Part shown: in pieces, positions 1-42,591 of the stretch
Layout of the letters: each line of letters starts with the position of its first letter
How positions within the stretch are numbered: the first letter of the stretch is position 1
From: a virus
Length of the DNA: 42,591 bases
Reading direction: 5' to 3' (one strand)
IMG/VR virus record: IMGVR_UViG_3300021197_000293
Location: 1 to 42,591 of that record
Translations under genes and position numbers: made by a program
The notes under the pieces: model-generated
Seen by the model: the letters and a program-made list of their open reading frames with translations, nothing else
Told to the model about the DNA's origin: nothing
Database searches by the model: none

Positions 1-80
1 CGGGGGTGGGGGTCTACAGTACCTTTTTTGTTCGAGGCCGCTACGGGCGGGGGCTGTAGCCGCTGCGAGGCGGCGACGTG
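1..80. other. Left-end non-coding GC-rich stretch
   Basis: No gene is seen. The stretch is G-rich and carries pieces of the GTAGCGGCTAC-like repeat family that recurs at 789-1273. It lies downstream of the leftmost minus-strand gene. If the genome is circular in replication, it would sit next to the region upstream of the small terminase, where cos sites usually lie in lambda-like phages. That placement is inference. Confidence 0.4.
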
Positions 81-788
81 TTAAGTAAATAGATTATGCT
101 TTCGCGCTTGGAAACGTAGCGCGTCGGCATAGAAAGCGGGCTGCATTCTTAGGGCTTCGTCGAAGGCTGGCTTTAGCCACGGGTTCTTAGGGATTACTAC
201 AGACTCGCGGGTCATATCGTGGACCATCTTAATTTTAGGCCGACGCTTGCCGCCGATAACCTTAAAGATACCCTTACTCTTACCCAGGTCCAGGAAGACG
301 TATTTACGGCCTGTAGCCGCCGCCTGCTTGATAGCTACTAAGTTACGTTGTTTACGGCCGGTACCCTTGCTACGGCGCTTAGATAGCTGTATCTGAGCCA
401 TAGTATTAGCCTTACGCGGTAGTCGTGTTCGTGGTTGCCCGTTCTCGCCCTGGCCTGCAGAGTAGGACGTCGCTATCTGTACGCCCTCCTTACCGGTCTT
501 AGACTTGATAGCCCCGAACTCCTGGTCTTCCATGTAATCCGCTATAGAGCCCACAATGGCCTCTTGTCTCGATATCTGTAGCGTCTTAGCCTGGTCTACC
601 TGGATACTTTGGGCTGTAAACCTATTACGGTTAACCATGGATTCGCGTACGTCCGCCTGGGCTATTGCTCGGGCTGCGAACGCTGAGTCGTTTAACGTCT
701 TACGTGTAGCAAACGGTACGGACTTCCTAGCGAAAGTCTTAAGGTCGTCTTCTAGTTTTCTAACATCATTTGTATTTATGGCGAACAT
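81..788 (-). CDS. Lambda gpZ-like minor tail / tail completion protein (putative)
   Basis: The product is about 235 residues, very basic in its middle part (a KRRSKGTGRKQR segment), with a conserved-looking C-terminal NPWLKPAFDEAL segment. The N-terminal pattern (a helix, then FATRKTLNDSAF and a stretch of small residues) and the overall plan resemble the GPZ minor tail family, which in lambda acts at the head-proximal end of the tail. I chose the ATG at 788 rather than the upstream in-frame start at 851, because AGGAGGG lies 8-10 bases before it. It stands alone at the left end, away from the other tail genes, which is odd. Another basic virion protein is possible; the family call is moderate. 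Confidence 0.5.
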   Translation of the reverse strand: MFAINTNDVRKLEDDLKTFARKSVPFATRKTLNDSAFAARAIAQADVRESMVNRNRFTAQSIQVDQAKTLQISRQEAIVGSIADYMEDQEFGAIKSKTGKEGVQIATSYSAGQGENGQPRTRLPRKANTMAQIQLSKRRSKGTGRKQRNLVAIKQAAATGRKYVFLDLGKSKGIFKVIGGKRRPKIKMVHDMTRESVVIPKNPWLKPAFDEALRMQPAFYADALRFQARKHNLFT

Positions 789-1273
789 AGTATTGGCCCT
801 CCTAGCTACTAATAATACCACACGGCGCCGGACAAGCCAGACCCCAGACAAACCCCCCGAATACCCAGCGCTACGGGGTGGCTACAGGCCGCTAAACGTA
901 AGGCTTTCTACTACTATACCCCTTATACCCCTTATTAATAAAATAATAATAGTAGTAATATATAGTAAGTATATGTCCCACACGTACACGTAGCGGCTAC
1001 GAGGCGGCTACACGTAGCGGGAGGGGCGCGTATATGTCTCACACGGGGAGTGGTGTAAGTTGGGGTGCGGGGTGGGTAAACTCTAAATCGGCCTCTAGCC
1101 CAGTAATGGCGCGGCTTTCAGCGTTACCCCGCTATGTGGTTTTAGGTGTGGGGTGCGGGTGCTTTTTCCTCCTCGAAGCGGCTACAGGCGGCTAGCTCCC
1201 GCCTCGAAGCGGACCGTAGCGGCTACAGGCAATAAAAAACCCGCTCGGGGCGGGCTTTAGTGTAGCGGCTTGG
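789..1273. other. Repeat-rich non-coding region; candidate replication origin or cis site
   Basis: About 485 bases with no supported gene. It holds an AT-rich tract at 918-976 flanked by G-rich repeats. GTAGCGGCTAC occurs at 990-1000 and 1216-1226. AGCGGCTACAGGC occurs at 1177-1189 and 1218-1230. The 15-base TATATGTCYCACACG occurs at 970-984 and 1031-1045. GTAGCGG also recurs at 1262-1268. A melting tract beside iterated repeats is the usual look of an origin, but a packaging or partition site is equally possible. An extended -10-like TGGTATTAT lies at 812-820 on the minus strand, just before the gene starting at 788. Confidence 0.45.
1232..1259 (-). terminator. Rho-independent terminator
   Basis: Read on the minus strand, CCCGC and GCGGG pair around a five-base loop, the stem is extended by flanking A/T pairs, and a run of six T follows. 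It lies 15 bases after the stop of the gene ending at 1274 and should end the leftward operon of small genes and the dNMP kinase. Confidence 0.8.
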
Positions 1274-1561
1274 CTATTTATTCCTTTTCCAGTAGCTTTT
1301 ACGGCAATTTTCCTTACAAAATTTAGCGGTAGCCGGCTTATTAACGAGTTGATTACCACAATTTAAACAAAGCCTAACGGGGTTATGGTCCAGGCCGATA
1401 CCGTCTTCTAACTCGCGTTTAAGTGCTAGTCGCTCCTGGTGTTCCTCGATAGACCTTCGGGCCTCTAACTTGCGCCTGGTTTCGCTAGTCTGGCGCCGCT
1501 CGTTACGCTTACGTATCTGGTCGGCCGTCACTTCGTCGACTATATCTAGGTTCTTTTTCAT
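1274..1561 (-). CDS. Small zinc-ribbon protein with coiled-coil N-terminus
   Basis: 95 residues. The first two thirds are highly charged and probably helical or coiled-coil (Arg/Glu-rich, residues 15-55). The C-terminus has CLNCG, then FCKENCRKSYWKR, a treble-clef type CxxC...CxxxC metal site seen in many small phage and toxin-associated proteins. It probably binds nucleic acid or protein; no specific role is recognised. Its ATG overlaps the TGA of the preceding small gene (ATGA), so translation is likely coupled. It is the last gene before the terminator at 1232-1259. Confidence 0.75.
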   Translation of the reverse strand: MKKNLDIVDEVTADQIRKRNERRQTSETRRKLEARRSIEEHQERLALKRELEDGIGLDHNPVRLCLNCGNQLVNKPATAKFCKENCRKSYWKRNK

Positions 1562-1728
1562 CGTTTTAAAGTCTCCTTTAGTTCGGCTATACGACGCTTG
1601 TTTCGTTCGACTAACTTTTCGTTAGCGGTAGGTTCTTCCGGGTGCGGGTCTTCGTCCTTAACGTCCCAGCGGTAGCCGCACGTACAGACGTTTTCGTCGC
1701 CCTCCCGCCATTGCTTACAAGTAGACAT
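1558..1728 (-). CDS. Small Cys-containing protein (56 aa), unknown
   Basis: The ORF starts at the ATG at 1728 with a G-rich Shine-Dalgarno-like stretch before it, and ends in a TGA that overlaps the next ATG. The product has an N-terminal CKQW...CTCGYRWD zinc-ribbon-like part, then a charged helical tail rich in Lys, Arg and Glu. I do not recognise a family. Tight packing on both sides and the coupled stop/start support it being real. Confidence 0.65.
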   Translation of the reverse strand: MSTCKQWREGDENVCTCGYRWDVKDEDPHPEEPTANEKLVERNKRRIAELKETLKR

Positions 1729-1831
1729 ACCACACCCCCAGATAGCGGATACAGCGCTTTACGCTGGTCGCTTTGTTGTCGATAAATGCCTGGCGTAATA
1801 CGTCGCCCAGGCTGCTAGATTTTAACCACAT
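1715..1831 (-). CDS. Very small basic/hydrophobic protein (38 aa), unknown
   Basis: The ORF runs from the ATG at 1831, overlapping the end of the dNMP kinase gene, to a TAA at 1715. GAGGG sits eight bases before the ATG, a good site. The product is MWLKSSSLGDV followed by an amphipathic, aromatic C-terminus. No family is recognised. Support is the ribosome site and the way it fills an otherwise empty gap; it could still be spurious. Confidence 0.45.
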   Translation of the reverse strand: MWLKSSSLGDVLRQAFIDNKATSVKRCIRYLGVWYVYL

Positions 1832-2433
1832 AGGCTTAACCCTCTTAACCGCTCGAATAGCCGCTCGACGCTCTCGTCGTTAGCGATAACGATATCGCCT
1901 TCCAGGACCGGGAGCGCTGTTTCTGACTTATGCGAGCCTTCAATCCCGCCACGGCCTACGATATGGATAAGGACGCCCCGCTCGCGTACGAAGGTAGCCT
2001 CGTTAGGGAATCGTACGTCCGGTATAAGCGTATTACCTTTAACCCTGGTATCCATGGCGCTAACCCACACTTCGGAGTTAATCAACTCGCGGCCCCATTC
2101 GGTGCCTAGGGTCTGCATAATGTGGCGCGGGCTGCAGTCGTAACGCTCGTCGATAATATGCTTTTCGTCGCCGTAGAGTTGCCCGTCGCTAAGACCCAGG
2201 CCAATACGTAGCATATCCTTAAGCGGGCCGGCGAATGACGCCTTAACGTACCCTGGGAGTAACGTAAGTAAGTAGTCGGCGGCGGTATCCTTACCACTAC
2301 GCGCGGCACCCGTAAAACCGATTACCGGGGCGGCTGGTGGCGCTAATTGATATTTACTAGCGCATAAAGGGCAAAGGCCGGCTTTAAGTTCCCCGGACCA
2401 GTGGCCGCAATCGTCACAATTTTTATTATTCAC
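1822..2433 (-). CDS. Deoxynucleoside monophosphate kinase with N-terminal zinc ribbon
   Basis: 203 residues. The Walker A loop GAARSGKD is at residues 42-49, followed by SFAGPLKDML and IPDVRFPNEA, all typical of phage T4 gp1-like dNMP kinases, which phosphorylate dNMPs to dNDPs. A CxxC...CxxC zinc ribbon occupies residues 6-24, an N-terminal addition. The start is GTG at 2433, with AAGGAG nine bases before it; the GTG overlaps the TGA of the small gene upstream. Together with the dCMP deaminase-like protein and ThyX it would supply dNTPs for phage replication. Confidence 0.85.
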   Translation of the reverse strand: MNNKNCDDCGHWSGELKAGLCPLCASKYQLAPPAAPVIGFTGAARSGKDTAADYLLTLLPGYVKASFAGPLKDMLRIGLGLSDGQLYGDEKHIIDERYDCSPRHIMQTLGTEWGRELINSEVWVSAMDTRVKGNTLIPDVRFPNEATFVRERGVLIHIVGRGGIEGSHKSETALPVLEGDIVIANDESVERLFERLRGLSLCG

Positions 2434-2567
2434 TGGGTTAACTCCTTAAGTGCTGCCATAAGCTGTATAAGCTTGGCGTCTTTGAATGAATCGAAAACAG
2501 CAATAATACGACCGTCCCGGAGTAGCCCGAATTGCTCGTCGTTTAGCTGCTCTATATAATTTTGCAT
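2430..2567 (-). CDS. Small acidic protein (45 aa), unknown
   Basis: Starts at the ATG at 2567 with GGGAG about nine bases upstream and ends in a TGA overlapping the GTG start of the kinase gene. The product is MQNYIEQLNDEQFGLLRDGR followed by a Phe/Leu-rich helical segment. No family is recognised. The coupled junction and the ribosome site support it. Confidence 0.65.
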   Translation of the reverse strand: MQNYIEQLNDEQFGLLRDGRIIAVFDSFKDAKLIQLMAALKELTQ

Positions 2568-2590
2568 TTTATTAACTCCCGTATAGCAGA

Positions 2591-2610
2591 AAGGCGCCCG
2601 TAGACGCCTT
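2591..2610 (-). terminator. Weak hairpin, possible attenuator
   Basis: AAGGCG and CGCCTT pair around an eight-base loop just after the stop of the gene ending at 2614. The following minus-strand sequence has few T, so it may only slow transcription or end the mRNA 3' side. Confidence 0.3.
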
Positions 2611-2613
2611 AGA

Positions 2614-2787
2614 TTACTCCTCGTAGCCGATAGTAATTTCGATACTAGCCGGCGGGTTAGTTGGTAGCGCCGCGCGCTTAATGTAAACCGTAGGGATTGG
2701 CGCTTCTGGGGAAGAATCCCCGTAAACGTGCGTTCCTTTGGTCGACTTGGTTAACGTCATTTTTATAACTTCTTGCTGTTGTACCAT
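2614..2787 (-). CDS. Small conserved-looking phage protein (57 aa)
   Basis: Starts at the ATG at 2787 with AGGAGA eight bases upstream. The product begins MVQQQEVIKMTLTKSTKG, has a Pro-rich middle (SSPEAPIPTVYIKRAAL) and ends with alternating residues that look like beta strands (SIEITIGYEE). The KSTKGTHVY segment resembles short proteins I recall from many phages, but I cannot name a function. It is the first gene after the promoter at 2820-2848. Confidence 0.7.
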   Translation of the reverse strand: MVQQQEVIKMTLTKSTKGTHVYGDSSPEAPIPTVYIKRAALPTNPPASIEITIGYEE

Positions 2788-2819
2788 TGTTTACTCTCCT
2801 ATTTGTTAAGTTCCAGGCA

Positions 2820-2848
2820 ACTATACGCCAAACTGACGAAGCCGTCAA
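2820..2848 (-). promoter_or_regulatory. Minus-strand promoter with palindromic operator
   Basis: TTGACG (2848-2843), 17-base spacer, TATAGT (2825-2820). The -35 is embedded in TGACG-GCTT-CGTCA, a perfect inverted repeat with a four-base centre (2834-2847). It drives the small gene at 2614-2787, the kinase and the genes down to the terminator at 1232. Confidence 0.8.
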
Positions 2849-2861
2849 CATAGAATAGTAA

Positions 2862-3041
2862 TTATTTTTTAGTTGTTGTTAAATGCCAGGCACCACAAAA
2901 GCGGCAAGCATACGGCCGGAGCTTTCGCCCCGACTTTCTGGCCTTGCCTAACTTTTTAGAAAAATGGCGCCGCTGGTTGGCTATATAGTTAGCATGGTCT
3001 ACCGCGTCGGCTTTAGTGGCGTACGGTATCTTCTGACACAT
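2862..3041 (-). CDS. Small basic zinc-finger protein (59 aa)
   Basis: The ATG at 3041 overlaps the TAA of the primase gene by one base (TAATG), so it is probably translated by reinitiation. The product is strongly basic (RRHFSKKLGKARKSGRKLR) and ends with YACRFCGAWHLTTTKK, a CxxC...H type metal-binding tail found in many short phage proteins. It may bind DNA or RNA; the role is unknown. Confidence 0.75.
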   Translation of the reverse strand: MCQKIPYATKADAVDHANYIANQRRHFSKKLGKARKSGRKLRPYACRFCGAWHLTTTKK

Positions 3042-5632
3042 TAAGTCACCTTAAACACTTCGGCCGCGTTACCAGTTGGTACCGTTTGCGCGCCCTGGGC
3101 TTCCTGGTAGATACGGGCCACTTCTGCAGGCGCCGTTATGTTAGCGTTAATATGGCCGTTACGTATGAATAAGCGCGATTTCTTACCGTCGTCCATAGGG
3201 ATAGGATTATTAACACGGCCGCCAGTTAACGCCGGGTGCCAGTCATAGCCGAGGGACTGCAGTAGTTCGCGTCGCTTGTTATGTGGAATTGAGCGGGTCG
3301 CGTGTATCGTTTGGAGTAACCTTTCGACCGCTACCGAAGATATCCAGCCGCCGGCAAAGCCTGGGCGTCCTTCCTCGACTGCTTCTAAAATTTCCTGTTC
3401 GATACCACCCATAGACGCGGTTAACGCTTCGCTGGTGCTGCTAGTTTCTGGTGCTCTATGGCAAGCGCCGGCCGGGTTAAGTTCGTCCGGTATTGCATAG
3501 TTAGCCAGGTAGTTGGCCACAATGGCGTAGCCGTCACCCTTAAGCCAGGTATATAGCTCCGGGAAATAGTTACCGTCCATACCGTCGCGGGCCAGGTCTG
3601 TATCTAACTGCTGGGCCGAATAGAATACGGCGAAGCGTCGGTCGTTACGTGTCTTACGGATAGCGTCCTTATGGTTACTATTTAGGATAAAATTAGCGTA
3701 ATTATCGCCCATTACTTGCGCCTGCTGCATTGCACGTTTAGCCAGGCGGTCGTTAGTAATCATAGGTTTTAATACTTCGATAATTTCCTTTTTATGGTCC
3801 GGGACGTAAACGTCTTCTACGCCGATAAATAATTTATTAAATAACCATTCGTTAAACTTCTCGGCTATCTCGTTCGACGGCGGTAAGTGCGTATAGCGCG
3901 AACCTATGGCAAAAGCCACGCAACGAGTAAACAGCGTTTTTCCGTTACCTTCTGCGCCCTGGATAAGTGGCGCCCATTGGAATTTAACGCCTTTATGCTG
4001 AATACAGGCCGCCATATACGCGAGTAATATTTCCTGGTCTCTCGGCTCCGGTAATATCTTAGCCAGGTGATTAAGGAACGGCGTAGCGTCGCCAGATAAG
4101 CGCGGGGTTTCTATCGGTAGGTATGCGTTAACTAAGACGACGCCGTCCTCCTTTAGTAGCGACCCTGGGGCCTCTAGTGGGCGGAATGCCATAGCCTCGG
4201 CTTTCGGGTAGCGTACGATTTGCGACTCGGTAAACGCCTCCCAGGCCTTACGGGTAACCTTATCGCCGCCGTCGTCTAACTGGAAGCTATAACCGCCGTA
4301 TGTGGCGTTAAACTGCTCCGACTTTAGTAGCGAACCGTTCGGCGTAAATACCCGGTGTAATTCCTGGATATAGACGCACCCCTTAAAATATTCGATTTGC
4401 TGATTAGCGCCTAAGTATTGGTACCCGGTTAATATCTCCGGTCCTTCTACCGTATTACCCAGGGGCGCGGCGGCTGTTTCGATTGGCGTAAGTACCTGGC
4501 GTAATTCTTCGACGCTACGGTCTTTATTATCTAGCCAAAATTTAGCCGTAGGGACCTTACAAAACATTTCGATAAGTTCGACTTCCCCCTGGCATTCCGC
4601 CAACTTAGTAGCGCGTACGTTAGTCGCGTAGTCTCGCTGGGGGTCGCTGGTGGCTCGTAGTCGAACGCCGCCGAATTCCTGGGCGATAGTGTCGTCGACT
4701 TCCTTAACGGAGTATACGACCTCCTGCAGTGACACGGCGCGGGTAATAGTACGGATAAGGTAGTCTTCTCGCTCCCACTTATCGCGGACCAGGCCGGAAC
4801 GTCTCATTAGGTTAAGCATTCGTTCGCAATTATTACCGGTCCAGAACGCTAAATGCTGGGCGAGTGCCGCGTCGGCGCTACTACCGTCGTATGTACGGTT
4901 ACCTTCTGGGTCTGGGTAGGCTTTAGCGAGGACGTCTTCGTCGCATTCCCATAGGTGGCGGAAAGTCGCCCGGTCACCAAAAACAGCACCCCCGCCGCCA
5001 GTCTTAAGCGCGCGGTCGATAAGTTCGTCGTCGTCTTCGGTACCGGTCCATTCTGCCGTAGGCTCGGTAGTCCAGTCCTGGTCCTTAGTCGCTGCCTTTG
5101 GCGGGAAATAGCTATTAATTAACCCTGGTAAGTGCTGCGAGTAGTCCAGCCCGGCGGTACCCTGGGCGTTAATACCGGTAAGCGCTACGAATCGGCCTTC
5201 GGTATAGAGTTCCAGGCCTAACGCTATGTTCTTACAGGAATGGTCCGGCGCTACGCCTTGCCCGAATATGTGGAGTCCTCGGCCAGACTGCGATACTTCT
5301 ACCGCGGCGCCAGGTAAGCGCGTCAGGATATCCATAGCAACGGGCGACCAGGTCGTATTATCCGCGTTTAAACACTTATCTAAATCCACAAAGAAGAACG
5401 GGTCGTTAGGCGTAAATACGAAGCCTACGCCGTAATTCTCGCCGTAAGCCTGGGCGGTAGATATCGCCGTCGTCGAGTCCATCCAGGCGCCCGGGTCGTG
5501 TGCGTCGGCTACTTTGGCGGTACGGTAATCTACGGGTAACTTAACTTGCTTACCTTCTCGTTCCGCTAACGTCCATAAAATAAACTGCTTGTACGCTGCT
5601 AGCGGCTGCAGCGCTTCCGGTAGGTTTTGCAT
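3041..5632 (-). CDS. Primase-polymerase / SF3 helicase fusion (replicative primase-helicase)
   Basis: 863 residues. The N-terminus is an archaeo-eukaryotic primase-type fold: VDLD at residues 82-85 gives the metal-binding acidic pair, and SQSGRGLHIFGQG near 114-126 is the sGxGxH motif. The middle has GAEGNGKT near residue 562 (Walker A) and a downstream FIGVEDVY acidic strand and sensor-like Asn (ILNSNHK), as in D5/DUF5906-type SF3 helicases. It should make primers and unwind DNA at the fork. The plan resembles phage NrS-1-type prim-pols. Start ATG at 5632 with AGGGG eight bases upstream. Confidence 0.88.
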   Translation of the reverse strand: MQNLPEALQPLAAYKQFILWTLAEREGKQVKLPVDYRTAKVADAHDPGAWMDSTTAISTAQAYGENYGVGFVFTPNDPFFFVDLDKCLNADNTTWSPVAMDILTRLPGAAVEVSQSGRGLHIFGQGVAPDHSCKNIALGLELYTEGRFVALTGINAQGTAGLDYSQHLPGLINSYFPPKAATKDQDWTTEPTAEWTGTEDDDELIDRALKTGGGGAVFGDRATFRHLWECDEDVLAKAYPDPEGNRTYDGSSADAALAQHLAFWTGNNCERMLNLMRRSGLVRDKWEREDYLIRTITRAVSLQEVVYSVKEVDDTIAQEFGGVRLRATSDPQRDYATNVRATKLAECQGEVELIEMFCKVPTAKFWLDNKDRSVEELRQVLTPIETAAAPLGNTVEGPEILTGYQYLGANQQIEYFKGCVYIQELHRVFTPNGSLLKSEQFNATYGGYSFQLDDGGDKVTRKAWEAFTESQIVRYPKAEAMAFRPLEAPGSLLKEDGVVLVNAYLPIETPRLSGDATPFLNHLAKILPEPRDQEILLAYMAACIQHKGVKFQWAPLIQGAEGNGKTLFTRCVAFAIGSRYTHLPPSNEIAEKFNEWLFNKLFIGVEDVYVPDHKKEIIEVLKPMITNDRLAKRAMQQAQVMGDNYANFILNSNHKDAIRKTRNDRRFAVFYSAQQLDTDLARDGMDGNYFPELYTWLKGDGYAIVANYLANYAIPDELNPAGACHRAPETSSTSEALTASMGGIEQEILEAVEEGRPGFAGGWISSVAVERLLQTIHATRSIPHNKRRELLQSLGYDWHPALTGGRVNNPIPMDDGKKSRLFIRNGHINANITAPAEVARIYQEAQGAQTVPTGNAAEVFKVT

Positions 5633-5641
5633 AGAACGCCC

Positions 5642-6148
5642 CTAAAAATTTGCTAATAGTGTAGCGGCTTCCGCTTTCAACTCGGCCGGCGCTTTCTTAG
5701 CGTGGTCGTCTCCATTTGCTAAACCCTGGGCGATAATTTCCGCGATACCTTGCTTAATAGCCCGGCGCATTACGGCCGTTTTAAGTTGGTTCATAGTACC
5801 GAAGTAACGAGTAACCAGGCCCATAGATACGCCGGCGGACTCCGCTATCTTATCGCGGGTAATTTTGTTATAGCCTGATACTTTAGCCATAGCTACCGCT
5901 ATGTTAAGGATATGGTCCTTACGTAATTCCGGGTTAGCGCGGGTTTTACTTACTGAGTGCGCTATCTCCTGGATATTTTCGAGTTTCAATTCCTCGACAA
6001 AGTCGGAGAAATTACAGCCCATAATATGCGGGAACGAACCGTCCGGAATGCCGGCACGTTCGCATAACTCGCGGCGGGAAAGGTTAATTAGGCCTTCGCC
6101 TCTAACCATACAGACCGCTACTTCTTTTACCTGTTCGCGTTGTTTCAT
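5642..6148 (-). CDS. Tandem TetR-type HTH DNA-binding protein
   Basis: 168 residues from the ATG at 6148 (AGGAA nine bases upstream). The in-frame start at 6298 would translate straight through the tRNA-like element, so I reject it. The protein has two similar halves: one with LSRRELCERAGIPDGSFPHI and a second with ITRDKIAESAGVSMGLVTRY. Both look like TetR N-terminal helix-turn-helix domains, and no ligand-binding domain follows. A single chain with two HTH units could bind an inverted repeat as a pseudo-dimer. Its own promoter (6309-6337) carries TGACG-N4-CGTCA, suggesting autoregulation; this is inference. Confidence 0.7.
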   Translation of the reverse strand: MKQREQVKEVAVCMVRGEGLINLSRRELCERAGIPDGSFPHIMGCNFSDFVEELKLENIQEIAHSVSKTRANPELRKDHILNIAVAMAKVSGYNKITRDKIAESAGVSMGLVTRYFGTMNQLKTAVMRRAIKQGIAEIIAQGLANGDDHAKKAPAELKAEAATLLANF

Positions 6149-6180
6149 TGCGTTAATTTCCTGTTTGTTTAATAGAGGGT

Positions 6181-6296
6181 GCGGCGCGCCTGGATTCGAA
6201 CCAGGAAGACAAAGGCGGCCATTTATTCCCGCCCTAACGCTTGCTAAGGTGTCAATCCCCTTAGTGTGTTTTGCCAAATTTTCACCTACGCGCCAC
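6181..6296 (-). tRNA. Atypical, long tRNA-like element
   Basis: The minus strand shows a 7-8 bp acceptor stem (GTGGCGCG with CGCGCCGC, one G-U), TA at positions 8-9, a Leu/Ser-type 3-bp D stem (GTG/CAC) whose loop has AA at 14-15, GG, and A21, and a perfect T arm, CCTGG-TTCGAAT-CCAGG. Between them, CTAAGG and CCTTAG form a stem with a nine-base loop GGATTGACA. Then comes an extra-long variable region with a 7-bp stem AGGGCGG/CCGCCTT. Total is about 116 nt, beyond a normal class II tRNA. The anticodon is unclear: UUG if centred, UGA or GAC if shifted. No CCA is encoded. The promoter at 6309-6337 would start transcription a few bases before it. Confidence 0.55.
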
Positions 6297-6308
6297 ATTT
6301 AGAAAATG

Positions 6309-6337
6309 ATACTAACCCGTAGTGACGTCGCCGTCAA
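6309..6337 (-). promoter_or_regulatory. Minus-strand promoter with palindromic operator before the tRNA-like element
   Basis: TTGACG (6337-6332), 17-base spacer, TAGTAT (6314-6309). The -35 lies in a perfect TGACG-GCGA-CGTCA inverted repeat (6323-6336). The expected start site is about 6302, just before the tRNA-like 5' end at 6296. It also overlaps the stop of the gene at 6312-6527. Confidence 0.78.
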
Positions 6338-6527
6338 TAGAGAATATAAAAGCGCTAAAGACGACCCGGTCTTCCCCAGGTCCGTAAATCGCCATTCGCT
6401 TAGAGCGTTTAACGTCCGGTTCGCCCATGGCTGCGACCACATCGTCGAGACTTTCGAAGCCCGCGTCGGTTGACGGCCCGGAGCATTGCTTCGTAGAGTT
6501 TTTAAAAGGTGTAGCGTAAATAGTCAT
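6312..6527 (-). CDS. Small protein (71 aa), unknown
   Basis: Starts two bases after the VRR-NUC gene's stop and ends inside the following promoter. The sequence has a helical middle (FESLDDVVAAMGEPD), a basic KRSKR patch and an IYGPGEDRVVFSAF strand-rich C-terminus. No family is recognised. Tight spacing with the nuclease gene supports a real, co-translated gene. Confidence 0.65.
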   Translation of the reverse strand: MTIYATPFKNSTKQCSGPSTDAGFESLDDVVAAMGEPDVKRSKRMAIYGPGEDRVVFSAFIFSIDGDVTTG

Positions 6528-6528
6528 A

Positions 6529-7008
6529 TTAGAGGGTTCCTACTGAGTTAGCGAAGGCCGCGTCGCCGCCCATGCTCGCTACAAGGTTTAAAAAATTAAG
6601 TTGTGCTTCTTCCCGTTTACTACCTGAGTATCCCCAGTTAGTGGCCTTAACTTCCCGGGCGATAAACTGCCCTATTACCTGGCCTACGTGGTTTTGCTGG
6701 ATAAGTAGCGGCCGTATCCCTATTAAATCGCTAGACTTTATAAGGTCATTCATTTGCTTAGAGTCATTAGCGAGCCCATAGCGAAGGAAACTACCGTCTT
6801 CGGTATACGTGCCGCCTACGTTATTCCGCCAAACTCTACAGCCCTTTTGTGTAGCTTCCAGGCGTATACGTGTCTGGATTGCGCCCTCCGACTCTGCAGC
6901 TAGCCCCGACGGCTGCGGGTCGGTATTAACGAGCCCGAATTCCCGGCGTAAGTCTTCTACCGCTTCGATAGGAATTCCCCATTTAATACCCCATTGCGTT
7001 AGATTCAT
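6529..7008 (-). CDS. VRR-NUC domain nuclease
   Basis: 159 residues. The VRR-NUC (PD-D/ExK superfamily) pattern is visible: SEGAIQTRIRLEA near residues 40-52, VWRNNVGG, SSDLIGI with Asp94, REVKATNW with Glu119 and Lys121 as the E-x-K pair, and QLNFL. Such phage nucleases are found with SF2 helicases, DUF2815 and DUF2800 proteins, and are thought to cut branched or replicating DNA. Its start overlaps the deaminase stop (ATGA). Confidence 0.85.
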   Translation of the reverse strand: MNLTQWGIKWGIPIEAVEDLRREFGLVNTDPQPSGLAAESEGAIQTRIRLEATQKGCRVWRNNVGGTYTEDGSFLRYGLANDSKQMNDLIKSSDLIGIRPLLIQQNHVGQVIGQFIAREVKATNWGYSGSKREEAQLNFLNLVASMGGDAAFANSVGTL

Positions 7009-7322
7009 TCTTCTATTACCTCAATTAATTTTACACCAGATAAACGCGCCGCCGACTTACAGGAATCGCAAGCGTAAGTATGACCGCGTAATAAAATAGT
7101 AGAGCCTTTGGCATTATCACCCGCCGCGTTAATAGCGTTAACTTCCGCATGGGCGCCTTGACCACATATGGATTTACAAAGGTGATACCCTTCTCCACTA
7201 GCATAACCAGCGGTATCCCTCGGGCATTCTTTTTGCGGAGTTTCGCAAGCGTTAGTACCTACAAATTCCCGACCGTTAAGAGCTATTAACGTCGCGGTAA
7301 CTATTTGTTTAGCGCAAGTCAT
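7005..7322 (-). CDS. dCMP/CMP deaminase-family protein
   Basis: 105 residues with the zinc-dependent deaminase motif: HAE at 58-60 and CDSC at 85-88 (usual PCxxC). Extra cysteines at 26, 33, 49 and 53 lie before the HAE, as in dCMP deaminases with a second zinc site. dCMP deaminase makes dUMP, the substrate of ThyX encoded at 17561-18274. It is shorter than T4 dCMP deaminase. It is coupled on both sides: ATGA overlap with the methyltransferase stop before it and the nuclease start after it. Confidence 0.8.
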   Translation of the reverse strand: MTCAKQIVTATLIALNGREFVGTNACETPQKECPRDTAGYASGEGYHLCKSICGQGAHAEVNAINAAGDNAKGSTILLRGHTYACDSCKSAARLSGVKLIEVIEE

Positions 7323-8626
7323 TTGTTTAATTCCTTAAGTATTCTTCCCCCTATAAATTTAATAACCGGTACCGCCTTAGAATTACCTATCGCTTTATAG
7401 CGGGGGCCGTCGGGGCAATCTTCCACCGATTTATTACGCCAGGGTATGCGCGTATGGTTATCCGGGAAACCTTGTAAGCGTTCGCATTCTACGGGGGTTA
7501 ATTTACGTACTTCGGGGAAAACTAAAGGTTTAGTGTCGTAATCCGCGCCCCCTGTACCGTATGAAGCGGTTAGACGCATGGTTACGGATTTTAAAGCCTG
7601 AGTACAAACAGCGTGTTTGTCGCCCGTAGTTAGGGTGGGGCAAGGGTCAATACCAGAGCCGACGCCGAACCCGTTACCGGAGCCTTTACCAGTTTTACCC
7701 GCGTGGCGAGTTGCTTTATCGTGTATTGGATATACTAGCGACTGCCCTTCGTCCAGGTCGGAGTTAACACCCTTATCCATGCGTCTAGTGAGAGTATTAG
7801 CTATTTCTTTAGGGTGTGTAGCGCCCAGGGTAAGCCCTGCGCCTCTTTGGCTAAATACTTCTTGATTACTAGCGCCTATACCCCCGGTATTAAAAGACTG
7901 GTTTAGGGTTGGGTGCGCGTTCGCTCTATTGTCCCAATGAGAGCCATTTTTAACGCTTCCGGTAATTTCTTCCCCCGCTTCTCGGCTCGGCGGAGTATCC
8001 CTTCGCAAGCCTTCGGACTCAAATAATACTTTTGAGGGGTCGAACCCTTTTCTAGCACTTGCGACAACAAACACACGTCGGCGGCGTTGGGCCACTCCGA
8101 AATATTGGGCGTCGAGGACCCGCCAAGCGATTGTTCTTTCGGGTCCAAACACAAGACCAGCGTTCGACCACCTAAGCCCTGTTGGTTTAAGTTCGCATTC
8201 TTCCCCGGCGAGGGCTCCGAGGAAACACCCGAAAGCGTTGTCTTTACTACTGAGGACCCCGGGGACGTTTTCCCAGACGGTAATACACTCGTTACCTTTT
8301 CGTTTTTTATCGATTTCATTAGCTAATTCCACAAATTTTAAAGTTAATTGTCCGCGCTCGTCCCCTAACCCTTTACGAAGACCCGCGACGCTAAACGCCT
8401 GGCATGGTGTCCCTCCGACTAAAATATCCGGCGCGTCAATTAGCCCCGTGGCTACTAAGTAAGGTAAGTTACACATATCCCCCAGGTTAGCGACGCCCGG
8501 CCAATGGTGCGCGAGGACTGCAGACGGGAACGCCTCAACCTCCGCAAACCAAGCGGCGCGCATACCTAAAGGCTCCCACGCTATAGAAGCGGATTCGATA
8601 CCGCTACAGATAGACCCGTATATCAT
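7319..8626 (-). CDS. DNA (cytosine-5) methyltransferase
   Basis: 435 residues. Motif I GSICSGIESAS at the N-terminus, motif IV GGTPCQAFS with catalytic Cys75, motif VI WENVPG, motif VIII AQRRRRVFVV and motif X YKAIGNSKAVPV are all present. A target-recognition region of about 170 residues (about 205-375) includes PTLTTGD. It transfers methyl from SAM to cytosine in DNA; the target cannot be read from sequence alone. No partner restriction enzyme is encoded nearby, so it is probably an orphan, protective or regulatory enzyme. It follows the promoter at 8663-8691. Confidence 0.93.
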   Translation of the reverse strand: MIYGSICSGIESASIAWEPLGMRAAWFAEVEAFPSAVLAHHWPGVANLGDMCNLPYLVATGLIDAPDILVGGTPCQAFSVAGLRKGLGDERGQLTLKFVELANEIDKKRKGNECITVWENVPGVLSSKDNAFGCFLGALAGEECELKPTGLRWSNAGLVFGPERTIAWRVLDAQYFGVAQRRRRVFVVASARKGFDPSKVLFESEGLRRDTPPSREAGEEITGSVKNGSHWDNRANAHPTLNQSFNTGGIGASNQEVFSQRGAGLTLGATHPKEIANTLTRRMDKGVNSDLDEGQSLVYPIHDKATRHAGKTGKGSGNGFGVGSGIDPCPTLTTGDKHAVCTQALKSVTMRLTASYGTGGADYDTKPLVFPEVRKLTPVECERLQGFPDNHTRIPWRNKSVEDCPDGPRYKAIGNSKAVPVIKFIGGRILKELNK

Positions 8627-8662
8627 TAAGTTAAACCCCTGTTAATTATAAATACCTAGCGG

Positions 8663-8691
8663 ATACTACGCTATAATGACGGCTTCGTCAA
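8663..8691 (-). promoter_or_regulatory. Minus-strand promoter with palindromic operator before the methyltransferase
   Basis: TTGACG (8691-8686), 17-base spacer, TAGTAT (8668-8663). The -35 is in a perfect TGACG-AAGC-CGTCA repeat (8677-8690). It lies over the last codons of the small gene at 8671-8838 and serves the methyltransferase, deaminase and nuclease genes. Confidence 0.78.
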
Positions 8692-8838
8692 TACTGGTTT
8701 ACGATACCTTATTTTTACGGTTTCTTTCGTCCCGTCGCTATAGTGGAGCGTCCATTTTTTGATACGAAACATACCGACGCTACCCGCCGCCGCGTAGTCT
8801 TCGAATTCTTCTTTTATACAGGTTCTAGCGTTAGCCAT
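8671..8838 (-). CDS. Small basic protein (55 aa), unknown
   Basis: Starts at the ATG at 8838 inside the end of the preceding gene (25-base overlap), with GAGGG seven bases upstream. The product begins MANARTCIKEEFEDYAAAG and continues with FRIKKWTLHYSDGTKE, a likely beta hairpin, then a basic end. No family is recognised. Its last codons double as the promoter and operator of the methyltransferase operon. Confidence 0.6.
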   Translation of the reverse strand: MANARTCIKEEFEDYAAAGSVGMFRIKKWTLHYSDGTKETVKIRYRKPVLTKPSL

Positions 8839-9056
8839 AATTCCCTCTCGACTGCTTTTAGTTGCTCCCGGGTTACGAAATACCCGGCCGATTCGGAAGG
8901 TATATTCGTCCAGAAGTTATCGCCAGAAGATACGAAAAATATATGTATATACTCAATTTTCGCACCTACGCCCCTGGCGGTCGTTAGTATCTGGACGACG
9001 ACTTTAATTTTAGAGCCGTCCGCCCGGTTAAATATTTTTTCAACTTCCGCCAGCAT
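8814..9056 (-). CDS. Small protein (80 aa), unknown
   Basis: The ATG at 9056 lies 17 bases inside the end of the helicase gene. The product has strand-rich stretches (KIKVVVQILTTA, KIEYIHIFFVSS) and a helical EQLKAVERELW near the C-terminus. I do not recognise it. Overlapping gene order suggests translational coupling with the helicase. Confidence 0.65.
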   Translation of the reverse strand: MLAEVEKIFNRADGSKIKVVVQILTTARGVGAKIEYIHIFFVSSGDNFWTNIPSESAGYFVTREQLKAVERELWLTLEPV

Positions 9057-10743
9057 TGGCTAACCCTCCTAAATGTTCATTAACTCGGCCGGCCAGTTCG
9101 ATAGCGTCGCTAGCCTTAAGTGTCTGGGCGCTTAGTACGTCCGTCCCGAATTTAAAGTAAAACCGTCGGTAGCTTTCGCTATCGCTACGGCCCTGGGCGC
9201 GCTGATATCCAGCCCACCAGGCAATAGAGCCCCGTAACGCTTCCTGGGCTTCCTGGGTTGCTACGTGCCGCTTAACGCCGGCTAATTGACCCACCAGCGG
9301 GGTATATTTCTTCGCCAGTTCGTGCCGGTAGGCTTCCGGGTGCATATCGACTTTTTCGATTTCCCCGCGCATAGCGGCCAGGGCTGCCGGGTCCAGTTCG
9401 ATAAGGTCGCCGTCTACTTGCTCCGGTCCGGTCCTGGCGGCTGGCGTCATAATGTGGCCGCAAAACGGGCAAGCGTTATAAATGCGTTCATATACTGCAG
9501 TACAGGCCGGGCAAGCGCGGACCGGTATAGCGTCCGATGCCTTAGACTTACCGCGTTTTTCTCTACGGTCGAGGGTCCATTCTCTACGGGCGTCCGGTAA
9601 TCCGTGGCGCTCTACGTTACCTACGTGGTCGATAATTAAGGCGAATAGTTTACCGTCTAGTAGACGAAGCGCGCGGCCGAATTGCTGGACGTACAGGGCG
9701 TAAGATTCGGTAGCCCTTGCCATAGAAACGACTTCGATAGCTGGAAGGTCGAAGCCCTCCCCGAATAAATCCACATTAACAAGCTGTAGTAATTCGCGGT
9801 TCTTAAAGCGGCGTAGGATAGCGATACGTTCGGCGTCTGGCGTCTTGGCACTAACGACGGCTGCAGGCACCCCGGCGGCGTTAAATTGGGCGGCTATTTC
9901 CGTAGCGGTCTCGACGCTATCGGTAAAGGTAACCCCGAGTTTACCAGGTGCTATCCTTTGGTAATGGGTGACAACGTCGCCGACGATATGGGATTTTTTA
10001 ACCGCTGCTTTTAACTTAACGTGTCCGAAGTCACCAGTAGCGCCGATAGCGTCCGCGCCGGGTCTTACGAAGTCGGAAGGCGGAGCGAAGACGCGGTATT
10101 CTGTAAGGAACCCCATGTCGATAAGGTCGCGCATTCCCGGACCTTCGACCATGGTATCGAACAGCCCGTCGACGTGTCGGCCTAAGCCCTTACCGTCGGC
10201 GCGTAGTGGTGTAGCTGTCACCCCCAGGCCCTTAGCGTTCGGGAACATTTTAAACGCCGTACCCCATTTATTCGACTCTAATACGTGGTGGGCCTCGTCC
10301 TGGACGCATAGCGTAACGGATTCTAACCAGCCGTTTAACTCGTCGCCCCGTCTAACCAGGGTATCTACGCCGGCTACCGCACAAGTAGAAGACGGGTCGT
10401 AATAACTAGCGCCTAGCTCTAACATGTGGAGATTAACGCACAATTTAACGACCGACTTAGGGCCTATAATACGGTGGCGGACTTTATCCCGAGCCAAGGC
10501 TAACGATATCTGGCTTACTAATTCCTGGCGGTGGGCTATCGCACAGCTAGCGCCCCGGTGGTCGTGAATAATATCCGAGAATAGGACAGTTTTACCCGCC
10601 CCCGTAGGAAGTACGGCCAGCACATTAACGAAGCCCTGGTCCCAGGCGTCGTATATATCTTCTTTGGCTTTCGCCTGGTACGGCCTTAAGTGAGTAACGG
10701 CCCGGTTAACTGCCGTAGCTATTTTCGTCTGTACTGGCAACAT
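9040..10743 (-). CDS. SF2 DEAH-box helicase (RecG/SNF2/RAD25-like)
   Basis: 567 residues. Motif I LPTGAGKT is at 45-52, motif II DEAH at 149-152, TATPLRADG is motif III, and QQFGRALRL near 350 is motif VI. A CPAC...CPFC zinc ribbon follows at about 407-423, and a helical C-terminus completes it. These are ATP-driven DNA translocases common in phage replication modules with VRR-NUC and D5-type primases. It probably remodels forks or recombination intermediates. Confidence 0.9.
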   Translation of the reverse strand: MLPVQTKIATAVNRAVTHLRPYQAKAKEDIYDAWDQGFVNVLAVLPTGAGKTVLFSDIIHDHRGASCAIAHRQELVSQISLALARDKVRHRIIGPKSVVKLCVNLHMLELGASYYDPSSTCAVAGVDTLVRRGDELNGWLESVTLCVQDEAHHVLESNKWGTAFKMFPNAKGLGVTATPLRADGKGLGRHVDGLFDTMVEGPGMRDLIDMGFLTEYRVFAPPSDFVRPGADAIGATGDFGHVKLKAAVKKSHIVGDVVTHYQRIAPGKLGVTFTDSVETATEIAAQFNAAGVPAAVVSAKTPDAERIAILRRFKNRELLQLVNVDLFGEGFDLPAIEVVSMARATESYALYVQQFGRALRLLDGKLFALIIDHVGNVERHGLPDARREWTLDRREKRGKSKASDAIPVRACPACTAVYERIYNACPFCGHIMTPAARTGPEQVDGDLIELDPAALAAMRGEIEKVDMHPEAYRHELAKKYTPLVGQLAGVKRHVATQEAQEALRGSIAWWAGYQRAQGRSDSESYRRFYFKFGTDVLSAQTLKASDAIELAGRVNEHLGGLANAGGS

Positions 10744-10746
10744 TTA

Positions 10747-11046
10747 TTAGCCCTCGGTTACCGCGTTAGTAAGTAGGTAGTCGGATTTACCGGCGCGCTT
10801 AAAAACTTCTGTCTTAAAGTCTTCGCACATCTTAAGTAGGGTTTCGGGCGGTACTTCTGCTAATAGGAACTGGCGAGTAGATAACGTCGGGGCTATCCAT
10901 TCGTTAGAAGGTACCGGGACCGGCTGCGGATACTGGGAAGGGGCGACCGCACACGGAGCCGGGCGATTCTTGAACCGGTCTTCCTCGTTAACCATATCTG
11001 GGACCTTAAAACTTTCTAATTTAATACTTACATTTGATTCAATCAT
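10747..11046 (-). CDS. Small Pro-rich protein (99 aa), unknown
   Basis: First gene after the minus promoter at 11083-11111. It has a Pro-rich middle (SQYPQPVPVPSNEW) and a C-terminal helix (PPETLLKMCEDFKTEVFKR). No family is recognised. It ends four bases before the helicase start, so it is likely a helicase partner or regulator; that is inference. Confidence 0.65.
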   Translation of the reverse strand: MIESNVSIKLESFKVPDMVNEEDRFKNRPAPCAVAPSQYPQPVPVPSNEWIAPTLSTRQFLLAEVPPETLLKMCEDFKTEVFKRAGKSDYLLTNAVTEG

Positions 11047-11070
11047 TTTTAAAACCTCGATTATTTGTTG

Positions 11071-11099
11071 TTGACGGGGAGAACATTACGCTATATTAT
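11071..11099 (+). promoter_or_regulatory. Plus-strand promoter of the replication operon
   Basis: TTGACG (11071-11076), 17-base spacer, TATTAT (11094-11099). It drives the plus-strand operon from 11135. Its TGACGG is mirrored by CCGTCA at 11105-11110, which belongs to the opposing promoter, so the two share one short divergent control region. Confidence 0.78.
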
Positions 11100-11111
11100 C
11101 CATACCGTCAA
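11083..11111 (-). promoter_or_regulatory. Minus-strand promoter of the helicase operon
   Basis: TTGACG (11111-11106), 17-base spacer, TAATGT (11088-11083). It overlaps the plus promoter at 11071-11099, so the two polymerases would compete for the site. It drives the genes from 11046 leftward. Confidence 0.65.
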
Positions 11112-11134
11112 CCACAAAATAGGAAACCGACACA

Positions 11135-12001
11135 ATGAAAACGATTAGTTTAACCGTCCCTATGGACTATAACGCTTTAACCCGCGCTAGCGATATGTTA
11201 CACGGCCTAGCTATTGATTTAAGCAAAGAGAAACCCGCCCCGGTAGTTACTGGCCCCGGTGCTTCTTCTACTGCAGCCGACGACCAACATATCGCGGCGC
11301 CAGAAGAACAGCCGACCCCCGCTCCTGCTCCTGCTCCTGCAGTAACTACCGAACCAGCGGCTACGGAAGTATTCGCGGCCCCAAACGCCGACACTGTAGC
11401 GAGTGCAACGGAACAGCCGGCGGAATCTGTCCAGCCTGCAGCGCCGGCCGAGTCTGTCACGGTTGCGGAACCTGTAACAACTGCTGCCGCTCCGGCTGGC
11501 GTCGAAGTTGATAGCGATGGTTTACCCTGGGACCATAGAATCCACGCTTTAGGCGCTGGCGGGGCTCATAATAAACTTAAGAAGACCCAGCAATGGAAGA
11601 AGAAGCGAGGCGTAGACGCTGCCCTGGTAGCCGAAGTAGAAGCCGAACTCCGCGCCGCTATGTCTGCGGGACCCGCTAACCCAGTGGTTACCGAACCAGC
11701 GCCAGCGGGAAACGCTGCCACGGCTGCGGTAGAACCTTCGCCGGCTCCTGCTTCCCCTGCGTCACCGGCTGCAGCCCCGACTACTGCGGCGGCTGCTGTC
11801 CAGCCTGCTAGCCCTGCGCCAGCACCGGCACCAGCGGGCGGTACTACGACGTTCCCGGCATTAATGGCGGCTATCACTGCTAACGGTATCGACCAGGCGG
11901 CCGTAACTGCTGCAGTAAACGCGCAAGGTTTACAAGCCTTACCACTATTAGCCGCACGTCCGGACCTTATCCCGGCGGTAGCTGCAGCCCTGGGGGTGTA
12001 A
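11135..12001 (+). CDS. Pro/Ala-rich protein with conserved GLPWDxRIH domain (replication-module associated)
   Basis: 288 residues. The central DSDGLPWDHRIHALG...QWKKKRGVD segment (about 128-170) is a motif I associate with phage proteins next to DUF2800/DUF2815 genes, with no defined activity. It is flanked by long Ala/Pro/Val linkers (residues 45-125 and 180-245) and a C-terminal hydrophobic helical part. The linkers suggest a flexible hub tethering replication partners. The ATG at 11135 has AGGA about 11 bases upstream. It is first in the operon. Confidence 0.7.
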   Translation: MKTISLTVPMDYNALTRASDMLHGLAIDLSKEKPAPVVTGPGASSTAADDQHIAAPEEQPTPAPAPAPAVTTEPAATEVFAAPNADTVASATEQPAESVQPAAPAESVTVAEPVTTAAAPAGVEVDSDGLPWDHRIHALGAGGAHNKLKKTQQWKKKRGVDAALVAEVEAELRAAMSAGPANPVVTEPAPAGNAATAAVEPSPAPASPASPAAAPTTAAAAVQPASPAPAPAPAGGTTTFPALMAAITANGIDQAAVTAAVNAQGLQALPLLAARPDLIPAVAAALGV

Positions 12002-12003
12002 TA

Positions 12004-13173
12004 ATGTCCCATTCCATTTTACCGCCGTCGTCGGCTGGTATTTGGGGTAAGCCGGACGGTTGTACGGGTTGGGTCTTAATGGCCCAAACTTACCCGGAGA
12101 CCGAAGAATCCGTCGAAGCCCGCGAAGGTACCGCGTCGCACGAAATAGGCGCCGAGATTATTACGGACGCCCAGACTAATACCCGCCAGCGCCATACGGC
12201 TAAGGATTGGGTCGGGATTACCGCTTCTAACGGGGTGCTTCTTACCGAAGAAATGTTCGACGCTGCCAAAATGTACGCCGACGACGTTATTAGTGTAATG
12301 CGTAGTACGGGCGTATTCGGTGGCCCTAATATCCGTATCGAACAGCGCGTCGAGATTCCCAGGGTACACGAAATTAACTGGGGTACGCCGGACTGCTCTA
12401 TCTATCATAAAGCTAAAAATACGCTATACCTTTGGGACTATAAGTTCGGTTTCGAGGTTGTAGAAGCGTTCGAAAATTGGCAAGCGATAGACTACGTAGC
12501 CGGCTTACTGGACGAACTCGAAATTAACGGCCACGTAGACCAATTTACTAGGGTCGTTATCCGTATCGCCCAGCCGCGAGCGTTTCACCGCGACGGACCT
12601 ATCCGCGAATGGGTTGTCCTGGCGAGTGAACTACGCGCCCATATCAATATTTTACACGGTAACGCACATAAGGCCCTAGGCCCTAACGCCGAGTTTAATA
12701 CCGGTAGCCACTGTAAGCACTGCCCGGGGCGCCATGCTTGCCCGGCGGCACTTAAAGCCGGTACCGGGCTATACGAAGTCGCTACTAAACCCGTACCCGT
12801 GGAATTATCAGCGGAAGCCCTGGGCGTTCAATTAGCGATAGTTAAGCGAGCCCGTAAACAGTTGGAATACTTAGAGTCCGGATTCGAAGAACAGGCGAAA
12901 GGCCTAATACGTTCCGGCTCCCTGGTATCTGGCTGGGCTACCGAAGAAGGCTTCGGCCGTGAAACCTGGGGTAAACCCATAGAAGAAGTTATCGCCCTGG
13001 GGGATATGCTTAACTTCGAACTTAGAAAACCCGTCGACGCCATTACGCCAAACCAAGCTAGAAAATTAGGTATTGACGACGCCGTCATTACGGCATATAG
13101 TACAACTCCTCGAACCGGTATTAAAATAGTCCCGGATAATGGTAACAAAGCTAAACAGGTATTTAAAAAATGA
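12004..13173 (+). CDS. DUF2800 PD-(D/E)xK nuclease (Cas4/RecB-like)
   Basis: 389 residues. It begins with ILPPSSAGIW, then EGTASHEIGAE near 37-47, a PDCSIYH strand, LWDYKFG near 140-147 (the D-x-K of the nuclease core) and HCKHCPGRHACP near 234-245, a Cys cluster like the Fe-S site of Cas4-type nucleases. The family sits beside DUF2815 and PolA genes in many phages and probably resects DNA ends for recombination. The start follows a GGGGGTG ribosome site; its end holds the promoter for the next gene. Confidence 0.85.
   Translation: MSHSILPPSSAGIWGKPDGCTGWVLMAQTYPETEESVEAREGTASHEIGAEIITDAQTNTRQRHTAKDWVGITASNGVLLTEEMFDAAKMYADDVISVMRSTGVFGGPNIRIEQRVEIPRVHEINWGTPDCSIYHKAKNTLYLWDYKFGFEVVEAFENWQAIDYVAGLLDELEINGHVDQFTRVVIRIAQPRAFHRDGPIREWVVLASELRAHINILHGNAHKALGPNAEFNTGSHCKHCPGRHACPAALKAGTGLYEVATKPVPVELSAEALGVQLAIVKRARKQLEYLESGFEEQAKGLIRSGSLVSGWATEEGFGRETWGKPIEEVIALGDMLNFELRKPVDAITPNQARKLGIDDAVITAYSTTPRTGIKIVPDNGNKAKQVFKK
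13073..13101 (+). promoter_or_regulatory. Internal plus-strand promoter with palindromic operator before the SSB gene
   Basis: TTGACG (13073-13078), 17-base spacer, TATAGT (13096-13101). The -35 is in a perfect TGACG-ACGC-CGTCA repeat (13074-13087), all within the coding end of the DUF2800 gene. It would give the SSB-like gene extra, separately controlled expression. Confidence 0.75.
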
Positions 13174-14129
13174 GCAATCAAAATTTAACGCAAATCTTAA
13201 CCCCGGTCGGTCGTCTAGTACAAGGTGACTGTTTCGAACCTCAAACTACAGACGCGGAAGGTAAACCGCTTCTAATTAAAAATGGCCCGAACGCCGGCCA
13301 GCCTCGCGTAGAGTATTTTATGGCTATCGCGGTACCAAAAACCGACGCCGGATATAACGAAGTATGGGCGGCCATCCATGGCGTAGCCCGCGCGGCCTTC
13401 CCGTCGCTGTTCGACGCTTCGGGTAACTGTATTAACCCTAAGTTCGCTTTTAAGGTAACGGACGGCGATAGCCAGGTCCCGAACACTAAAGGTACGAAAC
13501 CTTGCGACCGTGAAGGCTTCCCGGGTAACTGGATTATGAACTTTAGCGGCGGCTTCGCTCCTAAGTGCTATACGGCCGGCGGTGCGGAACTTATTACAGA
13601 CCCTAATATGCTTAAGCGTGGTTACTTTATCCGTATTTACGGTAGCGTTAAGGGTAACGGTTCAATGCAGCAACCAGGTATTTTCCTTAATCATTCTATG
13701 GTTGAACTGGTAGGCTATGGCGAAGAAATACATAGCGGCCCAGACGGCGCCGGCGTATTCGGTGGCGCTCCTGCTGCTAATTTACCAGCGGGCGCAAGTG
13801 CTACGCCTTTGGCTAGTTCGGCTCCTATCGCCCAGGCTGCCCCGGCTCCTGCAGCGGCACCAATGCCGGGCGCGGCGGCTGCTCCTGCCCCTATGGCTGC
13901 GCCAGCGGCGGCCCCTGCTCCGAGTAACGTACAACCAGCGCCAGACTTCCTTAACGGCCCGGGCGCGGCGGCTCCTGCTCCGGCCCCTGCTGCAGCACCA
14001 GCACCGGCGGCCGCTCCTGCGCCAGTAGAAGTTAAATACCTGGACGCTAACGGTACCGCATTTACCGAAGCGCAACTCCTGGCCGCTGGATATCAGCCAG
14101 CACAAATCCAGGCACTAGCGCGCGCTTAA
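13170..14129 (+). CDS. DUF2815 single-stranded-DNA-binding protein
   Basis: 319 residues. The N-terminal 190 residues fit the DUF2815 OB-fold family of phage SSBs (NLTQILTPVGRLVQGDCFEP start, YFMAIAVPK, GNWIMNFSGGFAPKC, YFIRIYGSVKGNG). A long Ala/Pro/Met linker (about 200-285) precedes a short C-terminal tail. It should coat ssDNA during replication and recruit partners. The ATG overlaps the nuclease TGA (ATGA), and the gene has its own promoter inside the nuclease gene. A terminator follows at 14149. Confidence 0.85.
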   Translation: MSNQNLTQILTPVGRLVQGDCFEPQTTDAEGKPLLIKNGPNAGQPRVEYFMAIAVPKTDAGYNEVWAAIHGVARAAFPSLFDASGNCINPKFAFKVTDGDSQVPNTKGTKPCDREGFPGNWIMNFSGGFAPKCYTAGGAELITDPNMLKRGYFIRIYGSVKGNGSMQQPGIFLNHSMVELVGYGEEIHSGPDGAGVFGGAPAANLPAGASATPLASSAPIAQAAPAPAAAPMPGAAAAPAPMAAPAAAPAPSNVQPAPDFLNGPGAAAPAPAPAAAPAPAAAPAPVEVKYLDANGTAFTEAQLLAAGYQPAQIQALARA

Positions 14130-14148
14130 TTGCTCCCTGCCATTGGCT

Positions 14149-14173
14149 CGCCCTCCGGGGCGGGTCCTTTTTT
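14149..14173 (+). terminator. Rho-independent terminator after the SSB gene
   Basis: CGCCC-TCCG-GGGCG hairpin (14149-14162) followed by a spacer and a run of six T (14168-14173). It lies 20 bases after the SSB stop and should cap the high-level SSB transcript, with read-through to the polymerase gene. Confidence 0.8.
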
Positions 14174-14184
14174 GAGGTAATAAT

Positions 14185-14439
14185 ATGTACTTTTATAAAA
14201 AAGGCGGTAAGCAGGTCTTAGACCTTCGCGGCGACCTGGTCCTTACGCATAACGACGCGCTAGTTAAGGGCCGCGTTAAGAGTGCCGCGCCTGCCAGTGT
14301 TAAGAATGCTAAACGTATCGAAGATATCGCTAATATGGGTTTCGTACGCAAGGTTAAGGCCACATTCGCCGCTATCCGGTTTATCTGGGGTGAGAACCAG
14401 GCGCTAACTAAAGAAACAATCGATAACGAGGGGTTATAA
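14185..14439 (+). CDS. Small basic protein (84 aa), unknown
   Basis: Directly upstream of the polymerase gene, ending next to its ATG. It starts MYFYKKGGKQVLDLRGDLVL, is Lys/Arg-rich in the middle and ends with a helix (ALTKETIDNEGL). No family is recognised. The position suggests a polymerase accessory or DNA-binding role, which is only inference. Confidence 0.65.
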   Translation: MYFYKKGGKQVLDLRGDLVLTHNDALVKGRVKSAAPASVKNAKRIEDIANMGFVRKVKATFAAIRFIWGENQALTKETIDNEGL

Positions 14440-16923
14440 ATGCAAGTAATCTACCACCCCGAAAGCGATAGCTATTACCCTGGTAAGTTTTCCGAGCCAG
14501 ACGCCGCCCAGGGGTGCGTAGTTGTCGACCCGTCGAGCATTCCAGCTTATACCCGTTTACCTTCGGGCTGCGGGTTTTCTACCGTACTCCCGGATATGGA
14601 CTTCGAGACCTATAGCGAAGCCGGCTACTACTTCGACGAAACCGCTAAGAAGTGGAAGTCGATAACGAAGTCGCCGCCGCATGGTATCGGAGCCGTAGGC
14701 GCTGCAGCATACGCCGAACACCCTTCGACCGAAGTATTAAGCCTGGCGTACAACCTTAAGGACGGTTTAGGCGCTAGATTGTGGCTTCCAGGAATGCCGC
14801 CCCCTACCGAACTATTCGACCATATCGCCGCCGGTGGTTTACTCGAAGCCTGGAATAGTGCCTTTGAGTGGCATATCTGGGAAAACGTCTGTAAGCGTAT
14901 GGGCTGGCCCCCGTTGCCTTATTGGCAATTACGCGACGCCATGGCTAAGTCTCGCGCCTTCTCGTTACCTGGCGCACTGGGTAAAGCCGCTAAGGTCCTG
15001 GAAGTTACCGACCAGAAAATCGACGACGGTAAACGCCTCCTTAATAAATTTAGTAAGCCACGTAACCCGACGAAGAAGGACGACCGCCGACGTATTCGAC
15101 CGGAGGAAGACCACGAAGACGGGGCTAAGTTGTACGATTACAACCTTGGCGATATTAAATCGGAGTCGGCCGTCTCTGCAGTAATACCGGACCTAAGTAG
15201 CGACGAGTTAGAATTATGGCTCTTAGACCAGTGTATTAACCTTCGCGGCGTACATATCGACGGCGACGCCCTTAGTAATTGCCTGGCGATAGTAGAACAG
15301 GCTAACAAAATGTATACAGCCGAATTAGTGGCACTTACTAACGGAACCGTTAAAGGCGCCGGCGAGATAGCGAAGATAACCGGCTGGTTAGGCGCTAACG
15401 GCGTCCACATGGCAAGCTTAGACGCGGATAGCGTGGCCGGGAAATTAAAGAAGTTTAAATTAGCGGATAGGCTAGCCGGGGAAATTATAAGGCCCGACGA
15501 CCAACGTACCTTAGAGGTTCTAGCCTCTGAAAACGAAGTCCACCCGGTAGATATACTATCCGCTGCCGAACTCGCGGCGCTGCCGAACGCCAAGCAAGCC
15601 CGGAGGGTCCTACAGATACGCGCGTCCCTAGGCGCTGCCAGTGTTAAAAAATTGTTCGCTATCGACCGCCGACGTTCTAACGACGGTAGACTCCGCGACC
15701 TTTTCGCTTTCTGCGGTGCTGACCGTACAGGCCGTTTCGCTGGCCGTGGACCCCAGCCGCAAAACTTACCGAATAGTGGCCCCGCGGTTAGACGTTGCGA
15801 CCCGGTTAGCGGCTGCGGTAAACATTACGGCCCCCACCTGGATAACTGCCCCTGGTGCCAGACCCCAGAATCATTTAGCGAGCCCGCCGAGTGGTGTATC
15901 GAGGCCGTAGAAGACGCGCTCCTGGTGATTGCCTCGCGTAAACTCCAATGGGTCGAACATTACTTCGGCGACGCTGTAGCGGCTGTTTCTGGCTGCCTCC
16001 GTGGATTATTTAGCGCGGCGCCCGGTTGCGACTTCCTCTGTTCGGATTACTCCGCTATCGAAGCCGTGGTCTTAGCAATGCTAGCCGGCGAACAATGGCG
16101 TATCGATGTATTCCGGACCCATGGCAAAATATACGAAATGTCCGCCGCTAAAATATCCGGTATCCCTTTCGAGGAAATGATGGCTAACGCCGGGTATACG
16201 GACTTAAACGCCCCTAAGTGGTGGGAGGGAAAACAGACCGGAGAACACCACCCGCTAAGGAAGAAAATAGGCAAGGTCGCCGAATTAGCTTCGGGCTACC
16301 AGGGCGGGTACGGGGCCTGGTTAGCATTCGGAGCGGATAAGCACCTCGGCGAAGCGGAGATTAAAGAGTCGATAAAAGCCTGGCGCCAGGCGTCGCCCGC
16401 TATCGTTAAGTTCTGGTACGGGCTGGAAGACGCGGCCGTCGCTGCAGTACAAAACCCGGGCCACTGTTACACGTATAACGGCATTACGTACGGCGTTAAA
16501 GACGACGTCCTCTACTGCCAATTACTTAGCGGCCGTAAGTTATCTTACCACCAGCCGAGATTACACCCGGACGTAACGCCCTGGGGTAAACAGGTCCTTA
16601 AACTTACGTATATGGGCTGGAACTCCGACTATAAAAAAGGTCCTACGGGCTGGATGCGATTAGATACGTACGGCGGGAAACTCTGCGAAAACACCGTCCA
16701 GGCGACGGCGCGCGATATCCTTACGTATGCCCTTAAGAACGTCGAACGCGCGGGCTATGCTGTCGCCTTGCACGTACACGACGAAATAGTTAGCGAAGTC
16801 CTGGAAGGTACCGGGTCGGTAGAAGAATTCGAGCGCATTATGGCAACTATGCCGCCATGGGCCGAAGGCTGGCCGATACGTGCCGCTGGTGGCTGGCGCG
16901 GTAAACGATATAGGAAGGATTAA
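14440..16923 (+). CDS. Family A DNA polymerase with 3'-5' exonuclease domain
   Basis: 827 residues. Exo I is DFETYSE near 54-60. The polymerase shows TGRFAGRGPQPQNLP, motif A DYSAIEAVVLAMLAGE near 533, motif B RKKIGKVAELASGYQGG near 606, and motif C HVHDEIV near 775. A cysteine cluster (CDPVSGCG...CPWC, about 452-474) is inserted before motif A, probably a zinc site. Aligned to E. coli Pol I, the residue at the Phe762 place appears to be Leu. It replicates the phage genome. GAGGGG lies seven bases before the ATG. Confidence 0.92.
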   Translation: MQVIYHPESDSYYPGKFSEPDAAQGCVVVDPSSIPAYTRLPSGCGFSTVLPDMDFETYSEAGYYFDETAKKWKSITKSPPHGIGAVGAAAYAEHPSTEVLSLAYNLKDGLGARLWLPGMPPPTELFDHIAAGGLLEAWNSAFEWHIWENVCKRMGWPPLPYWQLRDAMAKSRAFSLPGALGKAAKVLEVTDQKIDDGKRLLNKFSKPRNPTKKDDRRRIRPEEDHEDGAKLYDYNLGDIKSESAVSAVIPDLSSDELELWLLDQCINLRGVHIDGDALSNCLAIVEQANKMYTAELVALTNGTVKGAGEIAKITGWLGANGVHMASLDADSVAGKLKKFKLADRLAGEIIRPDDQRTLEVLASENEVHPVDILSAAELAALPNAKQARRVLQIRASLGAASVKKLFAIDRRRSNDGRLRDLFAFCGADRTGRFAGRGPQPQNLPNSGPAVRRCDPVSGCGKHYGPHLDNCPWCQTPESFSEPAEWCIEAVEDALLVIASRKLQWVEHYFGDAVAAVSGCLRGLFSAAPGCDFLCSDYSAIEAVVLAMLAGEQWRIDVFRTHGKIYEMSAAKISGIPFEEMMANAGYTDLNAPKWWEGKQTGEHHPLRKKIGKVAELASGYQGGYGAWLAFGADKHLGEAEIKESIKAWRQASPAIVKFWYGLEDAAVAAVQNPGHCYTYNGITYGVKDDVLYCQLLSGRKLSYHQPRLHPDVTPWGKQVLKLTYMGWNSDYKKGPTGWMRLDTYGGKLCENTVQATARDILTYALKNVERAGYAVALHVHDEIVSEVLEGTGSVEEFERIMATMPPWAEGWPIRAAGGWRGKRYRKD

Positions 16924-16929
16924 TTATTT

Positions 16930-17145
16930 ATGCAACTACTACCAGGCGACGTTATTAAATTGGGCTGGAATGGCGCTAAACACCTGGGCGACGAAACAGT
17001 CGCCTACGAACAGGTAAGAGTAGAAGCGGCCGGCGCCGATTGGGTAGTCGTACGTACGGAACGAGGCGAAGCACTGGCGGCCACATTCGCGCCTTATGCT
17101 CCGTTAATAAGTCATTCAACGATAATTAAGGTACTTAAAGAATGA
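16930..17145 (+). CDS. Small protein (71 aa), unknown
   Basis: Follows the polymerase gene by six bases and overlaps the next ATG (ATGA). It looks like a small beta-barrel: LLPGDVIKLGWNG, then YEQVRVEAAGADWVVVRTER. Several alternating hydrophobic strands suggest an SH3-like fold. No family is recognised. Confidence 0.65.
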   Translation: MQLLPGDVIKLGWNGAKHLGDETVAYEQVRVEAAGADWVVVRTERGEALAATFAPYAPLISHSTIIKVLKE

Positions 17146-17564
17146 GAACTTTAGACGAAATTACTACGGCGGTACGACGCGCCGAGCCCGTTACGACCGA
17201 GGAATTAACCCTCGCTATTTGTGCGTACGACGTGCTTCTCTCGAAGTTGAAAGTAGAGGATAACCCGACGCAATTACAAGAATATTTCGTCGCTGGCGAT
17301 AACGACCCGGCGGCGTATATAGGGCCAGCAAACGACCCCAGGAACGCGGAGTCGGTACACTGGCATAAAACCATGATAGGCGCCGTTAAACCGTGGAATT
17401 GCTCCGCCTGCGGCACCGGTATCCTGGTAGAAAACGACTACGAGCCGGAAGGCTGCTGTAGTGGGCGCGAATGCGGCTGTATGGGTCGGGAAATTAACCC
17501 GGTGTTCTGTACGGACTGCGAAAACAAATTATTTAAACCTAACCAAAAGGAAACCAGCGAATGA
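17142..17564 (+). CDS. Cys-rich zinc-finger protein (140 aa), unknown
   Basis: The N-terminal half is helical and acidic. The C-terminal half has CSACGTG, then a dense cluster CCSGRECGCMG and FCTDCENK, enough for two zinc sites. It lies between the polymerase and thyX with ATGA-type overlaps on both sides. It may bind nucleic acid or a replication partner. Confidence 0.7.
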   Translation: MRTLDEITTAVRRAEPVTTEELTLAICAYDVLLSKLKVEDNPTQLQEYFVAGDNDPAAYIGPANDPRNAESVHWHKTMIGAVKPWNCSACGTGILVENDYEPEGCCSGRECGCMGREINPVFCTDCENKLFKPNQKETSE

Positions 17565-18274
17565 TTAAACTATTAGACCACGGGTTCGTAAGGCTCGTAG
17601 ATTCCATGGGGAGCGACCTTTCTATCGCTCGTAATGCTCGCGTCTCATACGACGCGGACTGGCGCGCCGGGGAAGATACCGGGAGCGATACCAGGTTAAT
17701 AAACTACCTCTATAATAACGGCCATAATACGCCGTTCGAGGCGGTTACTTTTACCTTCGACGTTAAGGCGCCTATTTTCGTCTTCCGTCAATGGCACCGC
17801 CACCGTACGCAATCGTTTAACGAACTAAGCGCCAGGTATCGAGAACTACCCGAAGAATTTTATATCCCGGAAGCGCACCTCGTAGGCGTCCAGAATGCGG
17901 ATAATAAACAAATGCGCGACCCTTTAACGCCGGAAGAATTCGAAGCGCTGCCAGAAGACCAGCGTAACCATACTAATTCTATGCTTATCGGTATGCGTAA
18001 CCAGAATAAAAACGCCTTCCGCCTGTATAAGCAGTTTATCGCCGAGGGCGTACCGCGAGAACTGGCCCGCTCCGTACTCCCAGTATCAACTTATAGCCAC
18101 ATGTTCGCTACTGTGAATTTACATAATTTATTTAGGTTCCTGGCGGAGCGCTTGCACCCCCACGCCCAGTACGAAATAAGAGTATACGCCGAAGCTATGC
18201 TCGAATTAATAGAGCCCGTCGTCCCGGTGGCGGTCGCGGCATTCCGTAAACGCTACGAAACCGAAGGGTACTAA
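17561..18274 (+). CDS. thyX: Flavin-dependent thymidylate synthase ThyX
   Basis: 237 residues. The ThyX signature RHRTQSFNELSARY covers residues 80-93 (RHR-x7-S with Ser90). NTPFEAVTFTF and the C-terminal EIRVYAEAMLELIEP segment also fit. It uses FAD, NADPH and methylene-tetrahydrofolate to turn dUMP into dTMP. dUMP would come from the deaminase at 7005-7322 and dTMP would go to the dNMP kinase. The length is normal for the family. Confidence 0.93.
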   Translation: MIKLLDHGFVRLVDSMGSDLSIARNARVSYDADWRAGEDTGSDTRLINYLYNNGHNTPFEAVTFTFDVKAPIFVFRQWHRHRTQSFNELSARYRELPEEFYIPEAHLVGVQNADNKQMRDPLTPEEFEALPEDQRNHTNSMLIGMRNQNKNAFRLYKQFIAEGVPRELARSVLPVSTYSHMFATVNLHNLFRFLAERLHPHAQYEIRVYAEAMLELIEPVVPVAVAAFRKRYETEGY

Positions 18275-18275
18275 A

Positions 18276-18458
18276 ATGGCTAAAGTAGATTTAGATAGAC
18301 TTAAAACAGCGGTCGAAACCGGGGAAGAGAAATTCTACCACGGGGATATACGCGAGGGTATGCTCGAAGCATTGGAAGAACTGGCCGAAGCCAGGGAACA
18401 ATTAGACGAAATTAAGGACGTTTTGGGGTTAACTACGCCGGTCGTAAGTGCTGGTTAG
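18276..18458 (+). CDS. Small acidic helical protein (60 aa), unknown
   Basis: Starts one base after the thyX stop. It is mostly helical and acidic (EEKFYHGDIREGMLEALEEL and AREQLDEIKDVLGL), possibly a coiled coil. It is the last gene of the rightward operon and its stop overlaps that of the converging lysis gene by four bases. No family is recognised. Confidence 0.7.
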   Translation: MAKVDLDRLKTAVETGEEKFYHGDIREGMLEALEELAEAREQLDEIKDVLGLTTPVVSAG

Positions 18459-18775
18459 GCTTCGACGTCTTCTTTACGATTAGCCGGGAGACCGGCTTCT
18501 TTTCTGCGGTGCGCTGCTTCTATACGCTCCGCTTCTTTTTCCTTCAATACTAATATTTCTAACTGGGTTTTCTCGTACTCGATACGACCTTTACGCCAGT
18601 GGGTGTATATCAGCACCGAACTAAGCACAATACCGACAAGCGTAGCCAGCTTACCGATATCATTAGGTATTAAATCAAGGAATGTTCCTAGGCCCGTCCC
18701 CGTCGTTAGAGTCGACACGGCCGACGCTACTTTCGGATTCTGCGCTAACTCGGCTAGCCCTTCTTTGGCGCTCAT
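18455..18775 (-). CDS. HP1-type holin-like membrane protein
   Basis: 106 residues: a Gly/Thr-rich N-terminal part (TLTTGTGLGTFLDLIP), a membrane helix LATLVGIVLSSVLIY (about 43-60), then a charged coiled coil (KTQLEILVLKEKEAERIEAA). The plan fits short phage holins of the HP1/K139 type, which open the inner membrane at lysis. An inner-membrane spanin is less likely, because the helix is not N-terminal. The ATG overlaps the preceding TGA. It ends the leftward late block. Confidence 0.55.
   Translation of the reverse strand: MSAKEGLAELAQNPKVASAVSTLTTGTGLGTFLDLIPNDIGKLATLVGIVLSSVLIYTHWRKGRIEYEKTQLEILVLKEKEAERIEAAHRRKEAGLPANRKEDVEA
18482..18505 (+). terminator. Plus-strand terminator inside the converging gene
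   Basis: AGCCGG-GAGA-CCGGCT hairpin (18482-18497) followed by TCTTTTCT. It lies 24 bases after the last plus-strand stop and within the coding sequence of the minus-strand holin-like gene, so it can stop rightward transcripts from entering the late block. Confidence 0.65.
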
Positions 18776-18869
18776 ACTTTGCCACCGTGTTTATAACTAT
18801 GGTTAAGCCATGAATGACGATTGAAGCGAAAGCAAGTAGCCCAGCTATCCAGTGTATAACCTCCCACAT
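18675..18869 (-). CDS. Possible nested small membrane protein (64 aa)
   Basis: An ORF in a different frame overlaps the ends of two neighbouring genes. It has AGGA nine bases before the ATG at 18869 and an N-terminal membrane helix (WIAGLLAFASIVIHGLTIVI), then a polar tail. Nested lysis proteins (antiholin, outer spanin) are common at such places. Its polar tail may just reflect the other frame, so confidence is low. Confidence 0.35.
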   Translation of the reverse strand: MWEVIHWIAGLLAFASIVIHGLTIVINTVAKYERQRRASRVSAESESSVGRVDSNDGDGPRNIP

Positions 18870-19251
18870 CTAGCCCATTCCTATTTATTAGTGTTATTAG
18901 CGTCCATACGTAAATTAGGGCGAAGGCCGCGTCGTAAGCTAAAGGAGGGTAATAGAAAAACCATAGTACCCAGCCCGCCAGGTTTGCAAATATCGAAACG
19001 ATACAAATTCTATGCAGGCTTAGGACCATTTTAGGGACCGGGTTTATTCCGCTGGTAATAATTATAATAGCCAGGTCGAAAAGTGCCGCGCTTCCGTAAT
19101 ACTGTAAGCCGTCGTAAGAGGATAATAGTAATTCATGTAATAGCGTAATGCCGATAAAGATAACGGCCGCAAAAAATCGCGGCGCGTTCGGTTGAAGAAA
19201 CGCGACGATAAGAACCGCATAAATTAATAGCGTTATCGCCTCGTAAATCAT
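18772..19251 (-). CDS. Multi-pass membrane protein (159 aa), unknown
   Basis: Four or five hydrophobic segments are visible (AITLLIYAVLIVAFL, FFAAVIFIGITLL, ALFDLAIIIITS, CIVSIFANLAGWVLWFF, AFALIYVWTLITLI), ending in a basic tail. It is coupled on both sides through ATGA overlaps. Its place in the lysis cassette suggests a role in lysis or in changing the host envelope; no family is recognised. Confidence 0.7.
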   Translation of the reverse strand: MIYEAITLLIYAVLIVAFLQPNAPRFFAAVIFIGITLLHELLLSSYDGLQYYGSAALFDLAIIIITSGINPVPKMVLSLHRICIVSIFANLAGWVLWFFYYPPLAYDAAFALIYVWTLITLINRNGLDVGGYTLDSWATCFRFNRHSWLNHSYKHGGKV

Positions 19252-19352
19252 TTAACTGGTACTGCCGCTTGCTGCTTAACTGGCGCGTCGGTACGTTGCT
19301 TACCGCGCCCGCCTACAGTTTGGGCCGGTTCCTGCTTCTTCGTTTTCTTCAT
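19248..19352 (-). CDS. Very small basic protein (34 aa), unknown
   Basis: Starts at the ATG at 19352 with GGAG eight to nine bases upstream and ends in a TGA overlapping the next ATG. It is MKKTKKQEPAQTVGGRGKQR plus a Pro/Gln-rich end, disordered and strongly basic. No family is recognised; the coupled junction supports it. Confidence 0.55.
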   Translation of the reverse strand: MKKTKKQEPAQTVGGRGKQRTDAPVKQQAAVPVK

Positions 19353-19356
19353 GTGA

Positions 19357-19932
19357 TTATCTCCGCTTAATAATGCTTGACAATATACCAGCAATTCCGG
19401 CCGGAGTCGACGAACCGTTCGCGGCGTCTAACTTATTTTTATGTTCTTGTTTCAAAACGCCAAAGTACGCCCATAGTAAAGTTACTAGCGGGCCGATAAC
19501 GGCTAATATAAATTGCCAGCCGTCCATAACTGCAGTAACGAGGGTTTCGTCGGCAATTAAGACGCCATACGCCCACACTGAGATAGCAACGGTAACGACG
19601 AAGGCGACCACATGGAACGAGCCCTTAGCGATATAGGGGCGCGTACTGTGCGGGTTCTTGGCGTCGCTTTCCAGCATTACCCGGACCGTAGAATTACTTT
19701 CCTTAATCTGGGTAATGCTAACGTCGAATTCTTTTTCCATTACGGACGCTTGTTGTTCTGGCGGCAACTTAGCGATAGCGTTATTAACGTCGTCGCCCGT
19801 TGCGCCTGCAGGGAGTTTTTTATCGTCCGGGAGCAATTCATTAACGGCGCCAACAATTAGCGAGCCGGTACCAGGTAAAGCGACTTGTAACGCCGCGCTA
19901 CCTACTGTTTTTACAATATCCCCTAGTTTCAT
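19357..19932 (-). CDS. Three-helix holin (Holin_3TM-like)
   Basis: 191 residues. An amphipathic N-terminus (VKTVGSAALQVALPGTGSLI), a charged middle with RVMLESDAKNPHSTRPYIAK, and two strong membrane helices (FHVVAFVVTVAISVWAYGVL and FILAVIGPLVTLLWAYFGVL) follow the pattern of the 3TM holins of phages and gene transfer agents. It would form the lesion that releases the endolysin encoded directly upstream. The ATG overlaps the endolysin stop. Confidence 0.7.
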   Translation of the reverse strand: MKLGDIVKTVGSAALQVALPGTGSLIVGAVNELLPDDKKLPAGATGDDVNNAIAKLPPEQQASVMEKEFDVSITQIKESNSTVRVMLESDAKNPHSTRPYIAKGSFHVVAFVVTVAISVWAYGVLIADETLVTAVMDGWQFILAVIGPLVTLLWAYFGVLKQEHKNKLDAANGSSTPAGIAGILSSIIKRR

Positions 19933-20459
19933 AGTGTCACCCTATTTTTAAACCAGCCGTAGACGAACCGTTCGTCCTTCTCGCGCCGTTCTGCCAGGTC
20001 GATATAGTAGGCGCCCTGTAGGCAATTTAACGCCCTGGAAAGCACCAACTCGTTACGCTCGGCCAGGTAACCACGGAGGGCGGAAACTGTAGCCGGGCCG
20101 ATTGCGCCGTCGACTGCCAGGTCCGGGTATAACTTCGCCTGGTTGTTAAGAGAATTTAACGCCCGCTGCAGGAATTTACCCGCTCGCTTAGGCCCCATAT
20201 TTACCGACGTGTCGACTACTTCTTCCGCTACGTGTTCGGATAGTTTAACCAGGTCGTCGCCTTTTACAGCGTCCCAGTATTTAGCCGAATAGATATCGAA
20301 AGCAACACTACGCGGTAAATCCCGCATAGCGCCGTTATAGCCGTTAGCGCGGGCCACTGCGACGGTAACACCGAAGTTAGTTTCCCCGCCGCTATCGCTC
20401 GGGTCGTTAACGTACCCGCCTTCGACCTTGATAATTCCGTTAATTATGCGATTCTTCAT
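19929..20459 (-). CDS. Endolysin, glycoside hydrolase family 108 (N-acetylmuramidase)
   Basis: 176 residues. The N-terminal VEGGYVNDPSDSGGETNFGV has the family-108 EGGY motif with catalytic Glu13. The C-terminal half (DGAIGPATVSALRGYLAERN) is the predicted peptidoglycan-binding domain of this family. It cuts the glycan backbone. No signal peptide is seen, so it needs a holin. Its ATG overlaps the tailspike TAA (TAATG). Confidence 0.9.
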   Translation of the reverse strand: MKNRIINGIIKVEGGYVNDPSDSGGETNFGVTVAVARANGYNGAMRDLPRSVAFDIYSAKYWDAVKGDDLVKLSEHVAEEVVDTSVNMGPKRAGKFLQRALNSLNNQAKLYPDLAVDGAIGPATVSALRGYLAERNELVLSRALNCLQGAYYIDLAERREKDERFVYGWFKNRVTL

Positions 20460-22111
20460 TACGAGGCTACCACTAGCGTTCCGTTAGTGCCAATTTCTAG
20501 CCACTGGGTACCGTCATCTATCCAGAAGGGTGTCGCCCCGACTGCTGGCGCGCGGTTCCACATTATGCGGCGCGCGACTCCTGCTGTGGGTAGGTTGGCG
20601 AAGTTATTCGAGTAACCTGCTTGGTCGCATTTATTGTAATACTTGTCATAATTACCGAGGGTATCAACTTCGTCTAAATCGACACACGCCCTAATTTCTG
20701 CGAGGCTACTACCCCTTACCATTTTCAGTGTACCAGTAGTCGACGCCTCCTGTATGTTTCGCACCCGACCTATGTCTGAGAATTCTGTCGAACCACTGAA
20801 TTGGACAATATAACCAGTATTACCGACACCCATGTCATAGCTACCAACTTTCGACAGTATATCACCGCCAGAGACACTACCACCCGTAAATGACACCATA
20901 GACGACAGGTCACTAACCATTTTACAAGATTCCATCGTAATCAAATCGTATCGGAGGTGTTGACAATCGACTGTCACTAACCCTTGTCCGTCACTCATTT
21001 GGTCTATTCCAAAATTAATCAGAACAACATCTGAAATGTCCCCTAGAAACAAACCTTTCATCTGGGTAGAGCCAATACCAAAGAACCCGCGGGCATGGCA
21101 CCCGATAAAGGTATTAGTAGTGCTACCGGTATTGCAGTCTAGATGCGCTTGCCAATCCCAACAATCGTTCCACCTAACATTCGAGAAGGTACAACCCCAC
21201 ACCGGACCGAATGTCGGCTTGGACACCATGCCACGGTATGCGTTTTTAACTACGACGTTTGTCATATTATTTTTAGAGTATTGAAGTGCGCCTGTTGACG
21301 CCAGTAGCAGCCCTTCGCGTGTTGGTGTGTTTGTACTGACACCATACCTAACTATAAAGTCCCGGTGGTAGAGGTTTGAACCGGTAAGCTGCAATATGCT
21401 GTTAGTGCTATTAGAAAACAGTATTGAGCCCCTTCCCTCCAGATTACCATTATTAAGTACGACTAGGTTTGACGTGTAATAAGTATATGCTGTTTCTAAA
21501 TCCCATGTACCATGTACTTTAGGGTCGGCTGCGTTAATATCTTCGACAAAAGACGCACTGGCCTGCAACGGTATAAAGTCGTCCGTAGCTCCGTCCGCTG
21601 CGGCGCCCCAACGTAAAGGGGAATAGATTTTATCCAGAAACAGTGCCTTGGCTTGCAGCCCCGACCCCGCTAAATCAATATACGCGCCGCCGTCGTCTGT
21701 TCCCGATGCCGCCGCCACGATTTCGTAAGTATTGCCGCCTTTAGGTCGACCACTAGCAGTTGCGGCCCACCCACCGATATAGCCACGTGTATGCACGATA
21801 TCGCCTTCTTTTATGCGGGTGTCGGCGTCGAGCGCCGCCACAGAGTCGAAAGGTTTACCAATTAGCGCATAGATTGCGTCTACGTATTGCGAATTCGACG
21901 CTGTATCAGGGCTACCGCTTGGCACTATATTTGCATTAGATAGTAGCGCTTGTTGGAAACCAAAAATATCGTTTATTTCCGCTGCTACCCGTGGCGTCCC
22001 TGTTAAATCACCGGGCGCCGCATCATTCCGGGCAGAACCATATAGGTAGTTTGCGTCCGGGGCTGTTGTTTGCCCGTTATACCCAGGCAATGTTGAGGGG
22101 TTGTTAGCCAT
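20459..22111 (-). CDS. Tailspike / tail fibre with predicted beta-helix
   Basis: 550 residues. The first ~170 residues look like a virion-attachment and linker region. GAAADGATDDFIPLQAS (about 168-185) is the usual beta-helix entry of pectate-lyase-like spikes. A long stretch of short strands with Asn and Gly turns follows, then a C-terminal ATPFWIDDGTQWLEIG segment. It should bind, and perhaps degrade, host surface glycans. The part from about 20680 to 21550 is more AT-rich and uses other codons than its neighbours, as expected for a swapped receptor-binding module. No chaperone gene follows. Confidence 0.8.
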   Translation of the reverse strand: MANNPSTLPGYNGQTTAPDANYLYGSARNDAAPGDLTGTPRVAAEINDIFGFQQALLSNANIVPSGSPDTASNSQYVDAIYALIGKPFDSVAALDADTRIKEGDIVHTRGYIGGWAATASGRPKGGNTYEIVAAASGTDDGGAYIDLAGSGLQAKALFLDKIYSPLRWGAAADGATDDFIPLQASASFVEDINAADPKVHGTWDLETAYTYYTSNLVVLNNGNLEGRGSILFSNSTNSILQLTGSNLYHRDFIVRYGVSTNTPTREGLLLASTGALQYSKNNMTNVVVKNAYRGMVSKPTFGPVWGCTFSNVRWNDCWDWQAHLDCNTGSTTNTFIGCHARGFFGIGSTQMKGLFLGDISDVVLINFGIDQMSDGQGLVTVDCQHLRYDLITMESCKMVSDLSSMVSFTGGSVSGGDILSKVGSYDMGVGNTGYIVQFSGSTEFSDIGRVRNIQEASTTGTLKMVRGSSLAEIRACVDLDEVDTLGNYDKYYNKCDQAGYSNNFANLPTAGVARRIMWNRAPAVGATPFWIDDGTQWLEIGTNGTLVVAS

Positions 22112-22112
22112 T

Positions 22113-22928
22113 TTAATTATACTCCACTATGATGCCTAGCCACTGTTGGGTAGGGCAAATTTTTAAACAAAGCGCCTCGAATTCATTCTTCCGTTGCGTA
22201 TTAATCTGTGCGGCCTCGCCGAAAACCTCACCCCCAATATACAGGAAGTAGGGCCACTTAAGCGGGTCTAAAGGTATAAAATAACGTTTCTCTACGTCGT
22301 GATATAGCTCAAAAGACCCACAAGTCGCCGCCGGGTTACCACAAGTCGCCGCCGGGTTACCACTAGTTATCTGGTATTTAGGTGCTGTTTGCTGCAGCTT
22401 ATTAACTAACGGGTATCCTACTGGCTCGGTGGAGGACCCACAAGTCGCCGCCGGGTTACCACAAGTCGCCGCCGGGTTACCACAAGTAATCGTTAACCCT
22501 GAGACTATATTATCATTTCTAAGGACTGTAAAAGGGTTACGGGGTGTTACGCATTGCTTAACACCTGGCGCGGGCTCTGTACCCGGGACCCACCACTCAT
22601 GAATATAAACGTCGAATCCGTTAGCCTGTAGCGTATCCTGGATATACCTAGGGTCCTGACCCCCTAGCGCTTTCCATGTGGCGTCTAGTCTCTCGCGCCT
22701 GCCTTGCTCAGTAAGACCCGTATCTCTTAACCCGAACTGGTCTTCCCACTTATCTAACTCCCTGGTAGTTTCTGGGAATACGTCGAGCCAGATACCATCG
22801 AAAAAGGTTTTAATATCCGACCCTATGCCCGAAAGCCCTTCGAAAAACTGTCGGAGTTTTTTATCTACCGTTATTCGCCAGGCGCGAGCGTTCGGTAATA
22901 AATGCTTGAATATCCGTAAGAACATCAT
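22113..22928 (-). CDS. Mu gp48-like baseplate/tail protein (DUF2313) with Cys repeat insert
   Basis: 271 residues. The first ~110 residues (LLPNARAWRIT, FPETTRELDKWEDQFGL, RRERLDATW) fit the DUF2313/Mu gp48 family, which joins baseplate wedge to fibre. An insert (about 148-205) carries CGNPAAT heptads in two blocks, then a C-terminal QQWLGIIVEY. It is longer than Mu gp48 because of the insert. It lies between the gp47-like gene and the tailspike, in the usual Mu order. Confidence 0.85.
   Translation of the reverse strand: MMFLRIFKHLLPNARAWRITVDKKLRQFFEGLSGIGSDIKTFFDGIWLDVFPETTRELDKWEDQFGLRDTGLTEQGRRERLDATWKALGGQDPRYIQDTLQANGFDVYIHEWWVPGTEPAPGVKQCVTPRNPFTVLRNDNIVSGLTITCGNPAATCGNPAATCGSSTEPVGYPLVNKLQQTAPKYQITSGNPAATCGNPAATCGSFELYHDVEKRYFIPLDPLKWPYFLYIGGEVFGEAAQINTQRKNEFEALCLKICPTQQWLGIIVEYN
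22315..22483 (-). repeat. Two identical 49-base blocks of 21-base repeats in the gp48-like gene
   Basis: Blocks at 22315-22363 and 22435-22483 are identical and 120 bases apart. Each holds two copies of a 21-base unit encoding CGNPAAT. A further partial unit follows the second block. Four near-perfect copies of a Cys-bearing heptad result. Confidence 0.85.
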
Positions 22929-24121
22929 AGGAAAGATACCGAGCTAGCTTTCGCTTTTTCCCCTACACCTAACGAATAGGTTACCACGGGTACGGTATTT
23001 TGTGTAACTGCGGCGTCTACGAATATCCCGCCTGCCGCGCTAACAATGTCGTCTACTACGCCACCTACCGCACTGCTGGTTATTCTATCCGTCCTAGGTG
23101 GTATCGTTGAACCCACGATAAAGGGTTCCCGACCGAGGAAATATTCTTCTAAGGCGGTAGTTATATCCGCTTGTACTTGCACCAGGTTGTCTACCACCAG
23201 GCCAGACACGGCTACATCGAAACCGGTTCGAGTTATTGGGAAAGAATTAACTAGCGCATTAGCGGGTCTACGAGTATTTAACCCGTTTAAATCTAGGAAT
23301 ATAGAGTCTAATACAGCCTGTAGCTGCGCCGGCGTAGGTATCCCGTCTGGGTCCCCCGAGCTTTCGACCGTGGCCTCGGCGTATACGTCAACTTGGCCGG
23401 GGCAATCGCTAGTATAAGGGTATACGTTAATAACCCCCGCTACTTCTTCGCCCCATTGTTCGTAATCGGCATACGCGCCGCCCTGAGGGCGTTTTTGAAA
23501 TTTATCTATAATTCGCTGGCGGTACGCTTCGGTACTTTCAGCATTCGCACCGGTAACGGTCTGGGTAGCCACAACGGCGTTACGGGATACGTTAGCTAGC
23601 GGGTTAGCAAAAGAGATAATAGCGCCCGGGTCTAAATTCCCTATAGCGCCGGAACCCCCACCCCCCGCCTGGTCCGAAACAGCCCTTACGGTGGCCTGGA
23701 CAACTGCAGCGTTAAGCGTTACGGCGCCTATCGTAATGTAGGTAACCCCGTTATCGGTACTTACTAACTGGGTGCCGGAAGGTAATACGCCGGTCTGAGT
23801 TTCGACGGTAATGTCGATAAGTAACTCGGCATTCGTGGCCGATACTGGGTCGCCTACTCCGATAAGTCGCCCCCATTGTGTAAGGGGTGTTAATATGACT
23901 CCGTTAACCGTTGTTTCGTTGGCGCTCGCGGTTTGTACGAACATTTGCAAAAACATAAACCCGCCATACTTATAGAGTAGTACGAACACGCCAGCTAATG
24001 CTTTAGCCAGGACCCGTAAGAATGACTTAGGTAATAGCGGTATCGTTTGATTAAGGGACGCTTCTAACTGCGCGATTATATTATCGCTTATTTCTTTAGT
24101 TGTTGGGGTCTGTAGACTCAT
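22925..24121 (-). CDS. Mu gp47 / P2 gpJ-like baseplate wedge protein
   Basis: 398 residues from the ATG at 24121, which overlaps the gp46-like stop (ATGA) and has GGAAGG seven bases upstream; the in-frame TTG at 24136 is less likely. The protein shows the Baseplate_J plan: helical N-terminus with a hydrophobic patch (LAGVFVLLYKYGGFMFLQM), strand-rich middle (GVLPSGTQLVSTDNGVTY), and AESTEAYRQRIIDKFQKRPQGG typical of gpJ. It forms the baseplate wedge. Confidence 0.88.
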   Translation of the reverse strand: MSLQTPTTKEISDNIIAQLEASLNQTIPLLPKSFLRVLAKALAGVFVLLYKYGGFMFLQMFVQTASANETTVNGVILTPLTQWGRLIGVGDPVSATNAELLIDITVETQTGVLPSGTQLVSTDNGVTYITIGAVTLNAAVVQATVRAVSDQAGGGGSGAIGNLDPGAIISFANPLANVSRNAVVATQTVTGANAESTEAYRQRIIDKFQKRPQGGAYADYEQWGEEVAGVINVYPYTSDCPGQVDVYAEATVESSGDPDGIPTPAQLQAVLDSIFLDLNGLNTRRPANALVNSFPITRTGFDVAVSGLVVDNLVQVQADITTALEEYFLGREPFIVGSTIPPRTDRITSSAVGGVVDDIVSAAGGIFVDAAVTQNTVPVVTYSLGVGEKAKASSVSFL

Positions 24122-24564
24122 GCGCCGGCCTTCCAATTTTCTACGAACTCGAAGCTAGATTCTTCGCCCCGGGCCTCGACATCGATTGTTAATTTAATTT
24201 TGTTTATACCTGGGATACTAGCGGCCGCATTGACGGTCGACGCCACTTTATTTGTAATAAGCCAGGATAAATCCCTGTTCGCCGCGTCTTCTATGCGACG
24301 TAAATTTCCGGTAGTTGCGGGTATTGCCTGTAATAAATTTTGGGTCTCACTATGGTACTCCCTGGACGGGTCCACTTCGTCAATATTAGCCCACCAATTA
24401 GTCGGACTATCGGCCCTGCCGTCGTCGTCCTCGTCACCGCCGAACAACGATAAGTAAGCGGACGTTTCTAGACCGCCGCTCATAGTAACGATACCACCTT
24501 CGACGATAATTTCGCCTTCGTCGTCTGTCTGAAATAGGCTAACGTCGCCCTGCTGTTCTGCCAT
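24118..24564 (-). CDS. Mu gp46-like baseplate protein (gpW/gp25 wedge)
   Basis: 148 residues with GGLETSAYLSLFGGD, a W-containing middle and ISDK-like helical end, as in Mu gp46. It links the tail hub to the wedge. The order gp45, gp46, gp47, gp48 is conserved here. Confidence 0.82.
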   Translation of the reverse strand: MAEQQGDVSLFQTDDEGEIIVEGGIVTMSGGLETSAYLSLFGGDEDDDGRADSPTNWWANIDEVDPSREYHSETQNLLQAIPATTGNLRRIEDAANRDLSWLITNKVASTVNAAASIPGINKIKLTIDVEARGEESSFEFVENWKAGA

Positions 24565-25184
24565 TAGTTGTTAGGCCCTGTATCTGCTTCGGTATTACCG
24601 CCGCTATCGTTCGCCTGGCTATGGTCATGTCCTGCAATCTCTTTGCCTGCGAGCGTTAAGCTAGTCGGTATTGTTACATTTCCGCTAGTGTCTATAGTAA
24701 CACCATTTACGAGAAAGTCACCTCCCGCCGCCAACTCGAACGAGCCGCTACCGTTGTCGCCTTTAATAGAACCGTCCGCCTTAGCGTCGAATGTAGATTC
24801 CGGCGTCGTGGTTATAATCCCGCCGTCCGGGCGTAAAGTTACCGACCCGTTTTCGTTAAATACTGTAGCTTCCCCCGTATTCTTAAGCCATATTTCGACA
24901 ATAACGACGCCGTCTTCGTCCCGGGCGTAGATTCGTTTATCGCCAGGTAATGCTTTCGGCTCGTTAAGCGGGTCCAGGTATCCGATAGCAGACTCCCGAC
25001 CCGAACCGCTGTCGGTATTTAAGGCCACGTAGTCGCCTGGTAACGGGTGCGAATCGTCGCCGGCAGGTGCGAAATGCTCGGCGGTTACGTTAGGGCCTCC
25101 GCCCGGGTCGACTTTAACGTCGGATATTTTGGCGCTGTTCCTGGTCAATCTTAGGAAAGATAATAATTTCGCTATTCGTCCCAT
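24564..25184 (-). CDS. Mu gp45-like baseplate assembly protein V / central spike
   Basis: 206 residues: an N-terminal OB-like domain (HPLPGDYVALNTD, AIGYLDP), then a beta-helical shaft of short repeated strands (GSVTLRPDGGI, ESTFDAKADGSI, GSFELAAGGDFLVNG) and a C-terminal GHDH motif. In P2 gpV-type spikes an HxH site at the tip binds iron; HDH here may be the same. It pierces the outer membrane. It overlaps the preceding gene by 13 bases. Confidence 0.88.
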   Translation of the reverse strand: MGRIAKLLSFLRLTRNSAKISDVKVDPGGGPNVTAEHFAPAGDDSHPLPGDYVALNTDSGSGRESAIGYLDPLNEPKALPGDKRIYARDEDGVVIVEIWLKNTGEATVFNENGSVTLRPDGGIITTTPESTFDAKADGSIKGDNGSGSFELAAGGDFLVNGVTIDTSGNVTIPTSLTLAGKEIAGHDHSQANDSGGNTEADTGPNN

Positions 25185-26407
25185 GGTAACGCCCCCGGAA
25201 CTTTGCCACTAAAAGAACCTGGTATTACTAAATTAAGGGTAGCGGTTTCCGTTGCTCTATCCCTGCTAAATTCAATAGACCGGATAATAAATTTGTATTC
25301 GTTGTATATCATGGCGTCGGGGGCCCGTAATTTAATAGCGGTATTAGGCTCCCATAATTTACCGGACGGGTCGCGCCAGGTAGCTACGCGAACCGAGTAA
25401 GACGCCATATTCCCAAACATACGCCCTGCTTTAGCTTCTACGGCCGATTTAACGTCGGCGTCCAGTGTATCGGGCGCATTGAAAGTTAAAGGCCTGGTAA
25501 CGCCTAATAAGCGCGGGTTCTTAACGGTAAACTGGGACCCTGCCAGGCCTACGACTACCGGTTCTATCCCGGTTATATGGCTGTAGTATTCCTGGGGGCT
25601 AAAGAATGGCGTAACGGATAATACCGGGGCGGACCCTTGCTGTAACCTCGCTACAGGCTGCCCGCTTTCTGCAGACTGCAGGAACACCAATTTACCGCGC
25701 GACGAACTCGATATTATTAAATTACGCTGCTTTGCAAGTTCGGTTAAGAATGCTAAGACTTTTTTACCTGGTTCACTGGCTACCCGTTCAAATACCGCGC
25801 CCTGGTCTGCCTGGAAGTCTACGCTAATGCCGAAAGGTGCCGCGAGCGCTGTAGCTATTTCGCGTAAACCTTGGTTATCGTATTCCAGCGGGAAGGAACT
25901 AGCCGGCGAAGTACAATCGTTAAGGACGCCGGGCAACGAATAGCCGCTTACGGATATTATCTTCTGGGCGTTTTCTAATACTGGATTAACTGCGACCATG
26001 GTACCGGTAAATAGCGGAGTACCGCCGACCGTAATAACCACAGTTTTAAACGAGAAGGGGCGGAACGTCTCCCGGAAGCCCGGCGCCTCGGAATCAAACG
26101 GCGCGCCGAACTCTACGGTATCCATGGTATCTATAGAGCGGGTAATCCGGACCTTATCCCAAAACCTAAAACGCTGGCCGTCGATTAATATAGCGACCTC
26201 GTCGTCTGTACTGCTGTCTGCGGCCTGCTGTAAGTTTTGCGGGGCTTCCGGTAGCACTGGAACAGTTAACGTCGTACCGGCTGTTAATGGCTCGGCTACG
26301 CCTGGGTTCGCCCTGGCTATTCGGTCGGCTTCCTTCTCGGTACCGTATTTTTTCCGCGAGATACTTTCGAAAGTATCGCCGGTAATCACGCTATACATAG
26401 TAGACAA
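25172..26407 (-). CDS. Mu gpP (gp44)-like baseplate hub protein with N-terminal LysM
   Basis: 411 residues. The first ~50 (YSVITGDTFESISRKKYG...ANPGV) form a LysM-like domain that may touch peptidoglycan. The rest fits the T4 gp27-like hub of Mu gpP (ISVSGYSLPGVLNDC, GKLVFLQS). The best start is TTG at 26407, because GAGGG lies seven bases before it; the ATG three codons later is 16 bases away. It overlaps the gp43-like end by 17 bases. Confidence 0.85.
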   Translation of the reverse strand: MSTMYSVITGDTFESISRKKYGTEKEADRIARANPGVAEPLTAGTTLTVPVLPEAPQNLQQAADSSTDDEVAILIDGQRFRFWDKVRITRSIDTMDTVEFGAPFDSEAPGFRETFRPFSFKTVVITVGGTPLFTGTMVAVNPVLENAQKIISVSGYSLPGVLNDCTSPASSFPLEYDNQGLREIATALAAPFGISVDFQADQGAVFERVASEPGKKVLAFLTELAKQRNLIISSSSRGKLVFLQSAESGQPVARLQQGSAPVLSVTPFFSPQEYYSHITGIEPVVVGLAGSQFTVKNPRLLGVTRPLTFNAPDTLDADVKSAVEAKAGRMFGNMASYSVRVATWRDPSGKLWEPNTAIKLRAPDAMIYNEYKFIIRSIEFSRDRATETATLNLVIPGSFSGKVPGALPWDE

Positions 26408-27635
26408 TTTCGCGCCCTCTAGGTAGTTCTAGGATTTCCGACCCCGATAGATTATTCGAATTAATCAAAAAATCCAGTTGGTCGTCTACACTGCCATATA
26501 ATTCGGCCGCTAAATCGATAATAGTTCTATTCCGGTCCAGGACGATACTACGCTCCTGCTTAAGCGAGAAAGATATCTCTACCAGGAAACCGGCGGTAAG
26601 TGCTACGGCCTCCTGTAATTGCTGGTAAGCGCTGCCGGTGTCGACTTCGCCTAGTGCCTGGAAGTTATTATCGCGCCAGTCGACTACGTCCGACAATTGC
26701 GTAAGTATTACTTCGGCGGCTTCTAGCGCTTCCGTCTTAGTTGTAAATTGATTGTTTACCACGGAAACCACGGAACCGGTAACGTATGTAGAAGCGTAAA
26801 GGTCGTTAGTGTGGAATTCATTAGAAGCGCTAGCGCCCAGGCTAGGCGTAACGACCGCGTTATCTCCCGTAATAATTGAGTTAGCCAGGTCGCCGTATGC
26901 CGATAGTCTGGCCTCGATATTTGTTAACGCCCTGGCCGGCGCCTGTATCATTATTGCGGTCTGAAAAGCTAACGTAAGCGGCTGGGCGATAAGAATATCG
27001 ATACCCTGGTTAATCGAATCGACTATCGCGTCGAATTGCTTACGTACGTCGTCCTGGGTATCCGCTACAGCCTGCAGCCCGCTAGAAGCCGAATCTAGTA
27101 GCGCTTGGTATGAATTCTTAAACGTTGCGGCATCGACGGCGCTATCTAAGCTGGTAACTTCTTCGAATTCAGCCGCGGCAGCATCGTTGTAATCATCGAC
27201 CGCTGCCAATACTGCACTAGCTGGGTCATTCTGAGACGTTGGATATATTAGTCCAATTGTTTCCCATAACGTAATTTCTAAGACGGCTTGATTAGCTGCA
27301 GTCTTCAAGTCGTCACGGCGAGTAATTGTTCCGAACGGTACCACGTCAACGGTTCCGTATATCGGATGCTCTAATCGACCGGTACCACGTTCCAATAATG
27401 CCAACTCGAAGGCGTCGGCTTGTTGGTCGTAATCGTCACCCCAAAAGAATACACGCAACGGATAACGACGACCACTATGGCCTAAATCTTGTACGAATGT
27501 ACCGTCGGCGTCTGGAAATTCGAAACCGGTTGTTTTTTTATTAACTGTTTTGCGTACATTCTCATAATCAAAAGTGATACGCGAACCCGACGGCGACGTA
27601 TAGGCCGCTTCGCGTATTCTATCGTTCCAAGCCAT
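26391..27635 (-). CDS. Mu gp43-like tail protein (DNA circularisation N-terminal family)
   Basis: 414 residues. It starts MAWNDRIREAAYTSPSGSRI, the typical N-terminus of the family, with RRYPLRVFFWGDDYDQQA and LEHPIYGTVDVVPFG. The middle is helical; the C-terminus carries a LysM-like GREIV segment. Despite the family name it is a tail/baseplate component. The ATG overlaps the tape measure stop (TAATG). Confidence 0.85.
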   Translation of the reverse strand: MAWNDRIREAAYTSPSGSRITFDYENVRKTVNKKTTGFEFPDADGTFVQDLGHSGRRYPLRVFFWGDDYDQQADAFELALLERGTGRLEHPIYGTVDVVPFGTITRRDDLKTAANQAVLEITLWETIGLIYPTSQNDPASAVLAAVDDYNDAAAAEFEEVTSLDSAVDAATFKNSYQALLDSASSGLQAVADTQDDVRKQFDAIVDSINQGIDILIAQPLTLAFQTAIMIQAPARALTNIEARLSAYGDLANSIITGDNAVVTPSLGASASNEFHTNDLYASTYVTGSVVSVVNNQFTTKTEALEAAEVILTQLSDVVDWRDNNFQALGEVDTGSAYQQLQEAVALTAGFLVEISFSLKQERSIVLDRNRTIIDLAAELYGSVDDQLDFLINSNNLSGSEILELPRGREIVYYV

Positions 27636-29341
27636 TAGAAGGCCCCCGAAGGTTGTAGCGACAAGCCATTACCCAACGAACCGCCAGTTACTTCGGCACG
27701 TCCGGACTCGTCACGGATTGTTACTTCTGCGGTACTGGTTGTACGCTGTTCTTCGATACTACGAGCTACGCGGTCTTGTGGGCTTACCACTTGACGACTA
27801 GAGCCCGACTTCTGGTTCTGTTCTTCCGCATCGTCACCAAACCCGAAGAATTCAGCAACACCGCTACCGAGGTTAGAAATGGTATCCACAATGGCGGACG
27901 CTGCATTCTTAACGCGGTCAACGACCCCCATTATATTAGCGATAGCGGCGTCGAATATTCCGACCACCCCACTCCAAAGGTCTGTAAAAAATGCTTTGAT
28001 TGGTTCCCAATTTTCCATTACCAACGCAGCCGCACCAATCAGCCAACCAATGGGACCGGCCAACGCTGCAATAGCTGCCTTAACTGGACCGGGCAAGCTT
28101 AAAAATGCCGCTTTGATTTCATCCCACCAGATAATAGCGGCGGAAATGGCTGCGATTAATGCACCAATGGCAAGAACTATTAGCCCTATGGGGTTGGCAG
28201 CCATGACGAGGTTAACGATTGTCATAACTGCGGTAAATACTTTAAGTGCAAGCGACAACGCTACTACGGCCGCTATAATTTTCGCAATGGTCGCGCCATG
28301 TTCGCCAAGGAATATAATGGCGTCGGTTACAGCCGATACGAATTTTTTCAATCGTTCAAATATAGAATTTTCATCGTTCAAGTTCTGCATTGCTTTTATC
28401 AATCGTTTAATAGCATCCTTGGCAGAATCTACAAACGCGATGAATTTGGCACTTATCAACTCACGATTATTTTTAACCCAGTCTCGAACCTTACGAGCAA
28501 TATCGGTAGCGCCCTGTATCAATTCTTTTACAGTTGGGGCAAGTACGCCACCTAGTTCGGCAGCGGTCAACGATATATTGTCTTTTAACGTCGAGAACAT
28601 ACCGCTAGTCGTCTTACTGGCAATTTCCATACCGTTAAAGAACTTACCGCCTTTGCTGGTCATTTTCTCAAATGCTTTAGTTAACTGGGCGGTTGTTACT
28701 TTGCCCGAGCTAATCATCTTGAAGAATGCGTCGTTAACTTTAACACCCATTACGGCGGCCAGGTCGTCAAAAATTGGGACGCCAGCTTCGGCAATCATGT
28801 TAAGCGATTCCATATCGACCTTACCCTTAAGCATTGCTTTGGTAAAACCTCGCGTAATGGAATCTAATTTCTGAGCATTACCACCCGCAGTATCACCGAG
28901 CATACGAAGCGTTTTAATCGTATTCTCTATGTTACCGTTCATTACGGGTAATAATTGATTGGTGGCGGAAGCCAACGTCTCGAATTGGAAAGGTGTGGTA
29001 GCTGCCGTATCATTTAACGCTTGTACGGCGGCCTTGGCCTTCTCCGCACCACCCAGTAACGGCGTGAATGCGGCTTCGGCGTTTTCTATCTTGGAAAATT
29101 CGCGAATGAGTAAACCCACAGAGGCGGTTATCGCACCGATACCTATGGCACCAAATTTAACAGCCGCGCCAACCCCTTTACGAAGTCCGCCGACTACCTT
29201 GTCCAATGCTTTGTTAGCAGCTCTTAGACCGCGTTCCATGCTGCGAGTCATTTTACCTACTCGATTTTGCATTCGCGTAACGGGTGCCGTGATACGGTCA
29301 ACCGCTTTAAAAACTGCCTCGACGCTAAAACGACCCGCCAT
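27635..29341 (-). CDS. Tape measure protein
   Basis: 568 residues. It has an N-terminal coiled coil, GFTKAMLKGKVDMESLNMIAE and the lambda-type tape measure domain, a hydrophobic centre with three to four membrane-like helices (ALSLALKVFTAVMTIVNLVM, IGLIVLAIGALIAAISAAII, AIAALAGPIGWLIGAAALVM) and a polar C-terminus. Its length sets the tail length; 568 residues implies a fairly short contractile tail. Its codon use is less extreme than that of its neighbours. Confidence 0.9.
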   Translation of the reverse strand: MAGRFSVEAVFKAVDRITAPVTRMQNRVGKMTRSMERGLRAANKALDKVVGGLRKGVGAAVKFGAIGIGAITASVGLLIREFSKIENAEAAFTPLLGGAEKAKAAVQALNDTAATTPFQFETLASATNQLLPVMNGNIENTIKTLRMLGDTAGGNAQKLDSITRGFTKAMLKGKVDMESLNMIAEAGVPIFDDLAAVMGVKVNDAFFKMISSGKVTTAQLTKAFEKMTSKGGKFFNGMEIASKTTSGMFSTLKDNISLTAAELGGVLAPTVKELIQGATDIARKVRDWVKNNRELISAKFIAFVDSAKDAIKRLIKAMQNLNDENSIFERLKKFVSAVTDAIIFLGEHGATIAKIIAAVVALSLALKVFTAVMTIVNLVMAANPIGLIVLAIGALIAAISAAIIWWDEIKAAFLSLPGPVKAAIAALAGPIGWLIGAAALVMENWEPIKAFFTDLWSGVVGIFDAAIANIMGVVDRVKNAASAIVDTISNLGSGVAEFFGFGDDAEEQNQKSGSSRQVVSPQDRVARSIEEQRTTSTAEVTIRDESGRAEVTGGSLGNGLSLQPSGAF

Positions 29342-29343
29342 GA

Positions 29344-29580
29344 TTACCCCTTCGGTTCTGTGTGCTTTTCGAGCTCTGAGCGTAAACCCTCGTAAAAGAA
29401 TCTAATCTCATTAACTGTTAAAGTCCTGGGGTCTGGTAGTGCTGGGTAATCTCGGCAGATTTGCAATAACATTTCAGTATAAACAATACCCGCCGTATTC
29501 TCACCATCGGGGAATTTATATTCGCCCCCGTACCGAACTACCGAACTCCGGACTAATCCATTAAAAGCGCGAAAAGTGCC
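29344..29580 (-). CDS. Frameshift extension of the tail assembly chaperone (Mu gp42-like)
   Basis: After the chaperone stop at 29553, the -1 frame is open and clearly coding: it reads YGGEYKFPDGENTAGIVYTE, then a helix with LLQICRDYPALPDP and a charged C-terminus, ending TAA two bases before the tape measure ATG. This frame has no ATG, GTG or TTG before its residue 36 or so, and is closed by a TGA just before 29580. Translation is therefore best explained by a -1 shift in the 24-base overlap near CTTTTC/CTTTTA. This matches the G/G-T plan of tail chaperones. Confidence 0.7.
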   Translation of the reverse strand, partial: GTFRAFNGLVRSSVVRYGGEYKFPDGENTAGIVYTEMLLQICRDYPALPDPRTLTVNEIRFFYEGLRSELEKHTEPKG

Positions 29581-29966
29581 TCACAAATTTTAACGTCTGT
29601 ACCTACTAAACCAGCAAATACGCTTTGATGTACTTTACACATATCGGCCATTACCGCGTATGTTTTCGCTACATCATGGTTTTTCTTTTTACTGTCCATA
29701 GCCATTAAGGAAGCACCGGTCCGCTCATGGAATACGATGGTTTCTTTATGCTTTGAACGTCCGTTAAACGGGGTATATTCAGCTTCGCCATTCTCATTAA
29801 TGACAAGGTGACCGCGCTCAATGGCTCGAATGATTCGGCTTTTCTGTTTATTGAATGCCGTTAAGTCTTCCGCATCCATTTGAGACGTATCGAGGTCGAG
29901 GTCCATTTCCTCGACGAATCGTTCGAATTCTTGTTCGGCTACTTCTTTCGCTACTTTATCGTTCAT
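29553..29966 (-). CDS. Tail assembly chaperone (Mu gp41-like)
   Basis: 137 residues, acidic and helical (EQEFERFVEEMDLDLDTSQ), then ERGHLVINENGEAEYTPF and helices. The place between tube and tape measure and the shape fit the Mu gp41/lambda gpG class, which binds the tape measure protein before tube assembly. Its stop is bypassed by a -1 shift in some products. Confidence 0.78.
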   Translation of the reverse strand: MNDKVAKEVAEQEFERFVEEMDLDLDTSQMDAEDLTAFNKQKSRIIRAIERGHLVINENGEAEYTPFNGRSKHKETIVFHERTGASLMAMDSKKKNHDVAKTYAVMADMCKVHQSVFAGLVGTDVKICEALFALLMD

Positions 29967-30063
29967 AATATTGCCCTATTTTAAAAAGTGGTGCCACGCC
30001 CCAGGCTTTCGCACCAGGTAAAGGGTAGGGCTCCCGCGCAGCATTTCAGCCCTATTTTAACCC
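29967..30063. other. Structured leader between tube and chaperone genes
   Basis: 97 non-coding bases. On the minus strand, GGTGC and GCACC can pair around a 16-base loop and are followed by ACTTTTT, a possible weak terminator. GGGCT and AGCCC also pair. TTAAAATAGGGC occurs twice, once after the tube stop and once overlapping the chaperone ribosome site. It probably lowers chaperone expression relative to tube. Confidence 0.45.
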
Positions 30064-30447
30064 TTACTGTTTAGTAAGAATACCCGGTCCCATTAGAGAT
30101 ACGGCCGCGGTAGCATTCTGGCTACTGGCTTGCGTCTCTCCGACAATCTGCGCCGTACCTTGGTAAGTATTACCAGAAGCGTACGAGATAGCCACAGGGA
30201 AGAAGTCGTTACGGTTTGAAAGTTCTTGTAGGAACTCGTGGTCTCCGCGGTCGTCGTCGACCTCAACCGTCAAACCATCGATAGATAGTGGTACGCGAGT
30301 CTTGATAAGACGCGCAGTACCGTTACCGTTCGCTTGGACTTCGTTTTCGAATCCGCCTAACTTTCGTTGGGCTTCTGCGTCGGCCGCTACTGCGAAGTTG
30401 CGACCGTCTAAAGTAATGCTTTCAATGCTTCCGCCTACGGCTGCCAT
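30064..30447 (-). CDS. Tail tube protein (Mu gpM-like)
   Basis: 127 residues with GSIESITLDGRNFAVAADAE and RLIKTRVPLSIDGLTVEVDD, the plan of the Phage_tail_tube family of Mu-like phages. It polymerises into the inner tube. It follows the sheath gene directly. Confidence 0.85.
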   Translation of the reverse strand: MAAVGGSIESITLDGRNFAVAADAEAQRKLGGFENEVQANGNGTARLIKTRVPLSIDGLTVEVDDDRGDHEFLQELSNRNDFFPVAISYASGNTYQGTAQIVGETQASSQNATAAVSLMGPGILTKQ

Positions 30448-30465
30448 TGTCCTATCTCCTTAACT

Positions 30466-31974
30466 TTATGCTACGACCGAAGCCGTACCAAAGAAAAACC
30501 CGAAATTCAAATCTACGGAAATTATATTCGTATTTCCGCTTAGTTGAACAGTTGTAGAAACGTCCAGACGTTTAGGGTTCTGGTCGTTAATTTCCGCCAG
30601 GGTATTAGCCTTCGCGGTTTCTGGGTCGCTGATAATGGCGTTAAGGCCTAAGCTATCCAGCATAGAAGCGACGGCGGCTACTGCTGCCTTCGGTTTCTTA
30701 GCCGAACGGTTAACCGTTGGCTGGTCGTCTGGAATCAATGGCGCGCCGTCCCATTCTGGGGTAGCGAAAATTAAATCCAGGTTAAAAATAATGTTTTGTA
30801 GTTTAACAATATCTACTACATAACGATACGCCGGGATAGGGTCACCCGTTGGGTGGTAGAAAGTCACTACGTCGGATACGTTAACTACGCCGTCTTTTAC
30901 TTCGACGGACGAACTACCTTTCTTAATAGCGCTATCGCGGTCCGTGTAGGTCCACTGTTCGCCGTCCGTACCTGGCGTTAAGCCTGTAGCGTCCTGGCTA
31001 CCGTAATCCTGCGGCGGGTTGTTGTTCGCCACCTTAGCAATACGGGCTAGCTGTCTAGCGGCCACAATAAACGGTAAATCGTTAGAGCCTGGGGCTACTA
31101 ACTGGCCGTTCGTACGGTCCGTTTTACGGGCGTCCGATACTGCAGTCGCGGCGGTAACCGTGGTTTCGGTATTACCGGTTAAAACTACTAGCGGTTTACG
31201 AACTAACGCACCCCAGCGGCCTTCGCCGAAAGTAGAATATTTATCCAGCGTCGCGGTATCTGCTACGTCCATGCAGTTAAGGACCATAGTTTCCCATACG
31301 TTACCCACTTGGTTAAGCGCGTCGTCTACGTCTGGGTTTACCAGGCCGCCTACTGGCTGAGTAATAGCAAAAGATACGCCGGCGGTAGTTGGGCCTACGA
31401 TTTCGATAACGATGTCGTTAGCACTGGTACCCGCCCATTTTGAAGCGATACCCACTTCCGTAGAAGTTCCCGGGGTGGCGTCCGTAGCGATAACCGGCAT
31501 TTCTAAAGTAGCGTTAATCGCTGCAGTAGCCGCCGTAATAATATCCGCCACACTGTCGCCCACACTGATAACGAACTGTTCCGAGTCGATGTTATTAACG
31601 CGAACCCGGTACGCTGCTGCTTCTGTAGCTGCTCCGCTCGGGGTGATATCCCCGGCCGACGCTACGCCGCTGCCGTCGTCTTCTAATGGGTAGACAGTAA
31701 CCGGGATAGTCCCGACGCCGTCACCGTTAACCGGTAAAAGCTGTAATACTGCTAAATGGATAGGGGACCCGAAACCGTAAAGCGTCGCCGCTTCCGTCGC
31801 GCTAGTTACCTGGCGTTTCGTGGTGTCATAGGTTGAGGCGCTAGAGCCCTGGCCGACAACGGCTAGGCGTTGGGGTAAAAATAAAATACCACCGCCGCGT
31901 AGGTCCTTAAAAATTGTTTTTATGCCGACTACTCGCGCCACTGCGGAAGCGTCGACCGCGCTTGATATTGCCAT
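30466..31974 (-). CDS. Contractile tail sheath protein (Mu gpL-like)
   Basis: 502 residues, with VDASAVARVVGIKTIFKDLR near the start, GGILFLPQRLAVVGQG, a variable middle domain and a C-terminal RYVVDIVKLQNIIFNLDLIF with LSGNTNIISVDLNFGFFFG at the end, as in FluMu-type sheaths. It shows that the virion is a myovirus. Confidence 0.92.
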   Translation of the reverse strand: MAISSAVDASAVARVVGIKTIFKDLRGGGILFLPQRLAVVGQGSSASTYDTTKRQVTSATEAATLYGFGSPIHLAVLQLLPVNGDGVGTIPVTVYPLEDDGSGVASAGDITPSGAATEAAAYRVRVNNIDSEQFVISVGDSVADIITAATAAINATLEMPVIATDATPGTSTEVGIASKWAGTSANDIVIEIVGPTTAGVSFAITQPVGGLVNPDVDDALNQVGNVWETMVLNCMDVADTATLDKYSTFGEGRWGALVRKPLVVLTGNTETTVTAATAVSDARKTDRTNGQLVAPGSNDLPFIVAARQLARIAKVANNNPPQDYGSQDATGLTPGTDGEQWTYTDRDSAIKKGSSSVEVKDGVVNVSDVVTFYHPTGDPIPAYRYVVDIVKLQNIIFNLDLIFATPEWDGAPLIPDDQPTVNRSAKKPKAAVAAVASMLDSLGLNAIISDPETAKANTLAEINDQNPKRLDVSTTVQLSGNTNIISVDLNFGFFFGTASVVA

Positions 31975-31988
31975 GGGTATATCTCCTC

Positions 31989-32663
31989 TTATGGCGCTGT
32001 ATAATCGTAATCAGCTTCGAGGACGATTTCGCCGTCTTCTGCTCTAATCACGTCTACCGATAAAAGTTCTAGCGTTTCGGCTTCCACCTGGGGCGAGAAC
32101 TCGTTAAATACTACACGAAGGGCTAATCTAGCGCCTACTATTTGTTGCATCTGGCGGCCGTCTAATTGCGGCTGGAAAACTGTAATAGACTGTGGCCAGC
32201 GTTGCCATACTAGGCCCTGCAGACCTAAATACGTGTATTCTGCAGCCATTAAGATATTACGTATTAATCGTAACGCCTTCTGGACTTCGAACGAGGCTTC
32301 TTTATCCCCGGGAATATGCCCGGTACCGCCGTCGTCTTTACTAAGGCCGTAGCCGTAGCAATCAATATTATAAACAGTTTCGGACGCTTGGCGTTCCGAT
32401 ATATTACTTTTACCTGGTGCGAAGTTAGAATTATCGTACCAAATATTTACGATAGGGCTTCGGTCTGTCTGCTCGTTAAGTAGCTGTTCCCAGGGGTTCG
32501 ACCGTTCCGTAAAAATTCTTAATTTCCAGTCGTCCGGATTCGGCTTTCCTGCCGTGGTAGCTAATGCTATCTGGCTGGCTACTTCCGTCGTTAGTATCGC
32601 GGCTATCTGGTCGCGGATAACTTCGAAATTATCTTGTTTATCTATTAACGTGGAAATAGTCAT
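31989..32663 (-). CDS. Tail terminator / completion protein (putative)
   Basis: 224 residues. IDKQDNFEVIRDQIAAILTT start, INVWYDN-like strand (VNIWYDNSNFA), then a domain with YNIDCYGYG and GARLALRVVFNEFSP. This fits the Gp37/lambda gpU-type terminators that cap the tube. The call rests on order, between FII-like and sheath. Confidence 0.65.
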   Translation of the reverse strand: MTISTLIDKQDNFEVIRDQIAAILTTEVASQIALATTAGKPNPDDWKLRIFTERSNPWEQLLNEQTDRSPIVNIWYDNSNFAPGKSNISERQASETVYNIDCYGYGLSKDDGGTGHIPGDKEASFEVQKALRLIRNILMAAEYTYLGLQGLVWQRWPQSITVFQPQLDGRQMQQIVGARLALRVVFNEFSPQVEAETLELLSVDVIRAEDGEIVLEADYDYTAP

Positions 32664-33043
32664 TATTCGTATAATTCCAGTAATAAAGTAACTAGGCCGA
32701 GCGCTCTATCTGGGTTAGATTGCGCTACTTTAAACTTAAAGGCGTTACCGTTAATATCGTTAAATTCTATAATCCAGGGCTTAATACCAGCGTCGGCAAT
32801 TCCCCGGGGCAGGGTTAGCCCTGCGGCTAAGATAGAAGATATACGTAGCGCTACGGACGCTAAACGGCCGCTTACGGCTTGCCCGGTGTCTGGGTCGATA
32901 ATCTGCGCGATATCGTCCGAGAAACCCGTAAGAGGTCGAACGGCCCCCGAAGGGTCCGTTACAGTAATCGGCCAACCGAAACCCGTAGCCTCATCTTCTA
33001 AGATAAGGCCGAGGTCGGATTCTGCTAGCTGGCGAATACTCAT
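32663..33043 (-). CDS. Head-tail connector, FII-like (putative)
   Basis: 126 residues; helical start, PITVTDPSGAVRPLTGFSDD and KFKVAQSNPDRALGLVTL. Length and order fit a lambda gpFII-type stopper that joins head to tail. Its TAATG junction with the next gene suggests coupling. Confidence 0.6.
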   Translation of the reverse strand: MSIRQLAESDLGLILEDEATGFGWPITVTDPSGAVRPLTGFSDDIAQIIDPDTGQAVSGRLASVALRISSILAAGLTLPRGIADAGIKPWIIEFNDINGNAFKFKVAQSNPDRALGLVTLLLELYE

Positions 33044-33046
33044 TTA

Positions 33047-33424
33047 CTAAGCCTTGCCTACGTGGCCGGACTTAACGAAAGCGTCTAACGCTTCCTTACC
33101 GCCTGCCAGGTCGTCGGCTTTGATTTCGTCGCCGTCTGCCAATAGTCCGCGCTTACTGGTTAAGCACTTACCCGGCATTACGAAAAAAGGCGGTTTTTCG
33201 CTAGGCTCGGCTTTCGCTTCGTCCGCTTTTTCCTTAGCTTCTGCGGCGGCTTTCGCTGCAGCGCCCGGCGTAAGGTCTTTGTCCGCTTCTTTCTTTTCGG
33301 CTTTTAGCTCGCTAAGAATATTAGCCAGTTCACCGTTATTTTTACCTTCGGTTTCTGGGGCGTCTTTTTCAAGCTCCGCCGAGATATCAGCGATAGCTTT
33401 AACTAAATCTTTATTACTTGGCAT
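33047..33424 (-). CDS. FI/FluMu-type head protein (putative)
   Basis: 125 residues: Lys/Glu/Ala-rich coiled-coil N-terminus (about 15-85) and a compact C-terminus FFVMPGKCLTSKRGLLADGD that resembles Mu/FluMu N-terminal-type small domains. Its place fits lambda gpFI, a packaging aid. Weakly defined. Confidence 0.55.
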   Translation of the reverse strand: MPSNKDLVKAIADISAELEKDAPETEGKNNGELANILSELKAEKKEADKDLTPGAAAKAAAEAKEKADEAKAEPSEKPPFFVMPGKCLTSKRGLLADGDEIKADDLAGGKEALDAFVKSGHVGKA

Positions 33425-33445
33425 GATGTTAGCCTCTAATAATTA

Positions 33446-33469
33446 AGCGCCCAGGTATTCCCGGGCGCT
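33446..33469 (-). terminator. Hairpin after the major capsid gene
   Basis: AGCGCCC and GGGCGCT pair with a ten-base loop. The downstream minus-strand sequence is AT-rich but lacks a long T run, so it may be a partial terminator or an mRNA-stabilising hairpin that raises capsid mRNA. Confidence 0.55.
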
Positions 33470-33479
33470 AAGGTTAAAA

Positions 33480-34577
33480 TTAAAGCTGAGTATCTAAACA
33501 GCCGAACGTATCGATAGCCGTAGGAATCATTAGCGGTCTAGCGCCGACGCCTCCGAATAACTGCTCGCCGTCATTAGATAGCCATGCGTTCGTAAACAAG
33601 TCCATACCGCCGGCTGCATTACTAACGCGACCTGGTAGCTCTGGTAGCAAGCCTGTAGCTTGTCCGCCGACTAACGCGCCGATATTAGGGATAGCGCCGA
33701 ATGTGGCGTCCATGCGACCAGAAGAAGCACGTACGACAATCTTACCAGGGTCTAGGAACTGGGTTTTAACGCCGCTTTGTGGGTCTTTATAGCGACCGCC
33801 ATAAGTCCACACGTCATAGCGATAATTGCCGATTTCTACAATACCTCGGAAGGTTCCGCCGTTACCGCGCATATCCATAGGCGAAATAGTGCCTAGGTCG
33901 ATACGTCGGATATCAAAGCGTTTTTGTATTTCGTCGTCGCTAATAAAGTTTTCGAAAGCGTCGATACCCATAAGTAGTTGGTCTGGGTCCGCTAGGCCGT
34001 CGTTACGTACAACTTCCGCCAGGGCGTTAATATCCGCGACTTTCTGCAAGCCTGTAGCAGTAGCCCAGGAAGTGCCGGCCGTTGGGAAATGCGTAGCTTT
34101 CGGCTTGTAATCAAGCGTATACAGCGCGTTACCGTTGCTATCCGTAAGCGTAACCGTACCGGTTTGTAAAACTTGCGACGCTTGTACTTCGATAGCGCGG
34201 CGGATTTTACGTTCGATTTTAGTCATACCGTTAAACATACGTAGAATAATGTTCGCTCTAAAGTCCGGAGACTGGAACGGGTCTTGTCCTGGCATACGTT
34301 TAATAAGGTCGAACGAATTAATAGGTAGTGCTTCCTTATGGATAGGAGGCTTAAAACCTTTATTCGTATACAGGTCTTCGGAGTTCATACGGTAGCCCGT
34401 ACTTAGGTCCTGGATAACGATAGAGATATCTTCGTCGCTACGTACGATATCGATTTCCACTTCTTCCGAAGTATGGAAGTTTTCCGGCGGGCTTTGGAAT
34501 AATCCCGAAAGGAATAACGTAGGCTGCGCCATTTGCATGTATGCCTTAAGCATACGTTTAGTAGTTGAACCGCTCAT
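33480..34577 (-). CDS. Major capsid protein (lambda gpE-like)
   Basis: 365 residues. MLKAYMQMAQPTLFLSGLFQ start, SEEVEIDIVRSDEDISIVI, NSFDLIKRMPGQDPF and the C-terminal half with FDIRRIDLGTISPMDMRGNG fit the lambda gpE family with the HK97 fold. It forms the shell; the decoration protein gene lies directly upstream. Its codon use suggests high expression. Confidence 0.93.
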   Translation of the reverse strand: MSGSTTKRMLKAYMQMAQPTLFLSGLFQSPPENFHTSEEVEIDIVRSDEDISIVIQDLSTGYRMNSEDLYTNKGFKPPIHKEALPINSFDLIKRMPGQDPFQSPDFRANIILRMFNGMTKIERKIRRAIEVQASQVLQTGTVTLTDSNGNALYTLDYKPKATHFPTAGTSWATATGLQKVADINALAEVVRNDGLADPDQLLMGIDAFENFISDDEIQKRFDIRRIDLGTISPMDMRGNGGTFRGIVEIGNYRYDVWTYGGRYKDPQSGVKTQFLDPGKIVVRASSGRMDATFGAIPNIGALVGGQATGLLPELPGRVSNAAGGMDLFTNAWLSNDGEQLFGGVGARPLMIPTAIDTFGCLDTQL

Positions 34578-34588
34578 GCTATGCGCTC

Positions 34589-34990
34589 CTATTGGTTATC
34601 AAGAATGTTTAATTCTTGAACGTCGATTGATACGAGGGAGTAGTCGCGCAATTGGTCAAGGACCGCCGCGTCTACGTTGCTACCGTCGCCGTCGGCGTCG
34701 ATAATTAAGCGTTCGGCACGAACTGAGCCCGAAACCATATCGCGGATACTTTCGTCGCCAGCGCCAGCCGCTTCTACGTCGTAAGTTAGGACCGCTTTAG
34801 GGATTCCGTTTTCGTTAGTTACGCCGCCTTTAACAAAAGGGACCAACTTAAGCGAAACTGAATCGCGCGCCAGGATAGTACCTTCGACAACTGTAGCCGC
34901 ACCCGCAAAGGTAAGGAGGTCGTCGCGGAACTCGCCGTCTTTAAGGATTACGCTACCTAAATCCACATTAGTAACTGTCAAATTAGCCAT
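34589..34990 (-). CDS. Head decoration protein (lambda gpD-like)
   Basis: 133 residues; VVEGTILARDSVSLKLVPF and KAVLTYDVEAAGAGDESIRD are the gpD-type beta core. It binds the three-fold sites of the expanded shell and stabilises it. Confidence 0.88.
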   Translation of the reverse strand: MANLTVTNVDLGSVILKDGEFRDDLLTFAGAATVVEGTILARDSVSLKLVPFVKGGVTNENGIPKAVLTYDVEAAGAGDESIRDMVSGSVRAERLIIDADGDGSNVDAAVLDQLRDYSLVSIDVQELNILDNQ

Positions 34991-34996
34991 GGTAGC

Positions 34997-35341
34997 TTAC
35001 TCCCCTAAACCGAGTTTAGCTTCGATAAGGCTAGCAACGTCGCCGCCTTGGTCTCCGCTATCGTCTTGTGCGTTGGCGTTGTCGCCGGCGTTAGCGCCCG
35101 CGTCGTCGTCCTGGCGGCTGGCTACATCACTGCGGTTCATTCCTGCAGTCATATACGTAGCTTGTAAAGTAGCCGTCATTTCTGAGCCTTCTTTAATTGC
35201 CGACGCTGCCGTCTTCATATCGCCCGAACTTTCGCCCATCATTAAATGAGCCGTTACGCGGTCGCGTTCTTGTGTAGTACCCTGTTGCACCGCCGCCGCG
35301 AAAGTTTCGGGGTGCTGGGCCTGTAGTTGTTTAAGGTCCAT
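34997..35341 (-). CDS. Internal scaffold (Nu3-like), in-frame within the protease gene
   Basis: An in-frame ATG at codon 274 of the protease gene (35341) has GGAGG eight bases upstream. It would yield a separate 114-residue, acidic, helical protein (MDLKQLQAQHPETFAAAVQQ start), as lambda Nu3 does from within gene C. It should scaffold the procapsid and be removed by the protease. Confidence 0.75.
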   Translation of the reverse strand: MDLKQLQAQHPETFAAAVQQGTTQERDRVTAHLMMGESSGDMKTAASAIKEGSEMTATLQATYMTAGMNRSDVASRQDDDAGANAGDNANAQDDSGDQGGDVASLIEAKLGLGE

Positions 35342-36160
35342 GTTATTGGCCTCCGGTTGGTTCCCGCTGTTGGCGGTGGTTGTTTTGGTACTCTTAACTG
35401 CTTTAAGCGACGGGGCCGCTACCGCGTCAATCATACCGCGCTTTAATGCTTCGTTCGCTAGGACTGTAGAGCCCTGGCCGAAGTCGGCGTTAACTTTATC
35501 GACCGAGGTATTACGACCGTCGGCGATTGCATCGACAAAAATTTCGTGCATTGCGTCGAGTTCTTCCCGGACCATAGCCTTACCTTCTTCGGTGGTTACG
35601 TCTGGGCGCTTCTTCGGCGCTTCTGTACTGGTAATACTAATTTCGTTTTCGTCTACCATAAAGGTAGCTACGACGCCTACGCTTCCGATTCGCGCGGCGA
35701 TATTGGACGCGACTACTTCGTCCGCCTGGCTGGCAATGGCAAAAGCCGCCGAGGCGCCGACGTTAGAAATAACCGCTTTAGTAGGTTTTTTAGCGGCTTG
35801 AATAGCTGCCAAAGTATCGAACAGGCCGTCGAAATGGCCGCCCGGGCTATCGATAGCCAGGGTAATATCGCTAACCGCGTCGTCTTGCTCCGCTGCAGCG
35901 ATAGCCGAAATAATTTCGGGGTAAGTGGTGTTTCCGCCACCGAATAACATAGCTAAAAAGCTGGGCGCTTTAGTAATAACGCCTTTAACGGAAATTTCCG
36001 CACTACTACCAGCAACGGTTAATAGTCTGTTATCGTTTGCGGAGACGTCGCCATTACCGAAACGCGCTTCGAATTGCGCTTGTTGTTCTGCCGAAGGCGT
36101 AAAGCCGGCTTTCTGGGCCTGCTGTATTGCTTGGCGGACACTAGCTTCTAGTAGCCACAT
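34997..36160 (-). CDS. Prohead protease-scaffold fusion (S49 / lambda gpC-like)
   Basis: 387 residues. The SppA-type core has SVKGVI, DSPGGHFDG at 104-112 and NVGASAAFAIAS with the likely nucleophile Ser137, then ARIGSVGVVATF. The last 114 residues form the scaffold, also made alone from an internal start. It matures the prohead. AGGAG lies about ten bases before the ATG at 36160; the promoter at 36185-36213 is directly upstream. Confidence 0.92.
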   Translation of the reverse strand: MWLLEASVRQAIQQAQKAGFTPSAEQQAQFEARFGNGDVSANDNRLLTVAGSSAEISVKGVITKAPSFLAMLFGGGNTTYPEIISAIAAAEQDDAVSDITLAIDSPGGHFDGLFDTLAAIQAAKKPTKAVISNVGASAAFAIASQADEVVASNIAARIGSVGVVATFMVDENEISITSTEAPKKRPDVTTEEGKAMVREELDAMHEIFVDAIADGRNTSVDKVNADFGQGSTVLANEALKRGMIDAVAAPSLKAVKSTKTTTANSGNQPEANNMDLKQLQAQHPETFAAAVQQGTTQERDRVTAHLMMGESSGDMKTAASAIKEGSEMTATLQATYMTAGMNRSDVASRQDDDAGANAGDNANAQDDSGDQGGDVASLIEAKLGLGE

Positions 36161-36184
36161 AAATAAAATTCTCCTGTTATACGC

Positions 36185-36213
36185 ATATTAACCCGTATTG
36201 CCGGCTTCGTCAA
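36185..36213 (-). promoter_or_regulatory. Minus-strand promoter for protease and capsid genes
   Basis: TTGACG (36213-36208), 17-base spacer, TAATAT (36190-36185). The -35 sits in TGACG-AAGC-CGGCA (36199-36212), the operator repeat with one mismatch. It starts expression of protease, scaffold, decoration and capsid genes. Confidence 0.75.
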
Positions 36214-36215
36214 AA

Positions 36216-37349
36216 TTACTGATTTATTGCGTAAAAAGTTATTTGTGCCGAAGGCGCGTCGGGGACGTTAAGCGCTTGTAGCGCTGCGCTAGGTACTCCG
36301 ACTCTTAGGTCCCCGCTGTCGTTACCGGTGCTACTCCTGGCGAATCTATTTCGTAGTTTAGTCCCTGCGGGTACTTGTAAGTTTGATAGGTCGAAAAATA
36401 CTACGGTATCACTGGAACTATTTAGGGGTATATCTACCGCCGAGCCTAGGACGTTCCACGTAGCGCCGTCGTCGACGCTGATTTCCGCCCAGAAAAATAA
36501 CTCGCTGACACCCGAAGCGCCGGCCCTTCCCGCTCGGAATCTTTGTTTTATTGACCAGAAAAGAGGGTCGATAACTGTTATAACCCCGTCTACCCCGACC
36601 GTAGCGCCACCGTTGGAGGTCGTCCCACCCGCGCCGAATGTTACGGTTTGGGGGGTGTCTAACGCTCCGACTTGGAGGTCTGGGCTTAAAAAAGTGCCTT
36701 GAGGCGTGTACCCTATTGTTTCCTGGGCTGCGCCGCGAGCGCTCCCGCCCCCGCCAGCATTACCCGGATTAAATGGCGCGCTAGCTGCAGGTACTTTTAT
36801 GGTGCCGGCTTTCTTTTTCTTGCCGTCAAGGAAGACGAAAAGTTCGTTATTATTTAGCTGTACGTCGGTAACGCTTACGCCGTTTTTACCTGGTGCGCCA
36901 GTTTTACCCCGTTGTGGGTTCGGCATTTTCTTAGCGACTTCTTCGGCCGTGGGGCTTACTCCGTCTTTCGGTACCGGTAATAATTTAGCCGCCGCTTCTG
37001 CGATAGCTTTAGGGTCCGGGCTTACGCCGTCCTTCGGCTTCTCGATTTTAGCGAGTACAACGTCGGCGACGTCTCGAACGGAAGGCGGTACCGCGTCGCG
37101 GCCAGGCTTCGGTTCTGGTATCAGTTTAGCCGCTGCTTCTGCTACGGCCTGCGGGTCCGGGCTTACGCCGTCTTTAGGCGCCGGTATTTTTTCCAGGACT
37201 GCGCTAACGATTTCGTCCGGGTCCGGGCTTACGCCGTCTTTACCATGCTGTACTACTTGGCGGACTTTCTCTATACGCTGTACGTCGCCTTTAAGGGCGG
37301 TAACTTCCTGGCGTAGCAGGCTAAACGCTTTCGCTAATTTAGTTAGCAT
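36216..37349 (-). CDS. Putative head fibre / decoration protein with KDGVSPDP repeats
   Basis: 377 residues. N-terminal coiled coil (1-35), then five to six units of about 22-26 residues, each starting PKDGVSPDP and followed by an Ala/Glu helix (35-165), a KTGAPGKNGVS collagen-like piece, a Gly-rich hinge and a C-terminal beta-sandwich-like domain (about 225-377; FFDLSNLQVPAGTKLRNRF). This looks like a trimeric fibre. It lies between portal and protease, where lambda has no such gene. A virion fibre role is inference. Confidence 0.6.
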   Translation of the reverse strand: MLTKLAKAFSLLRQEVTALKGDVQRIEKVRQVVQHGKDGVSPDPDEIVSAVLEKIPAPKDGVSPDPQAVAEAAAKLIPEPKPGRDAVPPSVRDVADVVLAKIEKPKDGVSPDPKAIAEAAAKLLPVPKDGVSPTAEEVAKKMPNPQRGKTGAPGKNGVSVTDVQLNNNELFVFLDGKKKKAGTIKVPAASAPFNPGNAGGGGSARGAAQETIGYTPQGTFLSPDLQVGALDTPQTVTFGAGGTTSNGGATVGVDGVITVIDPLFWSIKQRFRAGRAGASGVSELFFWAEISVDDGATWNVLGSAVDIPLNSSSDTVVFFDLSNLQVPAGTKLRNRFARSSTGNDSGDLRVGVPSAALQALNVPDAPSAQITFYAINQ

Positions 37350-39027
37350 TAACGACCCCTTTATCTTCTAAATAATCGTCAAGCATAGCTTCGATTTCTT
37401 CCATGTTATCCATGGTTTCGATAGCGTCTGTAGCCACATCTTCGCCGAATTCTTGTTTAAACTCGGCTATAGGTCTGGCGGCCTCGACTTTAAGCTCGTT
37501 TTCGCGCTTAAGTCGTTTAATATTTTTAGTAAATTTCGTACCCGTGGTAATACGTGCTTCCCTGGCGTTGGTGGACCAGCCTTCTTCGATTAGGATTTTA
37601 GAGCCCTTAGCCTGCTTTAGCATATCGGTAGAAGGCTTAATCGAGCCGTACCAGTCGGTAGCGGTCCAGGCGCCGAAGACGTCGTATTCGTTAGGGTTGC
37701 GCCACGACTGTAGGAGCCCGGGCGCTGTAATTTTTTGGAGTAGCGTTTCGCTAAGTAGCCATTCGATATAAATAGGCGTACAGAATGTTTCGCCGAAGTC
37801 GCCCCAGGTGCGGTTAATAGCGATTTTAAATTCGTTAATAGCCGCCTGGCTGGCGCTGTAGTTATTCGAAAAGGATAGGCGTAATACTTCGGGCGGTATC
37901 TCTAAGGTCCACGCTACGGCCTGGATAATGGCTTCTTCGAACGTGCCGAAGTTTACGTCGGTACCTTGCCCGCCCATAAGGACCGGTTTTTCCCCGGTCT
38001 GTAGTTCTTCCATAACCAGCCCGGGTATCTGGCTAGCCATATTAAATTTACGTGTACCGCCGTCGCTATCGGTCGTAACGGCTTGGTCTCTACGTACGGC
38101 GCCACCAGTTACCGGTAGCGTCCCCATTTTATCCTCGCCCTTCTCGATAAACATAGCCATTATTGAGTTAATAACGGCCTTACGTTGTACCGAATCGCGG
38201 TAGCGGTCGATTTCCTTTAACGACTGCATAACGATAGCTAGCAAAGGCTGGCCGCGTAGGTCGTCGAGGCGTTTATCGGTTCCGTATACTAACCAGGATA
38301 TTTTACGGCCTGATTTTTCACCGACTGCCGGGATACGTTTACTACCGCCGTCGTCTTGCTTAATCCAGTGGGCGACCACACGGCCGACGCTGTCAAGTTC
38401 GACGCCGTGGCGTATCTTGTGGCCTTTACGTAGGTTACCGGCTTCGCCTAGCGGGGTGCGTACTTTGCTCCCGCTAATTAGCTGTACCATGGGTAACTTA
38501 GTTTGCTGGGACTGCCTTACAACGACTAAGACGTCGCCGCTAATTAAGGCTTCCATACGTGCGGCGCGCTGAATAGCTCCGAACGTCGATTTTTTCTTCC
38601 AGTCGCATAGCTCCGGGCCTTTAGCCCAAATACCGAAACGGGTTTCTACGGTCTCGGTCCACTCGTTAAGGCTTTCTTCCGGGACGCCGATAATAGCTTC
38701 GTCCGGGCAGGCCTCGGGATTTAAACCGGTGTTAATTTCGTTAGTTACTAAGCGGCGGATAATACCGCGAGCGTATAAATTTTCGTTAAATAATTGCGTA
38801 GACCTGGCGCGAAGCGTCCAGTAGTCGACGTCTTGAATTTGAGTAGCACCAAAACCGCCGAAGAACTTACCGCCGTCGAAAATAGAGTTTTCCCAGGGGG
38901 ACGGGGAAGTCTGGCCGGCGTATGCGGAAGGCTGCTGTAGGTTGTCCAGGGAAACAGGCAAAGCGCCCGAAACGTGTTCGAACGACCCGTCGTTCTTAAG
39001 TCGAAAACGTGGCTTATCTTCTACCAT
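37339..39027 (-). CDS. Portal protein (lambda gpB-like)
   Basis: 562 residues. RIIRRLVTNEINTG-type wing (YARGIIRRLVTNEINTGLN), IDRYRDSVQRKAVINS crown and clip region, PPEVLRLSFSNNYSASQAA. It forms the portal ring that terL docks on. The C-terminus is acidic and overlaps the next gene by 11 bases. Confidence 0.93.
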   Translation of the reverse strand: MVEDKPRFRLKNDGSFEHVSGALPVSLDNLQQPSAYAGQTSPSPWENSIFDGGKFFGGFGATQIQDVDYWTLRARSTQLFNENLYARGIIRRLVTNEINTGLNPEACPDEAIIGVPEESLNEWTETVETRFGIWAKGPELCDWKKKSTFGAIQRAARMEALISGDVLVVVRQSQQTKLPMVQLISGSKVRTPLGEAGNLRKGHKIRHGVELDSVGRVVAHWIKQDDGGSKRIPAVGEKSGRKISWLVYGTDKRLDDLRGQPLLAIVMQSLKEIDRYRDSVQRKAVINSIMAMFIEKGEDKMGTLPVTGGAVRRDQAVTTDSDGGTRKFNMASQIPGLVMEELQTGEKPVLMGGQGTDVNFGTFEEAIIQAVAWTLEIPPEVLRLSFSNNYSASQAAINEFKIAINRTWGDFGETFCTPIYIEWLLSETLLQKITAPGLLQSWRNPNEYDVFGAWTATDWYGSIKPSTDMLKQAKGSKILIEEGWSTNAREARITTGTKFTKNIKRLKRENELKVEAARPIAEFKQEFGEDVATDAIETMDNMEEIEAMLDDYLEDKGVVNAN

Positions 39028-39272
39028 GCTGGCCTCGCTGTTACGGTACCGCTACCGTTAAGCCGAGCTTCCAAAGTGGCGCACCGGTTATATAGCGAAT
39101 CGATAGTCTTCTGTATGGCGTCTAAGTCCAGTTTCGTAACAGTCTGGCGACTCTGCCCGGTATCGAGCGTATACGACTGTACGCCGCCCGCTAATGCGAG
39201 CGCGGCGTCTTCATACGCTACTATTTGTAGCTTAGTCGCATCTATTCGGCCTTGGATAAAAGTACGGTCCAT
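39021..39272 (-). CDS. Head-tail joining protein (gpW-like, DUF6148 type)
   Basis: 83 residues: helical N-terminus, a QSYTLDTGQSRQTVTKLDLD beta hairpin and a C-terminal helix TIDSLYNRCATLEARLNG. This is the lambda gpW plan, and the place between terL and portal fits. It plugs the portal after packaging. Confidence 0.82.
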   Translation of the reverse strand: MDRTFIQGRIDATKLQIVAYEDAALALAGGVQSYTLDTGQSRQTVTKLDLDAIQKTIDSLYNRCATLEARLNGSGTVTARPAW

Positions 39273-39336
39273 TACATGACTACGCCCTGAAAGTTACAGT
39301 TAAAAAGGTATTTCTATAGACCTACAGTATACCCAT

Positions 39337-41322
39337 TTAATCTCTATAGTAAAGTTTCTCGTTTTCCAGGTAATCCCAGAAAGTCGGCCAGTCTACCGTC
39401 TCTAACTCGAAATGCTGGATACAGATAGCCCAGGCTAGTATCTCTACCGCCGCGTGGCCGTAACAGAGTAAATCCCACAATTCGTTACGCGCGTTACCTG
39501 GCCGATACCAGAAGTAAGAGACGTTACCCTTTTCGTCTTTACGTTCGCGCCTGGTCTCGACGGTAAGCTCCTTAAGCTGCTTATCCGAAATATCTATCGG
39601 GGCGTTAAAGTGGTATTTCTTTTGCTCCCCGGCGCCTTCTTCCCATTCTCGGCGAAGTACAGGCGCTAAACGGTCCTTATAGTGGTCTACCAGGATACGG
39701 TAACCGACCGTACCGGCCTGGGTAGTAAACTCGGCGAATTCCTTAATAGTCTGGTTTTTAGCGGGGCGGTCTCGGCCCAGGATAGGGTAGACGCCCGAAG
39801 CATAGTCGGAACAGAAGGTCGTAACCGTGTCGTTAGCGTAGCCGGCGTCGACCAGGGTAATAGCGACGCGGTACTTTTTGCCGTCGTCGGCCGTATACTC
39901 TTTTTCTTCGATAAGTTCGCGTAAGCGGCCCCATACCGGGCTAGTTAATTCGCTACAGTCGTCTTCGTTGCCTTCGACCTCAAAGCGCCAGTAGTCGATA
40001 ACGTACGGCTTAGAGTCCCGGCACCAGCCCATAACACTAACGGCTAAATTTTGCTTATGGACGTCGACCTTACACGTAAGGAACAGGATAGCCGAGCCCG
40101 AAAACTTCTTCGCGTATTCGTTAGGGATTGTACCCAGGCGGTAAGCTGCTCGTCGGTGCGCTGATACGCTGGTAAATCGAATTTTAGAGCCCATAATTTC
40201 GAACGGTTCGGCCAGGATATTATTATAAAATACCTGGTACTTACCGATATCGCGGACCTTCTTTTCGACCGGGTCAAAACCACGAAGGTAGGCGCTAACG
40301 CATTTATACCAGGGCTGCATACCGATAGGCGAGTATAGCGCCGGTAAGTGGTACGAGCGGATACCGGGCTCTACGGGTCTGGCCGTAGGCGTCCATATTG
40401 CCCCGTGGTCTTCGGAGAATAGCCGCTCTTTGTCGTGTTCGTAATGTGGCGTTCCGCAATTTCTACAGCAATACCGGACCGATTCCAGGACCAGGACGCC
40501 GTTATCTAGCTCCCACTGGAAGCCGCCGACGACGCCGGTTTTTTTATCGACCGACGACCAGCGTAATTCCTGGGGGAAGCCGCACGACTTGCAAAGTACG
40601 TTATATTTTCGCTGGTCTCCGCGTAAATACGCCTGCTCTATTTTCGACGCACCTTTTACCAATGGCGTAGACCCTCGGAAAATCTTACGACGTTCCCAGT
40701 AGCCCGAACAGCGGTCGTCGCTTAGTGCGTCCGGGTCGCCGTCCTTGCCTACCGTATCGGGCCAGGCGTCTATCTCGTCTTTCAACATAACGCAAATAGA
40801 ATACGAGCGCATTTTATCCGCATTTTTCGCGCCGAACGGTACCAGGTAGCCGCCGCCTTCAAATTGTAAATGATTGGCAGTTTTACCGGTTTTACGGCTG
40901 TTACCTTCGTCGCTTGAGCGGATAATATGCCCTAGGTCGGAATGGTTAAGCATGGGTAAAAAGTTGTTTTCGATACGTGCGGCCGCGAGTTCTTTATCGG
41001 CGGTTAAATACATTATCGGGAGCGTTTTAACGTGGCCCATAAAATACAGGGCGCCGGATTCCAGTACCGTAGAGTAGGTAATCTGTACCCCTTTCTTAAG
41101 GTTTACTTCCCGGACCGGGCTATCGATATCGAAACAGTCGACTATCTCGCGCATAAACGGGTTAACGTCGTAGCGAATAAATCCGGGGATAGACGTAACG
41201 GATTCTGGTAGGTACCGGTTTTCTTCGTTGTACTGGCTGGGCGTAACGTGGATTACTTCGTCGGTCATTTCTCCGACTTCGTCGACTACCCAGTCGGCGC
41301 CGATATTATCAATTTTACGCAT
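39337..41322 (-). CDS. Terminase large subunit (lambda gpA-like)
   Basis: 661 residues. GVQITYSTVLESG near 78-90 takes the ATPase P-loop place; YSICVMLKDEIDAWPD has the Walker B-like acidic pair. A CKSCG...CRNCG zinc ribbon follows (about 240-295), then TLVDAGYANDTVTTFC and other acidic residues of the nuclease. It cuts and packages DNA. lambda-type terL suggests cos packaging. Confidence 0.93.
   Translation of the reverse strand: MRKIDNIGADWVVDEVGEMTDEVIHVTPSQYNEENRYLPESVTSIPGFIRYDVNPFMREIVDCFDIDSPVREVNLKKGVQITYSTVLESGALYFMGHVKTLPIMYLTADKELAAARIENNFLPMLNHSDLGHIIRSSDEGNSRKTGKTANHLQFEGGGYLVPFGAKNADKMRSYSICVMLKDEIDAWPDTVGKDGDPDALSDDRCSGYWERRKIFRGSTPLVKGASKIEQAYLRGDQRKYNVLCKSCGFPQELRWSSVDKKTGVVGGFQWELDNGVLVLESVRYCCRNCGTPHYEHDKERLFSEDHGAIWTPTARPVEPGIRSYHLPALYSPIGMQPWYKCVSAYLRGFDPVEKKVRDIGKYQVFYNNILAEPFEIMGSKIRFTSVSAHRRAAYRLGTIPNEYAKKFSGSAILFLTCKVDVHKQNLAVSVMGWCRDSKPYVIDYWRFEVEGNEDDCSELTSPVWGRLRELIEEKEYTADDGKKYRVAITLVDAGYANDTVTTFCSDYASGVYPILGRDRPAKNQTIKEFAEFTTQAGTVGYRILVDHYKDRLAPVLRREWEEGAGEQKKYHFNAPIDISDKQLKELTVETRRERKDEKGNVSYFWYRPGNARNELWDLLCYGHAAVEILAWAICIQHFELETVDWPTFWDYLENEKLYYRD
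41022..41141 (-). repeat. terL segment duplicated at the right window end
   Basis: These 120 bases (codons about 61-100 of terL) recur exactly, same orientation, at 42472-42591. No mismatch is seen. Confidence 0.9.
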
Positions 41323-41479
41323 TAGCTAATTCTTCAAAAACTTTTTGACCCTGGGCGATAAGCTGTTTTTTATGCTCGTCGTCCTTAGCCGGTATTACTA
41401 CAAAATCGATACCATGTTTTCTAAGCTGCTCGACTACTTCTAAATTTTTACGCATTTCTACAGGGCTGCATTGATTCAT
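41315..41479 (-). CDS. Small protein (54 aa) between terS and terL, unknown
   Basis: Starts at the ATG at 41479 with AAGGAA about ten bases upstream; its TAA overlaps the terL ATG. It reads MNQCSPVEMRKNLEVVEQLR then a strand FVVIPAK and a helix KKQLIAQGQKVFEELANA. The shape suggests a small alpha/beta domain. No family is recognised; it may aid terminase assembly. Confidence 0.7.
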   Translation of the reverse strand: MNQCSPVEMRKNLEVVEQLRKHGIDFVVIPAKDDEHKKQLIAQGQKVFEELANA

Positions 41480-41506
41480 AATCACATGTTCCTTAAATTT
41501 ATTTGC

Positions 41507-42400
41507 CTAGGCGTTCTTAAGCGCTCGGGCTACTTTGGCCTTAACTGGTCGTATAAAACTGGTTATCTGGTCGGCGACGAATTTTTCGATATCTTCGAGC
41601 GGTCTTTCGGCCGAGTGCATGGCAGTAGCGCGCCTGGCGATTGTCTTAGCGCCGTCAGTAAGTAATTTAATATGGCAGGCGTCTATAGGTTCGATAATAC
41701 CTGTACGAACTAATTTACGGCTAACGAGTTCGCCTTCGGTGGTCGCGTTCTTAAGTCGCTTTTCGTTAATGGCTTCGATTTTTTGCGTAGCGCTTAACCA
41801 GTCGACGAAGCGGGTATCGGTACCGAATTTTTCTATAAGTTCGCGGAGCGTCATATCTGCGAACGCCTGGATATCGTCGGGTATCTCCATAATACCGTCT
41901 TCGTGGCCGCCTGGTAAGGTTCGCTTCTTCGCTTCTTTGGCTGCAGCGGTGCCGCGTACGTGGGGCTTAGTTTCCACAAGGCCTAGCTTTTCCGCGACCG
42001 CCCGGTCCATGGTCATAGCCGGCGCATTTTCGGACGTTAGCGTTACTTTCTCGCTGTCTTTCTTCGCTACCAGGCCGTTAGCGGCCATTACTCCGACGAT
42101 ACTTTTAGCGCGGTCGAAACCGATTTTAAATTCGCGTTGAATGCCCGCTATAGAGTAACGGCCGGTTTTTTGGCAAAAAATAACGGCGGCTTCGTAGAGT
42201 GGGTCGAGTCCTATAGCGGCGGGCTCGGTCTGGCCGAGTGCCTTTTCCTGTAGGTACGAAACGGCGGAAGGGTGCGCGGCGTCTATACGCTTACCCTCTA
42301 CGGCGTCTTTAAGAGTGTTATTACAGGCCTTCGTCACTGCTGCAGCGCTTACGCCAGCCTGGCGGGCGAATTCGGCCCGGCTTACTAATTTTTTAACCAT
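41507..42400 (-). CDS. Terminase small subunit with FtsK-gamma-like winged helix
   Basis: 297 residues from the ATG at 42400. The N-terminus (SRAEFARQAGVSAAAVTKA, about 7-25) is a helix-turn-helix typical of small terminases. Residues about 65-115 (DPLYEAAVIFCQKTG, YSIAGIQREFKIGFDRAKS) match the FtsK gamma winged helix, which reads KOPS sequences in bacterial FtsK. The C-terminal half is helical and should bind TerL. No ribosome site precedes the ATG, but a -10 lies six bases before it, so it may be leaderless. An in-frame longer ORF to 42490 runs into the duplicated terL segment and is rejected. Confidence 0.8.
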   Translation of the reverse strand: MVKKLVSRAEFARQAGVSAAAVTKACNNTLKDAVEGKRIDAAHPSAVSYLQEKALGQTEPAAIGLDPLYEAAVIFCQKTGRYSIAGIQREFKIGFDRAKSIVGVMAANGLVAKKDSEKVTLTSENAPAMTMDRAVAEKLGLVETKPHVRGTAAAKEAKKRTLPGGHEDGIMEIPDDIQAFADMTLRELIEKFGTDTRFVDWLSATQKIEAINEKRLKNATTEGELVSRKLVRTGIIEPIDACHIKLLTDGAKTIARRATAMHSAERPLEDIEKFVADQITSFIRPVKAKVARALKNA

Positions 42401-42406
42401 GGGGAG

Positions 42407-42435
42407 AGTATAGCGCGGTACGCTCCGGAAGTTAA
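42407..42435 (-). promoter_or_regulatory. Promoter of the terminase operon (candidate)
   Basis: TTAACT (42435-42430), 17-base spacer, TATACT (42412-42407). It lacks the TGACG repeat of the other promoters. The -10 ends six bases before the terS ATG, so the transcript would begin at or near the start codon. Confidence 0.6.
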
Positions 42436-42471
42436 GAGCGGTTAAATAATCAGAATTTGTGCGAGGGGCGC

Positions 42472-42591
42472 GCGTTTTAACGTGGCCCATAAAATACAGG
42501 GCGCCGGATTCCAGTACCGTAGAGTAGGTAATCTGTACCCCTTTCTTAAGGTTTACTTCCCGGACCGGGCTATCGATATCGAAACAGTCGA
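42472..42591 (-). repeat. Terminal 120-base exact copy of terL sequence
   Basis: Identical to 41022-41141. It has no start or stop of its own and cuts into the region upstream of terS. The most likely cause is an assembly graph end or misjoin; a true partial duplication is less likely. Confidence 0.9.

Follow-up and report, generated by a model that had tools for sequence, protein, structure and literature searches.

A TGACG-N4-CGTCA dyad built into the -35 region of phage promoters is a candidate operator for a phage TetR_N-type protein

Control of transcription by a repressor bound at an operator is well known, both for phages and for TetR proteins. Among the latter, RutR has the consensus TTGACCANNTGGTCAA, i.e. 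a TTGAC-N6-GTCAA frame. The palindrome TGACG-N4-CGTCA that we analyzed in a viral contig is not a RutR-type site: its outer half-sites agree with that consensus and its inner arm bases (G-N4-C) differ from it. RutR itself is an autorepressor that recognizes a palindrome of ~16 bp (PMC10891134). The phage locus resembles TetR, QacR and RutR in that it combines a TetR_N helix-turn-helix (HTH), a palindrome lying over a promoter, and a regulator gene with putative autoregulation. In contrast to these 3 regulators, the protein described here lacks a ligand-binding domain, is encoded by a phage, and has several predicted operators distributed across one viral genome.

The Cro protein of phage lambda is a small HTH protein that is autoregulated and blocks early promoters during lytic growth. 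The protein analyzed here is likewise a small phage HTH protein whose own promoter lies under its own predicted operator, and a block of early transcription is what we infer for it. Unlike Cro, it has a TetR_N fold, its putative sites are isolated dyads at scattered promoters instead of operators in clusters, and no lysogeny module was seen. The stoperators of mycobacteriophages such as L5 and BPs are numerous dispersed repressor sites, asymmetric and located within transcription units, that are used by the immunity repressor. Many dispersed predicted sites in a single phage genome are also found here, but these are symmetric and fixed on the -35. Klebsiella phage JD001 (genus Jedunavirus) and its relatives encode a homolog of our protein annotated as a 'TetR family transcriptional regulator', and the JD001 genome carries the same motif. 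In the open-access literature searched we found neither an operator nor a regulon for JD001-type 'TetR' regulators, which appear there as annotation only, nor any report of a TGACG-N4-CGTCA operator family or regulon, most subscription journals lying outside the scope of this search.

The window, i.e. the whole stretch of DNA analyzed (42,591 nt), is a 42.6-kb viral contig collinear with Shewanella phage SppYZU01 (KY622015), with 75-77% identity in the aligned parts. It contains 4 exact copies of TGACG-N4-CGTCA. When up to one mismatch was allowed there were 6 matches compared to 0.90 expected, a number reached in 0 of 100 shuffles, while TTGACG-16..18-TANNNT occurred 8 times compared to 1.08 expected. 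In all 4 exact repeats a T precedes the arm and the spacing to TANNNT is exactly 17 nt, and the full pattern TTGACG-N4-CGTCA-N8-TANNNT, present 4 times in the window, was found 0 times in 200 dinucleotide shuffles. A rescan of the window reproduced the coordinates, strands and N4 centres that a first-pass annotation of this DNA had given for 5 repeat-bearing promoters.

The first of these predicted promoters with an operator-like dyad (2820..2848, minus strand; arms 2834-2847) reads TTGACGGCTTCGTCA-TATAGT, with exact arms and a 17-nt spacer. It heads the small-gene/kinase operon (2614-2787 onward), with a deoxynucleoside monophosphate kinase downstream (1822..2433, minus strand; phrog_139, 1.5e-47), and has orthologs in SppYZU01 (at 42000) and in the relative G072. 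The second (6309..6337, minus strand; exact arms at 6323-6336) overlaps the end of an ORF (6312-6527) and precedes the TetR-like gene, making it a candidate autoregulation site. The third (8663..8691, minus strand; exact arms at 8677-8690) lies before the C5-methyltransferase operon (7319-8626), the predicted target being a cytosine methyltransferase (7319..8626, minus strand; phrog_116, 8e-85); no ortholog of this site was seen in SppYZU01 or G072. The fourth (13073..13101, plus strand; exact arms at 13074-13087) precedes the gene for a Gp2.5-like ssDNA-binding/annealing protein (13170..14129, plus strand; phrog_7011, 8e-91). This site falls within the 3'-terminal part of the exonuclease gene (12004-13173) in the window and just after the exonuclease frame in JD001; coding constraint therefore does not explain it. 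The fifth (36185..36213, minus strand; arms 36199-36212) has an imperfect dyad, its distal arm (CGGCA) deviating at a single position, and is located directly before the gene for a head-maturation protease (34997..36160, minus strand; phrog_53, 1.3e-60), with decoration and capsid genes downstream. A one-mismatch repeat at 3523-3536, which lies inside the primase gene and lacks a promoter, was set aside as a family member.

As a set of genomes not chosen by the motif, we used the window, SppYZU01, Acinetobacter phage Scuro, JD001, ZCEC13, LAPP1 and DNA-polymerase relatives L006-L045. An equal abundance of the motif inside genes, lacking a -10 element, had been named by the first-pass annotation as grounds against a promoter family; instead, 53 of the 74 distinct palindromes in this set are preceded by T and show a spacing of exactly 17 nt to TANNNT. 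Any other spacing gave counts of 0-12, and several of the remaining palindromes deviate slightly in the -10 or have a spacer of 18 nt. In the position profile of the sites, whose outer arm bases are fixed by the search itself, the centre is free and a weak T-A is visible at positions 17-18. In 56 of 69 distinct sites the innermost bases of the two arms are complementary, a value reached in 1 of 2000 shuffles, with the Scuro sites among them sharing ancestry. All 5 copies in Scuro read TGACA-N4-TGTCA, both arms having changed together, which indicates that symmetry itself is kept. Furthermore, scrambling the distal arm reduced the number of IMG/VR matches from at least 120 to 23. The dyad is thus conserved, tied to promoters, and kept as a dyad. 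The shuffles and the conserved sites in relatives rule out a chance origin and uphold the earlier description of a phage-wide promoter family with its -35 inside the dyad; likewise, the freely varying N4 centres rule out a single copied block and agree with the earlier view that it is the arms that are conserved.

The same motif was the top over-represented 5+5 inverted repeat in JD001, Escherichia phage ZCEC13 and Acinetobacter phage LAPP1, with 10-11 copies in each genome, and these phages have only a handful of detectable proteins in common with the window. PEAT2 and MEW1 were as motif-rich, and Pseudomonas phage MR14 carries TGACA-type variants, one of them just before its TetR-like gene. 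The use of one site in phages of Klebsiella, Escherichia, Acinetobacter, Shewanella and Pectobacterium argues for a phage-encoded factor. A de novo search for another palindrome in the motif-negative relatives AeroV_348, PD0307, 1.009.O, VP16T and SFCi1 returned nothing convincing.

The best candidate for this factor is a 168-aa TetR_N-type HTH protein (5642..6148, minus strand) that matches Pfam TetR_N (PF00440) at 3.2e-8, above the cut-off. Its longer ORF reads to 6298, and homology begins at the ATG at 6148. The protein combines a C-terminal TetR_N HTH with a more degenerate N-terminal HTH. In the AlphaFold2 model (mean pLDDT 87.5) only short helices follow the HTH, and the ligand-binding/dimerisation domain of full-length TetR (~200 aa) is missing; we therefore refer to the protein as TetR_N-type rather than as a full-length TetR. 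The JD001 homolog is 92 aa long. Profile matches in the PDB were to TetR proteins (best 3.5e-12), RutR being one of many. Genome contigs were searched for close bacterial relatives of the protein, and none was confirmed. PemR, a phage regulator from the literature, was set aside, as nothing in its paper links it to the TetR-like family.

We measured how often this gene accompanies the motif using IMG/VR records fetched by the promoter pattern alone (50 longer cases) and, as controls, records matching the pattern after its distal arm had been scrambled (23). A TetR-like homolog was present in 41 of the 50 pattern-fetched records compared to 0 of the 23 control records (Fisher p 5e-12), the control records being on average shorter and drawn from a pattern with 23 occurrences rather than at least 120. 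The annealing-protein family was found in 43 of the same 50 records. Since it co-occurs as often, presence or absence of the TetR-like gene identifies a gene module without singling out the regulator, and we rejected presence/absence alone as proof. The same co-occurrence is what favors an alternative in which the dyad is recognized by a host regulator or by some other protein of the phage, the TetR-like gene being just a passenger of the replication module. We regard this alternative as improbable, given that the site is found in phages of several bacterial families, that no further regulator is common to the window and JD001, and that the recognition helix tracks the motif. Three findings point more closely to the TetR-like gene. 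Of the window proteins, 8 have detectable counterparts in JD001 and LAPP1, with the TetR-like protein as the sole regulator, and its gene lies right behind a site in many phage genomes. Position 3 of the recognition helix is Gly in 15 of 15 motif-bearing genomes and non-Gly in 33 of 38 motif-free genomes of the motif-independent set; the motif occurs in 0 of the 33 non-Gly genomes of that panel. Phylogeny weakens this association test: in a tree-aware count the glycine rule had 2 supported independent pairs only, with none contrary. Among motif-fetched loci Ala, Ser and Pro also occur at this position, and the fragments G070 and G071 carry many sites with no TetR-like homolog detected.

We consider it probable (about 0.72), from sequence comparison, that a TetR-type autorepressor encoded by the phage uses the palindrome as its operator and so excludes RNA polymerase from early/replication promoters. 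That a protein sits over the arms, as the first-pass annotation had suggested, is the natural reading, presumably as a dimer, given the paired arm change in Scuro and the TetR-type HTH gene behind one site. Binding, repression and timing, as we infer them, would proceed as follows. A dimer would cover TGACG-N4-CGTCA, i.e. the -35 hexamer and the adjoining spacer of these sigma70-type promoters, and when bound would keep host RNA polymerase out. Repression would act on the protein's own promoter and on those of the ssDNA-annealing gene and of the methyltransferase and small-gene/kinase operons. In the Cro-like course of a virulent phage, the promoters would fire at once with host polymerase while the repressor builds up, and the accumulated repressor would then throttle early/replication transcription. 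The half-broken operator of the capsid-protease promoter would allow less repression.

It is the position of the site, a dyad over the -35 and adjacent spacer and hence a blocking geometry, that suggests repression rather than activation. The TetR-like protein could instead bind these sites as an activator or dual regulator, aiding polymerase at a -35 that is imperfect (TTGACG) or defining a temporal class. Its closest solved folds are the LuxR/HapR/SmcR regulators, and they include LuxR bound to DNA in activation as well as repression complexes, although these matches are weak (best E 9e-3). Against activation, a dimer on a dyad held at fixed register on the -35 should collide with sigma, and the hexamers and 17-nt spacer of the dyad promoters are already near consensus; we therefore think a positive role unlikely. 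It is less likely still that the sites are immunity operators at which the protein keeps a lysogen silent in the manner of CI or the stoperator repressors, despite the general resemblance of several dispersed operators under one repressor to stoperator systems. Among the searched window genes we saw neither an integrase nor another lysogeny gene, the SppYZU01 and JD001 annotations list none either, and the lack of a confirmed close bacterial relative of the protein points the same way. Moreover, Jedunavirus phages are classed as virulent (PMC10003202), making a Cro-like role likelier than lysogenic immunity. Finally, that no regulator is involved and the dyad is a sigma70 promoter by-product or a DNA-modification site is very improbable, for even though the -35 half is constrained anyway and the phage encodes a cytosine methyltransferase, the distal CGTCA arm is no promoter element and is nevertheless kept, as the drop in IMG/VR matches on scrambling and the joint arm change in Scuro attest.

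Comparison of relatives indicates which genes an autorepressor acting at these sites would control. The annealing-gene site is the most widely kept, being present in the window, SppYZU01, Scuro, G072, G030, G066, G033, JD001 and LAPP1. The TetR-like gene is preceded by a site in the window, SppYZU01, Scuro, G072, G030, G066 and G033, and by one with a single mismatch in JD001, PEAT2 and MEW1; an own-promoter site is thus found in all motif-bearing relatives of the regulon comparison except LAPP1, whose counterpart (28515) was listed against primase. In SppYZU01 orthologous sites stand before the annealing gene and the small-gene operon, before the TetR-like gene with one mismatch, and before the protease with 2 mismatches in the arms; the other sites of JD001 precede small genes of unknown function among its structural genes. 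The conserved targets are therefore the TetR-like gene, the ssDNA-annealing gene and small-gene operons, with the methyltransferase operon added in the window. The protease/capsid site was seen in close relatives only, the distant records being partly fragments, and its distal arm is always damaged (CGGCA in the window and G072, GGGCA in SppYZU01); it was not found in the more distant G030, G066 (read to base 40000) and G033 (a 35.6-kb fragment). The proposal of one switch over both DNA metabolism and head assembly is accordingly less well supported, control of head assembly by the motif being the weaker prediction.

In several virulent phage genera with distant hosts, the early/replication programme may be run by one ligand-free, TetR_N-only autorepressor with its operator built into the -35. 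Promoters would then be graded by operator quality, with perfect arms at replication genes and broken arms at capsid genes and often at the repressor's own, which would amount to a simple and conserved circuit for timing. We offer this generalization tentatively, with the odds leaning against it. Little is known about how gene expression is timed in most lytic phages that depend on host polymerase. In the present case, sequence comparison of many phages with several hosts, Klebsiella phages of a virulent genus among them, yields a candidate regulator, operator and regulon; a bare 'TetR' annotation thereby becomes a testable circuit, and the operator and recognition helix of a TetR-like family are opened to side-by-side comparison.

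An eighth TTGACG match in the window, at 6470 (plus strand), has an 18-nt spacer, runs antisense within ORF 6312-6527, and is probably a chance occurrence. Two further TTGACG-17-TA promoters, overlapping and divergent (11071-11099, plus strand; 11083-11111, minus strand), lie between the helicase-side and exonuclease-side operons; as had been described, they have TTGACG and the 17-base spacer only, with no palindrome over either -35. Scuro has a dyad promoter in the matching gap, at 26265 (plus strand).

In several relatives, the candidate operator before the gene for the TetR-like regulator (TGACG-N4-CGTCA over the promoter -35) differs by a single change in its distal arm. This change, CGTCA to CGGCA, is frequent at this position (Shewanella phage SppYZU01, 38002; IMG/VR relatives G066, 8558, and G033, 6683, L254), is identical to that at the capsid-protease site (36185-36213, minus strand), and possibly represents a deliberate weakening of the operator. 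Motif-free relatives (L170-L172) retain a TTGACG-17 promoter upstream of the TetR-like gene, without the palindrome.

The window-type regulator (5642-6148, minus strand) contains two tandem HTH units, the N-terminal one degenerate, while the homolog from Klebsiella phage JD001 contains one; the covalent pairing of HTH units could be relevant to binding. Between the start of the regulator gene and its promoter at 6309 lies a stretch (6173-6302, minus strand) that folds into a cloverleaf similar to that of a tRNA, with a long variable arm and the T-arm GGTTCGAATCC. Neither ARAGORN nor Rfam identified a tRNA here, the folding z was only -1.5, and the stretch amounts to ~119 nt of additional sequence compared to relative G072.

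At 11071-11111, two divergent promoters overlap, and as a result the -35 of each falls within the start region of the other; polymerase could not occupy both simultaneously. Finally, the contig closes with 120 bases (42472-42591) that are an exact copy of 41022-41141; this repeat, which does not extend further, is probably an artefact of assembly at that end.

Follow-up and report, generated by a model that had tools for sequence, protein, structure and literature searches.

An oversized tRNA-like element between promoter and tetR gene of a tailed phage: a possible tRNA-derived, non-decoding RNA gene

The described RNAs closest to the element reported here are T4 rnaC, the class II tRNAs (tRNA-Leu/Ser) and the phage tRNAs that act against host defence. 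T4 rnaC (species 1 RNA, NC_000866 70908-71046) is annotated as 'small, stable RNA' and is present in 710 phage records. Its tRNA T arm (CCGGG TTCGAAT CCCGG) is perfect, its acceptor pairs in part, and a long hairpin precedes the T arm. Among five aligned copies of rnaC (e.g., L181 1409-1547, minus strand) A-U gives way to G-C at the third acceptor pair and both strands of the T stem vary, while two copies have lost the T-loop consensus. According to PMC11555353, phage tRNAs evade tRNA-cutting defence, i.e., tRNA-Tyr of T5 and tRNA-Lys with T1 and T7. Oversized phage tRNA-like RNAs were not found described in the titles and abstracts of the literature searched.

The window, i.e., the whole stretch of DNA analysed, is a viral record of 42,591 bases. 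Its genes for tail sheath, tape measure, terminase, portal and major head protein, together with those for primase, helicase and DNA polymerase, lead to the conclusion that it comes from a tailed phage; its nearest relative in the phage collection is Shewanella phage SppYZU01. The features of the locus are the following, in the direction of the minus strand:

6309-6337, minus strand: sigma-70-type promoter, TTGACG-17-TAGTAT (hexamers and spacing recognisable in close relatives)
6182-6295, minus strand: tRNA-like element (sequence reading, descriptor match, pattern match)
6289-6295, minus strand: 5' strand of the acceptor stem, TGGCGCG, pairing with 6182-6188 (descriptor, fold)
6266-6285, minus strand: D arm, GTG-AAAATTTGGCAAAA-CAC, tRNA-Leu-like (sequence, alignment with tRNA-Leu; stem probability 0.17)
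6244-6264, minus strand: anticodon-like hairpin, CTAAGG-GGATTGACA-CCTTAG, 9-nt loop (fold, loop-register check)
6212-6235, minus strand: giant variable arm, AGGGCGG-GAATAAATGG-CCGCCTT (fold)
6189-6205, minus strand: T arm, CCTGG-TTCGAAT-CCAGG (sequence, descriptor, fold)
6182-6188, minus strand: 3' strand of the acceptor stem, CGCGCCG, then CACC at 6181-6178 (sequence, fold)
5642-6148, minus strand: gene of a TetR-like regulator, downstream of the element (Pfam TetR_N, 1.5e-08)
3041-5632, minus strand: DNA primase gene, downstream of tetR (PHROG 1829, 1.1e-159)

Measured over both acceptor strands (6295 to 6182), the element has 114 nt, slightly less than the 116 nt or so of the earlier note, whose listed features are all present on the minus strand. 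Its tRNA-like anatomy is intact. The acceptor TGGCGCG:CGCGCCG has 7 of 7 pairs, the outermost being U.G, and is followed by T8 and A9; the D stem has only 3 bp, with A14, GG and A21 present. The anticodon-like stem (6 of 6 pairs) closes the 9-nt loop GGATTGACA, and 8 bases lead from there to the variable hairpin, whose stem has 7 of 7 pairs (one of them G.U) in a variable region of 38 nt. After 6 more bases the T stem is fully paired (5/5) around the consensus loop TTCGAAT. Acceptor, U8/A9, D arm, T arm and 7-bp variable stem thus support the tRNA-like shape with giant variable arm that had been proposed; the 9-base anticodon-like loop without U33 is borne out as well, and so is the missing CCA, since CACC follows the acceptor.

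The element shares with class II tRNAs an acceptor of 7 bp, U8, a D arm of Leu type (A14, GG and A21), a perfect T arm and a long variable arm. It differs from them by the 9-nt loop without U33, the 38-nt variable region and the absence of CCA, and it is recognised neither by ARAGORN nor by RF00005 nor by R1, a class-II covariance model built from 30 Leu/Ser tRNAs. With T4 rnaC it shares the condition of a phage RNA longer than 110 nt, the T arm on an acceptor-like stem and the long hairpin before the T arm. On the contrary rnaC has no D arm, has two U.U mismatches in its acceptor, lies within a tRNA cluster and is widespread, whereas the element of the window is an orphan; blastn detected no sequence homology between the two. 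The likeness to the anti-defence tRNAs of PMC11555353 is that of a lone tRNA-shaped gene behind a phage promoter, with no other tRNA genes detected; those are ordinary decoding tRNAs, whereas a function of this kind is hypothetical for the element. Such lengths are uncommon: only 10 of 474 descriptor matches, in 120 viral loci fetched by T-arm pattern, reached at least 104 nt.

The promoter ends at 6309, about 14 bases ahead of the element; the -10 box comes before the element and the ribosome site of the TetR-like gene after it. This position is compatible both with a decoy RNA and with a leader of the HTH gene. The tetR frame is open through the element (6149-6298, minus strand), from an ATG at 6298 and over 50 codons. 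An N-terminal extension of TetR was rejected: the ATG at 6298 has no ribosome site, 50 open codons are not rare, and the corresponding locus L166 has stops in all three frames. The open frame is thus probably due to chance.

Relatives whose TetR is 82-98% identical to that of the window keep promoter and gene and lack the element. In the relative L003 (TetR 98% identical) the alignment covers window positions 6308-7009 at 93.0% and 5575-6173 at 96.8%, and nothing matches 6174-6307; L004, L006 and L007 show the same empty site. The element was found in none of the nine relatives' records (9/9), while the same kind of search recovers it in its own record. Because close relatives keep promoter and tetR and yet lack the element, its gain, or its loss in the relatives, is read from these alignments as recent.

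Homologues were not found elsewhere, whether by blastn in phages and plasmids or by a 20-mer search. In the phage collection, which contains many rnaC copies, blastn returned only the T arm of one tRNA-Tyr, in two copies of one genome. The pattern of acceptor plus T arm gave no match in viral contigs and 4 stretches in genomes, all from Thorarchaeota and none a homologue. The pattern of loop plus T arm gave 61 stretches, and the 9 that were flagged look like promoters or like ordinary sequence near normal tRNAs.

The element recurs in kind, though not in sequence, in two distant relatives. The TetR loci read were 43 (the window, SppYZU01 and 20 loci, then 14, then 7), some being near-duplicates (e.g., L009/L010, L169/L174, L214/L215). 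Elements of tRNA-like type, of about 114-120 nt and unrelated in sequence, occupy the tetR leader in 3 of these 43 loci, i.e., the window, L166 and L168; the 40 others are without a clear one, and most have a short leader behind a similar promoter. The L166 element (2854-2972) has 118 nt and scores 48.2 bits as a tRNA with a large insert. Its acceptor and T arm are perfect, ACCA follows it and an extra T-arm-like piece lies inside. The L168 element (about 2850-2970) is tRNA-derived and combines a long acceptor-like helix with two T arms, both perfect. It was missed by the strict descriptor, for which L166 is the sole match in 274 kb from 35 loci of the group, and was found with one acceptor mismatch by a mismatch-tolerant descriptor, whose additional chance matches in coding sequence were dropped; the fold z of the L168 element is -0.40. 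L170 may hold a fourth tRNA-like element in its tetR leader: just upstream of position 3001 lies a 66-nt contiguous minihelix of 7+5 bp (GGTGGTG..GTCGG/CCGAC-CACCACC), then CCCA, a CCA-like end. It was noticed post hoc, and such a minihelix arises in 4 of 4000 random 125-mers. In L167 (L202 from 3811) a hydrophobic ORF of 63 codons stands between promoter and tetR in place of an RNA element.

Over 35 whole records of the group, RF00005 gave tRNA matches in three, i.e., L166 in the tetR leader and two near-identical records behind primase. The element behind primase (L180 and L179, 1500-1622, minus strand) is tRNA-Leu-like, has 122 nt and has a damaged T stem. The elements of L166/L168 and L180/L179 are like that of the window in being tRNA-like, of about 118-122 nt and from the same phage group, those of L166 and L168 also in lying in the tetR leader; they differ from it in sequence and inner layout. 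No credible tRNA turned up in eight additional phage records whose TetR genes are more distant. ARAGORN called no tRNA in the TetR-group loci scanned; standard tRNA finders thus miss single odd tRNA-like RNAs of small phages.

When the element is folded freely, pair probabilities are 0.97-1.0 for the acceptor (0.27 for the end pair), 0.63-0.97 for the T stem, 0.63-1.0 for the variable stem and 0.93-0.95 for the anticodon-like hairpin, and only 0.17 for the D stem. The fold energy of the minus strand is unremarkable (z -1.69; 11 of 200 shuffles equally stable). The element has RF00005-type features, i.e., a 7-bp acceptor and a 5-bp T arm with a TTCRANY loop. Nevertheless, the RF00005 covariance search did not reach the gathering score of 29 bits: it gave no match up to E 10 in 6100-6400, nor any over the record as a whole. 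ARAGORN called no tRNA at the element, relaxed settings giving only noise in other registers. The covariance check set by the earlier note came out at chance level: R1 gives 13.8 bits at the element vs. 12.6 for the next match in the window, in a wrong register, so R1 tests little. The parts of a tRNA are present, yet profile models do not take their sum for a tRNA. Being a single copy, the element offers no covariation. Homologous loci do not show a broken acceptor or T stem, which would have told against the RNA; they lack the element altogether.

The reading preferred, tentatively and with a probability of roughly 0.4, is that of a gene for a tRNA-derived RNA that does not decode; it would travel as cargo at the start of the tetR-primase transcript and possibly act as a tRNA-shaped decoy or protector. 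The element would be transcribed early from the tetR promoter and excised from the leader by RNase P and a 3' nuclease. The stable product would work through its tRNA shape, not by bringing an amino acid to a codon; by analogy it would most likely serve as a decoy for, or as a protection against, host nucleases or defence systems acting on tRNA. T4 rnaC and the anti-defence tRNAs of PMC11555353 provide precedents. All acceptor, T, anticodon-like and variable pairs are intact without any similar known sequence, which favours this reading; with one copy, intact pairing cannot prove selection. The recent gain or loss, the recurrence of such elements in the tetR leader and the lack of a 7-nt loop with U33 speak for it as well. 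Against this reading count the failure of RF00005 and R1, the z of -1.69, the single copy and the 40 of 43 loci without a clear element.

A wider proposal, which must be held unlikely, is that the tetR-primase leader is a cargo slot of the phage group, repeatedly loaded with unrelated, oversized, non-decoding tRNA-shaped RNAs (rarely with a small ORF) that would act early as decoys against host tRNA-cutting defences or RNases. If the elements are indeed anti-defence decoys behind a regulator promoter, such a slot lets more of them be found, and it offers a test of unexplained phage tRNA-like RNAs such as T4 species 1.

The main rival to the cargo RNA is a captured tRNA gene, of Leu type by its D arm, in the course of decay: its anticodon loop and variable arm would have grown by insertions, CCA would have been lost, and the remainder would now be neutral cargo of the leader. 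This is a reading of some weight, though a doubtful one. It accounts for the recent presence/absence, the lack of a canonical anticodon arm and of CCA, and the weak D stem. The second T-arm-like pieces in L166 and L168 look as though tRNA fragments had fused, and the element of L180 is clearly a damaged tRNA-Leu. However, random decay should break pairs, while in the window every stem is still fully paired, the T-loop consensus is intact and no close tRNA relative is recognisable; moreover the insertions form perfect new stems, e.g., the 7-bp variable arm.

A cis-acting regulatory leader, whose tRNA-like fold would govern the stability, processing or translation of the tetR mRNA, is improbable. 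The element does lie on the coding strand, in the very interval from promoter to ribosome site where tRNA-like elements recur. This reading is weakened because most TetR loci are without any element: with their short leader and similar promoter, tetR manages without it. Besides, the elements share no sequence and L167 has a small ORF there instead.

Still less probable is a tRNA that does decode, its anticodon loop having been expanded and its end being completed by CCA addition; by position it would be Ser UGA or Val GAC, or else it would be a frameshift tRNA or an allo-tRNA. Acceptor, T arm, U8, A14, GG and A21 are intact, and within the 9-nt loop both TGA and GAC have a T before them. However, of the 7-nt anticodon loops that can be drawn between D and T arms, four close on at least 4 standard pairs and not one of these has U33, and the covariance scores are at chance level; for an allo-tRNA or a charged tRNA, the missing CCA and the 9-nt loop likewise tell against it. 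A suppressor reading UGA, considered in the earlier note, was rejected: TGA in the loop is an anticodon UGA, which reads UCA (Ser) and not the stop UGA, and the canonical anticodon arm is absent. No isotype stands out in a comparison with 704 distinct tRNAs; the best single matches are Ile and Leu, and the D arm resembles that of tRNA-Leu. The element probably cannot decode anything.

A chance fold of leader sequence, which the moderate energy and the chance-level covariance scores would suit, is very improbable. The descriptor (acceptor, T arm, T8, R9), drawn up with the element already known, matches once in the window and twice in 50 Mb of order-1 random sequence, neither of these two with a D arm; acceptor, T arm and U8 at the spacing of the element are expected about 0.003 times per window, and comparison with close relatives shows the unit to be inserted in its entirety. 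Finally, although tRNA genes often serve as att sites, the att remnant of an integrated ancestor suggested earlier is very unlikely, since relatives differ by an entire inserted tRNA-like unit, the site is internal to the tetR leader and no integrase was named among the 29 window ORFs scanned with PHROGs.

Oversized tRNAs of another kind were met in viral contigs. A conserved insert of about 45 nt (an ATCGGTT hairpin ACGGACAGCAAT) sits between the D arm and the anticodon arm of phage tRNAs at L102 1044-1541 (minus strand), L109 8895-9247 (plus strand) and L294-L299. The pattern ATCGGTTN{8,24}ACGGACAGCAAT has 15 matches in 8 viral contigs, 12 of them distinct, and all 15 lie within a tRNA frame of 116-119 nt with fully paired acceptor and T arm. 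In 12 aligned rows, from which the insert-domain structure was itself drawn, 252 of 252 cells are paired, both partners vary in 12 of 21 pairs and none of 500 shuffles matches the covariation; the row L109 9129-9247 is one letter short of the search pattern, and one distinct match (L295, about 5686-5804) is outside the 12 rows. Rfam sees there a tRNA with an insert and nothing more, and two members, one from L102 and the one from L130, had no blastn match in the phage collection. The insert is possibly an undescribed intron or added domain. The RNAs wcaG and abiF occur near these tRNAs in some contigs.

The element of the window was tried as a member and rejected: R2, the model of the insert-domain tRNAs, gives it 12.5 bits vs. 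11.2 for the next nearby match, and the core ATCGGTT...ACGGACAGCAAT is absent. Its alignment by MAFFT with oversized phage tRNAs was not meaningful either. R2 also finds more divergent oversized tRNAs, at 35-72 bits:

L130 2006-2120 (minus strand), L299 1319-1680, L295 6296-6409 (minus strand)
L296 3033-3145, L294 6526-6647 (minus strand), L109 8727-8838

In Aeromonas phage 60AhydR15PP (L143 1202-1285) an unannotated class-II tRNA-like unit, missed by ARAGORN, reaches 39.8 bits with R1. Two other tRNA-like units are oversized, i.e., one of 104 nt with a long variable arm (L072 741-846, minus strand) and one of 136 nt that is Ser-like (L078 3883-4018, plus strand).
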